From Bacteroidetes bacterium SW_9_63_38 (lineage in GTDB: Bacteria > Bacteroidota > Rhodothermia > Rhodothermales > Salinibacteraceae): a stretch of DNA of 64,000 bases. The notes under the pieces were generated by a model. The model was not told where the DNA came from and did no database searches. It saw nothing but the letters and a program-made list of their open reading frames with translations. Position 1 is the first letter of the stretch. Each line of letters begins with the position of its first letter. The stretch spans positions 62,001 through 126,000 of the forward strand of contig PXUA01000005.1 of assembly GCA_003022435.1 (NCBI GenBank), in the 5' to 3' direction. Below, one piece after another: positions 1-64,000 of the stretch. A program made the translations under genes and the position numbers.

Positions 1-21
1 CTCATAGATCGATCTCGTTAG

Positions 22-1140
22 ATGGCTGAAATTGACGTTCGCGACATACGACATGTCTATGAAAAGGGCACAGAGAATGAGACGGTTGCCATCAAGCGCG
101 TGAACCTCACGCTGGAAGACGGAACCGCCAATGCGCTTCTGGGTCCCTCCGGCTGCGGAAAAACGACGCTTCTCCAGATCATTTCGGGCCTTCTGACTCC
201 CACGGACGGGCAGATTTTGATCGACGGAGAGGACGTAACGGATCAGTCTCCCGCCGAACGGGACGTGGCCCAGGTGTTTCAGTTTCCGGTAATCTACGAC
301 TCGATGTCGGTCTACGGAAACCTGGCGTTCCCGCTTCGAAACAGTGGCGTCCCGGAAGACGAAATCCGCGATCGTGTTCACTATGTGGCCGATCTGCTGG
401 ATCTGGAGGACATTTTACAGGACAGCCCCGCCGGCCTGGGCCCGGAGATGAACCAGCTCATCGCGCTCGGCCGCGGCATCATCCGGGAAGAGACGTCCGC
501 CATTCTCTTCGACGAGCCGATGACGGACGTCGAGCCGTACCGGAAGCTGACCATCCGTCGCCGCGTAAAGGAAGCCCAGCGCGAGTTCGGCATTACCGCC
601 CTGTACGTCACCCACGACCAGCACGAGGCCCTGACCTTCGCCGACAAAGTGGCGATTATGGACGTGGGCGAACTCGTGCAGTACGACACCGGGCAAAACC
701 TCTACGAAAACCCGACCAACACCTTCATCGGTCACTTTATCGGCAGCCCGGGGATGAACCTCTTTGACTGTGGGGTCGGAGAAAGCAACGGCGTTCCGTA
801 CGCCGAGCTCGGCGGACATAGCATCACAGTCGCCGAAAAGCTGCACTCGAGGATCGATCCCAGCTGGACCGACTGTCAACTCGGCATCCGACCCAACTCC
901 GTGGAGGTAGCCTTCGAGGAACCGGCGGACACCTCCGAGTACGTTCCCGCCAGTGTGAATCAGGTAGAGCTACACAGTGGCTTCCAGATCGCGACCGCTG
1001 TTCTCGAGGGCTCCGACGTTGAGGTCAAGGCCCGCGTGGCCCATGACGACCCCGTCGACGACGGCGATTTCGTCTGGCTGAAGTTCCCCGGCGAAGATGT
1101 CCGTCTGTTCCACAAACAGGAATCCCTTGAGGCCGCCTAA
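22..1140 (+). CDS. glpT: ABC transporter ATP-binding protein, glycerol-importer type (GlpT-like) with degenerate signature motif
   Basis: This 372-residue cytoplasmic ATPase should energise the permeases encoded directly downstream. Walker A (GPSGCGKT) is at about residues 41-48, the Q-loop glutamine near 87, Walker B (ILFDEP) near 161-166 and the switch histidine (VTHDQ) near 198. A TOBE-like region fills about 240-370. The family signature LSGGQ is replaced by LGPEM near 139-143, so half of the composite ATP site is probably impaired. That pattern fits one partner of an ATPase heterodimer, as in the rhizobial GlpS/GlpT pair, and the other ATPase should lie upstream of the window. A TAG at 19-21 abuts the ATG and may be that gene's stop. 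A different sugar or polyol substrate is possible, but the neighbours favour glycerol. Confidence 0.85.
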   Translation: MAEIDVRDIRHVYEKGTENETVAIKRVNLTLEDGTANALLGPSGCGKTTLLQIISGLLTPTDGQILIDGEDVTDQSPAERDVAQVFQFPVIYDSMSVYGNLAFPLRNSGVPEDEIRDRVHYVADLLDLEDILQDSPAGLGPEMNQLIALGRGIIREETSAILFDEPMTDVEPYRKLTIRRRVKEAQREFGITALYVTHDQHEALTFADKVAIMDVGELVQYDTGQNLYENPTNTFIGHFIGSPGMNLFDCGVGESNGVPYAELGGHSITVAEKLHSRIDPSWTDCQLGIRPNSVEVAFEEPADTSEYVPASVNQVELHSGFQIATAVLEGSDVEVKARVAHDDPVDDGDFVWLKFPGEDVRLFHKQESLEAA

Positions 1141-1201
1141 ACGCTCCGTTCCGCGTCGGCCTTCGTCCGTGTATTCTATTAGGAGTTCGTCCTGACCTAC
1201 G

Positions 1202-2065
1202 ATGAAACAACGACCCTGGTTATTTCTGGCACCGGCACTAATCCTGGTATCGATCAGTGCCTTCATCCCGCTGATTACCGTCATGAACTATTCGCAGCTC
1301 TCCCTCCTCCCCGGCTCAGCCCCGTACTTCATCGGGCTGGAGAACTTTCAGGCCATTCTCCGGGACCCCGCCTTCACCGGCGCGCTGGCCCGCCAGTTTC
1401 TCTTCAGCATTCTCGTCCTGATTACGGAGATCCCGCTGGGGCTCGGGCTGGCGCTCTGTATGCCGAATGAGGGTGTGGGCGTCGGCGTCAGCCTCGTGCT
1501 GCTCGGCATCCCGCTTCTCATTCCCTGGAACGTCGTCGGCATCATCTGGCGCGTGTTCACGCGCTCGGACATCGGCGTCGTGCCCGAAGTCTTTTCTTGG
1601 ATGGGCATGAATTACAACATCAGCCAGTTTACCGCCGACGCCTGGTGGACCGTCCTCGTCATGGACATCTGGCACTGGACGCCCCTGGTGATCCTGATCT
1701 GCTTCGCCGGCATTCAGGCCATCCCGCAGGAGTACTACATGGCCGCGAAGATTGACCGGGCTTCTCCCTGGAAGACATTCCGGTACGTGACGCTTCCGAA
1801 TCTCCGGGGCGTCCTCATCATCGCCGTGCTTCTGCGGCTGATGGACTCCTTCAAGATCTACGCCGAGCCGTTTGTGCTCACCGGCGGCGGTCCGGGAAGC
1901 TCGACGACCTTCCTGAGCACGTATACGTCCCGAATGGCCATCGGAGGATTCCAAATGGGTCGCGGCGCCGCAACGTCGCTGATCTACATGTTTGTCGTGA
2001 TCCTCCTGTCGTTCGTGATCTACATAATTATGCTGAATCTTGGACAAGGCGCAGGTGAAGAATAA
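1202..2065 (+). CDS. glpP: ABC transporter permease, glycerol-importer type (GlpP-like)
   Basis: This 287-residue inner-membrane protein has about six hydrophobic segments. It starts with a membrane helix (LFLAPALILVSISAFIPLI) typical of MalF/UgpA-class permeases. The cytoplasmic coupling EAA loop is visible near residues 177-200 (EYYMAAKIDRASPWKTFRYV), where it should dock on the ATPase. The gene lies 61 bp after the ATPase gene, and its stop overlaps the next start in TAATG, so translation of the two permeases is probably coupled. Assignment to glycerol rests on the gene set around it (DUF2160 protein, large binding protein, glpD). Sequence alone supports only a carbohydrate-uptake CUT1-like permease. 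Confidence 0.85.
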   Translation: MKQRPWLFLAPALILVSISAFIPLITVMNYSQLSLLPGSAPYFIGLENFQAILRDPAFTGALARQFLFSILVLITEIPLGLGLALCMPNEGVGVGVSLVLLGIPLLIPWNVVGIIWRVFTRSDIGVVPEVFSWMGMNYNISQFTADAWWTVLVMDIWHWTPLVILICFAGIQAIPQEYYMAAKIDRASPWKTFRYVTLPNLRGVLIIAVLLRLMDSFKIYAEPFVLTGGGPGSSTTFLSTYTSRMAIGGFQMGRGAATSLIYMFVVILLSFVIYIIMLNLGQGAGEE

Positions 2066-2859
2066 TGAAACGACAGTATTATCTGGTCCTGTTTTTGGTG
2101 ATCCTCGCGATCCCCATCTACTGGATGCTCAACATGTCGTTCAAGAACAACGCTGAGATCATCCAGAGACTGACCTTTTACCCGCACAACTTCACGTTCG
2201 AAAACTACAAGGAGATCATTACCTCCGAGTTTTGGCGGAGTGGGTACATCAACTCGATCTCCATGTCGATCATGAACGTGGTATTCGTAGTCATCGCAGC
2301 GGTGCCGGCGTCCTACGCTTTTTCCCGATGGGACTTCCGGGGGGACAAGCACCTGTTCTTCTGGTTCCTGACGAACCGGATGGCACCGCCGGCTGCCTTC
2401 ATGGTGCCGTTCTTCATCCTCTACTCCAACCTCAACCTCATCGACACCTACTGGGCGGTGGCCCTGGCCCACTGCCTCTTCAATCTCCCGCTCGCCATCT
2501 GGATTCTCGAGGGATTTGTCTCGGGCATTCCGAAGGAGATTGACGAAATGGCCTTCATTGACGGGCACAGCTTCGTGAGCTTCTTCTGGAAGATCTTCCT
2601 TCCGCTCATTGCTCCGGGACTGGGCGTGGCGGCATTCTTCGCCTTTATGTTCTCCTGGGTGGAGCTGCTCCTGGCCCGCACGCTTACCAACGAGGCCGCC
2701 CAGCCCATTACGGTGACGCTGACGCGGAGTCTCGGTGCCGGTGGGTGGGACTGGGGCGTGCTCGCGGCCGCTGGGGTCCTGTGTATGGTCCCCGGTGCCA
2801 TTATCGTCTTCCTCGTGCGCGACTTGCTCGCAACGGGCTTCTCGATGGGTCGCGTGTAG
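2065..2859 (+). CDS. glpQ: ABC transporter permease, glycerol-importer type (GlpQ-like)
   Basis: This is the second permease, 264 residues, of the MalG/UgpE class. It has an N-terminal helix (YYLVLFLVILAIPIYWMLNM) followed by the periplasmic segment typical of the class. The EAA coupling loop is near residues 155-175 (PKEIDEMAFIDGHSF). Its ATG overlaps the stop of the preceding permease by one base, so the two should be made in equal amounts as a heterodimer. A strong GC-rich hairpin lies about 50 bp after its stop and may end or attenuate transcription here. The glycerol specificity is inferred from context. Confidence 0.85.
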   Translation: MKRQYYLVLFLVILAIPIYWMLNMSFKNNAEIIQRLTFYPHNFTFENYKEIITSEFWRSGYINSISMSIMNVVFVVIAAVPASYAFSRWDFRGDKHLFFWFLTNRMAPPAAFMVPFFILYSNLNLIDTYWAVALAHCLFNLPLAIWILEGFVSGIPKEIDEMAFIDGHSFVSFFWKIFLPLIAPGLGVAAFFAFMFSWVELLLARTLTNEAAQPITVTLTRSLGAGGWDWGVLAAAGVLCMVPGAIIVFLVRDLLATGFSMGRV

Positions 2860-2907
2860 ACACTGCGCCCCTCTTGCGTCCCTTTCTTCGCTGCGTCCGA
2901 GTCCCTC

Positions 2908-2952
2908 AACGGAGACGGGTCCCCGTATGGTCGGGGACTCCGGCTCCGTTTG
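2908..2952 (+). terminator. Strong hairpin after glpQ, probable terminator or attenuator inside the transporter cluster
   Basis: AACGGAG (2908-2914) pairs with CTCCGTT (2944-2950), and an inner TCCCCG pairs with CGGGGA around a TATGGT loop. Only a short T-run follows. It lies between the second permease and the DUF2160 gene, so it could lower expression of the distal genes. Confidence 0.6.
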
Positions 2953-2965
2953 CGGGTGTCGGGCC

Positions 2966-3070
2966 CTAATGCAGCTTCAACTGGTCCGTTGTGCAATCGA
3001 GATACCTCAAGCTGGAGCTTGGAGCAATAGCAAACTGCTTTCCCCAAAAGATCGCTTGAAGCTGCACTAA
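2966..3070 (-). mobile_element. MITE-like element family A, copy 1 (97 bp) with 4-bp target duplication
   Basis: The element (2970-3066) is bounded by the perfect inverted repeat TGCAGCTTCAA / TTGAAGCTGCA and flanked by CTAA on both sides (2966-2969 and 3067-3070). It has no coding capacity. It is reversed relative to copies at 17552 and 57909, and it lacks the 23-bp internal palindromic segment they carry. The insertion lies between glpQ and glpU and supplies the sequence immediately upstream of the glpU reading frame. Confidence 0.85.
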
Positions 3071-3106
3071 GTGCATGCGTTTCTCCGCAACGACCTTTCT
3101 TCTGAT

Positions 3107-3403
3107 ATGCTGACTTCCCTGCCTCCCGATTGGATGCGGTGGACAATTCCCACCGTCATCTTTGTTTCTTCCATTCTTACCATGCTCGCGACCCTCACGG
3201 TCTGGGATATGAAAGACCCCGGATGGGCCCGCGAGGGAACGGTGCTTCCGATTGAGACCACTCGGGGCGACCGCGTCTTCATGAGCCTGTTGCTCATGGG
3301 CGTCTTCTTCTGCTTCTGGTTGTACGTTGTGGGATATACCCTCACCTGGATCATCCTGCTGTTCGGCGCTACCATCTCGGTGGTCGTCATCCGTACTTTT
3401 TAG
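3107..3403 (+). CDS. glpU: DUF2160 small integral membrane protein, accessory subunit of the glycerol importer (GlpU-like)
   Basis: This 98-residue protein has two or three membrane segments: WTIPTVIFVSSILTMLATL near the N-terminus, then a C-terminal pair starting FMSLLLMGVFFCFWLYVVGY. The central hydrophilic TTRGDR motif followed by a hydrophobic stretch is the pattern I associate with DUF2160, a family encoded in rhizobial glycerol transporter operons. ATG at 3107 was chosen; an in-frame GTG at 3071 would add 12 residues but starts exactly at the edge of the MITE. Its biochemical role is unknown. Position between permeases and binding protein suggests a subunit or assembly factor of the importer. 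Confidence 0.8.
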   Translation: MLTSLPPDWMRWTIPTVIFVSSILTMLATLTVWDMKDPGWAREGTVLPIETTRGDRVFMSLLLMGVFFCFWLYVVGYTLTWIILLFGATISVVVIRTF

Positions 3404-3885
3404 ATTGAGGATACAGGGGTCTGCTCGCCCGTCTCCCGAATGCTCCCACCTTCTTCTGCTCAGTGTACCGTTGGAAGCGCCCGAGTGGACCGGTCTCCCC
3501 CAAACCGGCCGCGCCTCGGGATCACTCGCCCGGTCTTCGTTGCTCGGGCAAGGCCCACCCAGGGCACCCCGGTCCCCGACGCGGGCCGTTGATGCTCCTC
3601 TCTTCCACACCATCAGACTGAGTGTCCGAGTGCCGAAACGGTGCACGGAACGGATTTTGTGAAGGTTTCTTCAATGTAGCGCCCTGGGTCCTCCCACTCA
3701 TCCGCTCTCGTTTATCCCGGTTTCTTGAACGATTTTTGTGACGGTTTCTCCCCCGCACACTCTCGCGCTCTGCGCTGTGTGTTCGGGTTGAGACACGCCC
3801 CTCTTTTCTCCGGGACAGCCTCGCGGATCCGACAGAGCCGCTTTGATTTGCCCCATTAGTTTTCCCCCAATTACCCTCTCTCCCC
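3404..3885. other. Intergenic region before the VCBS-repeat gene
   Basis: No convincing gene is seen. Two imperfect direct repeats built on ACGGATTTTGTGAAGGTTTCTTC (3651-3674) and ACGATTTTTGTGACGGTTTCTC (3728-3750) lie about 75 bp apart and could be regulator sites. An AT-richer stretch just before 3886 is the most likely promoter area for the VCBS gene. Confidence 0.4.
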
Positions 3886-5079
3886 ATGCAAACGTCTCCG
3901 ATCGACTCTTCGCGGCCCGTGTTCGTCACGGTGGTCGTCGCGCTCCTCACTGCCGGAATGGGAATCGTTCCTCCGGCCCACGGCCAGGACGACGGTCCCG
4001 GAATCACGAATACTGTGTCCGGCCTTCATGTCGCCGATCTCGACTCGGACGACGCTCCGGACGTGGTGGCCGCATCCCCGAAGGCAAGCGAGATTGCCTG
4101 GTACCAAAACGGAGATCCGCGGGGCCAATTCTCCAATCGCTCCGTCATCACTACCAACGTCCGCCTTCTGAAGTCCGTGACCGCAGCTGACCTCAACCAG
4201 GACGGCGGTACCGACGTGGTCTCCGCCTCCAGCCTCGACAACAAGGTGAGCTGGTACGAAAACACCGACGGCTATGGGAGCTTCTCGGATCAGAAGGTGA
4301 TGGCGGACGAGGCCGGCAGCCCGTACGCCGCCCACGCGGACCAGTTGGATAGCGATGGCGGTCTGGACGTCGCGTTTGCCTCCAACGGCGCCGGCGTCGT
4401 CTCCTGGTGCCGCAATCAAGACGGGGCCTTCAGTGGTAAGAACAAAATTTCGTCCGCAGTGGCTGGCGCCCGCTCGGTTCATGCCGCCGATCTGGGTGGG
4501 GACGGAACCCTCGATATCCTCTCGGCGTCCAGCTCTTTCGGTGGCACCAACAAGATTGCGTGGTACCGGAGTTCGGGAGACGGCTTCGCAAGCCAGAACA
4601 TCATTTCTCAAAAGGTGAAAGGGGCTCAGGCCGTCATCGGCGTGGATCTTGACCAGGACGACGACCCCGACGTGGTGTCCGCCTCCTCCGGCGACGGCAA
4701 GATTGCCTGGTACGAGAACACGGACGGCTACGGCACCTTCTCCGGCCAAAAGGTCGTCACGGATCAGATGGACGGGGCCCAGACGGTCTCGGCCGCCGAC
4801 ATTGATGGGGACGGCGACCTCGATCTCGTCGCGGCGTCCAATAAAAACGGGAAAGTCGCTTGGTTCGAAAACCTCGACGGCAACAAAAAATTCTCTAGCG
4901 TCAAGGTGATTGCGGACAAGGAGAATTACAAGGCGGCCTACGTGGCGGACATCGATGTGGACGGCGATCCTGACATTGCCTTCATCTCGGAAAGCAAGAG
5001 CCGCGTGGCGTGGCTCAGTAACAAGATCGACGAGGGGAAGGGCTGGTCGAATCCGAAGATCATCGGTCCGAAAAATTGA
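3886..5079 (+). CDS. Secreted FG-GAP/VCBS repeat protein, predicted seven-bladed beta-propeller
   Basis: This 397-residue protein has a signal peptide (hydrophobic FVTVVVALLTAGMGIV, probable cleavage near HGQ/DD at about residue 34). Seven repeats of about 50 residues follow, each with a DxDxDxxxD calcium-type loop (for example DLDSDDAPDVV, DLNQDGGTDVV, DIDGDGDLDLV) and then an aromatic blade motif such as IAWYEN. Seven FG-GAP blades make a closed propeller, often used for extracellular binding. No C-terminal sorting domain is evident. It is interleaved between glpU and the binding-protein gene, which is not part of the usual importer set. Whether it binds a substrate, a polymer or cells is unknown. 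Confidence 0.8.
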   Translation: MQTSPIDSSRPVFVTVVVALLTAGMGIVPPAHGQDDGPGITNTVSGLHVADLDSDDAPDVVAASPKASEIAWYQNGDPRGQFSNRSVITTNVRLLKSVTAADLNQDGGTDVVSASSLDNKVSWYENTDGYGSFSDQKVMADEAGSPYAAHADQLDSDGGLDVAFASNGAGVVSWCRNQDGAFSGKNKISSAVAGARSVHAADLGGDGTLDILSASSSFGGTNKIAWYRSSGDGFASQNIISQKVKGAQAVIGVDLDQDDDPDVVSASSGDGKIAWYENTDGYGTFSGQKVVTDQMDGAQTVSAADIDGDGDLDLVAASNKNGKVAWFENLDGNKKFSSVKVIADKENYKAAYVADIDVDGDPDIAFISESKSRVAWLSNKIDEGKGWSNPKIIGPKN

Positions 5080-5373
5080 CCCACTCCCCCGGACAGGGAA
5101 TCTCTGTGGGATTATAAGATTAACCGCAGTACACTGGTGCTCCCTTGGGACCTCGCCGTTTTCGAGATTGGACGTGCATCCCGACGGCTGTCGCGGATGC
5201 ACAGAAAGATCAAGGCCACGCGTGACCCACAAGGGGCCCCAGTGAAGAAATCGGCTGAGATCTACCTGGGAATCTGTGTGACCTTACGAGATTAATCGCC
5301 GGACGACTGATTTTTTTCTCACGACTCGAACGGGAAAAGTGCACGCCCGACGATTCGGCCGTGCAGGCCGGCT

Positions 5374-5492
5374 CTTCCCTGTAGCCCTTCCCTGTAGGAC
5401 TTCCCTGTAGGCTCCGGTCGCCGAACGGAGCCTCCTCCCTGTAGAGCCCTCATCCCTGTAGAGCCCTCATCCCTGTGGAGCCCTCATCCCTG
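5374..5492. repeat. Short tandem repeats built on TCCCTGTAG
   Basis: Three units of about 13 bp (CTTCCCTGTAGNN) are followed by a small GGCTCCG/CGGAGCC hairpin and then three units of 17 bp (TCCCTGTAGAGCCCTCA), the last with one substitution. It is a degenerate microsatellite-like array with no coding frame of note. Confidence 0.75.
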
Positions 5493-5540
5493 CCGCCGGT
5501 CGCTCCAATCGTCTTGTTCGTTGCCGAAAGCGCCGATTCT

Positions 5541-5713
5541 GGAAATCTCAGATTTCCTAGTGCAGCTTCAACGGGTCCGTTGTGCAATCGAGGACTCCAC
5601 CACGTGGGATGACCCTTCGGGCCCCTGAAATTCGCCAAAACTCCCGCTCCGCCCTTCGGTTGGAGCGGTCGAACACGGCGAATTTCGATCGTTTCTGGGA
5701 ATCTGAGATTCCC
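5541..5713. repeat. Pair of near-identical 17-bp palindromes
   Basis: GGAAATCTCAGATTTCC (5541-5557) and GGGAATCTGAGATTCCC (5697-5713) are both preceded by TTCT and lie 139 bp apart. They could be ends of a decayed element or operator-like dyads. The half copy of MITE family A starts at the right edge of the first. Confidence 0.5.
5557..5592 (+). mobile_element. MITE family A, truncated half copy
   Basis: CTAG is followed by one terminus of the family (TGCAGCTTCAAC, then GGTCCGTTGTGCAATCGAG), matching the first 32 bases of copy 1 with one substitution. The other end is missing, so this is a deletion remnant. Confidence 0.75.
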
Positions 5714-6471
5714 TACCTTCAGATCTCCGAGACACCGATTTATTTCATGAGTCGCTACGCTCGTCTCTTCAGGGCCGGAAAAGACTTGTTTCCGGGCCCT
5801 GAGTGGAAACGAGGAAGTGCCTTCGGGGTGCAATACGTCGCCTGAAAACGGGCACTTCTGTGAAGGAAAACCGAGGACTTCGAGGGTACAGAATGAGCCT
5901 TGACACTGCACTACTCTCCTCCCTGCAGCGACGCCCGAGTGTCTCATATCGTTTGCGGCCAGGACGTTATTGCCTTCGCCGGAGGGGAAAATAGGGGCGC
6001 CCCGACTTTGGGAAGAAGGAAGCATTTTCCTGGAAGAATAGATTACTGAACGGAGAAAAGCGCTTTCTATACTACGGTCAGTCCGAATCGAGGAGGTCGC
6101 TGCAAGGCAAAGTTTGCTTGTGTTGTATGATTCTGTTCCCGGGAAAGCGACATCGCTTTCCCTCGTCAAGATACGGGAGCAGAAGACATACAAGCCTTCA
6201 TGGCTTTGCCTCTTGCCTGATTAAGCGCTGTTCCTATGGGGCGTGCATTTGGACATTGTTCAGCGTCGCGGAGCGGGCGTCTGCTCCGTCGAACTGGAGA
6301 TGTGTCCCGGGAGACGAAGGCCCCGGTCGTGGGATCCACGTCCAAGGCACGAGAGGGGACGCCCCCCTCCCCTGTCTTCCGGACTGCCCCAACGCACGGC
6401 CGGAGAGCAGGCCGGGTGATCCCCCTCGATCGAACTCGATAACTTTTCTCATTACCCCAAAGAGGTTACTT

Positions 6472-8301
6472 ATGGATACAGACAATACGCGCACAACGTC
6501 ACGGTCGATGGTGGCGCTTGTGATGCTATGTGTCGCGGCAATTGGGCTCGCGCCCTTTGCCACCGTCGAGGCCCAAGACTGGCCCGATGAACCCAATTAT
6601 CCGGATATTTCGAAGAGCGAAGCTCGCAGCTACGCTCAAGAGAAGTACGGTCCGCTGAACGACCGCCAGAAGGCGGCCGTGAAGTACGCAATGGAATTTC
6701 AGCCGTCGGTGATGACGCTGAAGGAGCAGATCGACGAGTTGATGTGGTTCGAGGAAAACGCCGAGGACCTTCGCGGCACTTCGATCTCCTCCGTCGCCGA
6801 GACCATTAAGACCCACAAGTGGGAGTCCGACGAGCTGGCCCCCGCCTTCGCCGAGATCACGGGCATCAACGTGACGCACAACATCATCGGTGAGGGAAGT
6901 CTGGTGGAGAAGCTCCAGACGCAGCTTGCCTCCGGTCGGAAAGTCTACGACGTGTACGTCAACGACGCCGACCTGATCGGCATGCACACGCGTCTCCAGA
7001 GCGCGGTGAATCTGACCGACTACATGAACGGCGAGGGAAGTGAGTTTACCAACCCGACCCTCGACATGGACGACTGGATGAACCCCGAGTTCGGCCAGAA
7101 CTACGAGGGCGACCAGCTTCAGCTTCCGGACCAGCAGTTCGCGAACCTCTACTGGTTCCGTCACGACTGGTTTACCGATGAGGAGCTGTCCAGCCAGTTC
7201 GAAGAGAAGTACGGCTACGAGCTGGGTGTGCCGCGCAACTGGGCCGCCTACGAGGACATTGCCGAATTCTTTACGGAGGACGTGTCTCCGGAAGATGTCG
7301 GTGTGGACGCCAAGGAAGTGTACGGCCACATGGACTACGGCAAGAAGAGCCCGTCGCTCGGATGGCGCTTCACGGACGCCTGGCTGTCGATCGCCGGGGT
7401 CGGGGATACCGGTCTTCCGAACGGCAAGCCCGTGGACGAGTGGGGCATTCGCGTAGAGGACCAGATCCCGGTCGGCTCGACTGTGGACCGCGGTGGTGCC
7501 ACCAACGGCCCGGCCGCCTACTACGCCACGCAGAAGTACATTGACTGGATGAAGGATTACGCGCCGCCCTTCGCGACGTCGATGCGCTGGTCCGAAGCCG
7601 GCCCGGTGCCGTCGCGTGGAAACATTGCGCAGCGCCCCTTCCAGTACATCACCTTCCTCTCGGCCGATCCCTTCACGAAGAAGGGCTCCGCGGTGACCGA
7701 CGACGAGGGCAACCCCCTCTGGCGGATGGCGCCGACGCCCCACGGCAAGTACTGGGACGACGGCATGAAGGTCGGCTACCAGGACGCCGGTAGCTGGACC
7801 ATCCCGGAGATCACCACGGGCAACAAGCGGCACGCGGCCTGGATGTGGATGCAGTTCGCCTCCTCCAAGACCGTGTCCCTCAACAAATTCAACGTGGGCA
7901 ATACGCCTGTGCGTAGCTCCACGGTGAACTCCGAGTACTGGGAGGAGCACGAGGGTGAGCTTGGTGGCCTGATTACCTTCTACACCTCCCCCGTCGAGGA
8001 CAAGTGGACGGACACGGGCCTCAACGTGCCCCACTACCCGCTCCTCGCCGAGCAGTGGTGGAAGCAGGTGGCCCAGGCGGTAACGGGCAGCAAGTCTGTG
8101 GAGCAGGCCATGAACGACCTGGCCAGCATCCAGAACTCGCTGATGCAGCGTCTCCGTCTCGAGAAGTACTCGCCGGAGCTGAATGAGCCGCGCTCGCGCG
8201 AGTATTGGCTCAATCAAGAAGGCGCTCCGAAGGCCGAACGGCCTGACGAGGAGCCGGTGACGAAGCCGTACGACGAGCTCATCGAGGAGTGGGAGAACTA
8301 A
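6472..8301 (+). CDS. glpV: Periplasmic glycerol-binding protein of the ABC importer (GlpV-like)
   Basis: This 609-residue substrate-binding protein is long for its class. ATG at 6472 was chosen because it follows a GAGG motif at normal spacing and gives a clean signal peptide (hydrophobic MVALVMLCVAAIGLAPFA, cleavage near VEA/QD). The mature N-terminal region holds MEFQPSVMTLKEQIDELMWF and a THKWESDELAPAFAEITGI segment, then VEKLQTQLASGRKVYDVYVN. This is the layout of the rhizobial glycerol-binding protein GlpV, from memory of the family. It should capture glycerol or a related polyol in the periplasm and deliver it to the permeases. A strong terminator follows at once, so this gene ends its transcript. 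The 1.4-kb upstream gap suggests its own promoter, allowing the usual excess of binding protein over permease. Confidence 0.8.
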   Translation: MDTDNTRTTSRSMVALVMLCVAAIGLAPFATVEAQDWPDEPNYPDISKSEARSYAQEKYGPLNDRQKAAVKYAMEFQPSVMTLKEQIDELMWFEENAEDLRGTSISSVAETIKTHKWESDELAPAFAEITGINVTHNIIGEGSLVEKLQTQLASGRKVYDVYVNDADLIGMHTRLQSAVNLTDYMNGEGSEFTNPTLDMDDWMNPEFGQNYEGDQLQLPDQQFANLYWFRHDWFTDEELSSQFEEKYGYELGVPRNWAAYEDIAEFFTEDVSPEDVGVDAKEVYGHMDYGKKSPSLGWRFTDAWLSIAGVGDTGLPNGKPVDEWGIRVEDQIPVGSTVDRGGATNGPAAYYATQKYIDWMKDYAPPFATSMRWSEAGPVPSRGNIAQRPFQYITFLSADPFTKKGSAVTDDEGNPLWRMAPTPHGKYWDDGMKVGYQDAGSWTIPEITTGNKRHAAWMWMQFASSKTVSLNKFNVGNTPVRSSTVNSEYWEEHEGELGGLITFYTSPVEDKWTDTGLNVPHYPLLAEQWWKQVAQAVTGSKSVEQAMNDLASIQNSLMQRLRLEKYSPELNEPRSREYWLNQEGAPKAERPDEEPVTKPYDELIEEWEN

Positions 8302-8320
8302 ACTCCTCGATTTGAGCATC

Positions 8321-8387
8321 GAATTCCCCCGTTCCAGCAGGGCATACCTTCACAGGATGTCCTGCTGGGATTCGGGGAATTTTATTT
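8321..8387 (+). terminator. Strong rho-independent terminator after glpV
   Basis: An outer stem AATTCCCC/GGGGAATT encloses an inner stem CCAGCAGG/CCTGCTGG with a further small pairing in the loop. TTTTATTT follows. It lies 20 bp after the stop codon. Confidence 0.85.
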
Positions 8388-8395
8388 GGCAATTG

Positions 8396-8414
8396 GGTAT
8401 GCGCTTCGCATACC
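8396..8414. promoter_or_regulatory. Perfect small hairpin upstream of the porin gene
   Basis: GGTATGCG and CGCATACC pair around a CTT loop. It lies about 135 bp before the porin start and could be an operator or a 5' leader hairpin. Confidence 0.4.
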
Positions 8415-8549
8415 TTAATAGGGAGATGATCTGATCTGGATGTTCTGCGATCAGTTTCTTACCGGCACGAGGGGGACCTTCGATCTCCTCCCTTCTGTCG
8501 TTTGCTCTCGCACCCTTTCACGAACACACTCTTCAATCTACACGGACTT

Positions 8550-9806
8550 ATGATTAAGTCTCTTACTAATCAGAAGCTTTACGGCCTCGTGGCCGGGCTC
8601 ATGAGCCTTCTTCTCATGGCCTTCGTCGCCACGCCGGCCCAGGCGCAAATGGACGACGGCGAGCTGCCGAAGGTTGATGTCGGTGGTGCCGTCTCCTCCG
8701 ACGCTCAGGCAATTATCGTTGAGGACTACGACAGCGACGGTCCTGCTGGTCAGGATGGCTACACTGAGACCACTTCTCTCGGATTCAACCGCGTTGCTGC
8801 TCAGATTCAGGCGAACGTGCAGTTCTCCGAGAATGTGAGCGGATACGTGGAGTTGTCTGCCGAACCGGAGGAGAACCCTGACTTCACAAAGTTTACGACG
8901 AACATTGACTTCGTGTACGTGAACGTCAATGTCGCCGAGAACCTGATGGTGCAGGCGGGTACGCCGGGCATCGGTACCGCGAACTTCCCGCGCTGGTCCG
9001 ATGGTGCGCTCGTGCAGGGCAACCCGCTCGTCGGAAACTCCCTCGCCTTCCCGGGCACAGCCGGTAACGGTGGTGTGAAGCTCATCGGAAGTTACCCCGC
9101 GTTTGGGTTTGACCTGACACTCACCCGTGGATTCGGTGGCGGCCAGGACGTTAGCTCGAATGCTGACGACATCGTGAGGGATGGCTCCGGTATCGACATT
9201 TACGGCAAGGCCCGGTACACGGGATCCGACCTCTTCAACCTTGGTGCCGGCGCTGCCTTTCACACCGGTTCCAAGGGGCTCTCGGTCGCTGCTGGGGACG
9301 GTGATTACTACAACGTTCCTTCTGAGATCATCTCCACCGCTTCGGGGGTATCTAGTCGACCGGGCTTCTCGAACTCCCCGACCCTCCCGAGCGACATCAT
9401 CTTCAACGTTGACGGTGAAGTCATGGCGGGTCCGTTCTCCGCGAACGCCCTCCTCGGCTACGCTACCGAGAGCGCCGAGACGGACTCTGGCACAGACGAT
9501 GCCGCAATCTTCGGCGAGCTCGGTGCCAAGTACGATGTCAATGACAGCTTCTTCGTGGCCGGTCGCTTCAGTACTATGAGCGATCAGACCGACTATGACA
9601 GCGACCCTGAGCAGACTCTCATGAGTCGCTTCGCGCTCGGTGCGGGATACACATACGAGGCGGCGATGCTGAAGCTCGAGTACGCCAACCAGAGCCAGGC
9701 AACGGATCCTGCGGACACCGACGCCGGCGATGATGGCACATTTGCGTTCGCCAACCAGGACCACAATTGGCAGGCAATTACCGCACAGTTCTCGGTGGCC
9801 TTTTAA
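8550..9806 (+). CDS. Outer-membrane beta-barrel protein, probable porin
   Basis: This 418-residue protein has a signal peptide (LYGLVAGLMSLLLMAFVATPAQAQ; the ATG at 8550 puts it at the N-terminus). Alternating polar/hydrophobic strands follow, and the protein ends in Phe (FSVAF), as expected for insertion by the BAM complex. Strand-like segments include NRVAAQIQANVQFSENVSGY and FALGAGYTYEAAMLKLEY. Acidic loops (SDADDI-, DTDAGDDG-like) fit a halophile. It resembles general or substrate-specific porins rather than a TonB receptor, since no plug domain is present. Its place between the glycerol-binding protein and glpD suggests that it may admit glycerol or small solutes through the outer membrane. 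That role is inference. Confidence 0.7.
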   Translation: MIKSLTNQKLYGLVAGLMSLLLMAFVATPAQAQMDDGELPKVDVGGAVSSDAQAIIVEDYDSDGPAGQDGYTETTSLGFNRVAAQIQANVQFSENVSGYVELSAEPEENPDFTKFTTNIDFVYVNVNVAENLMVQAGTPGIGTANFPRWSDGALVQGNPLVGNSLAFPGTAGNGGVKLIGSYPAFGFDLTLTRGFGGGQDVSSNADDIVRDGSGIDIYGKARYTGSDLFNLGAGAAFHTGSKGLSVAAGDGDYYNVPSEIISTASGVSSRPGFSNSPTLPSDIIFNVDGEVMAGPFSANALLGYATESAETDSGTDDAAIFGELGAKYDVNDSFFVAGRFSTMSDQTDYDSDPEQTLMSRFALGAGYTYEAAMLKLEYANQSQATDPADTDAGDDGTFAFANQDHNWQAITAQFSVAF

Positions 9807-9867
9807 CTCCACCGACGAACCACAAATTCCTGGCCTTCAATCTTTGACGACGTAGTGTCCAGGTGGC

Positions 9868-9911
9868 CTGGGGCCGTCTCGCGCAAGCGGGGCGGTCCCA
9901 GTGCTTTTTTG
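9868..9911 (+). terminator. Terminator after the porin gene
   Basis: CTGGGGCCGTC pairs with GGGCGGTCCCAG (two mismatches) around a GC-rich loop, followed by TGCTTTTTTG. It lies 62 bp after the stop codon. Confidence 0.65.
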
Positions 9912-10042
9912 TGGGCACTTAATCGAAGATTCTTCGCTCTCTTCAACCGTCAATACCGTTCTCAGATCGCTTTCCCATCTGGGATTGCGTGGAAGCCCGG
10001 ACGCGTGGACGCAGTGACGGTGCACTCTCCGCCCTCCGTGAT

Positions 10043-10140
10043 CAGGGCAATCGCATCTTGTTCTCCGCAGCACACAGGAGGATGTGAGCACAGCGGTACT
10101 GCCTCCATCCATCCACGCCTCCGCTCATTCATATCTCCGC
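10043..10140 (+). repeat. Interspersed repeat family C, copy 1 (truncated)
   Basis: It starts with AGGGCAATCGCATCTTG and continues with the shared core GAGCACAGCGGTACTGCCTC and CATCCACGCCTCCGCTCATTC, then stops. The distal half ending in GCAATCGCCCTGCC is absent. Confidence 0.7.
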
Positions 10141-10291
10141 GTCTCGATCTCTCCGCGTCTCCCATCTCTCAGAACTCACGTGCTCAATCCAAATCGTTCT
10201 CGAATCTCGAAGACCCGGGATTGCTGTCGCAACATCCGTCCCTCTCTTCCGTGAGAGCACTTCGCTTTATTAGGAACTACCTCCCTCTCTT

Positions 10292-10678
10292 ATGAAATCA
10301 TCACTGGTGTTCGCGCTCGGGACAGCATTGCTTTTGACCGCCTGCGGTGGAACGAGCATGATACTCAACCGGGAGAAGGTCCGGTACATCCGCAAAAACG
10401 ACGTCTCCGCCAAGGATAGCAGCCATATCATGGAGGGAGAGCTTTACCGCGGCATGCCCGTCCAACACGCCATTGCGACCCTCGGCGAGCCGTTGAAAAC
10501 CGATACGTCGAGCTGGAAAGACGGAACGCAGCTCAAGTTGACGTACCGGGCTCGCCCAAGCTCCAGTGGGGGGTACATGCCTCGGGCCAACGTCTACGCC
10601 ACCAACGACAATGTGACGCGGTGGGAGAATCTGGACAAAATCCCTCGCTTCGACGCGTACTACCGGCCGGGGAATTAA
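10292..10678 (+). CDS. Small predicted lipoprotein, BamE/SmpA-like fold possible
   Basis: This 128-residue protein has a lipoprotein signal (KSSLVFALGTALLLTAC, lipobox LTAC with Cys at residue 18). The mature part contains ELYRGMPVQHAIATLGEP, which resembles the helix pair of SmpA/BamE/OmlA-type lipoproteins (G-M-x-x-x-x-V, then L-G-x-P). A basic, strand-rich C-terminus ends FDAYYRPGN. It is probably membrane-anchored and may assist outer-membrane assembly or stability. It could equally be a lineage-specific lipoprotein, as the resemblance is short. It stands alone on the plus strand with repeats on both sides. Confidence 0.55.
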   Translation: MKSSLVFALGTALLLTACGGTSMILNREKVRYIRKNDVSAKDSSHIMEGELYRGMPVQHAIATLGEPLKTDTSSWKDGTQLKLTYRARPSSSGGYMPRANVYATNDNVTRWENLDKIPRFDAYYRPGN

Positions 10679-10693
10679 TGGGTTTGGGCGTTT

Positions 10694-10725
10694 GGGAGCA
10701 GTGTCCCGACTACTGTCGGGGTGTG
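10694..10725 (+). repeat. GTGTCCCGAC hairpin repeat, copy 1
   Basis: GGGAGCAGTGTCCCGAC then TACTGTCGGGGTGTG forms a CCCGAC/GTCGGG stem. It is nearly identical (about 30 of 32 bases) to the reverse complement of 19343-19375. It starts 16 bp after the lipoprotein stop and could act as a terminator. Confidence 0.65.
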
Positions 10726-10911
10726 TACGTCTCCCGTCTATAGCGACATCTGACGACACCCGGTGCACCCATCTGCCCTCTTGCCCGTGCTGCCGAACCG
10801 ATCTGCGGTCCCGCATCTGCCCAGCGGTCAGTAACAAATCGAGACGGGATCCCGGGCGTCGCACGACGTCAACCGTACGGTGCCAGAAGCCATCTTCACG
10901 TTCCCTCCCCC

Positions 10912-11066
10912 CACGGCAACCGCATCTTACGCCCCCCTCGGCATGTCGATTGTCAGACGCACCGTGCGCCACTCCCACACCCACGTACTTTTCGGCACAA
11001 TTGGGTGATATGGGCAGCGGAGTTCCCTTCGCCTGCCCTGAGTTTTTAACATGCAATCGCCCTGCC
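10912..11066 (+). repeat. Interspersed repeat family C, diverged copy 2
   Basis: It starts CACGGCAACCGCATCTT and ends ACATGCAATCGCCCTGCC like other members. The interior is poorly conserved apart from a GGGCAG-containing segment. Confidence 0.5.
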
Positions 11067-11349
11067 CTCCCCCCAAGCTTCCGTGACAAGAGGTGCGCCC
11101 GAAAAGTTGGATTGTTACACGAAAGCTCCAATCTCTTTCACCGCATCTCGTGTCAACGTCCCGACGCGCAACGTCCCAACGTACAAGGCGCACTAGTGCG
11201 TCACGATCCCGGAAATACCGGCTGAAAGAGGCAGATGAGCGGATCCTCCCTTCATAGAAGCTGAACGTACGATCGCCCGGCTGGAAGCCCTTTTCTGCTT
11301 GCGATTGGCCGCGCGCACGCGTTCCTTATTGTAGATGTGGACGTTTGTA

Positions 11350-11406
11350 AGCAGTGTCCCGATGGCATCCCGACGGCTGTCGGGACTGCCTGTGTCGGGG
11401 TGTTAT
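11350..11406 (+). repeat. GTGTCCCGA hairpin repeat, copy 2 with inserted hairpin
   Basis: GCAGTGTCCCGA and TGTGTCGGGGTGT flank an inner hairpin GGCATCCCGAC/GTCGGGACTGCC (11364-11390). The 18 bases GCATCCCGACGGCTGTCG at 11365-11382 recur exactly at 5176-5193. Confidence 0.6.
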
Positions 11407-11599
11407 GTGCGTAGGTGGGTGGGCGACTGGAATATAGGCGAACGTCGTCCCCTCAGAATTTCCGTCGAATGGTGTCGTGCATACACGGGCCTACGTACAC
11501 ACCTACACGCCTACAGACGTACACACCTACAGCCCTCAATGAGGCTTGCGGAGTTGGCATAAACGCTCTTTTCGTCGCTCTTCACCCTCCTCACGATTT

Positions 11600-13177
11600 A
11601 TGAAGCGCAGTCAAGGCATCGACGCAATTGAATCTCGCGAGACCCCCTGGGACGTCGTCGTCATCGGCGGCGGGGCCACCGGGCTCGGGTGTGCCCTCGA
11701 GGCGGCCGCCCGCGGCTACGACACCCTCCTCCTCGAAATGCACGACTTTGCCAAGGCCACGTCCAGCCGCTCGACAAAGCTGGTCCACGGCGGCGTGCGG
11801 TACCTGGAGCAATTCCAGGTCGGCCTCGTCTTCGAGGCGCTCCAGGAACGCGAGCGCCTGCAGGACAACGCCCCCCACCTCGTCCGCAACCTCTCCTTTG
11901 TCGTGCCGAGCTACAAGTGGTGGGAGGCGCCGTACTACGGCATCGGCATGAAGGTGTACGACCTGCTGGCTGGGAGCCAGAACTTCGGCACGTCCCGCTA
12001 CCTGAACAAGGAGAAGACGCTGGAGCACCTGCCCACTCTCGAGCCCGAGGGTCTGACCGGCGGCATCGAGTACTTTGACGGCCAGTTCGACGACACCCGC
12101 CTCGCGGTGAACATGGCGCAGACCGCCACCGAGCACGGCGGCGTGGCCGTCAACTACATGAGGGTGACTGACCTGACGAAGACGAACGGGCAGGTCGACG
12201 GCGTCATTGCGCACGACTGGGAGTCGGACACCACGCACGAGATCAAGGCCGAGACGGTCATCAACGCCACCGGCATCTTTACGGACACGATCCGGGAGAT
12301 GGACGACGCCGACGCCCAGCCCACCCTCCGCCCCAGCCAGGGCACGCACATCGTCCTGGACCGGTCGTACCTCCCCGGCGACAGCGCCATCATGATCCCG
12401 AAGACGGACGACGGGCGCGTGCTCTTTGCGATTCCCTGGAACGACCGCCTGGTGGTGGGCACAACCGACATGCCGGTCGACGACGTGAGCCACGAGCCCA
12501 CGCCCACCGAGGAGGAAATTTCCTACCTCATTGAGCACTCCAACCGGTACCTCGCCAAGACGCTGACGCCGGACGATGTGCTCAGCACGTATGCCGGCAT
12601 TCGCCCCCTAGTGGCCCCGCCGGGCAGCAGCGGCGACACCTCCGAGATCTCGCGGACCCATCAGCTCTCGGTATCCGACAGCGGCCTCGTCACCATCTCC
12701 GGCGGCAAGTGGACCACCTACCGGCAGATGGCCGAGGACACCCTCGACGAAGCCATCGACCACAGCGGCCTCGACAAGCGGCCGTCGGTCACCGGCGACC
12801 TGAAGTTGCACGGCGCCACCGAGAACGCCGATCAGTACGGCGACCTCAAGCACTATGGCGCCGACGCACCGGGCTTGCAGGAACTCATGGACGAACGCCC
12901 CGAACTGGAAGAGCAACTCGACGAGCGGCTTCCCATTCGCGGCGCGCAGGTGGTGTGGGCGGTCCGGCACGAGATGGCCCGCGCCGTGGAGGACGTGCTC
13001 GCCCGCCGTACACGGTGCCTGCTCCTAAATGCGCAGGCCAGTATCGACATTGCCCCGCGCGTGGCGGAGCTCATGGCCGAGGAGCTGGACCAGGACGACG
13101 CGTGGGTGCAAAACCAGGTGGACGAATACACCGAGCTGGCCGAGGGCTACCTCATCCCGGAGACCGTGATGGCGTAG
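11600..13177 (+). CDS. glpD: Aerobic glycerol-3-phosphate dehydrogenase
   Basis: This 525-residue FAD enzyme oxidises sn-glycerol 3-phosphate to dihydroxyacetone phosphate and passes electrons to the quinone pool at the inner membrane. The N-terminal dinucleotide motif VVVIGGGATGLGCALEAA is at about residues 18-35. The family motif ATSSRSTKLVHGGVRYLEQ follows near 55-75, and ISGGKWTTYRQMAED lies near residue 365. The C-terminal DAO_C-like domain closes the protein. ATG at 11600 was chosen because upstream in-frame sequence is repeat-derived. It completes the catabolic half of the glycerol cluster. Glycerol kinase, needed to make its substrate, is not in the window. Confidence 0.95.
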   Translation: MKRSQGIDAIESRETPWDVVVIGGGATGLGCALEAAARGYDTLLLEMHDFAKATSSRSTKLVHGGVRYLEQFQVGLVFEALQERERLQDNAPHLVRNLSFVVPSYKWWEAPYYGIGMKVYDLLAGSQNFGTSRYLNKEKTLEHLPTLEPEGLTGGIEYFDGQFDDTRLAVNMAQTATEHGGVAVNYMRVTDLTKTNGQVDGVIAHDWESDTTHEIKAETVINATGIFTDTIREMDDADAQPTLRPSQGTHIVLDRSYLPGDSAIMIPKTDDGRVLFAIPWNDRLVVGTTDMPVDDVSHEPTPTEEEISYLIEHSNRYLAKTLTPDDVLSTYAGIRPLVAPPGSSGDTSEISRTHQLSVSDSGLVTISGGKWTTYRQMAEDTLDEAIDHSGLDKRPSVTGDLKLHGATENADQYGDLKHYGADAPGLQELMDERPELEEQLDERLPIRGAQVVWAVRHEMARAVEDVLARRTRCLLLNAQASIDIAPRVAELMAEELDQDDAWVQNQVDEYTELAEGYLIPETVMA

Positions 13178-13207
13178 GCCTCGCCTCCCCATCTGTTGCG
13201 ACACACC

Positions 13208-13250
13208 GGGAGTCGGACGGTCCATCGGGGCCGTGCGGCTCCCGTTTGTG
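13208..13250 (+). terminator. Terminator-like hairpin after glpD
   Basis: GGGAGTCGGACGG pairs with CCGTGCGGCTCCC (two mismatches), followed by GTTTGTGTT. It lies 30 bp after the stop. Confidence 0.6.
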
Positions 13251-13666
13251 TTGCGGGATTCCGTCCACGGCGCGCTCGGTCTGCCGCTCCCGTGTCCCAA
13301 CCGAAGTTCCTTCTCCTCCTACCCTCCGAACACATACAACGTTTTACGTTCGAACGCTCACCGTCCCCTTCGCTCGCTCAGGAAGAGCGTCTTCGTCCAT
13401 ACCGCTAGTGTGCCCGTGTTACTGCTCGTTCCGCGCTCCTGCCGCCCTTCATCACCGCACTTGTCGGCACAGCCATTCTGATCCATCTGGCGACGGCGTC
13501 GTCTCCAACGTACTCCTCAAAGACACACTGGGCCAAAATTCCAGCTGGATCGTCGGCACCGCCTGAATCTGTGAAGCGTGAAGAGTGATGTGTGGGACGT
13601 AATGTGTGAGACGTGATCCGTGATTCTCTCTCCGATGCAGAACCTCAATCCGGCTTCCGCATCCCC

Positions 13667-13834
13667 CACGGCAATCGCATCTTGCTCTCCGGAGCCCCCG
13701 AGAGGAGAGGGAGGGGCGCAGCGTGAATGCCCCCACGCATCCACGCCTCCGCTCGTTTCAGGCAGTCGGGCCGATCAACGGCAAAATCGCCTCCTACGTC
13801 TCCGGACCTCTGACAACGTGCAATCGCCCTGCCC
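13667..13834 (+). repeat. Interspersed repeat family C, copy 3 (full length)
   Basis: It runs from CACGGCAATCGCATCTTGC to CAACGTGCAATCGCCCTGCC, with the core CATCCACGCCTCCGCTC and the segment GGGCCGATCAACGGCAAAAT. It ends 4 bp from the fbp stop codon and may form part of the fbp 3' end. Confidence 0.75.
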
Positions 13835-13837
13835 GCA

Positions 13838-14932
13838 TCACGTCTTCAGCGTCTCCGCCCGCTCGGGCTCGCCCTGCAGGAACGCCTCGGCACGCCGCAC
13901 CATCTGGTCGCTGCCGATAAACAGCGGCGTCCGCTGGTGCAACTTCTCGGGCGTCTTTTCCAGGATGGGCTGGTGCCCGTCGGTCGCGCGCCCCCCGGCC
14001 TGCTCGGCAATGAAGGCCATCGGATTGGCCTCATACATGAGGCGCAGCTTCCCTTCCGGATTCCCCTGCGTGGCGGGGTACATGTAAATGCCGCCCTTCA
14101 GCAGGTTGCGGTGGAAGTCCGTGACGAACGACCCGATGTACCGCGTCTTGACGGGCCGGTTCGTCTCCGGATCGAACTCCTGCAGCCAATCGAGGTAGTT
14201 GCGCAGCCCTTCCTGGAAGGAGTGGTGGTAGCCGACATTGATGGAAAAGATGTTGCCCGTGTCCGGCGTCGTGAGATTCGGGTGCGAGAGCAGAAACTCC
14301 CCAATCGAGGGATCGAGCGTGAAGCCGTGCACGCCGTTGCCGGTGGTGAAGACGAACATCGTGGACGAGCCGTAGACCACGTAGCCGGCGGCCACCTGCT
14401 CGGTCCCCGGCTGCAGGGCGGCGTCGAGGGTCGGCTCCTCCTCGTCGTGGTCGTCGGGCAGCCGGTAGATGCTGAAGATCGTCCCGACCGACACGCACAC
14501 GTCGATGTTGGAGGACCCGTCCAGCGGGTCGAGCAGGACGATGTAGTCGCCGTCTCCGCCTTCCACCTTCGTGTTTAGGGGAATGGCCTCCGCGTGCTCC
14601 TCGGACCCGATGAGGCAGCACTCGCCGCCCCGCCGAAGGGCCAGCACGAACTCCCGGTGCGCCAGCGCGTCCATCTTCTGTTGCACCTCCCCCTGCACGT
14701 TGGTTTCACCGGTACTCCCGTAGATGTCGATGAGCCCGGCCTTCCGCATGTCGCGGTTGACGATTTTCGCCGCCAGCCCAATGTCCCGCAGCAGTCGCGA
14801 AAACGAGCCCGTTGAATGCGGAAAGCGATCCTCCTGCTCGATGATAAACTGTTCGAGGGTCTCGAACTCGCCGAGCTGTGCGTCCATCGTGGACGGGCTG
14901 GCATTGGACGAGGCGTCGTTCGCGGTGCTCAT
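13838..14932 (-). CDS. fbp: Fructose-1,6-bisphosphatase, class I
   Basis: This 364-residue cytoplasmic enzyme hydrolyses fructose 1,6-bisphosphate to fructose 6-phosphate, the committed step of gluconeogenesis. The metal-binding motif LLDPLDGSSNID is near residues 130-142. An N-terminal GETNVQGEVQQKMD segment and the substrate motif GKLRLMYEANPMAFIAEQAGG near 310-330 are all class I hallmarks. The length is close to the usual 330-360, with an acidic insert (DDHDEEEP) typical of halophiles. It is convergent with glpD. Functionally the two connect, since growth on glycerol requires this enzyme for hexose synthesis. Confidence 0.95.
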   Translation of the reverse strand: MSTANDASSNASPSTMDAQLGEFETLEQFIIEQEDRFPHSTGSFSRLLRDIGLAAKIVNRDMRKAGLIDIYGSTGETNVQGEVQQKMDALAHREFVLALRRGGECCLIGSEEHAEAIPLNTKVEGGDGDYIVLLDPLDGSSNIDVCVSVGTIFSIYRLPDDHDEEEPTLDAALQPGTEQVAAGYVVYGSSTMFVFTTGNGVHGFTLDPSIGEFLLSHPNLTTPDTGNIFSINVGYHHSFQEGLRNYLDWLQEFDPETNRPVKTRYIGSFVTDFHRNLLKGGIYMYPATQGNPEGKLRLMYEANPMAFIAEQAGGRATDGHQPILEKTPEKLHQRTPLFIGSDQMVRRAEAFLQGEPERAETLKT

Positions 14933-15304
14933 GGGTGTTGTGGTCTGGTCGAATCCGATGACGAAGGGCCTCCGTACCTGCGCACAGGCGCCGGAAAGCG
15001 CCGATCGTCCCCTGGCTCTGCACGGGAAGGGGCTGCGAGTACGAATGATGTCCGGAACCGGTCCGCACGGCTCTCCTCACCCTCGGTGTCCAGAACCGGT
15101 CCGTTCCCAATATAAGAAGATTCGCCGTCCTCCCAAATGGCGATTTGATTGGGCGATTTGTAGTCCGTAATGCATATTGCGTGAGGCTGCCTGCACACTG
15201 CAGAGGTGCCTGTGCTTCGCATAGCTGCCTGTGCTTCGCACGGGCTGCCCGTATCAGTGGTCACAAGTCATACCCTCACGGATTGCGCTGAGAATATGAT
15301 TTCC
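14933..15304. other. Intergenic region upstream of fbp
   Basis: No gene is seen. The fbp promoter should lie here on the minus strand. Short direct repeats are present: AACCGGTCCG twice (15056-15065 and 15092-15101), GGCGATTTG twice near 15138-15160, and GCTGCCTGTGCTTCGCA twice near 15206-15240. Confidence 0.4.
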
Positions 15305-15982
15305 TTATTCGGCCTGCAGGAGCCGGTCGAGATCGAGATCCTCGATCAGGGTTCGGGTGCGCGGGGCCGCGACATCGGTGGTGCTGAGGTCGTCAACGAG
15401 GCGCTGGAGAGCGGTGGGCGTATCCACGTCGTACCACGGCGGCAGCACCGTGAGGCGGGCATCGGTCCTGCCGACGCGAGTCAGCGTATCGGCAAACACA
15501 TCGTCGTGACTGTAATGCATGCCGTCGAAGAGCTGCGGGTACACAGCCGTCATGCCGAGCAGGTAATAGCCCCCGTCGTCGCTGGGCCCGATGCAGACGG
15601 TCCGGTCTCCCTCCAGCGTGGTGAAGGCCTGCTCCACAAACGCGGGCGGCAGGGTCGGGTGGTCGGTGCCGACGATGACGGCCCGCGTACCTCCATCCAC
15701 CAGCACATCTCGAAACGCCTTCTTCATACGCGCCCCCAGCCCGTCGCCCCGCTGCTCATGGACCGAAATGGCGTCGGGGACCGCCTGCACGTCGTCCGCC
15801 GTGAACGGCGGCGCCAGGTAGAGGCGCACATCGACGGGCAGGTCGGCGTACACGTCGAGCGCGTCCCGCAAAAACGCCCGGTACAGGCGCGCCGCTTCCT
15901 CGGGGGTCAGAACGGGCGTAAGGCGGGTCTTGACGTGGCCAGGACGCGGAATCTTGGCGAAAACAAGAAGCGTGTTACTCAT
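15305..15982 (-). CDS. DUF2064/TIGR04282 family glycosyltransferase-like protein
   Basis: This 225-residue cytoplasmic protein of the GT-A nucleotidyltransferase fold opens with VFAKIPRPGHVKTRLTP, the hallmark of the TIGR04282 family. A GTDHPTLP motif (equivalent of a DxD region) lies near residue 105 and GPSDDGGYYLLGM near 130. Members are annotated as arsenosugar-type glycosyltransferases or cofactor-biosynthesis nucleotidyltransferases, but the substrate here cannot be read from the sequence. It lies 54 bp downstream of the cysteine desulfurase gene on the same strand and is probably cotranscribed. Confidence 0.8.
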   Translation of the reverse strand: MSNTLLVFAKIPRPGHVKTRLTPVLTPEEAARLYRAFLRDALDVYADLPVDVRLYLAPPFTADDVQAVPDAISVHEQRGDGLGARMKKAFRDVLVDGGTRAVIVGTDHPTLPPAFVEQAFTTLEGDRTVCIGPSDDGGYYLLGMTAVYPQLFDGMHYSHDDVFADTLTRVGRTDARLTVLPPWYDVDTPTALQRLVDDLSTTDVAAPRTRTLIEDLDLDRLLQAE

Positions 15983-16036
15983 GCAAATCGGGAGCTCAAA
16001 AGACGGAACGGGCGCGGACGCGTCGGGCCGGGCCGG

Positions 16037-17197
16037 TCAGCCCGTCATGCGCTCCAGGGTCGCCCGAAGCTGTTCAAGAGCGTAGTCGATCTCGTCGGTT
16101 GTCGTGTCGATCCCCAGCGAAAACCGGACGGCGGCCGACGCCGTTTCCCGGTCACGCCCAATCGCGCTGAGCACGTGACTCGGTTCGAGGGCCCCACTCG
16201 TGCAGGCCGAGCCGGCCGACACGAGCACGCCCTGCATGTCCAGGTTCAGAATCAGCATTTCGCCGTCCACCGGCTCGCCGTCGACGGGCGGGAACGCGAC
16301 GTTCACGACGTGCGGGGCAACGATGTCGTTCTCGATCGGCGTGTTGAGGACGTACGGGCACGGAGTCGCCGCGTCGAGGCCGTCCACGAGGCGGCGCTGC
16401 AGGGTCGCCAGGTGCGCGCGTCGCTCCTCAGCGGACGCCACGGCACGCTCGAGGGCCTTCGCCATCCCGACCACCCCCGGCACATTCTCGGTGCCGCCAC
16501 GGCGCTCCCGCTCCTGTGAGCCGCCCTCGACCAGCGGCCCCAGGTCGACCCCCGACCGGACGTAGAGCGCCCCCACCCCCTTCGGCCCGTGAAACTTGTG
16601 CGCCGACATCGACAGCAAATCCACGCCGAGCGCCTCCACGTCGAGGTCGTAGAGCCCGGCCGCCTGCACGGCGTCGCAGTGCAGAAGCACGTCGTGGGCG
16701 CTACACGCCTCCGCAATCGCCGGCACGTCGGTCCGCACGCCGATCTCGTTGTTCGTATGCATGAGCGACACCAGCGCGGTCCGGTCATCGAGGGCCGCCT
16801 CCACCTGTGCCGCCGTGACGGCGCCGCCCTCCTCCGGCGTCAGAATCGTCACCGGGTGCCCCTGCTCCTGCAGCCGCTCGGCGGGCCGCAGCACGGCCTC
16901 GTGCTCCGCCGCCGACGTAACCAGGCCCTCATTGTCGCCCGCCGCGGCCAGCACGCCTTTCAGGGCCAGATTGTCGGCCTCCGTTCCGCCGCTCGTGAAG
17001 ACGATCTCGCTGGGCTCGGCCCCCAGGCATTCAGCGATCCGTTCCCGCGCCTCTTCGAGCGTCACGCGCGCGTCTCGGCCCAGCTGGTGGACCGACGAGG
17101 CATTTCCGTAGTGCTCCGTCATGTGCGGTGTCATCGCCTCCAGCACCTCCGGGGCGAGCGGTGTGGTGGCCGCGTGGTCCAGATATACGCGCTCCAT
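16037..17197 (-). CDS. Cysteine desulfurase (IscS/NifS class)
   Basis: This 386-residue PLP enzyme removes sulfur from cysteine to give alanine and an enzyme persulfide for Fe-S cluster or thio-cofactor assembly. YLDHAATTPLAPEV is at the N-terminus, the PLP-contacting HCDAVQAAG is mid-protein, and the lysine motif SMSAHKFHGPKG lies near residue 200. The active cysteine loop SAGSACTSGALEPSHVL is near 325, with the longer group I-type loop. ATG at 17197 was chosen because the sequence further upstream is repeat family C. No iscU or sufE partner lies beside it, so the sulfur acceptor is unclear; tRNA thiolation or Fe-S assembly are both possible. Confidence 0.92.
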   Translation of the reverse strand: MERVYLDHAATTPLAPEVLEAMTPHMTEHYGNASSVHQLGRDARVTLEEARERIAECLGAEPSEIVFTSGGTEADNLALKGVLAAAGDNEGLVTSAAEHEAVLRPAERLQEQGHPVTILTPEEGGAVTAAQVEAALDDRTALVSLMHTNNEIGVRTDVPAIAEACSAHDVLLHCDAVQAAGLYDLDVEALGVDLLSMSAHKFHGPKGVGALYVRSGVDLGPLVEGGSQERERRGGTENVPGVVGMAKALERAVASAEERRAHLATLQRRLVDGLDAATPCPYVLNTPIENDIVAPHVVNVAFPPVDGEPVDGEMLILNLDMQGVLVSAGSACTSGALEPSHVLSAIGRDRETASAAVRFSLGIDTTTDEIDYALEQLRATLERMTG

Positions 17198-17282
17198 CTG
17201 TACTGTGTAGATCCGTAAGAAGGACGTTGTCCCAGTCGTACGGCACGCCCACCCGCCCTGATTCCTCTCTGTCATCGCGCCG

Positions 17283-17450
17283 AGGGCGCCTGCATGTTGG
17301 GAGCCCTCCGGACACGGAGGAGGCGATGTTGCCGCTGAGCGGCCCATCTGCTCGGACTGCTCGGACGCGTGGATGTATGGAGGCAGTACCGCTGTGCCCA
17401 AATCATCCTCCTGTGCGGCGGAACCCAAGGTCCGATTGCTCTCCCTTGCC
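17283..17450 (-). repeat. Interspersed repeat family C, copy 4 (reverse)
   Basis: On the minus strand it contains GGCACAGCGGTACTGCCTCC, CATCCACGCGTCCGAGCAG, GATGGGCCGCTCAGCGGCAA and CAACATGCAGGCGCCCT, in the same order as the other members. Confidence 0.75.
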
Positions 17451-17547
17451 TCCGGAGCAACGAACAATGCGGGTGCTCACGCATTCAGGTGGCATCAAAA
17501 TTTTCGATTGAAGGAGGCCGACTTGTCCCCCCTCCGGTTGGCCCGGC

Positions 17548-17675
17548 CTGGTGCAGCTTCAAACGATCTTTTGGGGAGGGCAGTTTGCTATTGCTGGAAT
17601 CTCCAGCTTGAGCTCTGGACGGACAGTGTCCGTCCAGAGCTCGCTTGCACAACGAACCAGTTGAAGCTGCACTGG
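17548..17675 (+). mobile_element. MITE family A, full copy (120 bp) with 4-bp target duplication
   Basis: The element (17552-17671) has the terminal inverted repeat TGCAGCTTCAA / TTGAAGCTGCA and is flanked by CTGG on both sides. It carries the internal palindrome CTGGACGGAC / GTCCGTCCAG that copy 1 lacks. It shares length and order with the copy at 57909-58028. There are no coding frames of note. Confidence 0.88.
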
Positions 17676-17718
17676 GCCCGCTCTCGATCCTCTATCCTCG
17701 TTCCGTACGTCCCGTCCC

Positions 17719-19032
17719 ATGGACAAGCTCGTAGTGCACGGCGGCGCGTCGCTCGACGGCCCCCTCACCGTCGGCGGCTCCAAGAATACAGCCCTTCCCC
17801 TGATGGCCGCGGCGGTGCTGGCCGACGGCACCTCCCGAATCACCAAGGTGCCCGACCTGCGCGACGTGCGCACCTTTTCGAACGTGATCCGCGTGGCCGG
17901 CCCGGCCGTCACGTTCGACGACGACGCGCATACGCTGACAATTGACGCCTCGACGGTCGATCACCCAGTGGCGCCGTACGAACTCGTCAAGAAAATGCGG
18001 GCGTCGTTCTACATGCTGGGGGCGCTCATGGGCCGGTGTGGCGAGGCGAAGGTGTCCCTGCCCGGCGGCTGTGCGTGGGGGCCGCGACCGGTGGACCTCC
18101 ACATCAAGGGCATGGAGGCGTTCGGGGCCGATATCGAACTGGAGGAAGGCTACGTGATCGCCTCCGCGCCCGGCGGGCGCCTCGACGGCGGCTCCTTTCG
18201 GCTGGAGCCCTCCAGCGTCGGCGCCACGATCAATCTTCTGCTCGGGGCCGTGCGGGCCGAGGGGGCGTCCCGCATCGAAAACGCGGCGCAGGAGCCGGAC
18301 GTGGTCGCGTTCGGCGAGGCCCTGCAGAGCATGGGTGCGCAGATCGACGGCCTCGGTACCGACACCATCGAGATTCAAGGCGTCGACCGCCTGGACCCGA
18401 TCTCAGTGCGCAACACACCGGACCGGATTGAGCTCGGCACCTTCATGCTGATGGCCGCCACGGCGGGCACACCCGGCACGCCGGTTGAGATCCGCGAAGG
18501 CGCCCACGAGCACCTGGGGCAGAACTTCAAAGACAAGTTTGCCGAAACGGGCGTCGACGTGAACTATGAACCGGAGACCGTGACCGTGACGCGGCCCGAG
18601 ACGCTGCGGCCCGTGTCTATCGAGACGGCTCCCTACCCCGGTTTCCCCACGGATCTGCAGGCGCAGTGGACGGTGCTGCTGGGCCTGGCCGACGGCACGG
18701 CGACCGCGACGGACACCATCTACGACGACCGCTTCAAGCACGTCCCCGAGCTCCAGCGGCTGGGGATGGACATTTCCGTCGACGGAAACACCGCCACGGT
18801 CCACGGCGGCGCCCCAATCAAGGGCGCGCAGGTGATGAGCACGGACCTGCGGGCCAGCGTCTCGCTCGTGATGGCCGGGATGGTCGCCGACGGTACCACG
18901 CATGTCCTCCGCGTCTACCACCTGGATCGCGGGTACGAGCACCTGGAAGGCAAATTACAGGCCGCCGGCATCGACATCGAACGGCAGGAGTACGAGGAGT
19001 TCGAAGGCGACCCGGCCGGGACGCCGGCATGA
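17719..19032 (+). CDS. murA: UDP-N-acetylglucosamine 1-carboxyvinyltransferase
   Basis: This 437-residue cytoplasmic enzyme transfers enolpyruvate from PEP to UDP-GlcNAc, the first committed step of peptidoglycan synthesis. The N-terminal [19 protein letters not shown] carries the conserved Lys-Asn pair. The active cysteine is at residue 118 in [16 protein letters not shown], so the enzyme keeps the fosfomycin-sensitive cysteine. [21 protein letters not shown] and [17 protein letters not shown] are the expected domain 2 and 1 motifs. The C-terminus is acidic ([10 protein letters not shown]). It stands alone, just downstream of a MITE. Confidence 0.95.
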
Positions 19033-19168
19033 TCCGTGATGGCGTGACTCGTGATGGCGTGACTTGTAACCGCCGATCCGGGCAGCCTGTGCAAAGCTCG
19101 TGCTGAACCCATCCGAAGAGGCCGAGATGCAGAAGAACGTGTTTTCTCCAAATGCGAAATTCCTCCTG

Positions 19169-19198
19169 TAACGTTCAAGCGTAAAACGCTGAACGTTA
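19169..19198. terminator. AT-richer hairpin between murA and purD
   Basis: TAACGTTCAAGCGT pairs with ACGCTGAACGTTA (one bulged A) around an AAA loop. No T-run follows on the plus strand, so it may be a processing site or a weak terminator. Confidence 0.45.
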
Positions 19199-19342
19199 GA
19201 ACGTTACGGGGAAAACAATCAGGTTATGCGGGGCGGACAGTTTTCTGTTGAAAGTCGACATTTTGAACTAAAAAAGGATCAGTCACCTCTGCACAGCACA
19301 AGCCGCCTTGCGCATTACTCCTTCACGCCTCACGCAACATCC

Positions 19343-19375
19343 ACACACCCCGACAGTGGTCGGGACACTGCTCCC
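19343..19375 (-). repeat. GTGTCCCGAC hairpin repeat, copy 3
   Basis: The reverse complement reads GGGAGCAGTGTCCCGACC then ACTGTCGGGGTGTG, nearly identical to 10694-10725. It lies 24 bp beyond the purD stop, mirroring copy 1's position after a coding region. Confidence 0.65.
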
Positions 19376-19399
19376 ATACTCACAGACTCGCACACGACG

Positions 19400-20692
19400 T
19401 TACGCCTCCGACAGGTGCTTGAGGCCCTTCTCTCCGATGTCGGTGCGAACGGTGTTGCCGTCGAAGTGAACGCGGTCGGTGCCGTCGTAGGCTCGCTCCA
19501 GGGCCTCCGGCAGGTCGTCGCCCAGCGCTGTGACGCCCAGCACGCGCCCCCCGTCGGTGACGAGCACGCCGTCCTCACGCAGCCGGGTGCCGGCGTGTAG
19601 AACCGATACCTCGGACAAGGCCTCCGCCTCGTCGATGCCTATGATCTCAAATCCGGTCTCATACTCGATCGGATAGCCGTCGGAGGCCAGCACCACGCAG
19701 GCCGCCGCCCGGGAGGACGCCCGCAGCGACCCGGTCTCCAGCGTCCCGTCGGCAACGCTTTCGAACACGTCGACGAGGTCGCTCTCAACGAGCGGAAGCA
19801 CAACCTGCGCCTCCGGATCCCCAAGACGACAGTTGAACTCCACCACCTTCGGCCCCTCGTCGGTGATCATGAGGCCGCAGTAGAGGACGCCCTGGTACGG
19901 CGTGCCTTCTTCCTGCATGCCCAGAAGGGTCGGCTCGATAATCTCGCGGCAGACGCGATTCAGCAGGTCGCCGTTGACGATCGGCGCCGGCGAGAAGGCC
20001 CCCATGCCGCCCGTGTTGGGCCCTGTACCGCCCTCGCCGATGGGCTTGTGGTCCTGCGACGGCGTGAGCAACACGTAGTGCGTACCGTCGGTGAGGGCAA
20101 AGATGCTGACCTCCTCCCCGTCCATTTTTTCTTCAACCACCACCTGATCCCCGGCGTCGCCAAAGGCCCGGTCCTGCACGATCTCATCGAGCGCCTCGTG
20201 CGCCTCGTCGAGCGTCGAGCAGACGTACGCCCCCTTTCCGGCAGCGAGCCCATCGGCCTTCACGACAATCGGCGCCCCAACCTCGTCCAGGTAGTCCGAC
20301 GCCGCGTCGTACTCGTCGGCCTCGAAGACCTTAAACTCGGCGGTTGGGACATCATGCCGGGCCATGAATTGATCGGCAAACGCCTTGCTGCCCTCCAGCT
20401 GCGCCGCCGCGGCGGTCGGGCCGACGATGGAGAGCCCTTCTTCCTGAAACGCATCGACGATGCCGTCCACGAGCGGCTGCTCCGGCCCGACGACCGTGAG
20501 GTCGATGTCGTCCTCTCGGGCAAACTCTATGAGCCCGTCGATGTCGTCCGACGCGATGCCGATGTTGGAGGCGTGCCGTGCAGTGCCGGGATTGCCGGGG
20601 GCCGCGTAGAGGGCATCGGTGCGAGAACTGGTGTTCAGGGCACGGGTGAGGGCGTGCTCGCGCCCGCCGCTACCGACGACAAGAATACGCAT
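19400..20692 (-). CDS. purD: Phosphoribosylamine-glycine ligase (GARS)
   Basis: This 430-residue ATP-grasp enzyme joins glycine to 5-phosphoribosylamine in purine synthesis. The N-terminal MRILVVGSGGREHAL is the family hallmark and fixes the start at 20692. The ATP-grasp core shows PIVVKADGLAAGKGAYVC near residue 135, TPSQDHKPIGEGGTGPNTGG near 210, and the metal site VVEFNCRLGDPEAQ near 285. The length matches the family (420-430). The other purine genes in the window, purN and purH, are 26 kb away, so the pathway is dispersed. Confidence 0.96.
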   Translation of the reverse strand: MRILVVGSGGREHALTRALNTSSRTDALYAAPGNPGTARHASNIGIASDDIDGLIEFAREDDIDLTVVGPEQPLVDGIVDAFQEEGLSIVGPTAAAAQLEGSKAFADQFMARHDVPTAEFKVFEADEYDAASDYLDEVGAPIVVKADGLAAGKGAYVCSTLDEAHEALDEIVQDRAFGDAGDQVVVEEKMDGEEVSIFALTDGTHYVLLTPSQDHKPIGEGGTGPNTGGMGAFSPAPIVNGDLLNRVCREIIEPTLLGMQEEGTPYQGVLYCGLMITDEGPKVVEFNCRLGDPEAQVVLPLVESDLVDVFESVADGTLETGSLRASSRAAACVVLASDGYPIEYETGFEIIGIDEAEALSEVSVLHAGTRLREDGVLVTDGGRVLGVTALGDDLPEALERAYDGTDRVHFDGNTVRTDIGEKGLKHLSEA

Positions 20693-20799
20693 GGGGGGAG
20701 TCGTGTGATTGTGAGGCGCGTAGCGATTATTATGGAGCGACGGCGGGAAGGCTCCCGCCCGTCTCTGTTTGCTTGCATGATAGGTGCTGCCCTCCACGG

Positions 20800-22047
20800 A
20801 TGCACACGCGGTTTTGCTCCGTTTTGCACTTCTGCCTCTTCTTCAAATCCCCTTCGCTGCCGGTGGAGCGCCCCTCCCGGACGGCGCTCGGTCTGTTCCT
20901 CATCGGCACGCTGGGGATCGGCCTGCAGCCGGTCTACGGTCAGGGGGGGTTCCCGGGCGCGTCGGACGACGAACAGGCTGTCAACGTACGGGTGTATCCG
21001 GAGGACTTCTGGGGGCCGCGCGTCGGCGTCGGGGCGGGCGTCGGAGTGGTCGGCCACAATCTTGCCCGGCCGTACGATCAGTGGCTGGTCACCGTCGCCC
21101 CGGCCCGCCATGAGCAGGCGGGCACGATCTCGTTTGCGAGTGCCGATCCGCACCGCGCCCGCCGGTCCCTCCTGGTCGATGCCCGCGTTCTGCACAGCGA
21201 CCGCGACTGGACCGGGCCCTGGACGCTGACGCGATCGGCGGTGCGGACGCGCGTCCGGGGGGGCCAGACGTTCTTCAACCGCCGCCTGCTCGTCCAGCCG
21301 CACGCAACGGCCATGTTCACGGAGGTCTCCGGGATCGACGACCGCGACGGATTTTCGGCGGCGCAGCGAACGGCGACGCAGTCTCCCGCCGAGGACGCGT
21401 ACACCGGCCTGCGCACAGGACTCTCGCTCCGATACGATTCCCGAGGCGGAGTCTCCCGACGAGCGCGCGGCGTGCGCCTGCAGGGCACCTGGGATCACTA
21501 CCTGCCGCTGGACGGTCCCGCTCTTCAGTTTGACCAGTTCGACCTCGACGCGTACGGAACCCTGCTCCTATACGAGCGACACCGCCTCGCGCTGCGCCTC
21601 CACGCGACGCTGACAACGGGGGACCGCCCGCCTCTCCATATGCAACCCACTCTCAGCGGCACCGTCGTCCCCGGCTGGAAGCGGGCGCAGTTCGTCGGGC
21701 CCGACCGCCTGCTCGGCAGCCTCCTGTACCGGTTTCCACTGTGGTCCCCGGCCCGCCTTCCCGTCATCGAAGGGCATCTGGGCGGTCATCTGGCAAACGT
21801 CTATCGGGACCTTCCGACGGAGTTTTCTCCCACAGTCAGCTCGGCGGAGACGGTCTCCGCCGTCGATCCCCCGCTGCGCCCCTCCGCCTCCGCCGGCCTC
21901 CGAATTGCGGTGCCCTTCCGTCCCCGGCTCACCCTCGACCTCGCCATAGGGGGAAGCCCGGACGGGGTCACGGCGACGACAGTCTCGTTCTCACGCCGCC
22001 TGCAGTCCGTACGTCGCCCGCACCACTCCGCCGACCCGGTCCGGTAG
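20800..22047 (+). CDS. BamA/Omp85-like outer-membrane beta-barrel protein without POTRA domains
   Basis: A protein of about 415 residues with a hydrophobic export signal (TALGLFLIGTLGIGLQPVYGQ) and then barrel-like strands. Segments such as GLSLRYDSRGGVSRRARGVRLQGTW and LLGSLLYRFPLWS resemble the surface-antigen (bacterial surface antigen/Omp85) barrel, where D-S-R follows the first strands. No POTRA domains are visible, so it is a barrel-only relative with unknown role. The start is uncertain: ATG 20800 gives a long n-region, GTG 20863 places the signal peptide at the very N-terminus. It is transcribed divergently from purD and is followed by the membrane gene at 22078. Confidence 0.55.
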   Translation: MHTRFCSVLHFCLFFKSPSLPVERPSRTALGLFLIGTLGIGLQPVYGQGGFPGASDDEQAVNVRVYPEDFWGPRVGVGAGVGVVGHNLARPYDQWLVTVAPARHEQAGTISFASADPHRARRSLLVDARVLHSDRDWTGPWTLTRSAVRTRVRGGQTFFNRRLLVQPHATAMFTEVSGIDDRDGFSAAQRTATQSPAEDAYTGLRTGLSLRYDSRGGVSRRARGVRLQGTWDHYLPLDGPALQFDQFDLDAYGTLLLYERHRLALRLHATLTTGDRPPLHMQPTLSGTVVPGWKRAQFVGPDRLLGSLLYRFPLWSPARLPVIEGHLGGHLANVYRDLPTEFSPTVSSAETVSAVDPPLRPSASAGLRIAVPFRPRLTLDLAIGGSPDGVTATTVSFSRRLQSVRRPHHSADPVR

Positions 22048-22077
22048 TCCATCCTTGTTCGCAACCGTATTCTCGTC

Positions 22078-23064
22078 GTGTCTCCCCCGCTTCGCCGCGT
22101 CCTACAGACCGTCCTCACCGTCGGAGGGCTTGCCGCCCTCGTATGGTGGGTTGATGGAACTGCACTCGTGGCGTCCCTGCACTCGGCCCAATGGACGTGG
22201 GTCGGAGCGGCGGCGCTCCTGCTGCCGCTCAACCTGGGACTCGACGGATGGGTGTGGCACCGTCTGCTCCGGCCGGTGGAGGGATCGTTTTCCCGGAGAG
22301 CCATCGTTAGGGGGGTGCTCAGCGGCCTGGCGCTTGGGTTCTGGACCCCGGCGCGGGCCGGTGAGTATGCCGGGCGGGCCGTTTCGTGTGCCGACGCCGA
22401 CCCGTGGACGGTATCGGTGTCTGTGTTCGTACAGCGGATGATCGACATGCTGATCGGCGTGGGCGTTGGGCTGCTCCTGCTCCTCGGCGCATTCTGGACC
22501 GGCCTGCTCGTGCCTACCCTCCCGTGGATGAGCGTGGCAGCCCTCGGATTCAGCACCGTGGTCGTGCTCGGACTAGGCCTCCTCCATCCCCTTCTCTTCC
22601 ATCGGGCCGCGGAGGCCCTTGACCACTGGGACGGCTCGCTCACGGACCGAACGGCGTTCGTACCCCGCCTCACCCTCCGGAATCGAGCGGTCGTGCTGGG
22701 CGGCAGCCTGGCCCGATACCTCGTGTTCACCACTCAGTTCGCGCTCCTGGGACTCGCCTTCGCCCCGTCCGCCGCCGTCGGGCCCCTCGCCGTGACCGCC
22801 GGCCTCACCTTTTTCGCCAAGTACCTGATCCCGTCGCTGACCCTGCTCGATCTCGGCATTCGGGAGGGCAGCGCCGTGTTCTTTTTTCAGGCCGCAGGAC
22901 TCAGCGCAGCAGCCGGCCTGAACGCCGCCCTGCTCCTGTTCGCGATCAACGTTCTCCTGCCTGCCGCCGTGGGGGTGCCCGTTGCGGTGCGGCTCTCGTT
23001 CGGTGCCTCCGACGAAACGTCCTCCGCCTCCACGAAATTTTTCTCAATCCCGTTCCGTTCCTGA
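22078..23064 (+). CDS. LPG-synthase-like (UPF0104/AglD2 family) multi-pass membrane protein
   Basis: This 328-residue inner-membrane protein has about seven or eight hydrophobic helices (for example LTVGGLAALVWWVDG, WVGAAALLLPLNLGLDG, MLIGVGVGLLLLLGAFW). A charged FAKYLIPSLTLLDLGIREGSA loop near the C-terminus is typical of the lysylphosphatidylglycerol-synthase transmembrane family. The family includes lipid flippase-like proteins in lipid modification and glycan export. It lacks the soluble synthase domain, so aminoacyl-lipid synthesis is not implied. It starts with GTG 30 bp after the barrel gene and is followed by a glycosyltransferase, suggesting an envelope glycolipid role. Confidence 0.75.
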   Translation: MSPPLRRVLQTVLTVGGLAALVWWVDGTALVASLHSAQWTWVGAAALLLPLNLGLDGWVWHRLLRPVEGSFSRRAIVRGVLSGLALGFWTPARAGEYAGRAVSCADADPWTVSVSVFVQRMIDMLIGVGVGLLLLLGAFWTGLLVPTLPWMSVAALGFSTVVVLGLGLLHPLLFHRAAEALDHWDGSLTDRTAFVPRLTLRNRAVVLGGSLARYLVFTTQFALLGLAFAPSAAVGPLAVTAGLTFFAKYLIPSLTLLDLGIREGSAVFFFQAAGLSAAAGLNAALLLFAINVLLPAAVGVPVAVRLSFGASDETSSASTKFFSIPFRS

Positions 23065-23224
23065 GTATCCCGACTGCCTCCCCCTGATTTTGAGGCCCGG
23101 TGTCGGAATCTTAATGATGCTTCCAGCCCGTCGGTCAGGGTGGTGCCTCTGTTCGCATCGGTGTGCACTCCCTCCCCCGGGCGATCTCTTCAACGCTTCT
23201 CTGCTTCCTGTTCCTCCTTGCGTC

Positions 23225-24370
23225 GTGCCCCTCCCTGCTCTTGCGCTACTCCTTGCGGTGATGCTTCCCTACGCCGGGCTCCTGAGCCTGACGGCCGTGG
23301 GGGTGTGGCGCGTCCGGCGGCACTCGCCCCCTGCTCCGCCGGACGAGTGGCCGACGGCGTCCGTGGTCGTGCCGGCCCGCAACGAGGCCGACGCCATCGA
23401 CGACTGCCTCGACAGCCTCCGGGCGTGCGACTACCCGTCGGGCAAACTCGAAATCATTGTGGTCGACGACTTTTCGACCGACGGGACTGGGGAGCAGGTG
23501 CGAGCGCGCCGACCGGCCCCCGTCGGTGCCCCGGTGGAGGACCCGCTCCGGCTCGTCGAGATGGAGACGACACATGCCTCGAACGGCCGCCACAAGCCCG
23601 CCGCCCTCGCCCACGGCATCGACCGGGCCGAGGGCGACATCATCCTCACAACCGACGCCGACTGTACCGTCTCGCCCGGATGGATCCGGTCGATGGTGCG
23701 CCGTTGTACGCTGGAGACGCCGTTCGTGGCCGGTCCCGTTGCCTACGAACACGAGGACCGCTTCTTCCCCCGCCTCCAGGCCCTTGAGCTGATGGGACTG
23801 GTGGCCTTCGGGGCGGGCACCCTCGGCGTCGGCCTACCCACCTTCTGCAACAGTGCCAATGTGGCCTACCGGCGCGATGTGCTTGCGGCCCGCGACCGGG
23901 CGCCCGACGGGGCCGCTCAGGACGAAATCCTCCTGCAGTACGTGGCTTACGACTCGGATCGGGCAGTGACCTTCAACGCGGACCGCGAAGCGATCGTCTC
24001 GACCGATCCCGCCCCCTCCTTCATGGACTATCTCAAGCAGCAGGCCCGATGGGCCCAGATGGGCCTGCGCTACCCGTTCCAGCTTCCACGACTGTTGGTC
24101 TTCGGCCTCTGGAGCGGCCACGCGGCGTTGTTTCTGGCCGGCGCCGTCGCCCTCGCCCTCCCGGCGTGGCGCGAGACCGTGCTCCTCACCTTCCTCGGCA
24201 AAATCGCCGTCGACGCCCTCATGACGGTGCCCATAGTGCGGCAGTTCGGCCAGCGCGGCCTGCTCCGCTCCGCCGTCCCGACCGAACTGTTCCTGTTGTT
24301 TTCGGTCCCGCTCATCGGGCTCCTCAGCACCTTCGGCGACGTGACCTGGAAGGGACGCAAGCTGGACTGA
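23225..24370 (+). CDS. Membrane glycosyltransferase, family GT2
   Basis: A protein of about 381 residues: one N-terminal helix (LALLLAVMLPYAGLLSLTAVGVW), a GT-A domain and three or four C-terminal helices. The GT2 domain shows ASVVVPARNEADAIDDCL, VVDDFSTDGT, the metal-binding TTDADC and a QQARW processivity-type motif. It likely transfers sugars on the cytoplasmic face onto a lipid or growing chain. GTG 23225 was chosen as the start; in-frame ATGs exist upstream at about 23114, but that region reads as noncoding. The neighbouring flippase-like and deacetylase genes point to an envelope polysaccharide or glycolipid. Confidence 0.82.
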   Translation: MPLPALALLLAVMLPYAGLLSLTAVGVWRVRRHSPPAPPDEWPTASVVVPARNEADAIDDCLDSLRACDYPSGKLEIIVVDDFSTDGTGEQVRARRPAPVGAPVEDPLRLVEMETTHASNGRHKPAALAHGIDRAEGDIILTTDADCTVSPGWIRSMVRRCTLETPFVAGPVAYEHEDRFFPRLQALELMGLVAFGAGTLGVGLPTFCNSANVAYRRDVLAARDRAPDGAAQDEILLQYVAYDSDRAVTFNADREAIVSTDPAPSFMDYLKQQARWAQMGLRYPFQLPRLLVFGLWSGHAALFLAGAVALALPAWRETVLLTFLGKIAVDALMTVPIVRQFGQRGLLRSAVPTELFLLFSVPLIGLLSTFGDVTWKGRKLD

Positions 24371-24449
24371 CGCGAGCACTCCGACGTTCAAGTGTGATCA
24401 GTCGATGGAGGCGCCCCTGCTTTTTTTGGTGGGTCTACCGGAATGGTAT

Positions 24450-24482
24450 GGGCGTCTGTGAGTATAGGCGTCTGTGAGTATG
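24450..24482. repeat. Direct repeat of GGCGTCTGTGAGTAT upstream of the deacetylase
   Basis: Two copies of the 15-base unit lie almost head to tail. They overlap possible alternative starts of the deacetylase gene and could be a regulator site or chance duplication. Confidence 0.4.
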
Positions 24483-24518
24483 GACTCAATTTTCCTCTCA
24501 ACGACCGCAGGGGCCATT

Positions 24519-25166
24519 ATGAGAGTGTTGATCCCGTACCTGGCAACGCACGGGCTGCGGCCGTTCCAGCGGTTCTTCCCCGACATGCTGTGGCGCGTGG
24601 ACGCGGCGGCGCCGACGGCGTACCTCACGTTCGACGACGGACCGACCGCCGAGCTGACGCGTCCCCTTCTGGACACGCTCGCGGACTACGACGCGCAGGC
24701 CACTCACTTCTTGATCGGCAGTCACGCCGCCGAGCATCCCGACCTTGTGCGCGCCATCGTGGCCGACGGCCATCGAATCGGGAACCACACCTACACGCAT
24801 CCCGACCCGTGGACCATTTCGGAGGACGGACTGGCCCGTGAACTGCAGCGCACCACGGAGGTGCTTGAGGATCTCATCGGCGCTCCCCTCCGGACGATGC
24901 GCCCCCCCTACGGCCACCCCACCGGCTTCCTCCGCGAGTGGTGCGCCGCCCAGAACCAGCGCATGGTCATGTGGGACGTGATGCCGGGCGATTTTCTGCA
25001 AACGGCCACCGCCTCTCGGGTCTCTTCGTTCGTGATCAACCACCTCCGCCCCGGCTCCGTCATCGTCCTGCACGACAACCCCATCTGCGAAGACGTCACG
25101 CCGCAGGCCCTGGCCACCATCCTGGACACGCTGACGCGGCAGGGCTGGTCGTTCGACGCGCTATAG
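24519..25166 (+). CDS. Polysaccharide deacetylase (NodB homology, CE4)
   Basis: This 215-residue CE4 enzyme should remove N-acetyl groups from a GlcNAc polymer or precursor. Motif 1 AYLTFDDGPTAE holds the catalytic base and metal Asp. Motif 2 HRIGNHTYTHP holds the two metal histidines. Motif 3 RPPYGHP and motif 5 IVLHDN follow. ATG 24519 was preferred over the upstream GTG/ATG near 24474-24480, which sit in a direct repeat. No signal peptide is evident from this start, so it may act in the cytoplasm or be exported in another way. It is the last gene of the flippase-GT2-deacetylase run. Confidence 0.85.
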   Translation: MRVLIPYLATHGLRPFQRFFPDMLWRVDAAAPTAYLTFDDGPTAELTRPLLDTLADYDAQATHFLIGSHAAEHPDLVRAIVADGHRIGNHTYTHPDPWTISEDGLARELQRTTEVLEDLIGAPLRTMRPPYGHPTGFLREWCAAQNQRMVMWDVMPGDFLQTATASRVSSFVINHLRPGSVIVLHDNPICEDVTPQALATILDTLTRQGWSFDAL

Positions 25167-25227
25167 GGGTATCCCGTATTGCGTATTCCGTAGTGAACAT
25201 TTCTTCCCGGGATACGCAAGGAGTCGA

Positions 25228-25862
25228 CTACGCCCGCCGCACCACGCCCCGAACGACCGCCGCGTCGCCGCGAAGGATCGGGCCTTCGTTCAGCGTCACG
25301 TCCACGGCCTCGCACCGCAGAAGCTCGTCGTCCGCAAACGCCACGCAGATCTCCTCGACGGGCACCATCCGGTCGGCCGTGCTCGGCCCCAGCCGGTCGT
25401 AGTCGCCCGATAAGTGCGCCGGCCGAAACCACTCGGCCAGCAATACCCCCCGGGCCGCAGGGCCTGCCGGATCGTCTCGTAGAGCGCCGGCCGCTCGTCG
25501 GGCAGAAGCTGCAGGACGGTCACGACAACAGCGTCCCACCGTCGAGACGGCGTCCAGGTGCGCACATCCGCCTGCTCGGTCTGGAGCGGAAGCCCCTCCC
25601 GCTCGGCCCAGTCTCGGCCCGTGCGGAGCGCCTCCCCGGAAAAATCGACCGCAGTGCCCGTCACACCGCGCTCCCGGGCGAGCCCGAGCAGCGTGCGTCC
25701 CTCGCCCGCCCCGAGCTCCAGCACCTCGCTCCCACGAGAAATCTGATCGGCCGCCGACACCACGAATGCATTCGGCGCGGCGCCGAAGAGGTGCTCGTTC
25801 GCGGCGTAGCGCTCATCCCAGAACGGCGGATGGCTGGCAGCTCTGTGGTCGTTGGTCGACAC
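25228..25862 (-). pseudogene. SAM-dependent class I methyltransferase interrupted by a frameshift
   Basis: The N-terminal part (PPFWDERYAANEHLF, SAM motif VLELGAGEGRTLLGLA, then DAVVVTVLQLLPDE) runs in one frame up to about 25440. The C-terminal part (LLAEWFRPAHLSGDYDRLGP to the end) continues in another frame. On the minus strand a run of six G follows CGGCCC at 25446-25451. Seven G would give the continuous family-like junction RPGGVLLAEWF. Restored length would be about 210 residues. It is either a real one-base deletion or a homopolymer sequencing error. It lies 27 bp after pepF on the same strand. The methyl acceptor is unknown. Confidence 0.7.
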
Positions 25863-25889
25863 AAACCCGGAGGAGATTGTAAACACCAA

Positions 25890-27695
25890 TTACGAACGTG
25901 CGACATCGGTCGCCCGATTCTGATCGGCCGCGAGCGACTCCGCGTCCTCGATTAACGCCTCGATCTGCGAGAGGCCGTTGTGCCAAAAATCCTCGTCGGT
26001 CAGGTCCACCCCCACCTGTCCCACCAGGTCGTGGGGCCAGTCGGACCCGCCCGCCCGCAATAGGTTGAGGTACTGGTCGGGGAAGGCCTCGCCGGCCTCC
26101 TGATACCGGGCGTAGAGGGCAAGCACGAGCAGCTCCCCGAACGCATACGCGTACACGTAGCCCGGCGTGTGCAGGAAGTGCGGAATGTAGCTCCACCAGT
26201 GCCGGTAGTGCTCCCCGAGGGTGACGCTGCCCTCGAACATCGCCGCTTGCGTCGCCATCCAATGCTCGTCGAACTGCTCTGGCTGCAATTCTCCCTCCGT
26301 CCGACGGGCGGTGTGGATGCGGTCTTCGAACCGGTTCATGGCCACTTGCCGGAAGACCGTGGCCAAGGTGTCGTCGATTTTCGACACCAGCATGGCGAGC
26401 CGGTTTTGGGGATCGTCCTCGTTCCGCATGAGCCGCTGGAAGACGAGCATCTCGCCGAAGACCGACGCCATCTCGGCCGTTGTCAGCGGCGTTCCGTGAT
26501 GAAAAATCGTCTGCTCGCCGGAGAGGGACTGGTGGACGCCATGCCCGAGCTCGTGCGCGAGCGTCTGCACGTCGCGGGCCTGGCCCGTGTAGTTGAGCAA
26601 CACGTACGGGTGTGCGCTGGGCACCGTGCCGTGACTAAAGGCCCCACTCCGCTTGCCCTCGGCCATCGCCGCGTCGATCCAGTTCTCCTCGAAGAACCGC
26701 TCGGCCACCCCGGCCATGTCGGGATGAAATTCTCCGTAGGCGTCGATCACCATCGACCGCGCCTCCGCCCACGCGTAGGTAGTGTCGGCCTTGTCGATGG
26801 GCGCGTAGCGATCGTAATCGTAGAGCTCGTCGAGCCCCAGCAGGTCACGCTTGAGGTCGTAGAACCGGGCGACGAGATCGTAGCGCCCCGTCACCGCCTC
26901 AATGAGGGCGTTGACCGTCTCGTCGTCCACTTCGTTGGAGAGATTTCGGCTCTCCAGCCAGTGGTCGTAGTCACGGAGGTCGTCCGTCGAGGCCTTGTCC
27001 GCCAGGAGCGTGTTGAAGACAAACGTCATGGTGCGGCGATTCTCCTTGAGCCCCTCCGTGAAGGAGAGGGCTGCCTCACGCCGCGTCTCGCGGTCAGGCT
27101 CGTAGAGCTTCGACAGAATCTCCTCTTGCGTGACCTCCTCCCCGTCCAGCTCGTACCGGGTGGCCCCGAGCGTCTCATCAAAGTAGCGGGTCCAGGCCTG
27201 CGTGCCGGTGATGCTTTTCTCGGAAAGCACCTTCTCTTCCGGCTCCGTGAGCACGTGCTCCTTCTTCAGCTGCTCCGTTTCGAGGTAGTGCCGGTAATCC
27301 GACAGCGCCTCGTCTTCCAGAAGCGCCTCAGCCCGCTCGTCGGATACCTCCGCCCACTCGACCTCGAAGAATAACAGCTTCTGTTGGATGCGATTGTAGT
27401 CCTCGCGGACCGACTGCAGCAGTGCGCCCCGCTCGCCGTCGTTTGTGTCGGTGGACCAGTGGAGGTGGGCAAACGCGTAGGCTCGTCCGAGCCGATCCTG
27501 AATCGCTGCCAGCTCGTCGAGGGCCTCGGCGAGATCGGTCGGCTCAAGGTCAGCAATCTCGCCCTTGAAGGCGTCCGCAAACGCATTGGCCGCCTCGTCG
27601 GCCGCCCCCAGGCTGTCCCGAAGGGCCTCACGATCCTCGTGCAAATCATCTAGTGTCCAGCGCACGTCCTCCGCCCCCGTCTCCAGATCAGTCAT
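25890..27695 (-). CDS. pepF: Oligoendopeptidase F (M3 metallopeptidase)
   Basis: This 601-residue cytoplasmic zinc peptidase cleaves oligopeptides. The N-terminal helical region (WTLDDLHEDREALRDSL) is typical of PepF. The zinc motif HELGHGVHQ is near residue 385, with the downstream glutamate in EMASVFGEML. FHHGTPLTT and YVYAYAFGELLVLALY are also family features. The length matches (about 600). ATG 27695 gives the usual N-terminus. The upstream in-frame extension has no family resemblance. It is probably cotranscribed with the broken methyltransferase. Confidence 0.95.
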   Translation of the reverse strand: MTDLETGAEDVRWTLDDLHEDREALRDSLGAADEAANAFADAFKGEIADLEPTDLAEALDELAAIQDRLGRAYAFAHLHWSTDTNDGERGALLQSVREDYNRIQQKLLFFEVEWAEVSDERAEALLEDEALSDYRHYLETEQLKKEHVLTEPEEKVLSEKSITGTQAWTRYFDETLGATRYELDGEEVTQEEILSKLYEPDRETRREAALSFTEGLKENRRTMTFVFNTLLADKASTDDLRDYDHWLESRNLSNEVDDETVNALIEAVTGRYDLVARFYDLKRDLLGLDELYDYDRYAPIDKADTTYAWAEARSMVIDAYGEFHPDMAGVAERFFEENWIDAAMAEGKRSGAFSHGTVPSAHPYVLLNYTGQARDVQTLAHELGHGVHQSLSGEQTIFHHGTPLTTAEMASVFGEMLVFQRLMRNEDDPQNRLAMLVSKIDDTLATVFRQVAMNRFEDRIHTARRTEGELQPEQFDEHWMATQAAMFEGSVTLGEHYRHWWSYIPHFLHTPGYVYAYAFGELLVLALYARYQEAGEAFPDQYLNLLRAGGSDWPHDLVGQVGVDLTDEDFWHNGLSQIEALIEDAESLAADQNRATDVARS

Positions 27696-28018
27696 GAACA
27701 GAAAGGGATTTGAAGTAAAAACAAGAACGCCCCTCCCTTCCCCCGAATGCCCCTCCGAACACCGATTGGCAAAATGAAAGAGCGCCCGACTTTGTCGACA
27801 GCGTTTTCCCATACTCTCAAACGCCCAGACCATCCTTCCCCAGCCGAAATGGGCTGAGGGGCCTATTTTTCCAGATCGCCCCGGCACGCAGATGGCGTCT
27901 GGGGAACGCCCGTCCGGTTTGACAAATTGTTCACCCCGGGGGGTGTATCACGGAGCGCCCGCGGTGGTACGGAAAATCCTCGAAGGACCGTTGTTCTCTC
28001 CCCCGACACGATTTCATC
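27696..28018. other. Intergenic region between divergent pepF and ytxJ
   Basis: No gene is seen. Promoters for both directions should lie here. No clear dyad or repeat was found. Confidence 0.4.
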
Positions 28019-28375
28019 ATGGCAGACACGTTTCACCCCCTGGACTCCGAATCGGCCTGGACGGCGGCGCAAGAGCACTCCGACGACACCCCGGTGCTCG
28101 TCTACAAGCACAGCTCGACCTGTCCCGTAAGCAGCAAGGCGCAAACGGAGGTGGAAAAGCTCCTGAGCGACGGATCCCTCCCCGTGTACCGCGTCGTGGT
28201 GCAGGACCACCGGGCGGTGTCGGACCTTATTGAGGAGGAGCTCGGCATTCGCCACGAAACCCCGCAGGCCATTTTGCTCCACAACCAAGACCCCGTCTTC
28301 GACACGTCTCACTTCGACGTGACCGCGGAGACGCTTCGCGATGCACTGAACCGTCTCCCTGTCTCTCATGAATAG
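28019..28375 (+). CDS. ytxJ: Bacillithiol-system redox protein, YtxJ family
   Basis: This 118-residue thioredoxin-fold protein has the single-cysteine motif KHSSTCPVSSKA near residue 35, the signature of the YtxJ/DUF2847 family linked to bacillithiol. It ends with the cis-Pro-like segment HETPQAILLHNQ. It probably acts as a monothiol bacilliredoxin in the cytoplasm, removing bacillithiol from proteins. Its stop overlaps the start of a thioredoxin-like lipoprotein by 8 bp, so the two are cotranscribed. A BrxA/BrxB-type protein is encoded at 57130, supporting a bacillithiol system. Confidence 0.88.
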   Translation: MADTFHPLDSESAWTAAQEHSDDTPVLVYKHSSTCPVSSKAQTEVEKLLSDGSLPVYRVVVQDHRAVSDLIEEELGIRHETPQAILLHNQDPVFDTSHFDVTAETLRDALNRLPVSHE

Positions 28376-28961
28376 TTCCATGCGTCCTGCGCTCTGCGCG
28401 TTGCTCTGTCTAAGCATAGTCGTCGGACTCACCGGATGCGGGTCCGACAGCAAGACCTCGTCGCCCGACTCGGCCCCGAAGGCAAGCACGGCGGCTCGGT
28501 CCGGCCCCGACTACAAAAAGAATCCAGTCCCGGCCCCCAGCGTCACGATGACTACGCTGGATGGCGATACGATCCGGCTGGACGAACAACGGGGCAAGGT
28601 CGTCCTCGTAAACTTCTGGGCCACCTGGTGCAGCCCCTGCCGCAAAGAAATCCCTGACTTCGTCAACCTGTACTCAGAGCTCCAATCGGACGGGCTCCTT
28701 ATCGTGGGCGTAGCGACGGACGACGAAGGCGAACGCAAGGTGGGCCCCTTCGTGGAGAAGCACAACGTCAACTATCCGATCGTCGCGGACACAAGCCGCA
28801 CGATCGAATCGAAGTTCGAGGCCATGTACGGCTTGCCCACGACGTACGTCGTGAACCCGGACGGACAAATCGTCCGTCGCATTCTCGGGATTTTCCCGAC
28901 CGAGGAGATGCGCCCTGCGCTCGAATCGATGCTTGCGGACGGGACGGCCGTGGAGACGTAG
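28368..28961 (+). CDS. Thioredoxin-like lipoprotein (TlpA/ResA family)
   Basis: This 197-residue periplasmic protein is anchored by a lipobox (hydrophobic ALCALLCLSIVVGLTGC, Cys near residue 24). A Ser/Pro-rich linker precedes a thioredoxin domain with the redox motif WATWCSPCRKEIP and the cis-proline segment YGLPTTYVVNPDG. It probably reduces periplasmic disulfides, for example on apocytochromes, or takes part in oxidative folding. It overlaps ytxJ by 8 bp. ATG 28368 is used; an ATG 12 bp later would also preserve the signal. It converges with the HTH gene at 28963, with one base between the stops. Confidence 0.9.
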   Translation: MNSSMRPALCALLCLSIVVGLTGCGSDSKTSSPDSAPKASTAARSGPDYKKNPVPAPSVTMTTLDGDTIRLDEQRGKVVLVNFWATWCSPCRKEIPDFVNLYSELQSDGLLIVGVATDDEGERKVGPFVEKHNVNYPIVADTSRTIESKFEAMYGLPTTYVVNPDGQIVRRILGIFPTEEMRPALESMLADGTAVET

Positions 28962-28962
28962 C

Positions 28963-29379
28963 CTATTCGTCGTCCTCGTCCTCTTCTTCGTTCTCGCGCT
29001 CCATGAGGTAGTCTTCGAGACTTCCTACAACAACGCGGGTCTCATCTTCGACCTCTACGTCCTCAACGTCGCCCGCTCGGATGAGCTTCTTGATCTTCTT
29101 CCGATCAATCTGCTTGAGAATACGGCGCGCCTCGGTGCGGCTCACCACATCCTCGCGGTAATCGGCCGCAAAGTCCTCCAGAAAGCCCATCGTCTCGTCC
29201 GAGAGGTCAATCATCCGGATCTCTTCGTTGGCCTCAGACAGGGACCAGTAGAGATCGGCGTCAATGAGGTGGCGGTCGACCCACCGAACGATCGTCTGTT
29301 TCGAAAGTTGAAGGTGCTCCGACAGTTCATTGAGCGGCATTGCTTTCGGCTGCCGCGACGTTGTAGGCTGGTCAGACAC
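28963..29379 (-). CDS. Small helix-turn-helix protein with acidic tail
   Basis: This 138-residue protein starts with an HTH of the excisionase/MerR type (LNELSEHLQLSKQTIVRWV, about residues 16-36). A helical stretch with RRILKQIDRKKIKKLIRAG follows, and the protein ends in a run of Glu/Asp (ENEEEDEDDE). It could bind DNA as a small regulator or a chromosome-associated factor. GTG 29379 is the longest start; ATG 29340 would begin at the HTH itself. I do not recognise a specific family beyond the fold. Its stop lies one base beyond the thioredoxin-like gene's stop, so the two transcripts overlap at their 3' ends. Confidence 0.7.
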   Translation of the reverse strand: MSDQPTTSRQPKAMPLNELSEHLQLSKQTIVRWVDRHLIDADLYWSLSEANEEIRMIDLSDETMGFLEDFAADYREDVVSRTEARRILKQIDRKKIKKLIRAGDVEDVEVEDETRVVVGSLEDYLMERENEEEDEDDE

Positions 29380-29574
29380 AGTGGATATGTACTGGGGTCT
29401 TTCAAAGAATTCTTAGCTTCGGTTGCATGTAACAGAGGTGCGATTGTTCCCGCTTCGTTTTCGGCCTGTCCCACGGGTCTCTGTAACCAACCTCCGTTCG
29501 GTGCCGTGACTTCTCCGACCAAAAAAGAATGGAAGGCTCGAATCAAGCCGCCCCTCTCGACCTCTCTCCCAGCC

Positions 29575-30153
29575 GTGAGTGAGACGATCACGCAGACGGA
29601 GGCCGTTCAGAGTTGGCTCCGGGAGGCCTCGACAACGGCCGCGGAAGACCTGGGTCAAATGCAGGGGATGCAGGGCGAAATGAGGGGATACACGCGGATG
29701 ATGGACGCCCTGGAGGAGGCTCTCCCGGAATTGATCGCGGCGGTGAACGAGTTAACGGACAGGTGCGGCAATGTGGATCTCAACTGGCGCCCGCACCGTC
29801 CCACCCTCAGCCGTCTCTGCGTCTCGTTCGATCGGGAATACACCGTAACGCTCTTCGTGCGGCTCGATGCGTGCACCGACGAGGCCGTCCAGGCAGCCCT
29901 CGATACGATCGCCGACGCCCTGCCGCCGGGCGACCCATTTCCTAATCGTCCGAATACCGTCACCGGCCTCGTCGCCCGCGACGGGCAGGGCATCGGGGTA
30001 CGCCTCAACGAGCGTCTCCGCGAGAACGGATCGGGCACCACGCGCTCGGTCACCCTCCTTCCCGGGCACCGACAGCCCCAAGAAGATCTGTCACGCACGG
30101 AGGCGGTCCGACAGCTCCGACGGGCCCTGTGTGCGGACGCGGTCGCCGAGTAA
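29575..30153 (+). CDS. Uncharacterised protein, 192 residues
   Basis: I do not recognise a family. From GTG 29575 the protein opens with a helical, possibly coiled-coil region (TEAVQSWLREASTTAAEDLG, then MMDALEEALPELIAAVNELT). A strand-rich part follows (RLCVSFDREYTVTLFVRLD), ending in a helical, Arg-rich C-terminus. It has no signal peptide or membrane segment and should be cytoplasmic. The start is uncertain because earlier in-frame sequence lacks an ATG. Its stop abuts the stop of the convergent gene at 30154. Confidence 0.5.
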   Translation: MSETITQTEAVQSWLREASTTAAEDLGQMQGMQGEMRGYTRMMDALEEALPELIAAVNELTDRCGNVDLNWRPHRPTLSRLCVSFDREYTVTLFVRLDACTDEAVQAALDTIADALPPGDPFPNRPNTVTGLVARDGQGIGVRLNERLRENGSGTTRSVTLLPGHRQPQEDLSRTEAVRQLRRALCADAVAE

Positions 30154-30600
30154 TCATGCGGCGGCCGACCGCGGCCCCTCTTCGAGCGGCTGAACCTCGT
30201 CAATGCCGCGCACGACCCACCCCTCTCGGTCCGGCGGCGTGCCGAACCAGAGCCGTGCCCCCGACTCTACGAACTCGCTGAGGAACCGCACGAACGTCTT
30301 CGGCGCCATGTTGGTGGGGACCTTGTCGGTTGTCAGCGTCAGGTGATCGTCGTTGCGCTGAAAGTAGCCGAGGGCAAACGGAAGCGGGCCGGATGTTTCC
30401 GTGCTGAGCTCTTCCCGGTACACCGCACTCTCCCGACGGATCGACTGGACGAGCTCCACCGTCAGCCAGTCCTGCTCGCGCCCGGCCACGAGGTTGTGAT
30501 GGCGGCGCTCAAACAGCTTGTAGATGAGATCGTCGAGCGTCTCCCGCTGCTGCTCGCGGACGACGCCCTTTTCGATGTGACAGGCAATGTGGTCGGCCAT
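30154..30600 (-). CDS. Uncharacterised protein, about 148 residues
   Basis: I do not recognise a family. The N-terminus MADHIACHIEKGVV is followed by helices (LDDLIYKLFERRHHNLV) and a region with DWLTVELVQSIRRES. Strand-like segments (HLTLTTDKVPTNM) and an aromatic-rich patch (ARLWFGTPPDREGWVVRG) end the protein. It is cytoplasmic, with no signal. ATG 30600 or 30606 is the start. A 159-bp MITE-like element is inserted only 3-10 bp upstream, so the native promoter has been displaced or is supplied by the element. Confidence 0.6.
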   Translation of the reverse strand: MADHIACHIEKGVVREQQRETLDDLIYKLFERRHHNLVAGREQDWLTVELVQSIRRESAVYREELSTETSGPLPFALGYFQRNDDHLTLTTDKVPTNMAPKTFVRFLSEFVESGARLWFGTPPDREGWVVRGIDEVQPLEEGPRSAAA

Positions 30601-30606
30601 CGGCAT

Positions 30607-30771
30607 TAAGAACCTGTTTTAATCTTCAGATGGGTTGATAACCGCGGTGGATTTGTCCGGGCTGGATGCCGAATCGGCATGCAGACAGTCGGAAAACGGT
30701 TCTTCTGGACGGGCCTGCAGTCGTTACGTCCCTGCATACCTGAAAGCGCATGAAATTAAAACAGCTTCTAA
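30607..30771. mobile_element. MITE-like element family B (159 bp) with TAA target duplication
   Basis: The element (30610-30768) has inverted ends GAACCTGTTTTAATCTTCA and TGAAATTAAAACAGCTTC (one mismatch, one gap) and is flanked by TAA on both sides. No transposase frame is inside. The 3-bp TNA duplication and the CTGTTTTAA terminus suggest mobilisation by an IS5-related transposase (inference). It lies directly upstream of the gene at 30154-30600. Confidence 0.8.
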
Positions 30772-30878
30772 GAACCCGATGTTTTCACGCGGACACCACG
30801 ACAGCGGTGGCTCAAGTGGACGGAGGCGCCGTACAAGAGGGGCGTTGAACCGTTCCTCTCTCCCCTGAATTCGCATTC

Positions 30879-31967
30879 ATGGACTCACTCACCCAAATCA
30901 CCCTGGGGGCCGCGGTTGGAGAGGCCGTCGCCGGTCGAGAAGCCGGCAAGAACGCTCCGCTGTGGGGCGCGTTTTTCGGCACGCTGCCCGACCTCGACGT
31001 GCTAGCCAATCCGTTCCTGACCGAAGCCCAGTCGCTACTGTGGCACCGCGGTCCGTCGCACTCCCTCCTCCTTGGGGCCGTTCTGACGCCGCTCCTCGCC
31101 CTGGCGCTGGCCCGCATCCACGACGACGGACCGTCGTGGCGCCGCTGGGTGGTGCTCGTCGGAAGCGTTCTGTTTACCCACATCGGTCTGGACTGCCTGA
31201 CTACCTACGGAACCCAGATTTTCTGGCCCTTCACCCGCACGCCCGTCATCATTGGGTCGATTTTTATCATCGATCCGCTCTACACGATCCCCCTGGCCGC
31301 CGGCCTTCTGATCGGCCTCCGCTGGCCCTCCACGGCCCGTGCCCGCCGCGTGTCGAATTACGTGGGACTTGCGATCAGCTCGGGGTACCTCCTGATTACC
31401 CTCATCAACAAAGCCCACGTCGAGTCCGTCTTTCAGGCGTCCCTCCAGTCTCAGGGCCCTCCCGCCGAGCGCGTGTTCACCAAGCCCACCGCCTTCAACA
31501 ACCTTCTCTGGACGGCGATCGCGGAAGGCGAGGACGGGTTTTATGTCGGTTTCTACTCTCTTCTCGACGAAGACCGCGCCGTCGACTTCCGCTCCGTCCC
31601 CAAGCGGCATGACCAGCTCGGGAATGCCGCAGACAGTCCCTTCGTGGACCGACTGCGGTGGTTCTCACGAGGCTACTTCATCGTCCGCGAGACGGGGAAC
31701 GGCAGACTCACGATCCAGGACCTCCGCTTCGGACGCAGCGACCTCGGCCTCACCCGCGACGGCACGTACATCTTCACCTTCGTCCTCGACCGCAACGACG
31801 AAGGACAAATTACCGGCTTTCAGCAAGAGCGGCCCGAGGTCCGGGTCCGATGGCCCCTACTGCGCCGGTTCGTGGCCCGTATCGGCGGCCGTCCCCTGCG
31901 CCTCAACACGACATCCGACCTGCCACGACGCAACACCTCTGTGAACGGCTCCATCGCTTCACAGTGA
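30879..31967 (+). CDS. YdjM/DUF457-family membrane-bound metal-dependent hydrolase
   Basis: This 362-residue inner-membrane protein opens with MDSLTQITLGAAVGEAVAG, the hallmark of the YdjM family. Conserved metal-type residues appear in GTLPDLDVL (Asp pair) and LWHRGPSHSLLLG (two His), then FTHIGLDCLTTYGTQIFWPF. Four or five membrane helices make up the first 180 residues, and a soluble C-terminal domain follows. The family is annotated as membrane-bound hydrolases, in enterobacteria under LexA control, but the substrate is unknown. It starts 108 bp after MITE B and is followed by the mscS gene. Confidence 0.8.
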   Translation: MDSLTQITLGAAVGEAVAGREAGKNAPLWGAFFGTLPDLDVLANPFLTEAQSLLWHRGPSHSLLLGAVLTPLLALALARIHDDGPSWRRWVVLVGSVLFTHIGLDCLTTYGTQIFWPFTRTPVIIGSIFIIDPLYTIPLAAGLLIGLRWPSTARARRVSNYVGLAISSGYLLITLINKAHVESVFQASLQSQGPPAERVFTKPTAFNNLLWTAIAEGEDGFYVGFYSLLDEDRAVDFRSVPKRHDQLGNAADSPFVDRLRWFSRGYFIVRETGNGRLTIQDLRFGRSDLGLTRDGTYIFTFVLDRNDEGQITGFQQERPEVRVRWPLLRRFVARIGGRPLRLNTTSDLPRRNTSVNGSIASQ

Positions 31968-32047
31968 GGCTCCGGTTCGGATTGATTATTGCCTTCCCTT
32001 CTCCGACGTTTTATTGGCTACAAGTTGAAGAATCAACTCCACTACAG

Positions 32048-32890
32048 ATGAACAACCTCCTTGCTGATCCGAATCGCTATTTTTCGGCGGAGACGCTCGG
32101 GATGGCAGCCGACTACGTACTGAGCGCCGTCGCACTCATTCTCATCCTGGTGGTGGGCCGCTACGTGGCCCGGACGGTGCGGAATTGGATTCGCGCCGGC
32201 CTCGACAAACCCGGGGTTGATCGCACGCTCACCAAGTTCGCCGGCAACTTTGCCTACTACGGCATCTTCCTGCTGACCCTCTTCGCCGCCCTAGAAACCG
32301 TCGGCGTCGAAACGGCAAGCTTCGTCGCCGTGCTCGCTGCCGCCGGGTTCGCCGTTGGGTTGGCCCTGCAGGGGACCCTCGCCAACTTTGCCGCGGGCGT
32401 CATGCTTCTTGTCGTTCGGCCGTTCAGCGTAGGAGACTACGTGGAAATCGCCGGAGAAACGGGCTTCGTAAAGGAGATCCAGCTTTTCTTTACGCAGCTC
32501 CGCACCCGTGAAAATCGCCTCATCATCGTTCCGAACGGCGACATCTTCGGCTCCACCATCGAGAATATTTTCGAAGCGGACGAAATCCGCGTGGACTGTG
32601 ACGTAGGCACTGACTATCCGGCCGACATCGACGAGACCCGTGAAGTGCTGCTCGATGCCGCCCGCAGCGTTGAGGACCGGCTTGAGGAGAAAGGCGAACA
32701 GGCCGCCCTCGTGGGCCTCGGGGGCTCTTCCATCAACTGGCAGGTGCGCATCTGGGCCCGCCCGGACGACTACTTCCGCCTCAAACAGGAGTTGATCCGC
32801 CAGGTGAAGTACAAGCTTGACGAGGCCGACATCGGCATTCCGTTCCCGCAGATGGACGTGCACATGGACAAGCTGAACGGCGAGGCGTAA
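32048..32890 (+). CDS. mscS: Small-conductance mechanosensitive channel MscS
   Basis: This 280-residue inner-membrane channel opens on hypo-osmotic shock to release solutes. Three N-terminal helices are visible: YVLSAVALILILVVGRYVA, then FAYYGIFLLTLFAALETVG, then the pore helix FVAVLAAAGFAVGLALQGTLANFAAGV-like run with Gly/Ala packing. The beta domain signature follows (PFSVGDYVEI, RLIIVPNGDIFGSTIENI). The length is close to E. coli MscS (286). ATG 32048 gives the canonical N-terminus. For an extreme halophile this valve is a likely protection against dilution of the brine. Confidence 0.93.
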   Translation: MNNLLADPNRYFSAETLGMAADYVLSAVALILILVVGRYVARTVRNWIRAGLDKPGVDRTLTKFAGNFAYYGIFLLTLFAALETVGVETASFVAVLAAAGFAVGLALQGTLANFAAGVMLLVVRPFSVGDYVEIAGETGFVKEIQLFFTQLRTRENRLIIVPNGDIFGSTIENIFEADEIRVDCDVGTDYPADIDETREVLLDAARSVEDRLEEKGEQAALVGLGGSSINWQVRIWARPDDYFRLKQELIRQVKYKLDEADIGIPFPQMDVHMDKLNGEA

Positions 32891-33008
32891 TTCCCGGCCG
32901 CTCCTTTGTCCTTCGTGCGAAAGCCGGGCGGGAACGGAACGTGCGTTCCCGACTCGGCTACGACTTCGGTGAGCCCATTTTCTCTACAAAGCCCGACCCC
33001 ACATTTCT

Positions 33009-33437
33009 ATGCCTACACGTTCTGCCGACGCGACCTGGGAAGGCAACCTTCCCGACGGAAACGGAGTCATGACGATGGAAAGCGGCTCCTACGAAGGCCC
33101 GTTCTCGTTCCGTTCTCGCTTTGAGGACGGCGACGGCACCAATCCGGAAGAGTTGATTGCCGCCGCCCACGCCGGATGCTTCTCGATGGCGTTTTCTAAC
33201 GTCCTGGACGAAGAAGGATACACGCCCGACTCCGTGGATACGACCGCGGAGGTCACCCTCCGGATGCTGGAGGACGGCCCGGCAATCACAAAGATCCATC
33301 TGAACAGCACCGCGTCCGTCCCCGATATTGACGAGGACACCTTTCAGGACCTCGCCGACGCCGCCAAGTCCGGCTGCCCGGTCTCGAAGGCCCTCGCCGG
33401 TTCCGAAATTACTTTGGACGCGACGTTGCGGAGCTAG
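33009..33437 (+). CDS. osmC: OsmC-type organic hydroperoxide reductase
   Basis: This 142-residue cytoplasmic peroxidase has the OsmC/Ohr fold. The two catalytic cysteines are in AAAHAGCFSMAFS (near residue 57) and SGCPVSKAL (near 122). The preceding NPEELIAAAHA is the family helix and the N-terminal ATWEGNLPDG matches OsmC rather than Ohr. It reduces organic or fatty-acid hydroperoxides with a thiol partner. It follows mscS by 118 bp, so both osmotic/stress genes may be co-induced, and a terminator follows it. Confidence 0.92.
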   Translation: MPTRSADATWEGNLPDGNGVMTMESGSYEGPFSFRSRFEDGDGTNPEELIAAAHAGCFSMAFSNVLDEEGYTPDSVDTTAEVTLRMLEDGPAITKIHLNSTASVPDIDEDTFQDLADAAKSGCPVSKALAGSEITLDATLRS

Positions 33438-33934
33438 CGCCCGTCTTTTCCTCTCGGCGATTCCGCCCCAGTGCTCCCCTCGGAGGACTGGGGCATTTCT
33501 ATTTGGGGGCCGCTTCTCTATCTGGGGACCGCTTCTGCCTGTCTCCCTTTCCGAAAGTCGTGCCAGCGCCCCAACCTCTCGTTCTCCATGCTCCGAGCAA
33601 CGGTGCCGTTCCTCGTCAGCGACTGGTGCCCACTCAGTGGTCTCGCACAACGACTCTGTCAGCACCGGTGCGTGCATCTGCGCGGCGTCACCGCAGCGAG
33701 GCTGTCGCCAATGGGCACAGAAGGTGGGTTTGTCCGGTGGAGGTGCGTGAGGCATCACAGAATCTACCATTTCCGCCTCTCCAGTGTAGCTCTAGTTCGG
33801 CTTGTGCATCACTGTGGTCCCCCGTTGGGAACGATCTAGCATCCGATCAAATTTTTGTACATGTTATTTGTATAAATAGTTAAGACAGAAGCCTCTCCTC
33901 TCTCGCAGATGGTTTCCAAGAGATCCACGGTCTC
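33438..33934. other. Intergenic region between osmC and the CBS gene
   Basis: No gene is supported. It holds the osmC terminator. An unusually AT-rich stretch at about 33845-33890 (TTTTTGTACATGTTATTTGT followed by ATAAATAG) is the likely promoter of the CBS gene. Confidence 0.45.
33465..33504 (+). terminator. Terminator after osmC
   Basis: GCCCCAGT pairs with ACTGGGGC, with an inner CTCC/GGAG pairing, followed by ATTTCTATTT. It lies 28 bp after the stop. Confidence 0.75.
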
Positions 33935-34417
33935 ATGAGTGTCCAAAATCCTCCCCTGGACACGTACGTACGCGACCTCCTTCACTCAAAGCCGGAGATG
34001 CTCGACAGCGAGGACGTGCTAACGGTAATTCCGTCCACGACGGTATTCGACTGCATCGAGCGTATGGCCGACCACAACGTCGGGTCGATTATGGTAATGG
34101 ACGGCGAGGAGATCGTCGGCATCTTTACAGAGCGCGACTACATGAAGAGTATTGCCCTGAAGGGGCACTCCTCGAAGACGACGGACGTGGAAGAGGTGAT
34201 GACGACCGATGTCGTGACCGTTCAGCCCGACAAGCCACTGGAGGAGTGCCTAGAAGTGATGACGAGGTTCCGGTTTCGCCACCTTCCCGTCGTAGACGAG
34301 AACGAATCTCTCATCGGCCTCATCTCGATCGGGGACTGCGTGAAGCAGGTGGTCAATACCGCCCACCGGAAAACGAAGCAATTCCGGCAGTACGTCACCG
34401 GGTCCTATTCGGTTTGA
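33935..34417 (+). CDS. CBS-domain pair protein
   Basis: This 160-residue cytoplasmic protein is made almost entirely of two CBS domains (a Bateman module). The first covers about residues 25-80 (VFDCIERMADHNVGSIMVMD, IVGIFTERDYMKSI). The second covers about 90-145 (DKPLEECLEVMTRFRFRHLP, LIGLISIGDCVKQVV). Such pairs usually bind adenosine nucleotides or SAM and act as energy sensors. With no attached enzyme domain, it must act on a partner that the context does not reveal. It converges with the quinone oxidoreductase gene. Confidence 0.9.
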   Translation: MSVQNPPLDTYVRDLLHSKPEMLDSEDVLTVIPSTTVFDCIERMADHNVGSIMVMDGEEIVGIFTERDYMKSIALKGHSSKTTDVEEVMTTDVVTVQPDKPLEECLEVMTRFRFRHLPVVDENESLIGLISIGDCVKQVVNTAHRKTKQFRQYVTGSYSV

Positions 34418-34448
34418 CGCGCCGCGCGTCGTCCCAACCTCGGCCCGA

Positions 34449-35432
34449 TCAGGCCGCCACGGATAAGACGATCTTGCCGGCGTTTTCGTTGTTCTCCATG
34501 CGCCGGTGTGCCTCCGCGACATCGGTCCAGTCGTATTTTGAATCGATGACAGGCCGGAGGTCGCCGTCGATGAACGACGGGAGTACGTCGGCGGCAAACT
34601 CCTGCGTCAGATTAACTTTGTATCCGAGGCTGCGAGAGCGGAGTGTCGAGGCCAAGAGTTGGGCCCGCTTGGCCATCAGGTCGCGGAGACTCACCTGCTC
34701 CACCGTGCTTCCGCCCAGTGTGGCAAGCTGGATGATCCGCCCGTCGGTCGCAAGCACATCGACGTTCTTCTGGAAGTAGGGCGCGCCGATGAAGTCGACG
34801 ATGATGTCGGTGCCGTATCCGTCCGTGATTGAGGAGACACGCTCCGCAAAGTCCTCGGTGTTGTAATCAATGGCGGCCTCCGCCCCCAGATCGCGGCACA
34901 CGTCGTGCTTGGGCGCAGAGGCCGTGACGTAGGGATCGGCCCCGGCCCGCCGGGCGAGCTGAATCGCTGCGGTCCCCACGCCGCTGGCCCCGGCGTGGAT
35001 GAGCACGTGGTGCCCGGATTGGATCTTGCCCAGCCAGTGCAACGCCTGGTAGGCCGTGAGGAAGACCTCGGGAATCGCGGCGGCCTCCGTCATCGAAAGC
35101 CCCGGCGGCACGGCCATGAGCCGATCTTTGTGGACGACGGTGTGCTCGGCGTAGCCGCCGCCGTCAAGGAGCGCAAACACGCGGTCGTCCTCGTGCCAGT
35201 TGATCACACCGGACCCGGTCTCAACGACCGTTCCGGCCATTTCCAGTCCCAGGATTTCCGAGGCCCCCTCCGGCGGCGGGTAGTGCCCCCGACGCTGGAA
35301 GGTGTCGGCCCGATTCAGGGCAGTTGCGTGCACCTTTACCAGCACCTCCTCGGCCTGCGGCGCGGGCGTGGGGACCTCCTGAATCTCCATCTGCTCCGGA
35401 GCGCCGGGCTCGGGAACGACAACAGCACGCAT
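34449..35432 (-). CDS. NAD(P)H:quinone oxidoreductase, zinc-less MDR family
   Basis: This 327-residue cytoplasmic enzyme of the medium-chain dehydrogenase/reductase superfamily is of QOR/PIG3 type. The N-terminal GroES-like domain has ALNRADTFQRRGHYPPPEG and EMAGTVVETGSG. The Rossmann motif HAGASGVGTAAIQLARRAG lies near residue 145. The zinc-binding cysteines and histidine of alcohol dehydrogenases are absent. It probably reduces quinones or reactive carbonyls with NADPH. It is separated by about 160 bp of repeats from cinA. Confidence 0.9.
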   Translation of the reverse strand: MRAVVVPEPGAPEQMEIQEVPTPAPQAEEVLVKVHATALNRADTFQRRGHYPPPEGASEILGLEMAGTVVETGSGVINWHEDDRVFALLDGGGYAEHTVVHKDRLMAVPPGLSMTEAAAIPEVFLTAYQALHWLGKIQSGHHVLIHAGASGVGTAAIQLARRAGADPYVTASAPKHDVCRDLGAEAAIDYNTEDFAERVSSITDGYGTDIIVDFIGAPYFQKNVDVLATDGRIIQLATLGGSTVEQVSLRDLMAKRAQLLASTLRSRSLGYKVNLTQEFAADVLPSFIDGDLRPVIDSKYDWTDVAEAHRRMENNENAGKIVLSVAA

Positions 35433-35536
35433 AGTTGGGACCTCTCTTGTTCGTTGGACAGAATAGTACGCTTTTCTTCCCGATCAGAGCCGCAAGGCAC
35501 ACACCGACCGTCCCCCGCTTTCCAGCTCAAGTCATC

Positions 35537-35575
35537 ACGCCCAACGCAAAACGCCCAACGCAAAACGCCCAACAC
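35537..35575. repeat. Tandem repeat of GCCCAACGCAAAAC
   Basis: Two exact 14-base units are followed by a partial third (CGCCCAACACTGAAC) in the gap between cinA and the quinone oxidoreductase gene. It is too short for a CRISPR array. Confidence 0.7.
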
Positions 35576-35591
35576 TGAACACACAACATCC

Positions 35592-36866
35592 CTACCGCGG
35601 CACCCAGTCCTCAGCGTCGCCGTGCCGCTCCAGCTCCCGACGCGCCAAGTCCAGCGCCGCCGTCGCGAAGAGCTGCTTGTTGAGCGTCCGGTCCTCCACG
35701 AATTGGCGCCGCACAGCCCGCGTACGCACGTCGTCGGCGTAACCGAGCCAGACGGTCCCCACCGGCTTCTCCTCCGTCCCGCCCGTAGGGCCTGCGATGC
35801 CTGTCGTGGCAATGCCCACGTCGACCCCGAGTGCCTCCCGAACGCCCGCCGCCATCTTAACGGCGACCGGCTCGCTGACGGCCCCGTACTCGTCGAGCAG
35901 CTCAGGGTCGACCCCGAGCACCGTCTGCTTGACCCGGTTGGCGTAGGCCACCACGCTGCCCTCGTAGTAGTCCGACGACCCGCTAATCCCCGTGAGCCGG
36001 TGCCCGATGAGTCCGCCGGTTGCACTCTCCGCCGACCCAATGGTCCGGTCCGCAGCCCGGAGCTGTTCTGCGAGCACCTCCTCCAGCGTCACATCGCCGG
36101 TGCCAATGACATGCTCCCCCGCTCGTGCACGGATGCGCTCCGTCAACTGGTCAATTCGTTGCTCGGCGGCCGTCGAGTCTTCATTGGCCGCCGTCAGGCG
36201 GAGGCGAACGCCGCTGGTCGAGGGCAAGTACGCCAGAGAGAGCTCGTCGTCCAAAAGGTCGGACAGGTCCCCAAGCCGTTCCTGCAGCGACGACTCCCCA
36301 ATTCCTGACGTCACCAGCGTCCGGTGCGTCACCGCTCGCAGGTGGGGGCGTGCTTCCAACCGCGGTTCGACGCTCCCATTGAAGATGCCTTTCAACTCTT
36401 CCGGGATGCCGGGCAGCACGGCTACCACACAGCCGTCGTCGGACGCGTCGTACCACAGCCCGACGGCGGCCCCGACCGGGTTGTCGAGCGTCGCAAAGCC
36501 TTCGGGCACCTGCGCCAGCTGGGGCGCCGACGGCGGCATCTGGTGCCCTCGTTGCTCGTAGTAGCGGCGGATGCGATCCATGATCTCGTCGTCGGTCCGG
36601 AGGGGTGCATCGAAGGTCTCCGCCAGCACCTCGCGGGTCACGTCGTCGTGCGTAGGCCCGAGTCCCCCAGTCATCACAACGAAGTCGGCCTGCCGAACGG
36701 CCCGCTCCAGCTCCGCCCGCATCGTGTCCGGATTGTCGCCCACCGTCACCGTGCGCTTCACCTCCACGCCGAGATCACTGAGCCGACGGCCGAGCCACGC
36801 GGCGTTGGTGTTTTCCGTCTGCCCGATGAGCAGCTCGTCCCCGATCGTAAGTAGATGTGCCTTCAT
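35592..36866 (-). CDS. cinA: CinA-family protein (nicotinamide-nucleotide amidohydrolase)
   Basis: This 424-residue cytoplasmic protein has two domains. The N-terminal MoCF/COG1058 domain has TIGDELLIGQTENTNAAWL and MTGGLGPTHDDVTREV, associated with ADP-ribose pyrophosphatase activity. The C-terminal COG1546 deamidase domain (about 265-420) has SAESATGGLIGHRLT and TTGIAGPTGGTEEKPVGTVW. It salvages the pyridine nucleotide by-product NMN. ATG 36866 gives the canonical MKAHLLTIGDELLIG. It is last in the pgsA-pyrE-cinA run. The pgsA-cinA linkage is common in bacteria. Confidence 0.95.
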   Translation of the reverse strand: MKAHLLTIGDELLIGQTENTNAAWLGRRLSDLGVEVKRTVTVGDNPDTMRAELERAVRQADFVVMTGGLGPTHDDVTREVLAETFDAPLRTDDEIMDRIRRYYEQRGHQMPPSAPQLAQVPEGFATLDNPVGAAVGLWYDASDDGCVVAVLPGIPEELKGIFNGSVEPRLEARPHLRAVTHRTLVTSGIGESSLQERLGDLSDLLDDELSLAYLPSTSGVRLRLTAANEDSTAAEQRIDQLTERIRARAGEHVIGTGDVTLEEVLAEQLRAADRTIGSAESATGGLIGHRLTGISGSSDYYEGSVVAYANRVKQTVLGVDPELLDEYGAVSEPVAVKMAAGVREALGVDVGIATTGIAGPTGGTEEKPVGTVWLGYADDVRTRAVRRQFVEDRTLNKQLFATAALDLARRELERHGDAEDWVPR

Positions 36867-36991
36867 GCCGGTCAGCCTGCCAGAAATACATGCATCAGAA
36901 ACGATTCTCTTCCACCGCATCGACGCTCTCCTGCGTCGACGCCGCCAAGGGACGGCGAGGACCCGTCCATGGATGGCAACGTCCCCGAACG

Positions 36992-37720
36992 CTATGCTCG
37001 GTCGGGCGCCTCGCCGCCGTGCTCCCGCGACCATGCCGCCGGGTCTTCGCGCCAAGTGTGAAGCCCCTCCAGGTCGGCAGTCGATACCCGGCTTTCACCG
37101 TGCGCCACCTCAACGAGAGTGGAGAAGTCCGTGAGCACGCGTCGGGGCACGTCGGCCTCATCAAACGCCGCGGCCGCGGCTTCCAGCTCGTAGCTAAAGA
37201 TGGCAAGCACCGCCGTGACCGAAGCGCCCGCGTTGCGCACCGCCTCGACGGCATCGAGCGCCGAGCCGCCGGTCGAAATCAGATCTTCCAGCACAATTAC
37301 ATCCGTCTCTCGATCAAGGTGCCCTTCGATGCGAGCCCCGGTGCCGTGCTCTTTCGCCGACGAGCGGACGTAAACCATCGGTTGATCGGTGGCCTCCGCC
37401 AGCCAGGCCGCGTGCGGAATGCCGGCGGTGGCCGTGCCCGCAACCGTGGCCGGGAGCAGGGACTGCTCCGACACAATGCTCCGAAACCCATCCCGAATGG
37501 CTCGGCGAACCCCCGGATGCGAGATGGTGAGTCGGTTGTCGCAGTAGATGGGCGCCACCATCCCAGACGACCACGTGAACGGATCGTTCGGCCGTAGCTT
37601 CACGGCCTCAATCTCCAGGAGCGCCCGCGCGGTCGTGTGGGCGCGGCGGGCTCCCGCCGACTCCGAGGCGGCGGAGACGGACGCATCGAATGACGGGCCG
37701 GACGAACTCGGGGAATCCAT
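36992..37720 (-). CDS. pyrE: Orotate phosphoribosyltransferase
   Basis: This 242-residue cytoplasmic enzyme makes orotidine 5'-phosphate from orotate and PRPP in pyrimidine synthesis. The PRPP-binding motif VIVLEDLISTGGSAL is near residue 140. The catalytic lysine segment VYVRSSAKEHGTGARIEG and the substrate segment VAPIYCDNRLTISHP are both present. An N-terminal Ser/Ala-rich extension of about 25 residues precedes the core. It lies 29 bp downstream of pgsA on the same strand and 125 bp before cinA, so the three are probably an operon. Confidence 0.95.
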   Translation of the reverse strand: MDSPSSSGPSFDASVSAASESAGARRAHTTARALLEIEAVKLRPNDPFTWSSGMVAPIYCDNRLTISHPGVRRAIRDGFRSIVSEQSLLPATVAGTATAGIPHAAWLAEATDQPMVYVRSSAKEHGTGARIEGHLDRETDVIVLEDLISTGGSALDAVEAVRNAGASVTAVLAIFSYELEAAAAAFDEADVPRRVLTDFSTLVEVAHGESRVSTADLEGLHTWREDPAAWSREHGGEAPDRA

Positions 37721-37749
37721 GACGATCTCGCAGTGCAGGAAGCCTGTGC

Positions 37750-38355
37750 TTATTCGACCTCAAAGCGCTCCTCGGCGGGCGCCATAAAGTACAGTGCCCC
37801 CGTTGCCAGCGTTACGCCGACGACGCCGGCAAGCGCCACCCCGGGAAGAATGCTTTCGTACAGAATCCAGGTGGCCCACTGTCCCACGGGCGCCGCCATG
37901 TGGGTGGCCGTCCGGAGGACCAGCACGCTGAACAGAAACAGCAGCTGAAGCATCGTCTTCGCCTTCGCAACCCGATAGGTTTGGAGGGTCTTCCCCCCCG
38001 CCTCCACCCAGGACCGAAGGGCCGTCACCGAGGCGTCGCGGAGGGCAATCACGGCCACCGCCCACCAGGGGACGATGGTGGGGGCGTGCAGCGCGAGCAC
38101 GACGAAGGTGCCGATCACCAGAATCTTATCGGCCAGCGGATCGAGATACTGGCCCAGCCGAGACCGCACCTGGTAGCGACGCGCCAGCACCCCGTCGTAG
38201 TAGTCCGACAGGGACGCGAGCACGAACAGCGCGAGCGCGCTCATCTGTCCTTCCTGACTCGGCACCGTCAGGAGCACGAGCAACAGCGGCGTCACCAAAA
38301 TGCGCGCGACGGTCAGCACGTTCGGAATGTACCGGAGGCCGGCGGACGTATACAT
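37750..38355 (-). CDS. pgsA: CDP-diacylglycerol-glycerol-3-phosphate phosphatidyltransferase
   Basis: This 201-residue inner-membrane enzyme makes phosphatidylglycerol phosphate, committing lipid to anionic phospholipids. The CDP-alcohol phosphotransferase motif is complete: DYYDGVLARRYQVRSRLGQY followed by LDPLADK. The flanking membrane helices include VLTVARILVTPLLLVLL. ATG 38355 puts YIPNVLTVARI near the N-terminus, as in the family. A cardiolipin-synthase-type enzyme is a less likely alternative. First gene of the pgsA-pyrE-cinA run. It uses glycerol 3-phosphate, the metabolite of the glycerol cluster. Confidence 0.9.
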   Translation of the reverse strand: MYTSAGLRYIPNVLTVARILVTPLLLVLLTVPSQEGQMSALALFVLASLSDYYDGVLARRYQVRSRLGQYLDPLADKILVIGTFVVLALHAPTIVPWWAVAVIALRDASVTALRSWVEAGGKTLQTYRVAKAKTMLQLLFLFSVLVLRTATHMAAPVGQWATWILYESILPGVALAGVVGVTLATGALYFMAPAEERFEVE

Positions 38356-38718
38356 ACACCGGAGTGGCAAATCACAACAAGCAGGAAGGACAAGGCCTCA
38401 GCCGTGGGAGAATTCCCACTGGGGATTCCATTCCACGGATGCAGTGGGTCTCAGTTGCATATCTCATCCAACGAGCCCCATTCCTGCAAAGTTTTCAGAG
38501 AAGTACGTGGCACTTCGTCACCACGTGCTCAGCATGCTCCCCGCCGGGATCCGCCTACCGAGCGGCAGGTCTGCCATTGTGACGGACTGTCACGCTCCAG
38601 CCGGGGTCGGCACTGTTCTTGATTGTACAGCAGGATGGCGACGTAGGGTGAGGAGACCCTCGGCTCCAACACGCCTTCGACACTCGACGAACTACTGAAC
38701 CAGAGCAGACTCACACCT
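38356..38718. other. Intergenic region between divergent pgsA and dnaK
   Basis: No gene is seen. Promoters for both genes should lie here. An imperfect dyad GTGACGGACTGTCAC at 38579-38593 lies 126 bp before dnaK and could bind a regulator. No CIRCE element (TTAGCACTC...GAGTGCTAA) was found. Confidence 0.45.
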
Positions 38719-40668
<1,950 letters not shown>

Positions 40669-40732
40669 CTTGGCCTTTACGGCGTGAGGCCGGGAATGCG
40701 CCTCCGCCCACGACGACCTCTACGTCGCCCCT

Positions 40733-40773
40733 CCGCCCCGATCGGGATTGCCCCCGGTCGGGGCGGTTTTTTG
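40733..40773 (+). terminator. Rho-independent terminator after dnaK
   Basis: CCGCCCCGATCGGG pairs with CCCCGGTCGGGGCGG around a short loop, followed by TTTTTTG. It lies 64 bp after the stop. Confidence 0.88.
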
Positions 40774-40812
40774 TTGAACCTCCGCCCCGGCACCGCCCCG
40801 TCCGATCTGCGT

Positions 40813-40990
40813 CACCGCAATCGCGTCTCACTCGCCGCAGTACGCAAGAGGGAGCGAGAGGGCAATTGGAGCACAGCAGCACGGCCTCCATGCATCCACG
40901 CTTCCAGTCATTCTGGACAGGTGGGCCGCTCGACGATAACATCGCGCCTCCGACGGCTCCGGATGTCTGCCAACACGCAATCGCCCTGCG
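40813..40990 (+). repeat. Interspersed repeat family C, copy 5 (full length)
   Basis: It runs from CACCGCAATCGCGTCTC to CAACACGCAATCGCCCTGC, with the core GGAGCACAGCAGCACGGCCT, CATCCACGCTTCC, GTGGGCCGCTCGACGATAAC and CTCCGGATG. GATCTGC lies near both ends outside the element and may be a target duplication. Confidence 0.75.
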
Positions 40991-41106
40991 ATCTGCCCTG
41001 CGAACCTGAGACTTTTTAGATGCACTCGCAATAACGGAAATATAGCTCCCTGCAATCTTCCGCGGTCGTGAAAGAGCAGTCCCTTCAAAAAACCGGCTAC
41101 GTCCCC

Positions 41107-41263
41107 CAGGGCAATTGCATCTTGCTCTATAACGAGTACAGGAGAGCGGCAGCGCACAGCGTCCATGCCTCCGGGCGTCCATTCATTTCGGGCAGATGGA
41201 TCGATGATAGGCAACAGTGCCTCCTGCTTTCTCGAACGCGTTCCAACATACGATCACCCTGCC
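41107..41263 (+). repeat. Interspersed repeat family C, copy 6
   Basis: It starts CAGGGCAATTGCATCTTGCT and ends ATACGATCACCCTGCC. The middle keeps GTCCATGCCTCC and GGGCAGATGGATCGATGATA in the family order. Confidence 0.7.
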
Positions 41264-41273
41264 TGCGCCCCCG

Positions 41274-42068
41274 TTACCGACCGTCGGCATCCGGTAGCTC
41301 GTAGAGGTTTCGCGCATTCCGGGTCGTCACCTCGGCCACCTCCGCAAGCGAAAGCTCCTTGATCTCCGCCAGCCGCTTGGCCACGTCCCGCACGTACGCA
41401 GGTTCGTTGCGGTCGCCGCGATGCGGCTCCGGCGCCAGGTACGGACTATCCGTTTCAATAACGATATGCTCCAGGGGCACCTCCGCCACGTACTCGTCCA
41501 CCTCGCTGTTGGAGAAGGTCATGATGCCTCCCACCCCCAGGTAGAAGCCGAGCTCCCAGGCCCGCTCGGCCACCGCAGGCGGATCGACGTAGCAGTGCAA
41601 AATGCCCCGCATCCGTTCCGGATGATCGGTGCGCGTCCGTTCCTCCTCCAGAATATCGAGAATATCGTCGGTGGCCTCCCGGTTATGAATCACAAGCGGC
41701 AGATCGGCCTCGATGGCCAGGCGAATGTGCCGCCGAAAGAAGGCGTGTTGCCGGTCGTCGAACGAGCGATCCCAGTAGTAGTCCAGCCCGCTCTCCCCGA
41801 TCGCCACGATGGACGGGTGGTGGCACCACTCCTTCACCGCCTCAAAATCCTCGTCCGTCGCCTCTTCCGTTGCCGAGGGATGCAGGCCCGTCATCGCGTA
41901 GAGCCCGTCGGTCTGCGCGCAGAGATCGACGGCCTGTTGAATGGACGGCACGTCGATTGCGGGCATGACAATCGTCTCGACCTCGGCCTCGCGGGCCCGG
42001 TCCAGCACCGCCGCCCGGTCGTCGTCGAATTGATCGAGATAGAGATGGGCGTGGGTATCGATGAGCAT
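41274..42068 (-). CDS. TatD-family metal-dependent deoxyribonuclease
   Basis: This 264-residue cytoplasmic TIM-barrel hydrolase opens with LIDTHAHLYLDQFDDDR (HxH metal ligands). It continues with IGESGLDYYWD (Glu ligand), PLVIHNREATDDIL (His), GILHCYVD (His) and VIETDSPYLAPEPHRGDRNE (Asp ligand), the full TatD set. The family acts as a 3'-5' DNase/RNase in DNA repair and RNA processing. YcfH/TatD paralogues cannot be separated here. It is transcribed divergently from the SpoIID-like gene. Confidence 0.93.
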   Translation of the reverse strand: MLIDTHAHLYLDQFDDDRAAVLDRAREAEVETIVMPAIDVPSIQQAVDLCAQTDGLYAMTGLHPSATEEATDEDFEAVKEWCHHPSIVAIGESGLDYYWDRSFDDRQHAFFRRHIRLAIEADLPLVIHNREATDDILDILEEERTRTDHPERMRGILHCYVDPPAVAERAWELGFYLGVGGIMTFSNSEVDEYVAEVPLEHIVIETDSPYLAPEPHRGDRNEPAYVRDVAKRLAEIKELSLAEVAEVTTRNARNLYELPDADGR

Positions 42069-42230
42069 GGGAACAGGCGGAAACCGTGAGAAACCGAAGA
42101 ATCGATGAGCAGTACGCGCATGGCGTGTGCGTCCCTACAGCGTTCCGGGCATAGCCCGACCGACTCAGAACATCGCTCGTACGCCCGGAAGTTCAAATCG
42201 GTTGGCCCGATTTTCACCGATGTTCGCCGC

Positions 42231-43562
42231 ATGATGGCCTCTTCCTTCGTCTGTCGCTGGACGATCCTCCTTCTCTGCATTGGCCTCACCGGTCTTGGGC
42301 CCGCCGTCGCCGGCCCCGTTCCCAGCGATACGGCCCGCGTGCGGGTGCGTCTGAATAACACGTCGGTGATCGAATCCGTCGAGCTGACGGTAAAGGAAGG
42401 CCCCGTTGCCGTCCACCTTCCCGGCGGCGGACGCCCGGTAATGCGCCTCCAATCCGGCGAGACCACCACGCTGGGCCTCCGTCAGAGCGATGTCTACGTG
42501 CGCCGCGGCAACAACGGCCTGTACGCCACGAAGCTGCGCCTGCGCCCAACCGGGACCGGCGCCACGTGGACACTCGCCTTCCAGAACGGAACGCGCACAT
42601 ACACGGGCAGCCTCTACCTGGCCCCGGCCCCTGAGTCCGGCCTGCTGGTCGTCAACAACGTTCCGCTGGAGGACTACGTGGCCAGCGTCGTCGCCAGCGA
42701 ATACGGGCTCGACGACCGGGAAGGCCGTAAGGCCATGGCAGTCGTAGCTCGTACGTACGGCCTCTTTACCTCCGAAAAGTTTGGGGGCACCTACGATCAG
42801 GCCGACGGCACGGCCTCCCAGGTCTACGACGGAGTGAGCGCAGTGACGCCTGCTTCTCGTCAAGCCACGAGCGCCACTCAGGGCGAGGTACTCACGTACA
42901 ACAGCACCCTCATCCAGGCCGTCTACTTCTCCTCCAGTGGAGGACACACGGCGGACAACGAGGCGGTCTGGGACGCCAAAAGGCCCATTCCCTACCTCCG
43001 CGGCAAGAAGGACCCGTACGACTCCGAATCGCCCCATCATACCTGGTCGGCGACGGTGGACCGCTCCCAGTTGCTGCAGGCACTCACTCGGTCCCACGGC
43101 AGTCTCGTGGAAGGATTCACAATCGGTGGGCGCAGTTCGGACGGGCGGGTAAAGACAATCAGCCTCCTCCAGCCCAGCGGCTCCCCGGCAACGATGAACG
43201 CGAACGACTTCCGGCTCATCGTGAACCGGGGCGTGGACGGCACGCTCAAGAGTACCTGGTTCGATGCCCGCCGGTCGGGCGACCAATATGTCTTCGACGG
43301 CCGTGGCTTCGGGCACGGGGTCGGCCTCAGCCAGTGGGGCGCCCACGAAATGGCCCAGCGCGGCAGGAGCTACCGCGACATTCTGACGTTTTACTACACC
43401 GGCATCGACATTGAACAGGTGGGCGAGGTGGACGAGGACCCTCAGGATGCCCCGGTGGCTCGCACTCCCCCGTCCCCTGAGACGGATCCAGCAACGTCGT
43501 CCTCTCCTCCTGAGTCATCGGATTCCTCCCCGGACCCCAACCAGCCCCGAATCGGCTGGTAA
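42231..43562 (+). CDS. SpoIID/LytB-domain protein, secreted
   Basis: A protein of about 443 residues with a signal peptide (RWTILLLCIGLTGLGPAVAG) and a SpoIID domain. The domain includes VPLEDYVASVVASEYGLDDR near residue 145, AVVARTYGLF, and FDGRGFGHGVGLSQWGAHEMA near 350, which carries the family's catalytic-type segment. In spore formers SpoIID is a lytic transglycosylase on denuded glycan strands. In Gram-negatives the role is cell-wall remodelling at division or amidase activation, which I infer here. The C-terminal 40 residues are a Pro/Ser/Asp-rich tail. ATG 42231 was chosen to begin with the signal peptide. Confidence 0.85.
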   Translation: MMASSFVCRWTILLLCIGLTGLGPAVAGPVPSDTARVRVRLNNTSVIESVELTVKEGPVAVHLPGGGRPVMRLQSGETTTLGLRQSDVYVRRGNNGLYATKLRLRPTGTGATWTLAFQNGTRTYTGSLYLAPAPESGLLVVNNVPLEDYVASVVASEYGLDDREGRKAMAVVARTYGLFTSEKFGGTYDQADGTASQVYDGVSAVTPASRQATSATQGEVLTYNSTLIQAVYFSSSGGHTADNEAVWDAKRPIPYLRGKKDPYDSESPHHTWSATVDRSQLLQALTRSHGSLVEGFTIGGRSSDGRVKTISLLQPSGSPATMNANDFRLIVNRGVDGTLKSTWFDARRSGDQYVFDGRGFGHGVGLSQWGAHEMAQRGRSYRDILTFYYTGIDIEQVGEVDEDPQDAPVARTPPSPETDPATSSSPPESSDSSPDPNQPRIGW

Positions 43563-43660
43563 CAGAGAGTGCCCTCCACTCCAAAATAGCCGGGACTGTC
43601 CCCGTCGCTATACGCCGGCCGTCTCTACTCGTATACTCTCGCAGCTCCCGTTGCCACCGA

Positions 43661-45688
43661 ATGCGTGCTCGTGTACTTCTCTTCACCGTACTGCTCGCAT
43701 ACGGCCTTCGCCCGGCCGATGCCCAGGTGCCCGACACGACCGCAATCGACTCGACCATCGTTCAACTGCCGGAGGTCACCGTTGAGGCGGCCCGGGCGTC
43801 CGAAACGGAAGCCTCCGCCCCGTTCGCCGTCAGCGTCGAGTCGCGCTCGCCCGAGGCAATTGCCCTCACTCCCAACACGTCCCTCGATGACGTACTACGC
43901 CCCCTGCCGGGCCTCTGGGTGAACGACCGCCACCACTTTGCCCTCGGCGAGCGGATCAGCGTGCGTGGGGTGGGCTACCGCTCTAATTTCGGCGTCCGTG
44001 GCATTCAGGTGCTCTACGACGGTCTTCCGCTCACCCTGCCGGATGGCCAGGCCTTCCTGGACGTGGTGGAGCCGGCCGTGATTCGCCGCGTGGAACTCGT
44101 CCGGTCTCCCGCCGCCACCTTTTGGGGCAACGGCAGCGGCGGCGTGCTCTTCCTCTCCTCCCCCCCTCCGCCCGACGCTCCCTCGGTGCGGGCCCGGGTG
44201 CAGGCCGGCAGCTTCGGCGAGCGGCAGGGCCTCCTGGAAAGTACCGGCCCCGTCGGCGACTGGCGCCTGCACGGCTACGCCTCCGGCATCCGGCAGGACG
44301 GCTTTCGCGACCACAGTGAAGGATACCGCCTGCGCGCCGGCGGGACCGCCACTCGCTCATTCGGCAGCACCACTGTGCGCATCACAGCGCGGGGCGACGC
44401 GCAAGACACCGAAAACCCCAGCAGCCTCACGCTCCCGCAGTTCCGCAACGATCCCTCCCAGGCCCGCCCTCTCTTTCAGCAGTTCAATGCCGCCAAGACC
44501 AGCGAGCAGGGACAGCTGGGCGTCACCGTCGAGCATGCGTTCGGCGATACACAACTCTCCGGCACTGCCCACTACCTGCACCGCTCCCTCGACAACCCTC
44601 TTCCCTTCGGCTACATCGCCTTCACCCGAAACAGCGGCGGGGCGCGCGTGACGCTGCGGCACACAGCAGGTCGACTCGAAGGCGGCGTCGGGGCCGACGT
44701 AGGTACGCAATTCGACGACCGCATCGAGTATACGCCGTCCAAGAACGGCACGCCGGGCGACACCACCACCCTCAACCAGCTCGAAACGGTCCTGAGCGGA
44801 TCGACCTTCGCCTACGCGCGCTTCAACGCCACGGACCGGTTGTCCCTCACCGGAGGACTGCGGGTGGACGGTCTGCGGTTCGAGGCCGACGACCAACTCC
44901 TGCGCGACGGCGACGACTCCGGAACGCGTACCTTCTCGGCCTGGAGCCCCACGCTGGGCCTGTCGTACGACCTGGATACGACCCTGCTTTTCGCGCACTA
45001 CAGCTCGGCCTTCGAGACACCGACGACCTCCGAGTTGTCGAACCGGCCCGACCGGGGCGGCGGGTTCAACCGGCAGCTCGGCCCGCAACGCACGCAGGGC
45101 GTAGAGGTGGGTGCCCGCGGGGTTCTGCCGAACGCCCGCCTGGAATTCGACGTGGCGGTCTACCAGCAGTGGATCGACGACCTCATCACCGGACAGCGCG
45201 AGGCGGACGGCTACCAGTTCTTCACTAATCTCGGCGAAAACACCCATCGCGGCGTCGAGGCGCGCCTCACGTGGACGCCGACGGACGCGGTGGAGGTGCA
45301 GGCGCAGTACACAGGCACGCGGTTCCGCATCCAGGTCCCCGCTTCTCTGGAGGGCAATCGGGTGCCCGGCATTCCGGCGCACCGCGGATACGGACACCTG
45401 GAGCTTGGACGGAACGGCCTCTGGGGACGGCTCTCGGTCGAGGCGGTGCCGTCCTACGAGGTCAACGACGCCAATACCGCCGCGGAGGCCCCGGGCTACT
45501 CGCTCCTGAGCCTGCGGCTGGGACATCGGGGCGTGTCGTGGGAGGGGGTGACCGTCAGGCCGTTCGTCGCGGTGGACAACCTTCTCGATCAACGGTACGC
45601 CGCCTCCGTCACCGTCAACGGGGGAGGTACGTTTTACGAACCCGGGCCGGGTCGGTCGTACAGCGGCGGTCTGAACGTTGCGCTATAG
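43661..45688 (+). CDS. TonB-dependent outer-membrane receptor
   Basis: This 675-residue protein has a signal peptide (LLFTVLLAYGLRPADAQ), then a TonB-box-like LPEVTVEA and a plug domain (TSLDDVLRPLPGLWV, RISVRGVGYRSNFGVRGIQV, LYDGLPLTLPDGQ). A barrel of about 520 residues follows and ends in YSGGLNVAL. Late motifs such as LTWTPTDAVEVQAQYTGTRF and AVDNLLDQRYAASVTVNGG match siderophore or metal-complex receptors. The substrate cannot be read. No riboswitch or Fur-like box was recognised upstream. Its stop overlaps the convergent M23 peptidase stop by 6 bp. Confidence 0.92.
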   Translation: MRARVLLFTVLLAYGLRPADAQVPDTTAIDSTIVQLPEVTVEAARASETEASAPFAVSVESRSPEAIALTPNTSLDDVLRPLPGLWVNDRHHFALGERISVRGVGYRSNFGVRGIQVLYDGLPLTLPDGQAFLDVVEPAVIRRVELVRSPAATFWGNGSGGVLFLSSPPPPDAPSVRARVQAGSFGERQGLLESTGPVGDWRLHGYASGIRQDGFRDHSEGYRLRAGGTATRSFGSTTVRITARGDAQDTENPSSLTLPQFRNDPSQARPLFQQFNAAKTSEQGQLGVTVEHAFGDTQLSGTAHYLHRSLDNPLPFGYIAFTRNSGGARVTLRHTAGRLEGGVGADVGTQFDDRIEYTPSKNGTPGDTTTLNQLETVLSGSTFAYARFNATDRLSLTGGLRVDGLRFEADDQLLRDGDDSGTRTFSAWSPTLGLSYDLDTTLLFAHYSSAFETPTTSELSNRPDRGGGFNRQLGPQRTQGVEVGARGVLPNARLEFDVAVYQQWIDDLITGQREADGYQFFTNLGENTHRGVEARLTWTPTDAVEVQAQYTGTRFRIQVPASLEGNRVPGIPAHRGYGHLELGRNGLWGRLSVEAVPSYEVNDANTAAEAPGYSLLSLRLGHRGVSWEGVTVRPFVAVDNLLDQRYAASVTVNGGGTFYEPGPGRSYSGGLNVAL

Positions 45689-46954
45689 GGCCTTACTGAC
45701 AACCGGGCTGGGACGCGGGCCTGCGGCCACGCGCCGGTCGAACGTCCGAAGGGGAAACAGGCGGTTGAGCCGATCCTGCACAATCTGCTGGAAGGTCTCG
45801 CGGTGCTGCGGGCTAACGGGCCGAGACGGCGGCAGCTCAATGGCGTAGGGATCGACCGCCGTTCCATGCTTCCAGAGCCGGTAGTCCAGATGCGGACCGG
45901 TCGACCGTCCCGTGTCTCCCACGTACCCGATCGTCTCTCCTTGCGACACCTCCGCGCCGCGGTGAAGCCCGTCGGCAAAGTCGGAGAGGTGCAGGTAGCC
46001 ACTGCTGTAGATCTCGTTGTGTCGGATCTTAATGTAATTGCCGTTCGGGCCGTAGTGACCCGCCTTCACCACCGTTCCGCCCCCCACGGCGTGCACCGGC
46101 GTTCCGGTCGGGGCCGCGTAATCCGTTCCGTGATGCGGTCGGCGCCGATTGAGAACGGGATGCATCCGGCTGTGGCTAAATCCGGAACTGATGCGGCTGT
46201 ACCGCAGCGGTGCCTTCAGCAGCTCCCGCCGCAGGCTTCCGCCCTCCCGGTTAAAGTACTGCGCCCCATTCCCATCGTCGAACCGGACCCCGAAGTACTG
46301 CTGATCCTGATGCTCGAAACTGGCGGCGACGATCTTGCCGGGCGCGACCGTTTCGCCGTCGACTTTCCGCTGCTCGTAAAGAATCCGAAAGGAATCGCCG
46401 GGCTGGATGCGAAAGAAGTCGATCTGCCAGGCAAACACCTCTGAGAGCCGGAGCGCGAGCTTCGGGTGCGCCCCGTTGGACGTGATCGTTTCGTAGAGCG
46501 ATTCCTCGATCGTGCCCTTCACCGTTGTCCAGGTACGCCCCACGGGCCGGCGCACAACGTGGCTCTTCGACGGATCCTGTGCGTTGAATACCACGGACTC
46601 GACCGGACTCGCGCGGTAGACCAGGTACTGTGCACGCTGGAGCCAGGGGTTCATGAACACTCGGTAGGAGTGCCCACTTTTGATGTTGCGCACATCGAAC
46701 GCCGGACGCACGGACTCAGCCAGCCGGACGGCTTTCCGGTAGGAGACCCCGTGGGACGTCAAAAGGTCAGCGAGGGTCTGGTACCGCGACACACGTCCTT
46801 TCTCGACGGTATACTTCTGGGGAGAAATTCCCAAGACAGATGTCGACGGAGATGTTTCGTCTGGAGGAGCCGCTCTTTCAGTGGAAGTAGCAACGGCCGT
46901 CGTCCCGCCGAGCAGAAGGAAAAACACTCCTGCAAAAATGAAATGAGCCTTCAT
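45683..46954 (-). CDS. M23-family murein endopeptidase
   Basis: A protein of about 423 residues with a signal peptide (FIFAGVFFLLLGGTTAVA), an N-terminal region with a LysM/OapA-like YTVEKGRVSRYQTLADLL, and a C-terminal LytM domain. The zinc ligands appear in RRPHHGTDYAAPTGTPV (HxxxD) and the later YLHLSDFADG plus GPHLDYRLW. It probably cuts peptidoglycan cross-bridges in the periplasm and resembles the MepM/YebA type. ATG 46954 was chosen because it starts the signal peptide. The divergent purN promoter region lies about 250 bp upstream. Confidence 0.9.
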   Translation of the reverse strand: MKAHFIFAGVFFLLLGGTTAVATSTERAAPPDETSPSTSVLGISPQKYTVEKGRVSRYQTLADLLTSHGVSYRKAVRLAESVRPAFDVRNIKSGHSYRVFMNPWLQRAQYLVYRASPVESVVFNAQDPSKSHVVRRPVGRTWTTVKGTIEESLYETITSNGAHPKLALRLSEVFAWQIDFFRIQPGDSFRILYEQRKVDGETVAPGKIVAASFEHQDQQYFGVRFDDGNGAQYFNREGGSLRRELLKAPLRYSRISSGFSHSRMHPVLNRRRPHHGTDYAAPTGTPVHAVGGGTVVKAGHYGPNGNYIKIRHNEIYSSGYLHLSDFADGLHRGAEVSQGETIGYVGDTGRSTGPHLDYRLWKHGTAVDPYAIELPPSRPVSPQHRETFQQIVQDRLNRLFPLRTFDRRVAAGPRPSPVVSKAL

Positions 46955-47208
46955 CAGAAGAGATATCGCCGTTTTACAGACATAGTACTGAGCATAGGGA
47001 AAAAAGACACCGTGCGCCCCAAAAGCAAAAGCGGGGATTCCTTTTAGCAAATTCCCCTGCCGGATTCACGTCCCCAAAAATCTCAACGCGTATTTCGTGG
47101 GCACTCGGCTGGCATTTGACCGACTAAACCCTCACCTTGACTGCCTCACGATGTGCCATCTGCCCTCACCTTGGCCCCGTTGTTCTCGTGACCGACGACT
47201 CGGACACC

Positions 47209-47862
47209 ATGCGCCTGGCCGTCTTCGCCTCGGGCGGAGGCACTAACTTCCAGGCCATTCTGGACGCGATCGGGCGCGATGACCTCCCCGCTACCCCCGC
47301 ATGCTGCGTGAGCAACACGCCGGACGCGGGTGCCTTGGACCGCGCTCAGCGGCACGACGTGCCCACCGCCGTCGTCGCTCCCAAAGCCCACGGCACGGCT
47401 GAGGCGTTCGGAGAGGCCCTGTTGGACATCCTATCGGCCCACGATGCGACCTTTGTGGCCCTGGCTGGATACATGATCAAAATTCCGCCGAATGTGGTTG
47501 AGACCTATCGGGGCCGCATGACCAACGTGCATCCGGCTCTGCTTCCCGCCTTCGGCGGCAAGGGAATGTACGGCGTGAACGTGCATGAGGCCGTCCTCGA
47601 CTACGGGGTCCACTGGAGCGGCGTGACCGTGCACCTCGTCGACGAGGAATACGACCATGGCCCCATCGTCCTCCAGGAACCCGTGCCCGTGTACGAGGAC
47701 GATACCCCCGATCGCCTCGCTGAACGGGTCAAGTCGGTGGAGCACCGGTTGTACCCGTACGCCCTCCGCCTTTTTGCTGAAAATCGGGTCCGCGTGGACG
47801 GCCGATCCGTCCGACTGGAGGGCTACGATCGGTCAGACGCCCCGTTTTCATCAGACTCCTGA
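47209..47862 (+). CDS. purN: Phosphoribosylglycinamide formyltransferase
   Basis: This 217-residue cytoplasmic enzyme formylates GAR with 10-formyl-THF in purine synthesis. MRLAVFASGGGTNFQAILDAI is the N-terminal signature and fixes ATG 47209. The catalytic Asn-His pair is in MTNVHPALLPAFGGKGMYG near residue 105. The Asp is in HLVDEEYDHGPIVLQE near 145. The C-terminal extension after residue 195 is slightly longer than in E. coli (212 residues) and acidic. It lies 24 bp before purH, so the two form an operon. Confidence 0.95.
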   Translation: MRLAVFASGGGTNFQAILDAIGRDDLPATPACCVSNTPDAGALDRAQRHDVPTAVVAPKAHGTAEAFGEALLDILSAHDATFVALAGYMIKIPPNVVETYRGRMTNVHPALLPAFGGKGMYGVNVHEAVLDYGVHWSGVTVHLVDEEYDHGPIVLQEPVPVYEDDTPDRLAERVKSVEHRLYPYALRLFAENRVRVDGRSVRLEGYDRSDAPFSSDS

Positions 47863-47886
47863 GCTATTCCCCCCTCTGCTTAACTC

Positions 47887-49485
47887 ATGTCCACAAACGA
47901 TTCCACCGACGCAGTTCCCGTCCGCCGCGCCCTGCTTTCCGTACACGACAAGGACGGGATCGTCGACTTTGCACGGCGGCTCGTAGACTTGGACATCGAA
48001 CTAATCTCAACCGGCGGGACGGCCGCCACCCTCCGCGACGCCGGCGTGTCGGTGACGGACGTGTCCGACGAGACCGGCGTGCCGGAGGTGCTGGAGGGAC
48101 GCGTCAAGTCGCTCCATCCCGCCATCCACGCCGGCCTGCTCGCCCGCCGCTCCCACGAGGACGACATGGCGGAGCTCGACGAGCACGGGTACGCGCCCAT
48201 CGACCTGGTCGTCTGCAACCTCTACCCCTTCCGCGAGGTCATTCAGAACCCCGATACGGACCGGGCCACTGCCATGGCCAACGTCGACATCGGCGGCCCC
48301 ACCATGATCCGGGCTGCCGCTAAGAATCACGCGTCCGTCGGGGTCGTGACCGAGCCAAGCGCGTACGACGCCGTCGCCGACGAACTACAGTCCAACGACG
48401 GCGTGCTCTCAACCGACACGCGTCAGTCGCTAGCCACCGCCGCCTTCGGGCACACCGCTCGTTACGACCAGGCCATCCACCGGTACCTGTCGACCTCACC
48501 TGCGGACGCGGAGGACGACACGGAGGCCGAGGCCCTCCCCGATCCCTTCCAGGTCTCACTGCCGCAGGCCCAGTCCCTGCGATACGGCGAAAACCCGCAT
48601 CAGGACGGAGCGCTCTATGGCCACCCCGACGCGTTTTTTGACCAGATTCACGGTGCCGAGTTGTCGTACAACAACCTCAACGACATCAGCGCCGCCCTCT
48701 TCCTGATCGACGAGTTTCGAGACGCCGCCCCCACGTGTGCCATCATGAAGCACACGAATCCGAGCGGCGTGGCGACGGCCGACACGCTCGAAGACGCGTG
48801 GGATCAGGCCTTCGCGACGGACCGGCAGTCGCCCTACGGCGGTATCGTCGTCGTGAATCGTGCCTTGGATCGGGCCACCGCTGAGGCCATCGACGAGATC
48901 TTCACCGAGATCATCATCGCGCCGGAGTTTGAGTCGGGCGTCGTCGACGACCTCAGTGAGAACGACCGACGACGCCTTGTAACTCACGAGGCCGCCGCCC
49001 GCGATGCCGAAGCGAACGATGTCCGGTCCATCCTCGGCGGCCTGCTCGTGCAGTCGCGCGACCCGGTCCTTCCCCCTCTCGACGACATCGACCACTGGGA
49101 GGTGGCCACCGAGCGGGGCCTGACCGAGCAGGAACGCCTCGACCTCGACTTCGCGTGGCGCGTCGCGAAGCACGTCAAGAGCAACGCCATCGTGTACGCC
49201 CGCGATCAACGCACCCTTGGCATCGGAGCCGGCCAGATGAGTCGCATCGACTCGTCGGAGCTTGCCGTCCGCAAAGCCGAAAAGTCGGAACTTGACCTTA
49301 CAGGCTCCGTGGTAGCTTCTGATGCGTTCTTCCCATTCGCCGACGGACTCGAAGCGGCGGCGGCAGAGGGGGCGCAGGCAGCCATCCAGCCGGGCGGCTC
49401 CATCCGCGACGACGAAGTGATCGATGCGGCCGATGCGCACGATGTCGCCATGGTCTTTACGGGGCAGCGCCACTTCCGGCATTAA
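47887..49485 (+). CDS. purH: Bifunctional AICAR formyltransferase/IMP cyclohydrolase
   Basis: This 532-residue cytoplasmic enzyme carries out the last two purine steps. The N-terminal MGS-like cyclohydrolase domain has [36 protein letters not shown] and [18 protein letters not shown]. The C-terminal formyltransferase domain has [15 protein letters not shown], the catalytic [15 protein letters not shown], and [18 protein letters not shown]. The length matches the family (about 525). It follows purN by 24 bp. Confidence 0.97.
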
Positions 49486-49744
49486 CGTCTTTCCGTGGCC
49501 CGTCCCTCCCGTCCGTGCGCGCCACTCGTTCCGAAGTGTCCCGTCATCGGCGCGGCCTCGGTTCCTCATACTGTGCGAGCACGTACCGTGAACGGTCCTC
49601 CTCTCTTACCGCCGAGCACCCAAATCATCGTGTGGCTCTGCCAGTCGGGCCTTCCGCGCAGCTTCGTCGCCCATCGGCCCACTGCTCTGTGGACGTGATC
49701 CCTGCGCCCTCCTTCTGCGATCGCTTGTACCAACTTCGGGATAG

Positions 49745-50752
49745 ATGTTTTTCAACTTCTCACAGGACGTTGCCATCGACCTGGGAACGGCCAACACGCT
49801 CGTCTACATTCGCGGCAAGGGCATCGTACTGAACGAGCCCAGCATCGTCGCCGTCAACCAAAGCAGCCGTGAGGTGCGCGAGATCGGCTACGAGGCCCTG
49901 CAGATGCACGAGCGCACCCACAACGAAATCGAGACGATCTGGCCCCTCAAAGACGGCGTCATCGCTGACTTCAAGGTGGCCGAGCAGATGATTCAGGGCC
50001 TCCTGAAGAAGGTCAAGAAAAACTGGCTGACCTCCATTCGTAGCATGGTCGTCTGCGTGCCCAGCGGCATCACGGAGGTTGAGAAACGGGCCGTGCGCGA
50101 CTCCGCCGAACACGCCGGGGCCAAACAGGTGAGTCTCGTCTCCGAACCGATGGCCGCCGCGATCGGCATCGGCCTTGACATTAGCGAGGCCGTCGGCAAC
50201 ATGGTCGTAGACATCGGCGGGGGCACCACCGAGATTGCCGTCATCGCCCTCTCGGGCATCGTGATCGACGAGTCGCTGCGCGTGGGCGGGGCGGAACTGG
50301 ACAACGCCATCATGCAGTACTTCAAGCGCAACCACAACCTCCTCATCGGCTCGCGCACGGCGGAGCGCATCAAGTGTGAGATCGGCAGCGCCATCGAGTT
50401 GGACACGGAGCTGGAGCTGTCGGTGAAGGGCCGCGACCTGGTGAGCGGCATCCCGAAGCTCCGCACCATCTCGTCCGTCAACGTCCGGGAGGCGCTCACC
50501 GACAACCTCGACCAGATTAGCGCCGCCGTGCTCCGCGCCCTCGAACGTACGCCGCCGGAGCTGGGCGCCGATGTCCTGGAGCGCGGCATCATGATGACCG
50601 GCGGCGGCGCCATGCTCGAAGGCATCGACAAGATGCTCCGCGACCGCGTGGAGCTGCCGGTGTACGTGGCCGAAGATCCGCTCACGGCGGTCGTCCGCGG
50701 CACGGGCGAGGTGCTCGAAAACCTTGAGGATTACGAGCGCGTTTTGACGTAG
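49745..50752 (+). CDS. mreB: Rod-shape-determining protein MreB
   Basis: This 335-residue bacterial actin polymerises under the inner membrane and guides lateral wall synthesis. Phosphate-binding loops are visible as VAIDLGTANTLVYIRGKG and MVVDIGGGTTEIAVIAL. VCVPSGITEVEKRAVRDSAE and GIMMTGGGAMLEGIDKML complete the actin fold. The N-terminal MFFNFSQD could form the membrane-binding loop. It lies 48 bp before mreC. No mreD follows in the window. Confidence 0.96.
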   Translation: MFFNFSQDVAIDLGTANTLVYIRGKGIVLNEPSIVAVNQSSREVREIGYEALQMHERTHNEIETIWPLKDGVIADFKVAEQMIQGLLKKVKKNWLTSIRSMVVCVPSGITEVEKRAVRDSAEHAGAKQVSLVSEPMAAAIGIGLDISEAVGNMVVDIGGGTTEIAVIALSGIVIDESLRVGGAELDNAIMQYFKRNHNLLIGSRTAERIKCEIGSAIELDTELELSVKGRDLVSGIPKLRTISSVNVREALTDNLDQISAAVLRALERTPPELGADVLERGIMMTGGGAMLEGIDKMLRDRVELPVYVAEDPLTAVVRGTGEVLENLEDYERVLT

Positions 50753-50800
50753 GACTTGCGTCTCAGTCCCGCCTCTTCGCCCAGTGCCCCCGCCCTTCTC

Positions 50801-51622
50801 ATGGATCTTCGTTCCCAGATTCTCGACTGGGTCCTGTTGCTCGGGCTGCTGTTTGCCTCCGCCGTCATCATGGTGAGCCAGAACCACGCCCTGAGTCGAG
50901 CGCTCCGGGCCCAAACGATGGAGGTCACAGCCGAAGTCGAGAGCAGCTTCGCTTGGATGGGACGGTACCTGCGGGTGCTCCGCGAAAACGAAGAACTCCG
51001 GCGTCGCAACATTGAGCTGTCGAGCCGCGTGGCCCGCACCCGGTCGGTGCGCATGGAAAATCGGGAGTTGCGACAGCTGCTCCAGCTCCGCGACAGCACC
51101 GACCACCGCCTCGTGGCCGCCCGCATCGTGACCAAAGACATCTTCCAGCAAGAAAATTTTCTGACGCTGGACGTGGGGCGGAAGGACGGCATCAGAGAGG
51201 GAATGCCGGTGGTTCACCAGAGTGGCATCGTAGGAACCGTCATGCTCACGAGCGAGGAATACTCGCGGGTGATGCCGCTTCTGAACACCGATTTCCGCGT
51301 GCCCGGCACCATCGTGCCGCTCCAAACGGACGGCATCGTTCGGTGGGACGGGGAACGCCAGGACCGTCTCTTGCTGGAGCACGTGGTTAAAACCGAGCCG
51401 GTGGAGCCCGGACAGTCCGTCGTTACGAGTGGGCACAGCGATGTCTTCCCGCCCGGTCGCAGCATCGGCACAGTCGACTCCGTGCAGGTGCGCCCGGGGC
51501 GCAGTGAACTCCTCATCTACCTCCGCCCGGCCGTCTCGCTGCACGAGATCGACCACGCGTTCGTCCTCCTCCGCACGCCGGCCCCCAACCGGCAGCAGGT
51601 GGAGTCCCGCTCTATTGGATAA
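50801..51622 (+). CDS. mreC: Cell-shape protein MreC
   Basis: This 273-residue protein has one N-terminal membrane helix (WVLLLGLLFASAVIMVSQ) and a periplasmic coiled coil (about residues 60-100, LRENEELRRRNIELSSR). A beta-rich domain follows (FLTLDVGRKDGIREGMPVV, GIVGTVMLTSEEYSRVMPL). It links MreB to the murein synthases. ATG 50801 was chosen over a longer upstream frame because it starts just before the helix. The next gene, after 9 bp, is dacB instead of the usual mreD. Confidence 0.93.
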   Translation: MDLRSQILDWVLLLGLLFASAVIMVSQNHALSRALRAQTMEVTAEVESSFAWMGRYLRVLRENEELRRRNIELSSRVARTRSVRMENRELRQLLQLRDSTDHRLVAARIVTKDIFQQENFLTLDVGRKDGIREGMPVVHQSGIVGTVMLTSEEYSRVMPLLNTDFRVPGTIVPLQTDGIVRWDGERQDRLLLEHVVKTEPVEPGQSVVTSGHSDVFPPGRSIGTVDSVQVRPGRSELLIYLRPAVSLHEIDHAFVLLRTPAPNRQQVESRSIG

Positions 51623-51631
51623 GCCTGTGTG

Positions 51632-53215
51632 ATGCCCGTTTCGTCTCTGTTCCGCGCCGGCACCGTTTTTCTGTTACTCGTCCTCACGGCACGTCCCGTC
51701 ACCGACGCCTCGGCCCAAACCCCCTTCTCGGAAACGGCTGCTGGCGAACGCCTCGCCGAGGCGATCACAGACACGATTGAGACGAAAACATTTGTCGGGG
51801 CCTTCTGGGGCATTCACGTCGTCAACTTGCGCTCGGGAGCGGTGCTGTATTCCCGCAACGCCGACAAGAATTTCGTGCCCGCCTCCAACGTCAAGCTCTT
51901 CACGACCGCCGCGGGCCTGGAGCGGCTCGGCCCCGACTTCCGGTACGTCACAACGGCGTACGCGGACGGTCCTGTGAAGGACGGCACGCTGAAGGGGAAC
52001 CTGATCGTGCGCGGCGCGGGCGACCCGACGATCGGCGGATACGAACAGCGCGACGCCCCCACGCAGGTCTTCCGCCAGTGGGCCGACTCGCTGAAAGCCC
52101 AAGGCATTACCCACGTCGCCGGCAACATCATCGGCGACGACGACCGCCTGGACGAGACGCCCCTCGGCCGCGGCTGGAGCTGGAGCGACATCACGTACGC
52201 CTATGCCGCCCAGATCGGGGCCCTCGTCTTCAACGAGAACACGATCGACATGGAGGTGCGGGGCCGTCGCGTTGGACAATCGGCGCGGATTACCTGGGAG
52301 CCGTTCAACACCGATTATGTGACCGTGGTCAATCGATCCCGGACGGTCCCCTCCCGCGCCGACGAGGACGAGGAGTACCAGCGCCTCATGGGGACCAACA
52401 CAATCCATGTCGAGACGACGGTACACCCGAACGGGCGAGCGTCGGAGTCGATTACGATCTCGAACCCCACCCTCTACTTCACACACATCCTGCGTCGGGT
52501 GCTGCTGGAAGAAGGCATCTCGGTCGACGGACGGGCCGCCGACCTGGACGCCACCGGCACGCGCCCGTCGTACGGTACGGACGCCGTGCGCCAGGTGGCC
52601 TCCTACACCTCGCCCCCGCTTGCCGACATTGTCCAAACCCTCAACCACGAGAGTCAGAACCTGTACGCGGAGCAACTGCTACGCACCCTGGCCCGCACCG
52701 TCCCCCCCGACAGCGTCGACGAGGATCTGAAGCCCGGCTCGTCCCCCCTGGGCGTCAAGGCCGTCCGCGAGACGCTCGGCGCGGCGGAGGTCGACACAAG
52801 TCGCGTTGAGCTCGTGGACGGATCCGGCCTCTCTCGACAGAATCTGGTACAGCCCCGTGCCCTGGTCCGCCTGCTTCAACACATGTGGTTACACCCAAAC
52901 CCCACGGTGAGCTCCGCATTCTACGATGTCCTGCCGGAAGGTGGCGAAGACGGTACCCTAGAGTATCGATTCCAGGGCACCGCCCCGGCCAACGGCAACG
53001 TACGGGCCAAAACGGGGACCCTCTCAAACACAAGCGCGCTCGGCGGCTACGTCGAGTCCAGCACCGGGACTCCAATCGCCTTTTCCCTGTTCTGCAACCA
53101 TCACACGGCGGACGGCGATCAGGTGCGCTCCGCTCAGGACGTTATCGTCAACACCATTGCCCGACTTCCCCTCCAACGGACGAACGCCGAATCGGGGACC
53201 GCGGACGGCCCCTGA
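51632..53215 (+). CDS. dacB: D-alanyl-D-alanine carboxypeptidase/endopeptidase, PBP4 type
   Basis: This 527-residue periplasmic penicillin-binding protein has a signal peptide (TVFLLLVLTARPVTDASAQ). The three active-site motifs are SNVK (in FVPASNVKLFTTAAG, near residue 88), SxN in LVDGSGLSRQNLVQPRAL, and KTG in VRAKTGTLSNTSALGGY near the C-terminus. A PBP4-type insertion separates the first two. It trims or cleaves cross-links in peptidoglycan. It starts 9 bp after mreC (GTG 51629 or ATG 51632), so it is cotranscribed with the shape genes. Confidence 0.92.
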   Translation: MPVSSLFRAGTVFLLLVLTARPVTDASAQTPFSETAAGERLAEAITDTIETKTFVGAFWGIHVVNLRSGAVLYSRNADKNFVPASNVKLFTTAAGLERLGPDFRYVTTAYADGPVKDGTLKGNLIVRGAGDPTIGGYEQRDAPTQVFRQWADSLKAQGITHVAGNIIGDDDRLDETPLGRGWSWSDITYAYAAQIGALVFNENTIDMEVRGRRVGQSARITWEPFNTDYVTVVNRSRTVPSRADEDEEYQRLMGTNTIHVETTVHPNGRASESITISNPTLYFTHILRRVLLEEGISVDGRAADLDATGTRPSYGTDAVRQVASYTSPPLADIVQTLNHESQNLYAEQLLRTLARTVPPDSVDEDLKPGSSPLGVKAVRETLGAAEVDTSRVELVDGSGLSRQNLVQPRALVRLLQHMWLHPNPTVSSAFYDVLPEGGEDGTLEYRFQGTAPANGNVRAKTGTLSNTSALGGYVESSTGTPIAFSLFCNHHTADGDQVRSAQDVIVNTIARLPLQRTNAESGTADGP

Positions 53216-53532
53216 AGGGGGCGTCCCGGCTCCCGTGATCAACCGAAGCCCGTCCGCGAACAGAAGCGTTGCGTGTTGCTTGCAGGACGGCCTTTCCGGG
53301 ACGAGGAGTTCCACTTGGAAATTCGAGACAAACTTCGGCAAAGACCGCCGAAGAGACGATTTGACGGACCTGGGGACGAACTCCGGTTCCCGACAATCCG
53401 TTGAGGATCCTGATTAAGACACAGTGGCTATCGGAGCGCCCGAGTGAACCGAGGCAACCATGCAACATCACGATTTCCCGGCCGCCCTCCGTTCGAGACT
53501 CTGCGTCGTTCTCCCATAACCCTCTTTCTTCG
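53216..53532. other. Intergenic region between dacB and hslV
   Basis: No gene, strong hairpin or repeat was recognised. The hslV promoter should lie here. Confidence 0.4.
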
Positions 53533-54102
53533 ATGAGCACGTCCCCCGACGCCCCGCACGGCACGACCGTCCTGGGCGTTCGCCGCAACGGCACCATCGC
53601 GCTCGGCTCCGACGGCCAAGCCACGATGGGCGAAACGGTGATGAAGCATAAAGCCGAGAAGGTACGGTCCCTGTACGACGACGACATCCTCGCCGGATTT
53701 GCCGGCTCGACGGCCGACGCCTTCACGCTCTTCGAGCGGTTCGAGGAGAAGCTGCAGGAATACGGCGGGAACGTCACCCGGTCGGCAGTGGAACTGGCCA
53801 AAGACTGGCGGACGGACAAGTACCTGCGCAAGCTGGAGGCGCTGCTCGCGGTCGCGTCCAGCCGCCGACTGCTGCTCATTAGCGGCGCGGGCGACGTCAT
53901 CGAACCCGACGACGACATCGTCTCGATTGGCAGCGGGGGGCCCTACGCCCTCGCCGCCACCCGAGCCCTGCTCCAGAACGGACAGGATCTAACAGTTCGT
54001 CAAATCGTCGAGAAAGGACTCTCAATTGCTGCGGATATTTGCATCTACACCAACCACAATCAGACAATTCTCGAGATTGACGCCGACGACGAAGACGCGT
54101 AG
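53533..54102 (+). CDS. hslV: ATP-dependent protease proteolytic subunit HslV
   Basis: This 189-residue peptidase is a proteasome-like N-terminal nucleophile hydrolase that degrades unfolded proteins with HslU. The catalytic threonine follows a short propeptide, at [12 protein letters not shown] (residues 11-12). [20 protein letters not shown] and [17 protein letters not shown] are family motifs. The propeptide is about 10 residues, longer than in E. coli. A gene for a NYN-domain protein lies between hslV and hslU, whereas the two are usually adjacent. Confidence 0.96.
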
Positions 54103-54392
54103 TGTAGCTCAACGCAGGAGACGCGAACGCTCAAGTCTCCCCGATCTCGCTCGATGCGTCCGCCGAGGCCTCAGCAGTACGAGCGCCCGCCCCGGCCTCC
54201 CGTGCCATCGCGACGGCATACCAAGCCCCCGAACCCCCGTGAGGAGGAATTGGCACCCTTATCGTCGCTCTTCTGAACCGCTGCGAGGAGCGCTCCACCC
54301 GCCGACGAGAAATTCTCCCTCATTCCTTAGATCATTGTTTTTTCCCGTCGGAATGGGGTCGATGTATTTCCATTGAGACCAAAATTTCCCTT

Positions 54393-55460
54393 ATGAACTA
54401 CAATTCTGATTCCGGTCGCTCCGAACGGGCGGCCATGTTTATCGATTACGAAAACCTGTACTCCGTTCTGACTTCGCAAAGCTCGACAGACAGCAAAACG
54501 AGCGAATACGCCACCGAAATTCTCAACGAGGTCCAGCGTTACCTCGAAGAGGGGGACGACACCCCCACAATCTTCGGCCGGGCGTACGGCCCCTTCGACG
54601 TGCTACTCAACCCGGAGGACTCGGGCGTGCCGTCCACGTTGCATCGTCTCGGAACTGAGCCCTCCTACGTGCCCGCTGCGATGCAGAGCAATGCGTCGGA
54701 GGTGCAATTGACGATCGATGTTACGCAGTTTCTGGAGCGACGCCCGGACGTGCAGACGATTGTGATCGCAACGGGCGACCGTCCGTTTCTCCCCCTGGTC
54801 CGGACCATTCAGGAGCAGGGACGGCGCGCCCTGGTCGCGGCCGTGAATCCGCCCCAGACCGACCGGTACGAGGAGAGCGACCTGTACCTCGATGCCCGAA
54901 ATCTGCTGAGCGCCGATTCTCGGGAGGACCTGCTGGCCAACGTTCCCGAGACAAGCGCGGACGACGTGCGGCCGGCGTCGACCCGACAGCGCCACGACTC
55001 CATCACGAATGAGGGCGCCCGGCGGGCCCTTGCGATCACCGAGGCCCACTTCGGCCAGTACGAAGAGGTGTACCTGACGCCTCTTCTCCGGAAGCTCTCC
55101 GACGTGATGGGGCCGGACCACGATCCGAAGGCCCTCGTCAGTGAGCTGGAGGCTGTAGGAGCCGTACGGCTTGAAAAACGCAGCGGATACCCATACGACT
55201 ACACCGTGCTCATCGTACACGACGACCACCCGGACGTACAGGACATCCGGAACAATGGACTTCCGGATGCGGACCTCGGCCTAGGCCCCTCCTCAAACGG
55301 CGCCGATGCGGAGTACGACGAAGCAGACGAGGAGGTTTATGAACCGCATGATTACGACGAATACACGATGGACGAGGCGCTTTCCAGCCCCTCCGATGCG
55401 GAACCGGACGCGGACTCGGCCGATCCGGAGGCAACGGACGCCCACACGCCCTCCTCGTAG
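54393..55460 (+). CDS. NYN-domain nuclease-like protein with OST-HTH/LOTUS-like domain
   Basis: This 355-residue cytoplasmic protein belongs to the LabA/DUF88 group. The PIN-like NYN domain (about residues 10-170) has [12 protein letters not shown] with the metal Asp near residue 18, [14 protein letters not shown] and [21 protein letters not shown] winged-helix OST-HTH-like module (about 205-275) has [20 protein letters not shown] and [18 protein letters not shown]. The C-terminal 80 residues are a disordered, strongly acidic tail with [15 protein letters not shown] proteins usually cut or bind RNA. Its place between hslV and hslU suggests a link with protein quality control or simple insertion. 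Confidence 0.85.
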
Positions 55461-55585
55461 CGCCTCGGGCGGGCGGTCCGACGGGAACGCTCGTCCGCTA
55501 TTCCTGTGAGACCGCCTTCGGCGACTACGACGGCCCCTCGCTGCCGTCTTCCCTCCCTTCCTCTCACGAAGTGTTTCCCCCATCA

Positions 55586-57034
55586 ATGCCAAGCGCAGCT
55601 GAACACGTCGAAGACCTGACGCCTCAACAGATCGTTGAGGAACTGGACAAGTACATCATCGGCCAGGACAAGGCGAAGAAAAACGTCGCCATCGCCCTGC
55701 GCAACCGCTGGCGCCGGCAGAACGCACCGGCGGAGATACGGGACGAGATTATGCCGAACAACATCATTATGATCGGCCCGACCGGAGTGGGCAAGACGGA
55801 AATTGCGCGCCGACTCGCCAAGCTCGCTCGGGCGCCGTTCATCAAGGTGGAGGCCTCAAAATTTACCGAGGTTGGGTACGTGGGTCGCGACGTGGACAGC
55901 ATGATCCGCGACCTCACCGACATCGCGGTGAACATGGTTCAGGAGGAGCACAAGGAAAACGTCCAGGATCGTGCTCGGGAGCGGGCCGAGGACCGGATTC
56001 TGGACATCCTCATTCCGCCTGAGGGTCAGCGCTCCGGTCGCGGCGGAAACGGGGCGTCGGACGACGGCCCTGGCTTTACGGTGCACCAGACGGAGGAGAC
56101 CGACGTCGACCCCGACGAATCGGGAAGCCTGCGGCAGCGCACTCGGGAGAAGTTTCGGAACAAGCTGGAACGGGGCGACCTCGACGACCGCGAAATCGAG
56201 ATTGAGGTGTCGTCGGATTCGAACTCCATGATGCAGGTGTTTGGCCCAATGGGCATGGAGGAAATGGGCGTCGACCTGCAGGAGCTCTTCGGCAACCTCG
56301 GGGGCGGTCAGCAGCGCAAGAAGCGTCGCGTGACGGTTGAAGAGGCCCGCGAGATTCTGACGCAGGAAGAAGCCCAGAAGCTGATCGACATGGATCAGGT
56401 GAAGGAGGACGCCCTGGACCGAGTTCAACAGGCCGGCATCGTGTTCGTGGACGAGATTGACAAGGTCGCGTCGGGAACGCGGACCCGCGACGACGGCGGC
56501 GGTCAAGGCGTCTCCCGTCAGGGAGTCCAGCGCGACCTCCTCCCCATCGTTGAGGGCTCGACGGTCAACACGAAGCACGGCATGGTCAAGACCAACCACA
56601 TTCTCTTCGTGGCGAGCGGTGCCTTCCACGCCTCGAAACCGAGCGACCTCATCCCGGAGCTCCAGGGTCGCTTCCCGATCCGCGTCGAACTCAACAACCT
56701 CGACGAGGAGGACTTCTACGAGATCCTGACGAAGCCCAAGAATGCGCTCATCAAGCAGTACCGGGCCTTGCTGCGCTCGGAAAACGTCACGATTGAGTTC
56801 GAGGACGACGGCGTCCGGGAGCTCGCCCGCATTGCCGCCGAGGTCAACGCCGACGTGGAAAACATCGGCGCCCGACGTCTACACACGGTGGTCACGACGC
56901 TGCTCGAAGACATTCTCTTCGACGTGCCGGAAGAGATTTCGCCGGGCAGCTCCGTCACGGTCGATGCCGAGATGGTCGAGGACCGGCTCAGCTCGATTGC
57001 ATCGAGCCGCGACCTCAGTCAATACATCCTGTAG
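55586..57034 (+). CDS. hslU: ATP-dependent protease ATPase subunit HslU
   Basis: This 482-residue AAA+ unfoldase feeds proteins to Hsl[21 protein letters not shown] is the N-terminal signature, Walker A is [15 protein letters not shown] near residue 67, and the pore loop [10 protein letters not shown] follows near 97. The intermediate I-domain (about 115-250) is enlarged and acidic. Walker B is [13 protein letters not shown] near residue 290. The C-terminal [10 protein letters not shown] is the tail that docks into HslV. ATG 55586 gives a conventional start; a GTG at 55571 would add five residues. A bidirectional terminator follows. Confidence 0.97.
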
Positions 57035-57063
57035 ACGTTCCCCCCACCTTTCGACCTCGAACA

Positions 57064-57107
57064 CGAAATGGCGGCCCCGATCTCGCATCGGGACCGCCAT
57101 TTTGCGT
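57064..57107. terminator. Bidirectional terminator between hslU and the bacilliredoxin gene
   Basis: GAAATGGCGGCCCCGAT pairs with ATCGGGACCGCCATTTTG (one mismatch) around a CTCGC loop. A-tracts and T-tracts at both edges let it serve both convergent genes. Confidence 0.88.
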
Positions 57108-57129
57108 GTACAGGAAGAATTCGCTCTAC

Positions 57130-57654
57130 TCAGTTGATGGACTGGAAGGTGGAGGGCAATCCGTCGTCGCTGCCTGCAGACGCCGGGTCGGGGCCCGAGG
57201 GGGCATCCGACGGCGGCTCTTCATCGGTGCAGTACGCGTCGAACGCCTCAACGAGATCCGCCGCAATGGCGTTGGCACTGCGTCCCTCGATGTGCTTCCG
57301 CTCCACGACGTAGACCGGCTGACCGTCGCGGAACAGCGCAAGAAACGGCGAGGAGGGTGGGATGCCCGCCAACTTCGTCGAGCGCACCCGTTCGGTGGCC
57401 TCCTCGTCCTGCCCGGCAAACACCGTCACGTAGCGGTCGGGCTGCACGTCCGCCTCCTGCACCATTGAGACGGCCGGCCGCGCGTTCCCCGCCGCGCAGC
57501 CGCAGACGGAGTTGATGACGAGCAAAACGGTGTCTCCGTTGGCCTCGGCCTCTTCAAAAGCCGCGTCCACCTCGTCTGCCGTTCGGAGTTCTTCGACCCC
57601 GAGGCGGGTAAGCTCTTCACGCATCGGGTCGACCATCGCTTTGGGGTAGGGCAT
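57130..57654 (-). CDS. Bacilliredoxin, BrxA/BrxB (YphP/YqiW) family
   Basis: This 174-residue thioredoxin-fold protein has the diagnostic CGC motif (LLVINSVCGCAAGNARPAV near residue 50), which removes bacillithiol from oxidised proteins. The N-terminal MPYPKAMVDPMREELTRLGV is the family start and fixes ATG 57654. FVAG-like TVFAGQDEEATERVR and IPPSSPFLALFRDG match the family. The C-terminal 30 residues are an acidic Pro/Ser-rich extension not needed for the fold. With ytxJ it implies a bacillithiol redox system in this organism. Confidence 0.93.
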   Translation of the reverse strand: MPYPKAMVDPMREELTRLGVEELRTADEVDAAFEEAEANGDTVLLVINSVCGCAAGNARPAVSMVQEADVQPDRYVTVFAGQDEEATERVRSTKLAGIPPSSPFLALFRDGQPVYVVERKHIEGRSANAIAADLVEAFDAYCTDEEPPSDAPSGPDPASAGSDDGLPSTFQSIN

Positions 57655-58241
57655 AGGGAGAATCAAGCTGTCAAACAAAAAGTGATCGGAAGTCGAGCCC
57701 AGTGGGACCGTCTGATATCGAACAGTCGCAGTTGTGCGTTGATCCCGTACGGAGGCCGCCCCGATCGCGGCGCAGACCGGATTTCTCTCAAGAACGTTGA
57801 TTCTTCTCGGCACGGGAACGATGTAACGTATTTATCTCGTTCTCACCCAGTGATGGATGTGTCTCCGGGATCACGTTGTCTCCCAAAACCTCGACCTCTA
57901 TGTTCTAGTGCAGCTTCAAACGATCTTTTGGGGAAAGCAGTTTGCTATTGCTCCAAGCTCCAGCTTGAGGTATGGACGGACGAGGTCCGTCCAAAGCTCG
58001 ATTGCACAACGGACCAGTTGAAGCTGCACTAGACAGCTCAGGTTGTGGGTTATCAGGTTGTGGATTGCGCGTCGTCCCTCGGATCCGCCGGTTCATCTGC
58101 GTTGCTGCAATGGGACGGAAAGAGCACGAACAATGAGCAGGAAAGAAAACCCTCAACGCATCCTCCGTGCTCCGTAGCACAGATGAGAGAATTCGGGCCG
58201 TCTACGCACATCCGCTCTCTTCAAAGAGGCATCGGTCGTCT
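57655..58241. other. Intergenic region between divergent bacilliredoxin and NlpC/P60 genes
   Basis: It contains a full MITE family A copy (57909-58028). Apart from promoters expected at both ends, no gene was recognised. Confidence 0.5.
57905..58032 (+). mobile_element. MITE family A, full copy (120 bp) with CTAG target duplication
   Basis: The element (57909-58028) has perfect 11-bp inverted ends (TGCAGCTTCAA) and is flanked by CTAG on both sides. The internal palindrome TGGACGGACGAGGTCCGTCCA is present. It is the clearest member of the family and aligns end to end with the copy at 17552. Confidence 0.9.
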
Positions 58242-58832
58242 ATGTCCGCCCATTTGCACGTGCGTTCTCCTCTCGTCGGCGTCAGCCTCCTGTGCCTCGT
58301 GGGGCTGATGGGCAGCGGCTGCACGTCGTCCCAGCCGACGGCTCAAGACGCGCCTTCCGCGAGCGACACCGAGGCCCGAACGTGGTCGCCGTCGGAGGCC
58401 GAGTCGCGCCTCCGCTCGGCGGCGCAGCGGTGGGGGAATACCCCCCACGAGTTGGGCGGCGAGTCGCAGAGCGGCGCCGACTGCTCCGGGCTCGTGCAGT
58501 CTGTGTTTTCGAACCAGTTCGAGGTCACCGTTCCTCGAACGACGGAGCAGCAGGTGCAGGTCGGCCGTCAAGTGTCTCAGTCCGAGCTCCAGCCGGGCGA
58601 TCTCGTGTTTTTCCGACCGGGCTACAAAAAACGACACGTGGGCATCTACCTCTCGGACGGGGAGTTTTTGCACGCCTCCGCCAGCTCCGGAGTGACGGTG
58701 TCCCCCCTCGACCGGTCGTACTGGCAGGACCGCTGGTGGCAGGGCCGCCGCGTGCTGTCGCTGACGGCCACGGATGCCGAGGCCTCTTCCGCTCCCGCCC
58801 CGCCCCCTCCCTCTCGCAACGCTACCTGGTAG
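58242..58832 (+). CDS. NlpC/P60-family lipoprotein (murein peptidase)
   Basis: This 196-residue protein has a lipobox (VSLLCLVGLMGSGC, Cys near residue 27) and a short Thr/Ala/Asp linker. Its NlpC/P60 domain has the catalytic Cys in ESQSGADCSGLVQSVF, the His in KKRHVGIYLSDGEF and the third polar residue in FLHASASSG. It should cleave peptidoglycan stem peptides from the inner face of the outer membrane or the periplasm, as in the Spr/MepS type. ATG 58242 starts the signal. It is followed by greA after about 210 bp. Confidence 0.92.
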   Translation: MSAHLHVRSPLVGVSLLCLVGLMGSGCTSSQPTAQDAPSASDTEARTWSPSEAESRLRSAAQRWGNTPHELGGESQSGADCSGLVQSVFSNQFEVTVPRTTEQQVQVGRQVSQSELQPGDLVFFRPGYKKRHVGIYLSDGEFLHASASSGVTVSPLDRSYWQDRWWQGRRVLSLTATDAEASSAPAPPPPSRNATW

Positions 58833-59043
58833 CGCACCGCCCCGGCTCTTCTCTACGTCCCTCGATTCTCGCCGTCGCGCGAAAAACGGCATCGGAACTT
58901 CTGACCATTCAAATCGAATACACCCAACCGCGTTCAGCGAACATCGTACTCAACGCCGCTGCCGTCAGGCCGTGGCGTTCGTTTTTTGTCACCTCCGAAC
59001 GCGGCTACGCTGTCGCACTGACGTTTCAACGCACCCTAGCAGT

Positions 59044-59523
59044 ATGTCCGACGACAAGACCGTTTACATGACCGAAGAGGGGCTCGAAGAGCTTAAGGAA
59101 GAGCTCCACCGTCTCCGCACGGAAGAGCGCTCTCGGATCGCCGATGAGATTGCCGAGGCGCGCGCCAAGGGCGATCTCTCCGAAAACGCCGAGTACGATG
59201 CGGCCAAGGAGGAGCAGGGCAAGCTGGAGGCCCGCATCGCGGAGATCGAAGACACCATCGCCCGTGCCCGGGTGGTGGACGAATCGACCGTCGACGACAG
59301 CAAAGCGTATATCCTCTCTGCAGTGACGGTCGAAAATCAGGATACGGGCGCCGAGCAAACGTACACTCTCGTCTCTGAACAGGAGGCCGACGTTTCGGCG
59401 GGAAAGATCTCGATTGAGAGTCCCATCGGGAAGGGCCTGCTGGGCCAGGAAGAGGGCGACGAAGTCGAAATCGAGGTGCCCGCCGGAACAGTTCACCTTA
59501 AGATTACCGACATCTCCCGATAA
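59044..59523 (+). CDS. greA: Transcription elongation factor GreA
   Basis: This 159-residue factor rescues backtracked RNA polymerase by stimulating transcript cleavage. The N-terminal coiled coil (about residues 8-75) carries the tip acidic pair in AEARAKGDLSENAEYDAAKEE. The C-terminal FKBP-like domain ends VPAGTVHLKITDISR. YMTEEGLEELKEELHRL fixes the start at ATG 59044. The length is canonical. The acidic surface fits a halophile. It lies 24 bp before mtgA. Confidence 0.95.
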   Translation: MSDDKTVYMTEEGLEELKEELHRLRTEERSRIADEIAEARAKGDLSENAEYDAAKEEQGKLEARIAEIEDTIARARVVDESTVDDSKAYILSAVTVENQDTGAEQTYTLVSEQEADVSAGKISIESPIGKGLLGQEEGDEVEIEVPAGTVHLKITDISR

Positions 59524-59547
59524 CTGGAGCGGTCCTCCGTGTCTTCT

Positions 59548-60435
59548 ATGACGGCTCCTCCCCCCCGCCCCGGTGCTTACGGGCAGCCGTCCCCTCAACA
59601 GTCCTCCTGGACGACCGTCGTCCGGACTGGGTGTCGGAAGGGAATTGCCGTCATCGTGGCAACCATCGCAACGTATCTCGGAATCTGCGTGCTGGCACTC
59701 GTCCTGTATGCAGCAATCTTTCCGCCTATTACCGGAGTGCAACTCCAGCGGCGCGTCGAGGCGCTCTTCAACGAGAACCCATACCGGACCACCTACTGTC
59801 CCCGCCCTCTCCGGGCGCTCGATGCGGACCTGCCGCGGGCCGTGGTCGCGGCAGAAGACAGACGGTTTTTTCGGCACTCGGGCATTGACTGGACGGCAGT
59901 TGGAGATGCCATCGAGGAGTATCGGCGCGGCGGCGATCTCCGGGGGGCCTCCTCCATCAGCCAGCAGCTGGTCAAGAATCTGTTTCTGACCACCCACCGA
60001 TCCATCATCCGCAAGGGCCTTGAGGTCCCGCTCACGTACGCGGCGGAACTCGTGCTCTCGAAGCGGCGCATTCTGGAACTCTACGTCAACATTATTGAGT
60101 GGGGACCGGGCATTTACGGGGCCGAGGCCGCGGCCCAACATCATTATGAGCATTCGGCACGCCGCCTCACTCGCAACCAAGCGGCGGCCTTGACCGCCTG
60201 TATTCCCAACCCGCGGGAGCGGCGTCCAAGCACGGTAGGGGGGTACAAGTACGTCATCCTGCGCCGAATGCACAACCTCGGCCCCTTCCCCCTATCGCCC
60301 CTCGGAGCACTTCCCTTCCGTACCGTCCCAGAAAACAACAGTGCCTTCAGTCTCGAGGCACACGCCGCTTACGGCACGATCCACGTTCCCTCGAAGGCCG
60401 CTGCGTCCGCGTCGTACGTGAACCGGGCTCGGTAG
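59548..60435 (+). CDS. mtgA: Monofunctional biosynthetic peptidoglycan transglycosylase
   Basis: This protein of about 295 residues is a GT51 enzyme that polymerises lipid II. One N-terminal helix (IAVIVATIATYLGICVLALV) anchors it. The catalytic glutamate is in VVAAEDRRFFRHSGIDW, and GASSISQQLVKNLFLTTHRS and RILELYVNIIEWGPGIYGAEAA are the other GT51 motifs. No transpeptidase domain is present. The start is ATG 59548 or GTG 59539. Its last 67 bp overlap the 3' end of the convergent PNPOx-like gene. The final 20 or so residues are therefore probably a poorly conserved tail. Confidence 0.92.
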   Translation: MTAPPPRPGAYGQPSPQQSSWTTVVRTGCRKGIAVIVATIATYLGICVLALVLYAAIFPPITGVQLQRRVEALFNENPYRTTYCPRPLRALDADLPRAVVAAEDRRFFRHSGIDWTAVGDAIEEYRRGGDLRGASSISQQLVKNLFLTTHRSIIRKGLEVPLTYAAELVLSKRRILELYVNIIEWGPGIYGAEAAAQHHYEHSARRLTRNQAAALTACIPNPRERRPSTVGGYKYVILRRMHNLGPFPLSPLGALPFRTVPENNSAFSLEAHAAYGTIHVPSKAAASASYVNRAR

Positions 60436-60974
60436 TGACCGTCCGCATGCAGGTGCAGCCACCCGATCTCGTCGATGATCGTGCGGACGACCGCGAAGTG
60501 CGTGCGCCCCTCCGCTACGTCGGCCCGCGTGATGGGCGCGTCCTTCACGGCGGCGGGTAAAGCATCGTCCGGCGCGTCGAGCGGTGTCCCGGGGACCGCC
60601 GTCCGCCGATAGACATCGAGGGACCGCGGCGCTTCCTCCCGCCACATCGCGTCGGCCCCTTCGTCGTCCCGATGCACGGTGGCCGCCCCCCGCAGACGCA
60701 CCTGCTCTCCAGTCTCCGGATCCCAGCCGAGCCAGGACGCCCGATTATTCGTGCGGATGTGCTCGATTTTCTGGGATCGACGGTCGGAGTGGAACGCCAG
60801 CCGACGGGCCGCGGGCACGGCCTCGCGAAGCACCACCGTCCGGAGCTGGGGCGTGTCGGCCGCCACGGTCCCGAACGTCAGCAGACGAAGCGGATGGCCG
60901 GGCTTGTCGGCCGCCTTGGACAGGCGACGCCAGACACGCTCTCGGACCTCGTCAAGACTCGTAAGACGATTCAT
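60369..60974 (-). CDS. Pyridoxamine 5'-phosphate oxidase-like flavoprotein
   Basis: This 201-residue cytoplasmic protein has the split-barrel FMN-binding fold. TPQLRTVVLREAVPAARRLAF is followed by HSDRRSQKIEHIRTNNRASW, as in PNPOx-like proteins, and VRLRGAATVHRDD matches a later strand. It lacks the complete motifs of PdxH, so vitamin B6 synthesis should not be assumed. Heme, F420 or general flavin reductase roles occur in the superfamily. Its 3' end overlaps mtgA by 67 bp on the opposite strand. Confidence 0.75.
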   Translation of the reverse strand: MNRLTSLDEVRERVWRRLSKAADKPGHPLRLLTFGTVAADTPQLRTVVLREAVPAARRLAFHSDRRSQKIEHIRTNNRASWLGWDPETGEQVRLRGAATVHRDDEGADAMWREEAPRSLDVYRRTAVPGTPLDAPDDALPAAVKDAPITRADVAEGRTHFAVVRTIIDEIGWLHLHADGHYRARFTYDADAAAFEGTWIVP

Positions 60975-61012
60975 GGGATCGAAGAACGATTTTCATCAAC
61001 AGGAACGAGAAT

Positions 61013-61678
61013 TCAGGCAGCCTCGCGGACCACGTCGACGTGGAGCGGCTCGCATCCCGCGGCGCAGGCCTCCAACCGGTCGCCGTCCTCAATGGGCCCG
61101 ACGCCCGAGGGGGTACCAGTGTAGAGCAGATCTCCCGGCGAGAGGGTGAAGATCTGCGAACAGTAGTGCACCAGTTCGGCCACTGAGAACATCATGTCGC
61201 GGGTACTCGCCTGCTGCCGAGTCGTGCCGTTGCGGCGGAGCACCAGCTCCACGTCCTGCGGACCGTCGGGGGCTGAGGCGGGAACGAGCGGGCCGAGCGG
61301 TGCAAACGTGTCGAAGCCCTTCGCCACCGACCACGGATGCCGCTGCGCCTTCGCCTCGTTCTGCAGATCGCGCGCCGTGATGTCGAGCCCCACGGCATAG
61401 GCCCTCACGTAGTCGAGGGCGTCCGAGCGCGGAATGCGGCGCCCCTCCGTCCCAATGACGGCCACCAACTCCACCTCGTGGTGGACGTCCTGCGACGGCG
61501 GCGGGAGCCGGACCGTGCCCCCGCTACGGACAAGGGCGGTGGCCGGCTTCAGAAACACCATCGGTTCGTCCGGCACGTCGCGTTCCATCTCCGCGGCATG
61601 GTCGGCGTAGTTGCGCCCAATGCACAGGAGCTTTCCGACGGATACGTGGCGCTGGGAGGCAGGGAGGGTGATCTTCAT
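61013..61678 (-). CDS. Fumarylacetoacetate hydrolase-family protein
   Basis: This 221-residue cytoplasmic metal-dependent enzyme shows KLLCIGRNYADHAAEM, the metal ligand glutamates in DVHHEVELVAVIG, and YAVGLDITARDLQNEAKAQRH. The late GDLLYTGTPSGVGPIEDGD is the hallmark of FAH-family acylpyruvases and decarboxylases. It is short, like YcgM/FAHD1, so acylpyruvate hydrolysis or oxaloacetate decarboxylation is most likely. It is upstream of and divergent from rplU. Confidence 0.9.
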   Translation of the reverse strand: MKITLPASQRHVSVGKLLCIGRNYADHAAEMERDVPDEPMVFLKPATALVRSGGTVRLPPPSQDVHHEVELVAVIGTEGRRIPRSDALDYVRAYAVGLDITARDLQNEAKAQRHPWSVAKGFDTFAPLGPLVPASAPDGPQDVELVLRRNGTTRQQASTRDMMFSVAELVHYCSQIFTLSPGDLLYTGTPSGVGPIEDGDRLEACAAGCEPLHVDVVREAA

Positions 61679-61810
61679 GCGAAACGGAAGGGGGTGGTGG
61701 ACAATTTCTGGAACGAGTCCCTGCTCGACGCGTGGCCTTGAGCCGATACAAACGAAAATCCGTCACTCTCGCGTCGGTACCCAATCCGGCGCTCCAAAGC
61801 AGAGATTTTT

Positions 61811-62203
61811 ATGTACGCGATTGTCGATGTAAAGGACAAGCAGTTCAAGGTTCGCGAAGACGACACCCTGTACGTCCCCTATCACTCTGACGCCGATGAG
61901 GACGATCAGTTGACGCTCGACCGCGTCCTGCTCGTCTCCGACGGCAGCGGCGACATCGCGGTGGGCACCCCGACCGTGGACGACGCATCGGTCTCCGCTA
62001 GCGTCGTAGAGCACGTAAAGGGCGACAAGGTGATCGTGTTTAAAAAGAAACGGCGCAAGCGGTATCGCGTTAAGCGTGGGCACCGGCAGCAGTACACGCA
62101 GATCCACATTGACGCCCTCAACGTAAACGGCTCATCGTCCACCGCTGCGGACTCGTCCGCCGACACAGGCGACGATGACGACTCAGCCGACGCGGATGCG
62201 TAG
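61811..62203 (+). CDS. rplU: 50S ribosomal protein L21 with acidic C-terminal tail
   Basis: This 130-residue protein binds 23S rRNA in the large subunit. MYAIVDVKDKQFKVREDDTL and KVIVFKKKRRKRYRVKRGHR are the conserved N-terminal and basic segments, ending in QYTQIHIDALNV. The last 25 residues are a Ser/Asp/Ala-rich acidic tail (SADTGDDDDSADADA) not found in typical L21 of about 103 residues. That is consistent with a high-salt cytoplasm. It lies 51 bp before rpmA. Confidence 0.96.
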   Translation: MYAIVDVKDKQFKVREDDTLYVPYHSDADEDDQLTLDRVLLVSDGSGDIAVGTPTVDDASVSASVVEHVKGDKVIVFKKKRRKRYRVKRGHRQQYTQIHIDALNVNGSSSTAADSSADTGDDDDSADADA

Positions 62204-62254
62204 TCCGGTTGTTCTTCTTTTCGCTTTCCTACGAACTCAGTTTGCGAGGTCGTT

Positions 62255-62512
62255 ATGGCACACAAGAAAGCAATGGGGTCCACCCAGAATGGGCGCGACT
62301 CCAATCCCAAATATCTCGGCGTGAAGGCCTACGGCGGGGAGTTTGTCAACTCCGGCAACATCATCGTCCGCCAGCGCGGGACGAAGTTCCACCCAGGCCA
62401 CAATGTGGGCCGCGGCGGGGACGACACCCTTTTCGCCAAGGCGGAAGGCACTGTGCAGTTCAGGCGCAGCGGAGATCGGAAATACGTACACGTGGTGCCG
62501 GAGGAGGCGTAA
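62255..62512 (+). CDS. rpmA: 50S ribosomal protein L27
   Basis: This 85-residue protein reaches the peptidyl transferase centre with its N-terminus. [20 protein letters not shown] and [20 protein letters not shown] are the conserved motifs. The N-terminus begins directly with MAHKKA, so no cleavable leader of the firmicute type is present. It pairs with rplU, the usual order, and is followed by a terminator. Confidence 0.97.
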
Positions 62513-62539
62513 CAACTTTCCGGACCGACCCGACCCACG

Positions 62540-62575
62540 GAGCTCCTGTTTCCTACCGGGGAAGAGGAGCTTTTT
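62540..62575 (+). terminator. Rho-independent terminator after rpmA
   Basis: AGCTCCT pairs with AGGAGCT, with an inner TTTCC/GGGAA pairing around a TACCG loop, followed by TTTTTG. It lies 28 bp after the rpmA stop. Confidence 0.88.
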
Positions 62576-62605
62576 GTGGTTTTGTACCGCCCCCACCGGT
62601 GTTGC

Positions 62606-63541
62606 CTACCCCTCTTCCGTACGGTCCGTCGTTTCGCCCGCAGACGTTTCGGCCGCAGACGCAGGTCGACCGGTCTGGTTGCCCGTTCGGGGGTCCAGGT
62701 GAAAAAACGCCGTCAGTGCCACAAAGAGGGCCTCGTGGCGCCGGGCCATACGACCCGGCTGTTCGAAAAACGCTTCGACGGCGACCGCGAAGAATTCCGA
62801 CGGGGCCTCGGCGGCATAGGAGCGGAGCATGGAGTCGCCGTGCCGCACCCGCCGCATCTCCCGTCGAACCAGCGCCTGCCAGGACGTCGCCGAGGCAGCC
62901 GCCACGAGCGACGGAACGCCGTCCGGCCCTTCGTTTTCGAAGTCGAACAGGTGGGCGAGCTCGTGCAGCACCACGTTGTCGGCGTCGGCGGGATCGGCCC
63001 AACTCCGGCGGACGGACGGGGCCGCCAGCAGGATCGGCCCCTGCTCGTGCACCATTCCGTCGTACGCCGCGTCTCGGCTTTCGTAGTAGGCATCGTTGAA
63101 GCGGCCCGGATAGAACAGGACCGAGCGGTACCCCGGTAGCTCCCACGATGGGCGCCCGTGGAGGAGAAGCGCAATGCCGGCGGCCACGCTCAGTCGGAGC
63201 GGGTCCGTAACCACGACGTCGTCGACGCCCTCGAAGGTGTATTCGTCCATCGCGAAGCGCACGTCGCGCTCAAACCGGGCGCGCGCCGTGGGTGAAAACT
63301 GATCGTACAGCGGGATGTGACGGCGCAGCCACGCGCGCCACTGGGACGGCATCGGTGTCCGAGCCGTCCTCCAGCGGCGCAGGGGCCGCCGGAGTCCGAT
63401 GCCAAGAATTAAGAGGACGGGCACCAGTCCCACGCCGGCCCACATCGGGGCGATGCGGGCAGCCGCTACCGCCACGCCCCCGCCCACCACAATCGCCAGC
63501 AGCCCCGTCGTGTACAGTGTCGGTCGACGAACGATGCGCAT
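62606..63541 (-). CDS. MtfA-family zinc-dependent peptidase with membrane anchor
   Basis: This 311-residue protein has two N-terminal hydrophobic segments (LLAIVVGGGVAVAAARIA and GVGLVPVLLILGIGL) and then an MtfA-like catalytic domain. The zinc motif is VVLHELAHLFDFENEG near residue 180, with APSEFFAVAVEAFFEQP downstream as the third ligand region. In E. coli MtfA is soluble and acts on the glucose-transport regulator Mlc; here it is membrane-anchored, and no Mlc is visible. ATG 63541 is used; GTG 63547 is possible. It converges with rpmA. Confidence 0.88.
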   Translation of the reverse strand: MRIVRRPTLYTTGLLAIVVGGGVAVAAARIAPMWAGVGLVPVLLILGIGLRRPLRRWRTARTPMPSQWRAWLRRHIPLYDQFSPTARARFERDVRFAMDEYTFEGVDDVVVTDPLRLSVAAGIALLLHGRPSWELPGYRSVLFYPGRFNDAYYESRDAAYDGMVHEQGPILLAAPSVRRSWADPADADNVVLHELAHLFDFENEGPDGVPSLVAAASATSWQALVRREMRRVRHGDSMLRSYAAEAPSEFFAVAVEAFFEQPGRMARRHEALFVALTAFFHLDPRTGNQTGRPASAAETSAGETTDRTEEG

Positions 63542-63812
63542 GGACACACTCCGCTGCTTACACCGAGCGCGGAGATCGGTAAGGACAAATGGCTCAACAT
63601 CCTCAACGACATGCAGCGCGAGAAGTGCCTCTCTCCAGGCGATGAATGGTTCCGCCGATGAGTTCGTCCCCGCCCACGGACCGTTCCTTGAGACTTAACC
63701 GGACATTCCCCGAACAATCAGATGGGGACGAAAGTATGGCACGGAGGTTTGCCAAGCGGTCGGTTCGCACGACCGTCGTAAGTACATTTTTCGGAACAGG
63801 TCGACCGAATTT

Positions 63813-64000
63813 ATGGGCGCGATGAACAAGCTCCGGGAAAACACCGGAGTCATTCTTTGGATTCTGGTGTTATCGTTCGGCATCATCTGGACGCTGCAGG
63901 ACTCAAACGTCTTCGATACCCCCAACCGGCCCGAACGAAACGCGGCGGTCGTCAACGGCAATAAAGTCAGCACCCAGAGGTATCAAAACGCCGTTGAGCA
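63813..64000 (+). CDS. PpiD/SurA-like peptidyl-prolyl isomerase, N-terminal fragment
   Basis: The gene runs off the window. The 62 visible residues read MGAMNKLRENTGVILWILVL, then SFGIIWTLQDSNVFD. An N-terminal membrane helix is followed by a periplasmic segment with AAVVNGNKVSTQRYQNAVEQ, the SurA_N-type start typical of PpiD-like membrane-anchored foldases. The catalytic parvulin domain would lie beyond the edge. ATG 63813 or 63822 is the start. Confidence 0.75.
   Translation, partial: MGAMNKLRENTGVILWILVLSFGIIWTLQDSNVFDTPNRPERNAAVVNGNKVSTQRYQNAVE

Follow-up and report, generated by a model that had tools for sequence, protein, structure and literature searches.

The closest described counterparts of the transporter considered here are proteobacterial: GlpSTPQUV of Rhizobium leguminosarum VF39 is reported to be a glycerol ABC importer (Ding et al., 2012, as cited in PMC7912956), and the available excerpts describe glycerol-dependent effects for a relative in Cupriavidus (PMC7912956) and an 88-fold glycerol-dependent increase of glpV in Ralstonia RRA (PMC11223650). 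In haloarchaea, the rrnAC0550-like family has been put forward as a predicted glycerol transporter (Anderson et al., 2011; excerpt of PMC3102087). Salinibacter ruber, a main bacterium of saturated brines, uses glycerol (excerpts of PMC5228507 and PMC3863723), and the portions of the literature retrieved name no route by which glycerol enters its cell.

The DNA analyzed here, hereafter the window, spans 64,000 nucleotides of contig PXUA01000005.1 and comes from a member of the genus Salinibacter, in agreement with the halophilic host proposed in an earlier note made from the letters of the window. The window opens at the 3′ end of glpS, with glpK further upstream, and the order of the locus in Salinibacter is araC (reverse), glpK, glpS, glpT, glpP, glpQ, glpU (DUF2160), glpV, barrel gene, glpD and fbp (reverse) (Table 1). 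All the genes named in the earlier note (ATPase, two permeases, DUF2160 protein, binding protein, probable barrel, glpD, and fbp) are present, and both glpK and the GlpS ATPase, which it had proposed to look for upstream, were found there. The cluster contains two distinct, adjoining ABC ATPase genes, together with both glpK and glpD. Neither inverted nor direct repeats were found in the gap between the divergent araC-like gene and glpK.

Table 1. Features of the glycerol locus. Positions are those of the window, except where the prefix L002 marks coordinates in locus L002.
Feature	Position	Strand	Remarks
second fbp copy	L002:6810-8006		upstream
glpK	L002:11183-12742		precedes glpS; upstream of window
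glpS gene	L002:12898-14007		upstream of window except last bases (window 1..7)
glpS 3′ end	1..7	+	ATPase; intact VSGGE signature, no H-loop His
glpT, second ABC ATPase	22..1140	+	intact Walker A, Q-loop, Walker B and H-loop; signature changed to LGPEMNQ
glpP, permease	1202..2065	+	BPD_transp_1 (Pfam)
glpQ, permease	2065..2859	+	BPD_transp_1 (Pfam)
dispersed repeat copy, inverted ends	2966..3069	+	glpQ-glpU gap; no working part
glpU, DUF2160 membrane protein	3107..3403	+	PF09928; three helices in model; ORF open from GTG 3071
FG-GAP repeat protein gene	3886..5079	+	between glpU and glpV; no transporter part
glpV, long periplasmic binding protein	6472..8301	+	SBP_bac_1; hydrophobic, signal-like N-terminus
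probable outer-membrane beta-barrel (“porin”) gene	8550..9806	+	weak Pfam match to OMP_b-brl, under cut-off
small ORF	10292-10678		no Pfam match
glpD, FAD-dependent glycerol-3-phosphate dehydrogenase	11600..13177	+	native family copy
glpF (MIP) remnant	13439..13560	+	frame-broken; likeness to first 41 residues only
fbp1, class 1 fructose-1,6-bisphosphatase	13838..14932	-	

GlpV (609 aa) was 79–81% identical to the six other Salinibacter copies, 48–68% identical to those of loci outside the genus, most of which adjoin glpSTPQU, and 49.6–53% identical to plasmid copies (best 16 plasmid matches listed). Its nearest sequences were long GlpV-type proteins; maltose and trehalose binders, which the earlier note had named as best matches that would speak against its reading, were matched only at the level of the fold or as a weak profile match, which is what a CUT1 binding protein should show. 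These relatives, along with the second ATPase and the upstream glpK, bear out that note’s assignment, and the transporter in the window is confirmed from its sequence as a GlpSTPQUV-type ABC importer, predicted to bind and transport glycerol.

The smallest component, GlpU, matched PF09928 (DUF2160) with 70 bits against a cut-off of 28 and was single-copy in the genome. Its start is probably the ATG at 3107, which fits the N-termini of orthologs; the GTG at 3071 sits where a repeat ends. DUF2160 matches were obtained in eight of 28 genomes searched, which are the eight importer carriers, seven of them over the cut-off and the other (G002) under it as a fragment cut by a contig end. Likewise, 69 of the 80 GlpV loci have glpQ (the others being L027–L032, L039, L045, L060, L080, and L085), and 67 of these 69 gave a glpU match, with one more (L091) recognized on reading the translation. 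The GlpU alignment (A2) retained 57 of 68 rows, after five wrong-frame rows and six others were left out, and the structure model (pTM 0.57) comprised three helices. GlpU thus appears as a nearly constant small membrane partner, perhaps a stabilizer of the GlpPQ–GlpST complex. The suggestion that the porin serves as outer-membrane entry found some support, in that a barrel-like gene was recognized in the cluster at 17 of 20 informative family loci, but several of these had no Pfam match above cut-off.

The importer cluster is not a chance assembly, since GlpV was present in seven of the 13 genus members (the window genome included) and the order from glpK to glpD was the same in all seven, although glpK of G006 is cut by a contig end; an eighth carrier, G002, holds glpK, glpS, glpT, glpP, glpQ, and the start of glpU at a contig end. 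Of 14 family genomes that lack the importer and have glpK and glpD on a single contig, 13 have the two genes as neighbors, 50–205 bp apart, and so what is, by its genes, a known kind of importer sits inside a native glpK/glpD pair. Across 27 family genomes, eight carried the importer, 13 an unnamed membrane protein (x346), one GlpF (MIP over the cut-off), and five none of these, four of the five being only 56–67% complete; no genome carried two. In G015 it is GlpF that is found at the glycerol locus, and in GlpV-lacking Salinibacteraceae it is x346. No match to x346 was found in the window genome (84% complete), and none to MIP (PF00230) over the cut-off in any of the 13 Salinibacter genomes, including this one, on which ground a coexisting glycerol facilitator was rejected. 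Decayed remnants of glpF persist at the glycerol locus in the window, between glpD and fbp, and in G002; the window remnant scored 43.1 bits, whereas 500 codon shuffles reached no more than 24.6.

Haloarchaeal relatives of x346 were 48% identical, and one of them is encoded directly behind glpK; for distant relatives, Pfam matches stayed below cut-off and at chance level, and NCBIfam yielded no match for x346, the DUF2160 protein, or GlpV. Matched by description rather than by the rrnAC0550 sequence, x346 would correspond to the rrnAC0550-like family (excerpt of PMC3102087) and would presumably be passive. The placing of fbp beside the glycerol genes, also pointed out in the earlier note, held only in part: the same fbp copy flanks them in the window genome and in G001, G002, G008, and G009, but five other importer carriers lack it behind glpD, and G006 is uninformative because its contig ends behind glpD. 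The idea that all importer carriers share the fbp neighbor was accordingly rejected, only the window genome and G002 having it among them.

The locus very probably encodes a complete predicted pathway of glycerol uptake and entry, in which the importer block, with one complete GlpS/GlpT ATP site, lies within the native glpK/glpD pair and would replace a passive route, namely GlpF in this lineage and x346 in sister lineages. Glycerol would cross the outer membrane, probably via the barrel protein, and would be captured in the periplasm by GlpV and handed to the GlpPQ channel, powered by GlpS and GlpT; GlpK would phosphorylate it, GlpD would oxidize glycerol-3-phosphate to DHAP, and the fructose-bisphosphatase step would allow sugar synthesis. 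On ecological grounds, the cluster may be connected with Dunaliella, as the earlier note proposed.

In the rpoB tree, only two changes were needed between x346 and the importer, and the exclusivity of the two therefore rests on few independent events. The same tree, which lacks G002 for want of an rpoB match, grouped the window genome with the x346 carriers G008 and G009, whereas it grouped with the other importer carriers in the glpD tree (SH-aLRT 99) and in the glpK tree (SH-aLRT 92; G006 left out as too short). A single gain of the importer on the species tree was rejected because of this conflict, which rests on one marker and quick trees and suggests a possible transfer of the locus between members of the genus.

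Other readings of the cluster were weighed against glycerol import. Among solved structures, 5iai from Agrobacterium, which we take to be a ribitol complex, is the best relative of GlpV (a PDB sequence search with GlpV alone gave no match), and in NCBIfam the ATPase and permeases came closest to Ugp and Glc models, though far below the cut-off in every case, so that the importer might mainly serve another small polyol (a tetritol, a pentitol, or glycerol-3-phosphate), with glpK and glpD adjoining by linkage only. This is improbable: in each of the seven mapped Salinibacter copies the importer lies between glpK and glpD, many proteobacterial loci have at least one of these two genes next to it, no polyol dehydrogenase was among the protein families found in the cluster, and published relatives are glycerol-induced or linked to glycerol uptake in the excerpts available (PMC7912956; PMC11223650). 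GlpV homology alone does not prove transport, because in five marine gammaproteobacterial loci GlpV relatives precede large proteins, either immediately or with one small ORF in between, and without adjoining permeases; these proteins are HAMP histidine kinases in L027, L028, L031, and L032, and that of L030 was taken as one from gene sizes like those of L028. That GlpV acts chiefly as a sensor partner and not as the receptor for transport nevertheless seems scarcely credible here, with glpSTPQU ahead of glpV in each of the seven Salinibacter copies mapped and no histidine kinase adjoining glpV among the families found in the window. Somewhat less far-fetched, but still quite improbable, is that the importer is being lost in this strain and no longer works. 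Among the seven mapped copies, only that of the window has a glpU–glpV gap of 3.07 kb, holding the unrelated FG-GAP-repeat gene and repeats, with one of the locus's two copies of a dispersed repeat in this gap and the other just before the DUF2160 gene, and there are further spacing changes, such as the small ORF ahead of glpD. This insertion of 3 kb may leave glpV uncoupled from the other genes of the operon; however, all six importer genes have full-length open frames, identities to other Salinibacter copies are 68–88% for glpS, glpT, glpP, glpQ, and glpV and 55–65% for glpU, and GlpV retains its conserved residues (alignment A1, the window plus 52 of 80 GlpV loci).

For a working glycerol importer, the two ATPases suggest an uneven division of labor. 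In aligned loci, the SGG signature was kept in 72 of 72 GlpS and 0 of 73 GlpT sequences and the H-loop His in 0 of 72 GlpS and 73 of 73 GlpT (usable tblastn frames, 71 and 72, plus G002 in each case; L021–L023 were not added, being from the same genomes as L015, L019, and L020), whereas the Walker B Glu was kept in both (72/72 and 73/73); each protein formed one clade. The pair looks, from these motifs, like a heterodimer with one complete composite site, which would combine Walker A, Walker B, and the H-loop of GlpT with the signature of GlpS, and one degenerate site, so that one site would do most of the hydrolysis. The literature searches made listed no report of this complementary motif loss in GlpS and GlpT. 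The retained Walker B Glu could be taken to mean that the losses are harmless drift and that both sites hydrolyze equally, and many exporters with degenerate sites differ in not keeping this residue. Drift is nonetheless unlikely, given that each motif is absent throughout one protein and kept by its partner, that both losses hit the same composite site, and that three MalK-like or other ATPases of the same loci (aligned, of eight available) retain both motifs; among these eight ATPase-like ORFs, a simple pattern search detected the signature in all but two, those of L026 and L116, both seemingly of other ABC classes. A bolder reading, to which we give somewhat less than an even chance, is that GlpSTPQUV is a type I importer with an ancient, fixed division of labor between its ATPases, one site disabled and about one ATP spent per glycerol, a cheap substrate without charge, and that in Salinibacter this importer displaced the two unrelated passive routes, GlpF and x346, at one locus. 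If so, x346 would be directly testable as a new family of glycerol channels. GlpST, with its conserved one-sided ATP site, offers a simple importer for asking if a single hydrolysis in each cycle suffices.

GlpSTPQUV thus provides a concrete candidate, with gene names, for glycerol entry in Salinibacter ruber. The occurrence in close relatives of one of three unrelated entry routes at one locus, never two together, also lets active and passive glycerol uptake at low water activity be compared in a natural experiment, and it lends independent support to the predicted transporter family, as described in the excerpt, common to x346 carriers and haloarchaea.

Compared with known systems, the locus shares with the GlpSTPQUV clusters of rhizobia, Cupriavidus, and Ralstonia, as far as the excerpts describe them, two ATPases, two permeases, a small glpU, a long binding protein, and glpK and glpD in the cluster, and its GlpV is 51–53% identical to Rhizobium plasmid copies in full-length matches. 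It differs from the rhizobial operon in that glpK comes first and glpD last, with the barrel gene between glpV and glpD, and in that the regulator divergent from glpK is AraC-like, whereas there glpR heads the operon, a feature of that operon and not of the transporter. In trees, GlpV, GlpS, and GlpT lie on a branch with deltaproteobacterial relatives, nearer to these than to rhizobial ones, and a rhizobial origin of the transporter was rejected. The x346/rrnAC0550-like family, by its available description, is a single membrane protein, and the GlpF aquaglyceroporin a passive channel, in contrast to the multi-part ABC system of the window. With MalFGK2 and other CUT1 importers, this system shares ATPase sequence kinship and the binding-protein fold: GlpS matched solved CUT1 ATPases over residues 3–358 of 369, and GlpT also matched them, TOBE_2 barely passing its cut-off and OB_MalK falling short. 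Whereas MalK forms a homodimer whose two ATP sites are both complete, GlpS and GlpT are predicted to form a heterodimer with complementary losses in place of two identical complete sites.

Re-annotation of the window, which is 63% G+C, confirmed the gene list of the earlier note, which had proposed a GlpSTPQUV-type glycerol ABC importer followed by a porin gene, glpD and fbp; the glycerol import and use cluster is real, and that reading was right in its main lines. The glpK and second ATPase gene (glpS) sought just upstream were both present in a 14.5 kb stretch (L002) that was fetched from there and ends just inside the window. The upstream fbp, gpsA, AraC-like gene and glpK were named as indicated in the table, not by family scan. 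The small ORF matched neither Pfam nor the other Salinibacter maps. The glycerol locus lies between two genes for class 1 fructose-bisphosphatase, and both also flank it in genomes G001, G008, and G009. A dispersed 32-nt repeat occurs four times in the window but never in 100 shuffled versions, with two copies bracketing the glpU to FG-GAP region, and a 17-nt tandem repeat lies in the glpU-glpV gap. The pI of six non-membrane proteins encoded at the locus is 4.3 to 4.8, as expected for a salt-in organism, and S. ruber is known to use glycerol (Sher 2004; Elevi Bardavid and Oren 2008, as cited in PMC3863723).

Features of the glycerol locus and related sequences; positions refer to the window unless prefixed by a fetched locus (L002, upstream stretch; L101, locus of the x346 representative)
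Feature	Position	Strand	Remark
fbp, class 1 (second copy)	L002:6810-8006	minus	translation reading, relatives' maps
gpsA	upstream, between fbp and AraC-like gene	minus	translation reading, relatives' maps
AraC-like regulator gene	upstream, before glpK	minus	translation reading, relatives' maps
glpK	L002:11183-12742	+	translation reading, relatives' maps
glpS	L002:12898-14007	+	ends at window position 7
glpT	22-1140	+	
glpP	1202-2065	+	
glpQ	2065-2859	+	
glpU (DUF2160)	3107 or 3071 to 3403	+	
FG-GAP gene	3886-5079	+	
glpV	6472-8301	+	
barrel gene	8550-9806	+	
small ORF	10292-10678	+	lipoprotein-like N-terminus; between barrel gene and glpD
glpD	11600-13177	+	
glpF remnant, piece 1	13439-13498		50% over 20 residues vs G015 GlpF
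glpF remnant, piece 2	13489-13560		79% over 24 residues vs G015 GlpF
fbp1, class 1	13838-14932	minus	
32-nt repeat	2970-3001, 5561-5592, 17640-17671, 57997-58028		
17-nt tandem repeat	5431-5492		three units
x346 representative	L101:12061-13101		

The binding protein GlpV was found in 7 of the 100 genomes searched, all within the genus, and in none of 87 genomes outside it; relatives at 79-81% identity belong to Salinibacter altiplanensis and two uncultured Bacteroidetes MAGs. An eighth member, G002 (62% complete), carries glpK-glpS-glpT-glpP-glpQ followed by the first part of glpU, where its contig stops, and DUF2160 matches among 28 genomes searched fell in the same eight importer genomes, the G002 fragment lying under the cut-off. 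Named genomes contained 138 stretches encoding a GlpV relative; in the best 80 of these 138, glpQ was on the same strand in 69 loci, of which 67 had a DUF2160 match, L091 was additionally positive on translation, and L079 gave no such match. In the GlpV tree, Salinibacter fell inside a 13-row group (SH-aLRT 100) with Desulfobacterales, a Myxococcota-ranked MAG, a spirochaetal MAG, and five gammaproteobacterial orphan GlpVs, and the rhizobial, rhodobacteral, and halomonad copies fell apart from the Salinibacter group. The GlpS and GlpT trees grouped Salinibacter with loci L024, L025, and L026 (support 100 and 98), the last from a bin labelled GSL, which we take to mean Great Salt Lake. The type of transporter is known, and the lineage is new for it.

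Five loci of marine gammaproteobacteria (L027, L028, L030, L031, L032) encode GlpV relatives 54-59% identical to the window copy, without permeases. HAMP histidine kinases lie downstream of all five, directly or after one small ORF (assigned by Pfam in four and by equal gene sizes in L030), with a DUF3369-HD response regulator after the kinase in L027 and L028; these loci may encode a glycerol sensor that makes use of the same binding protein.

Within the family Salinibacteraceae, the locus differs by a swap between glpK and glpD. These genes are adjacent in 13 importer-free relatives (G001, G008, G009, G012, G013, G014, G016, G018, G020 to G024), their matches lying 50 to 205 bp apart; a fourteenth, G015, deviates, with glpD, a 1.1 kb gap, glpK, glpF, and the barrel gene. 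In importer carriers, a block of glpSTPQUV and the barrel gene is placed between glpK and glpD. An araC gene is divergent from glpK in G001 and G012, as in the window, and most importer-free family genomes carry a gene for a membrane protein of ~346 residues (x346) adjoining glpD or the barrel gene. The glpD-fbp1 interval of the window retains two overlapping pieces, in different frames, that resemble the first 41 residues of G015 GlpF (E 8e-8; 43.1 bits versus a highest score of 24.6 in 500 codon shuffles of the interval), and the DNA is 72% identical to G015 glpF over 90 columns. The corresponding position in G002 has a more extensive glpF relic, disrupted by a stop and a frame change; its matching stretches cover 150 residues (43%) and 62 residues (69%), and it accounts for the weak, under-cut-off match of G002 to MIP, the GlpF family (PF00230). 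The region behind glpD showed no such remnant in G003, G004, G005, G007, or G010, and the G006 contig ends 231 bases behind glpD. A broken glpF beside an intact importer indicates that the channel gene decayed in the window's lineage while the importer stayed intact.

Among the 27 family genomes searched, the importer occurred in eight (G000, the source genome, G002 to G007, and G010), x346 in 13 (G001, G008, G009, G012, G013, G014, G016, G018, G020, G021, G022, G024, G026), and MIP over the cut-off in G015 alone; none combined two routes. None of the three was found in five, namely G011 (83% complete, without a glpK match) and G017, G019, G023, and G025 (56 to 67% complete). The zero overlap of 13 and eight genomes has P = 0.0014 if genomes are independent, but they are related, and two changes on the rpoB tree are enough for the x346/importer distribution. 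MIP proteins were present in 12 of the 16 genomes searched from the rest of the order.

The x346 protein has about seven hydropathy segments. Pfam scans of five copies gave nothing at E 0.1, and NCBIfam scans of six proteins were likewise negative. It occurred in 14 of 100 genomes, all in Salinibacteraceae except one elsewhere in the order (G045). In each of the 12 family genomes viewed around it (the 13 family carriers less G026), x346 is at most one gene away from glpD. A plasmid search gave eight records, five of which were viewed: glpK lies directly in front of x346 in Natribaculum (a haloarchaeon), glpK and glpD directly behind it in Microbacterium, alcohol and aldehyde dehydrogenase genes in front of it in Rhodococcus, and a DeoR/GlpR-type regulator gene adjoins it in Rubrobacter; glpK was not seen at the Haladaptatus copy. 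Anderson et al. 2011 (PMC3102087) predicted a new family of glycerol transporters from an uncharacterised membrane protein next to glycerol kinases in haloarchaea, whose relatives in bacteria lie near genes for glycerol or propanediol; x346 is consistent with that description.

The proposal that the porin is the outer entry for glycerol was partly upheld. All seven importer carriers that were mapped have a barrel homologue in the cluster, at 39-40% to the window copy, and 10 of 13 other informative loci have a barrel-like gene, either homologous (27 to 34%) or of Porin_4 type (by Pfam in L107 and L110, by likeness in L112 and L115), giving 17 of 20 informative loci (G002 contigs and G013 left out); none was recognised in L103, L104, or L116. 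Against a porin assignment, the L109 and L111 homologues had no Pfam match, and the window and L101 copies had only an under-cut-off match. This conservation supports a putative role in glycerol entry, short of proof.

The AlphaFold model of GlpV (pLDDT 84, pTM 0.86) best matched the solved structure 5iai (TM-score 0.82 by target length), also the top profile match (E 1.7e-13); later matches were mostly maltose, trehalose, and oligosaccharide binders. GlpV is ~200 residues longer than 5iai. GlpU was modelled with moderate confidence as three helices, and W21, W24, T25, P50, G66, D67, and R68 are invariant over 57 rows.

The alignment of GlpS and GlpT included three further ABC ATPases encoded at these loci. 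In GlpS, 72/72 rows retain the signature S-G-G and none has the H-loop histidine (Thr 56, Pro 11, Ser 4, Ala 1), and GlpT keeps the histidine in 73/73 and S-G-G in none; the Walker B Glu is kept in all rows, and the Walker A Lys in all except one gapped row in each. The pattern is complementary in all 72 loci with both proteins, and since the 71 GlpS rows fall in one clade and the 72 GlpT rows in another, it most likely arose before the family spread. ABC ATPases dimerise head-to-tail, so both losses would fall in the same composite site, and GlpST is predicted to have one complete and one degenerate ATP site, resembling the heterodimeric exporters TAP and TM287/288. What adds interest is the exchange of routes at a single locus, with a remnant still visible, the link to a candidate transporter family, and this fixed, apparently one-sided ATP site. 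A literature search, with subscription papers mostly outside its reach, returned no report of this motif distribution in GlpST. PMC7756565 treats consensus and degenerate sites, and PMC12136057 compares DppDF, an importer with two different ATPases, with such sites.
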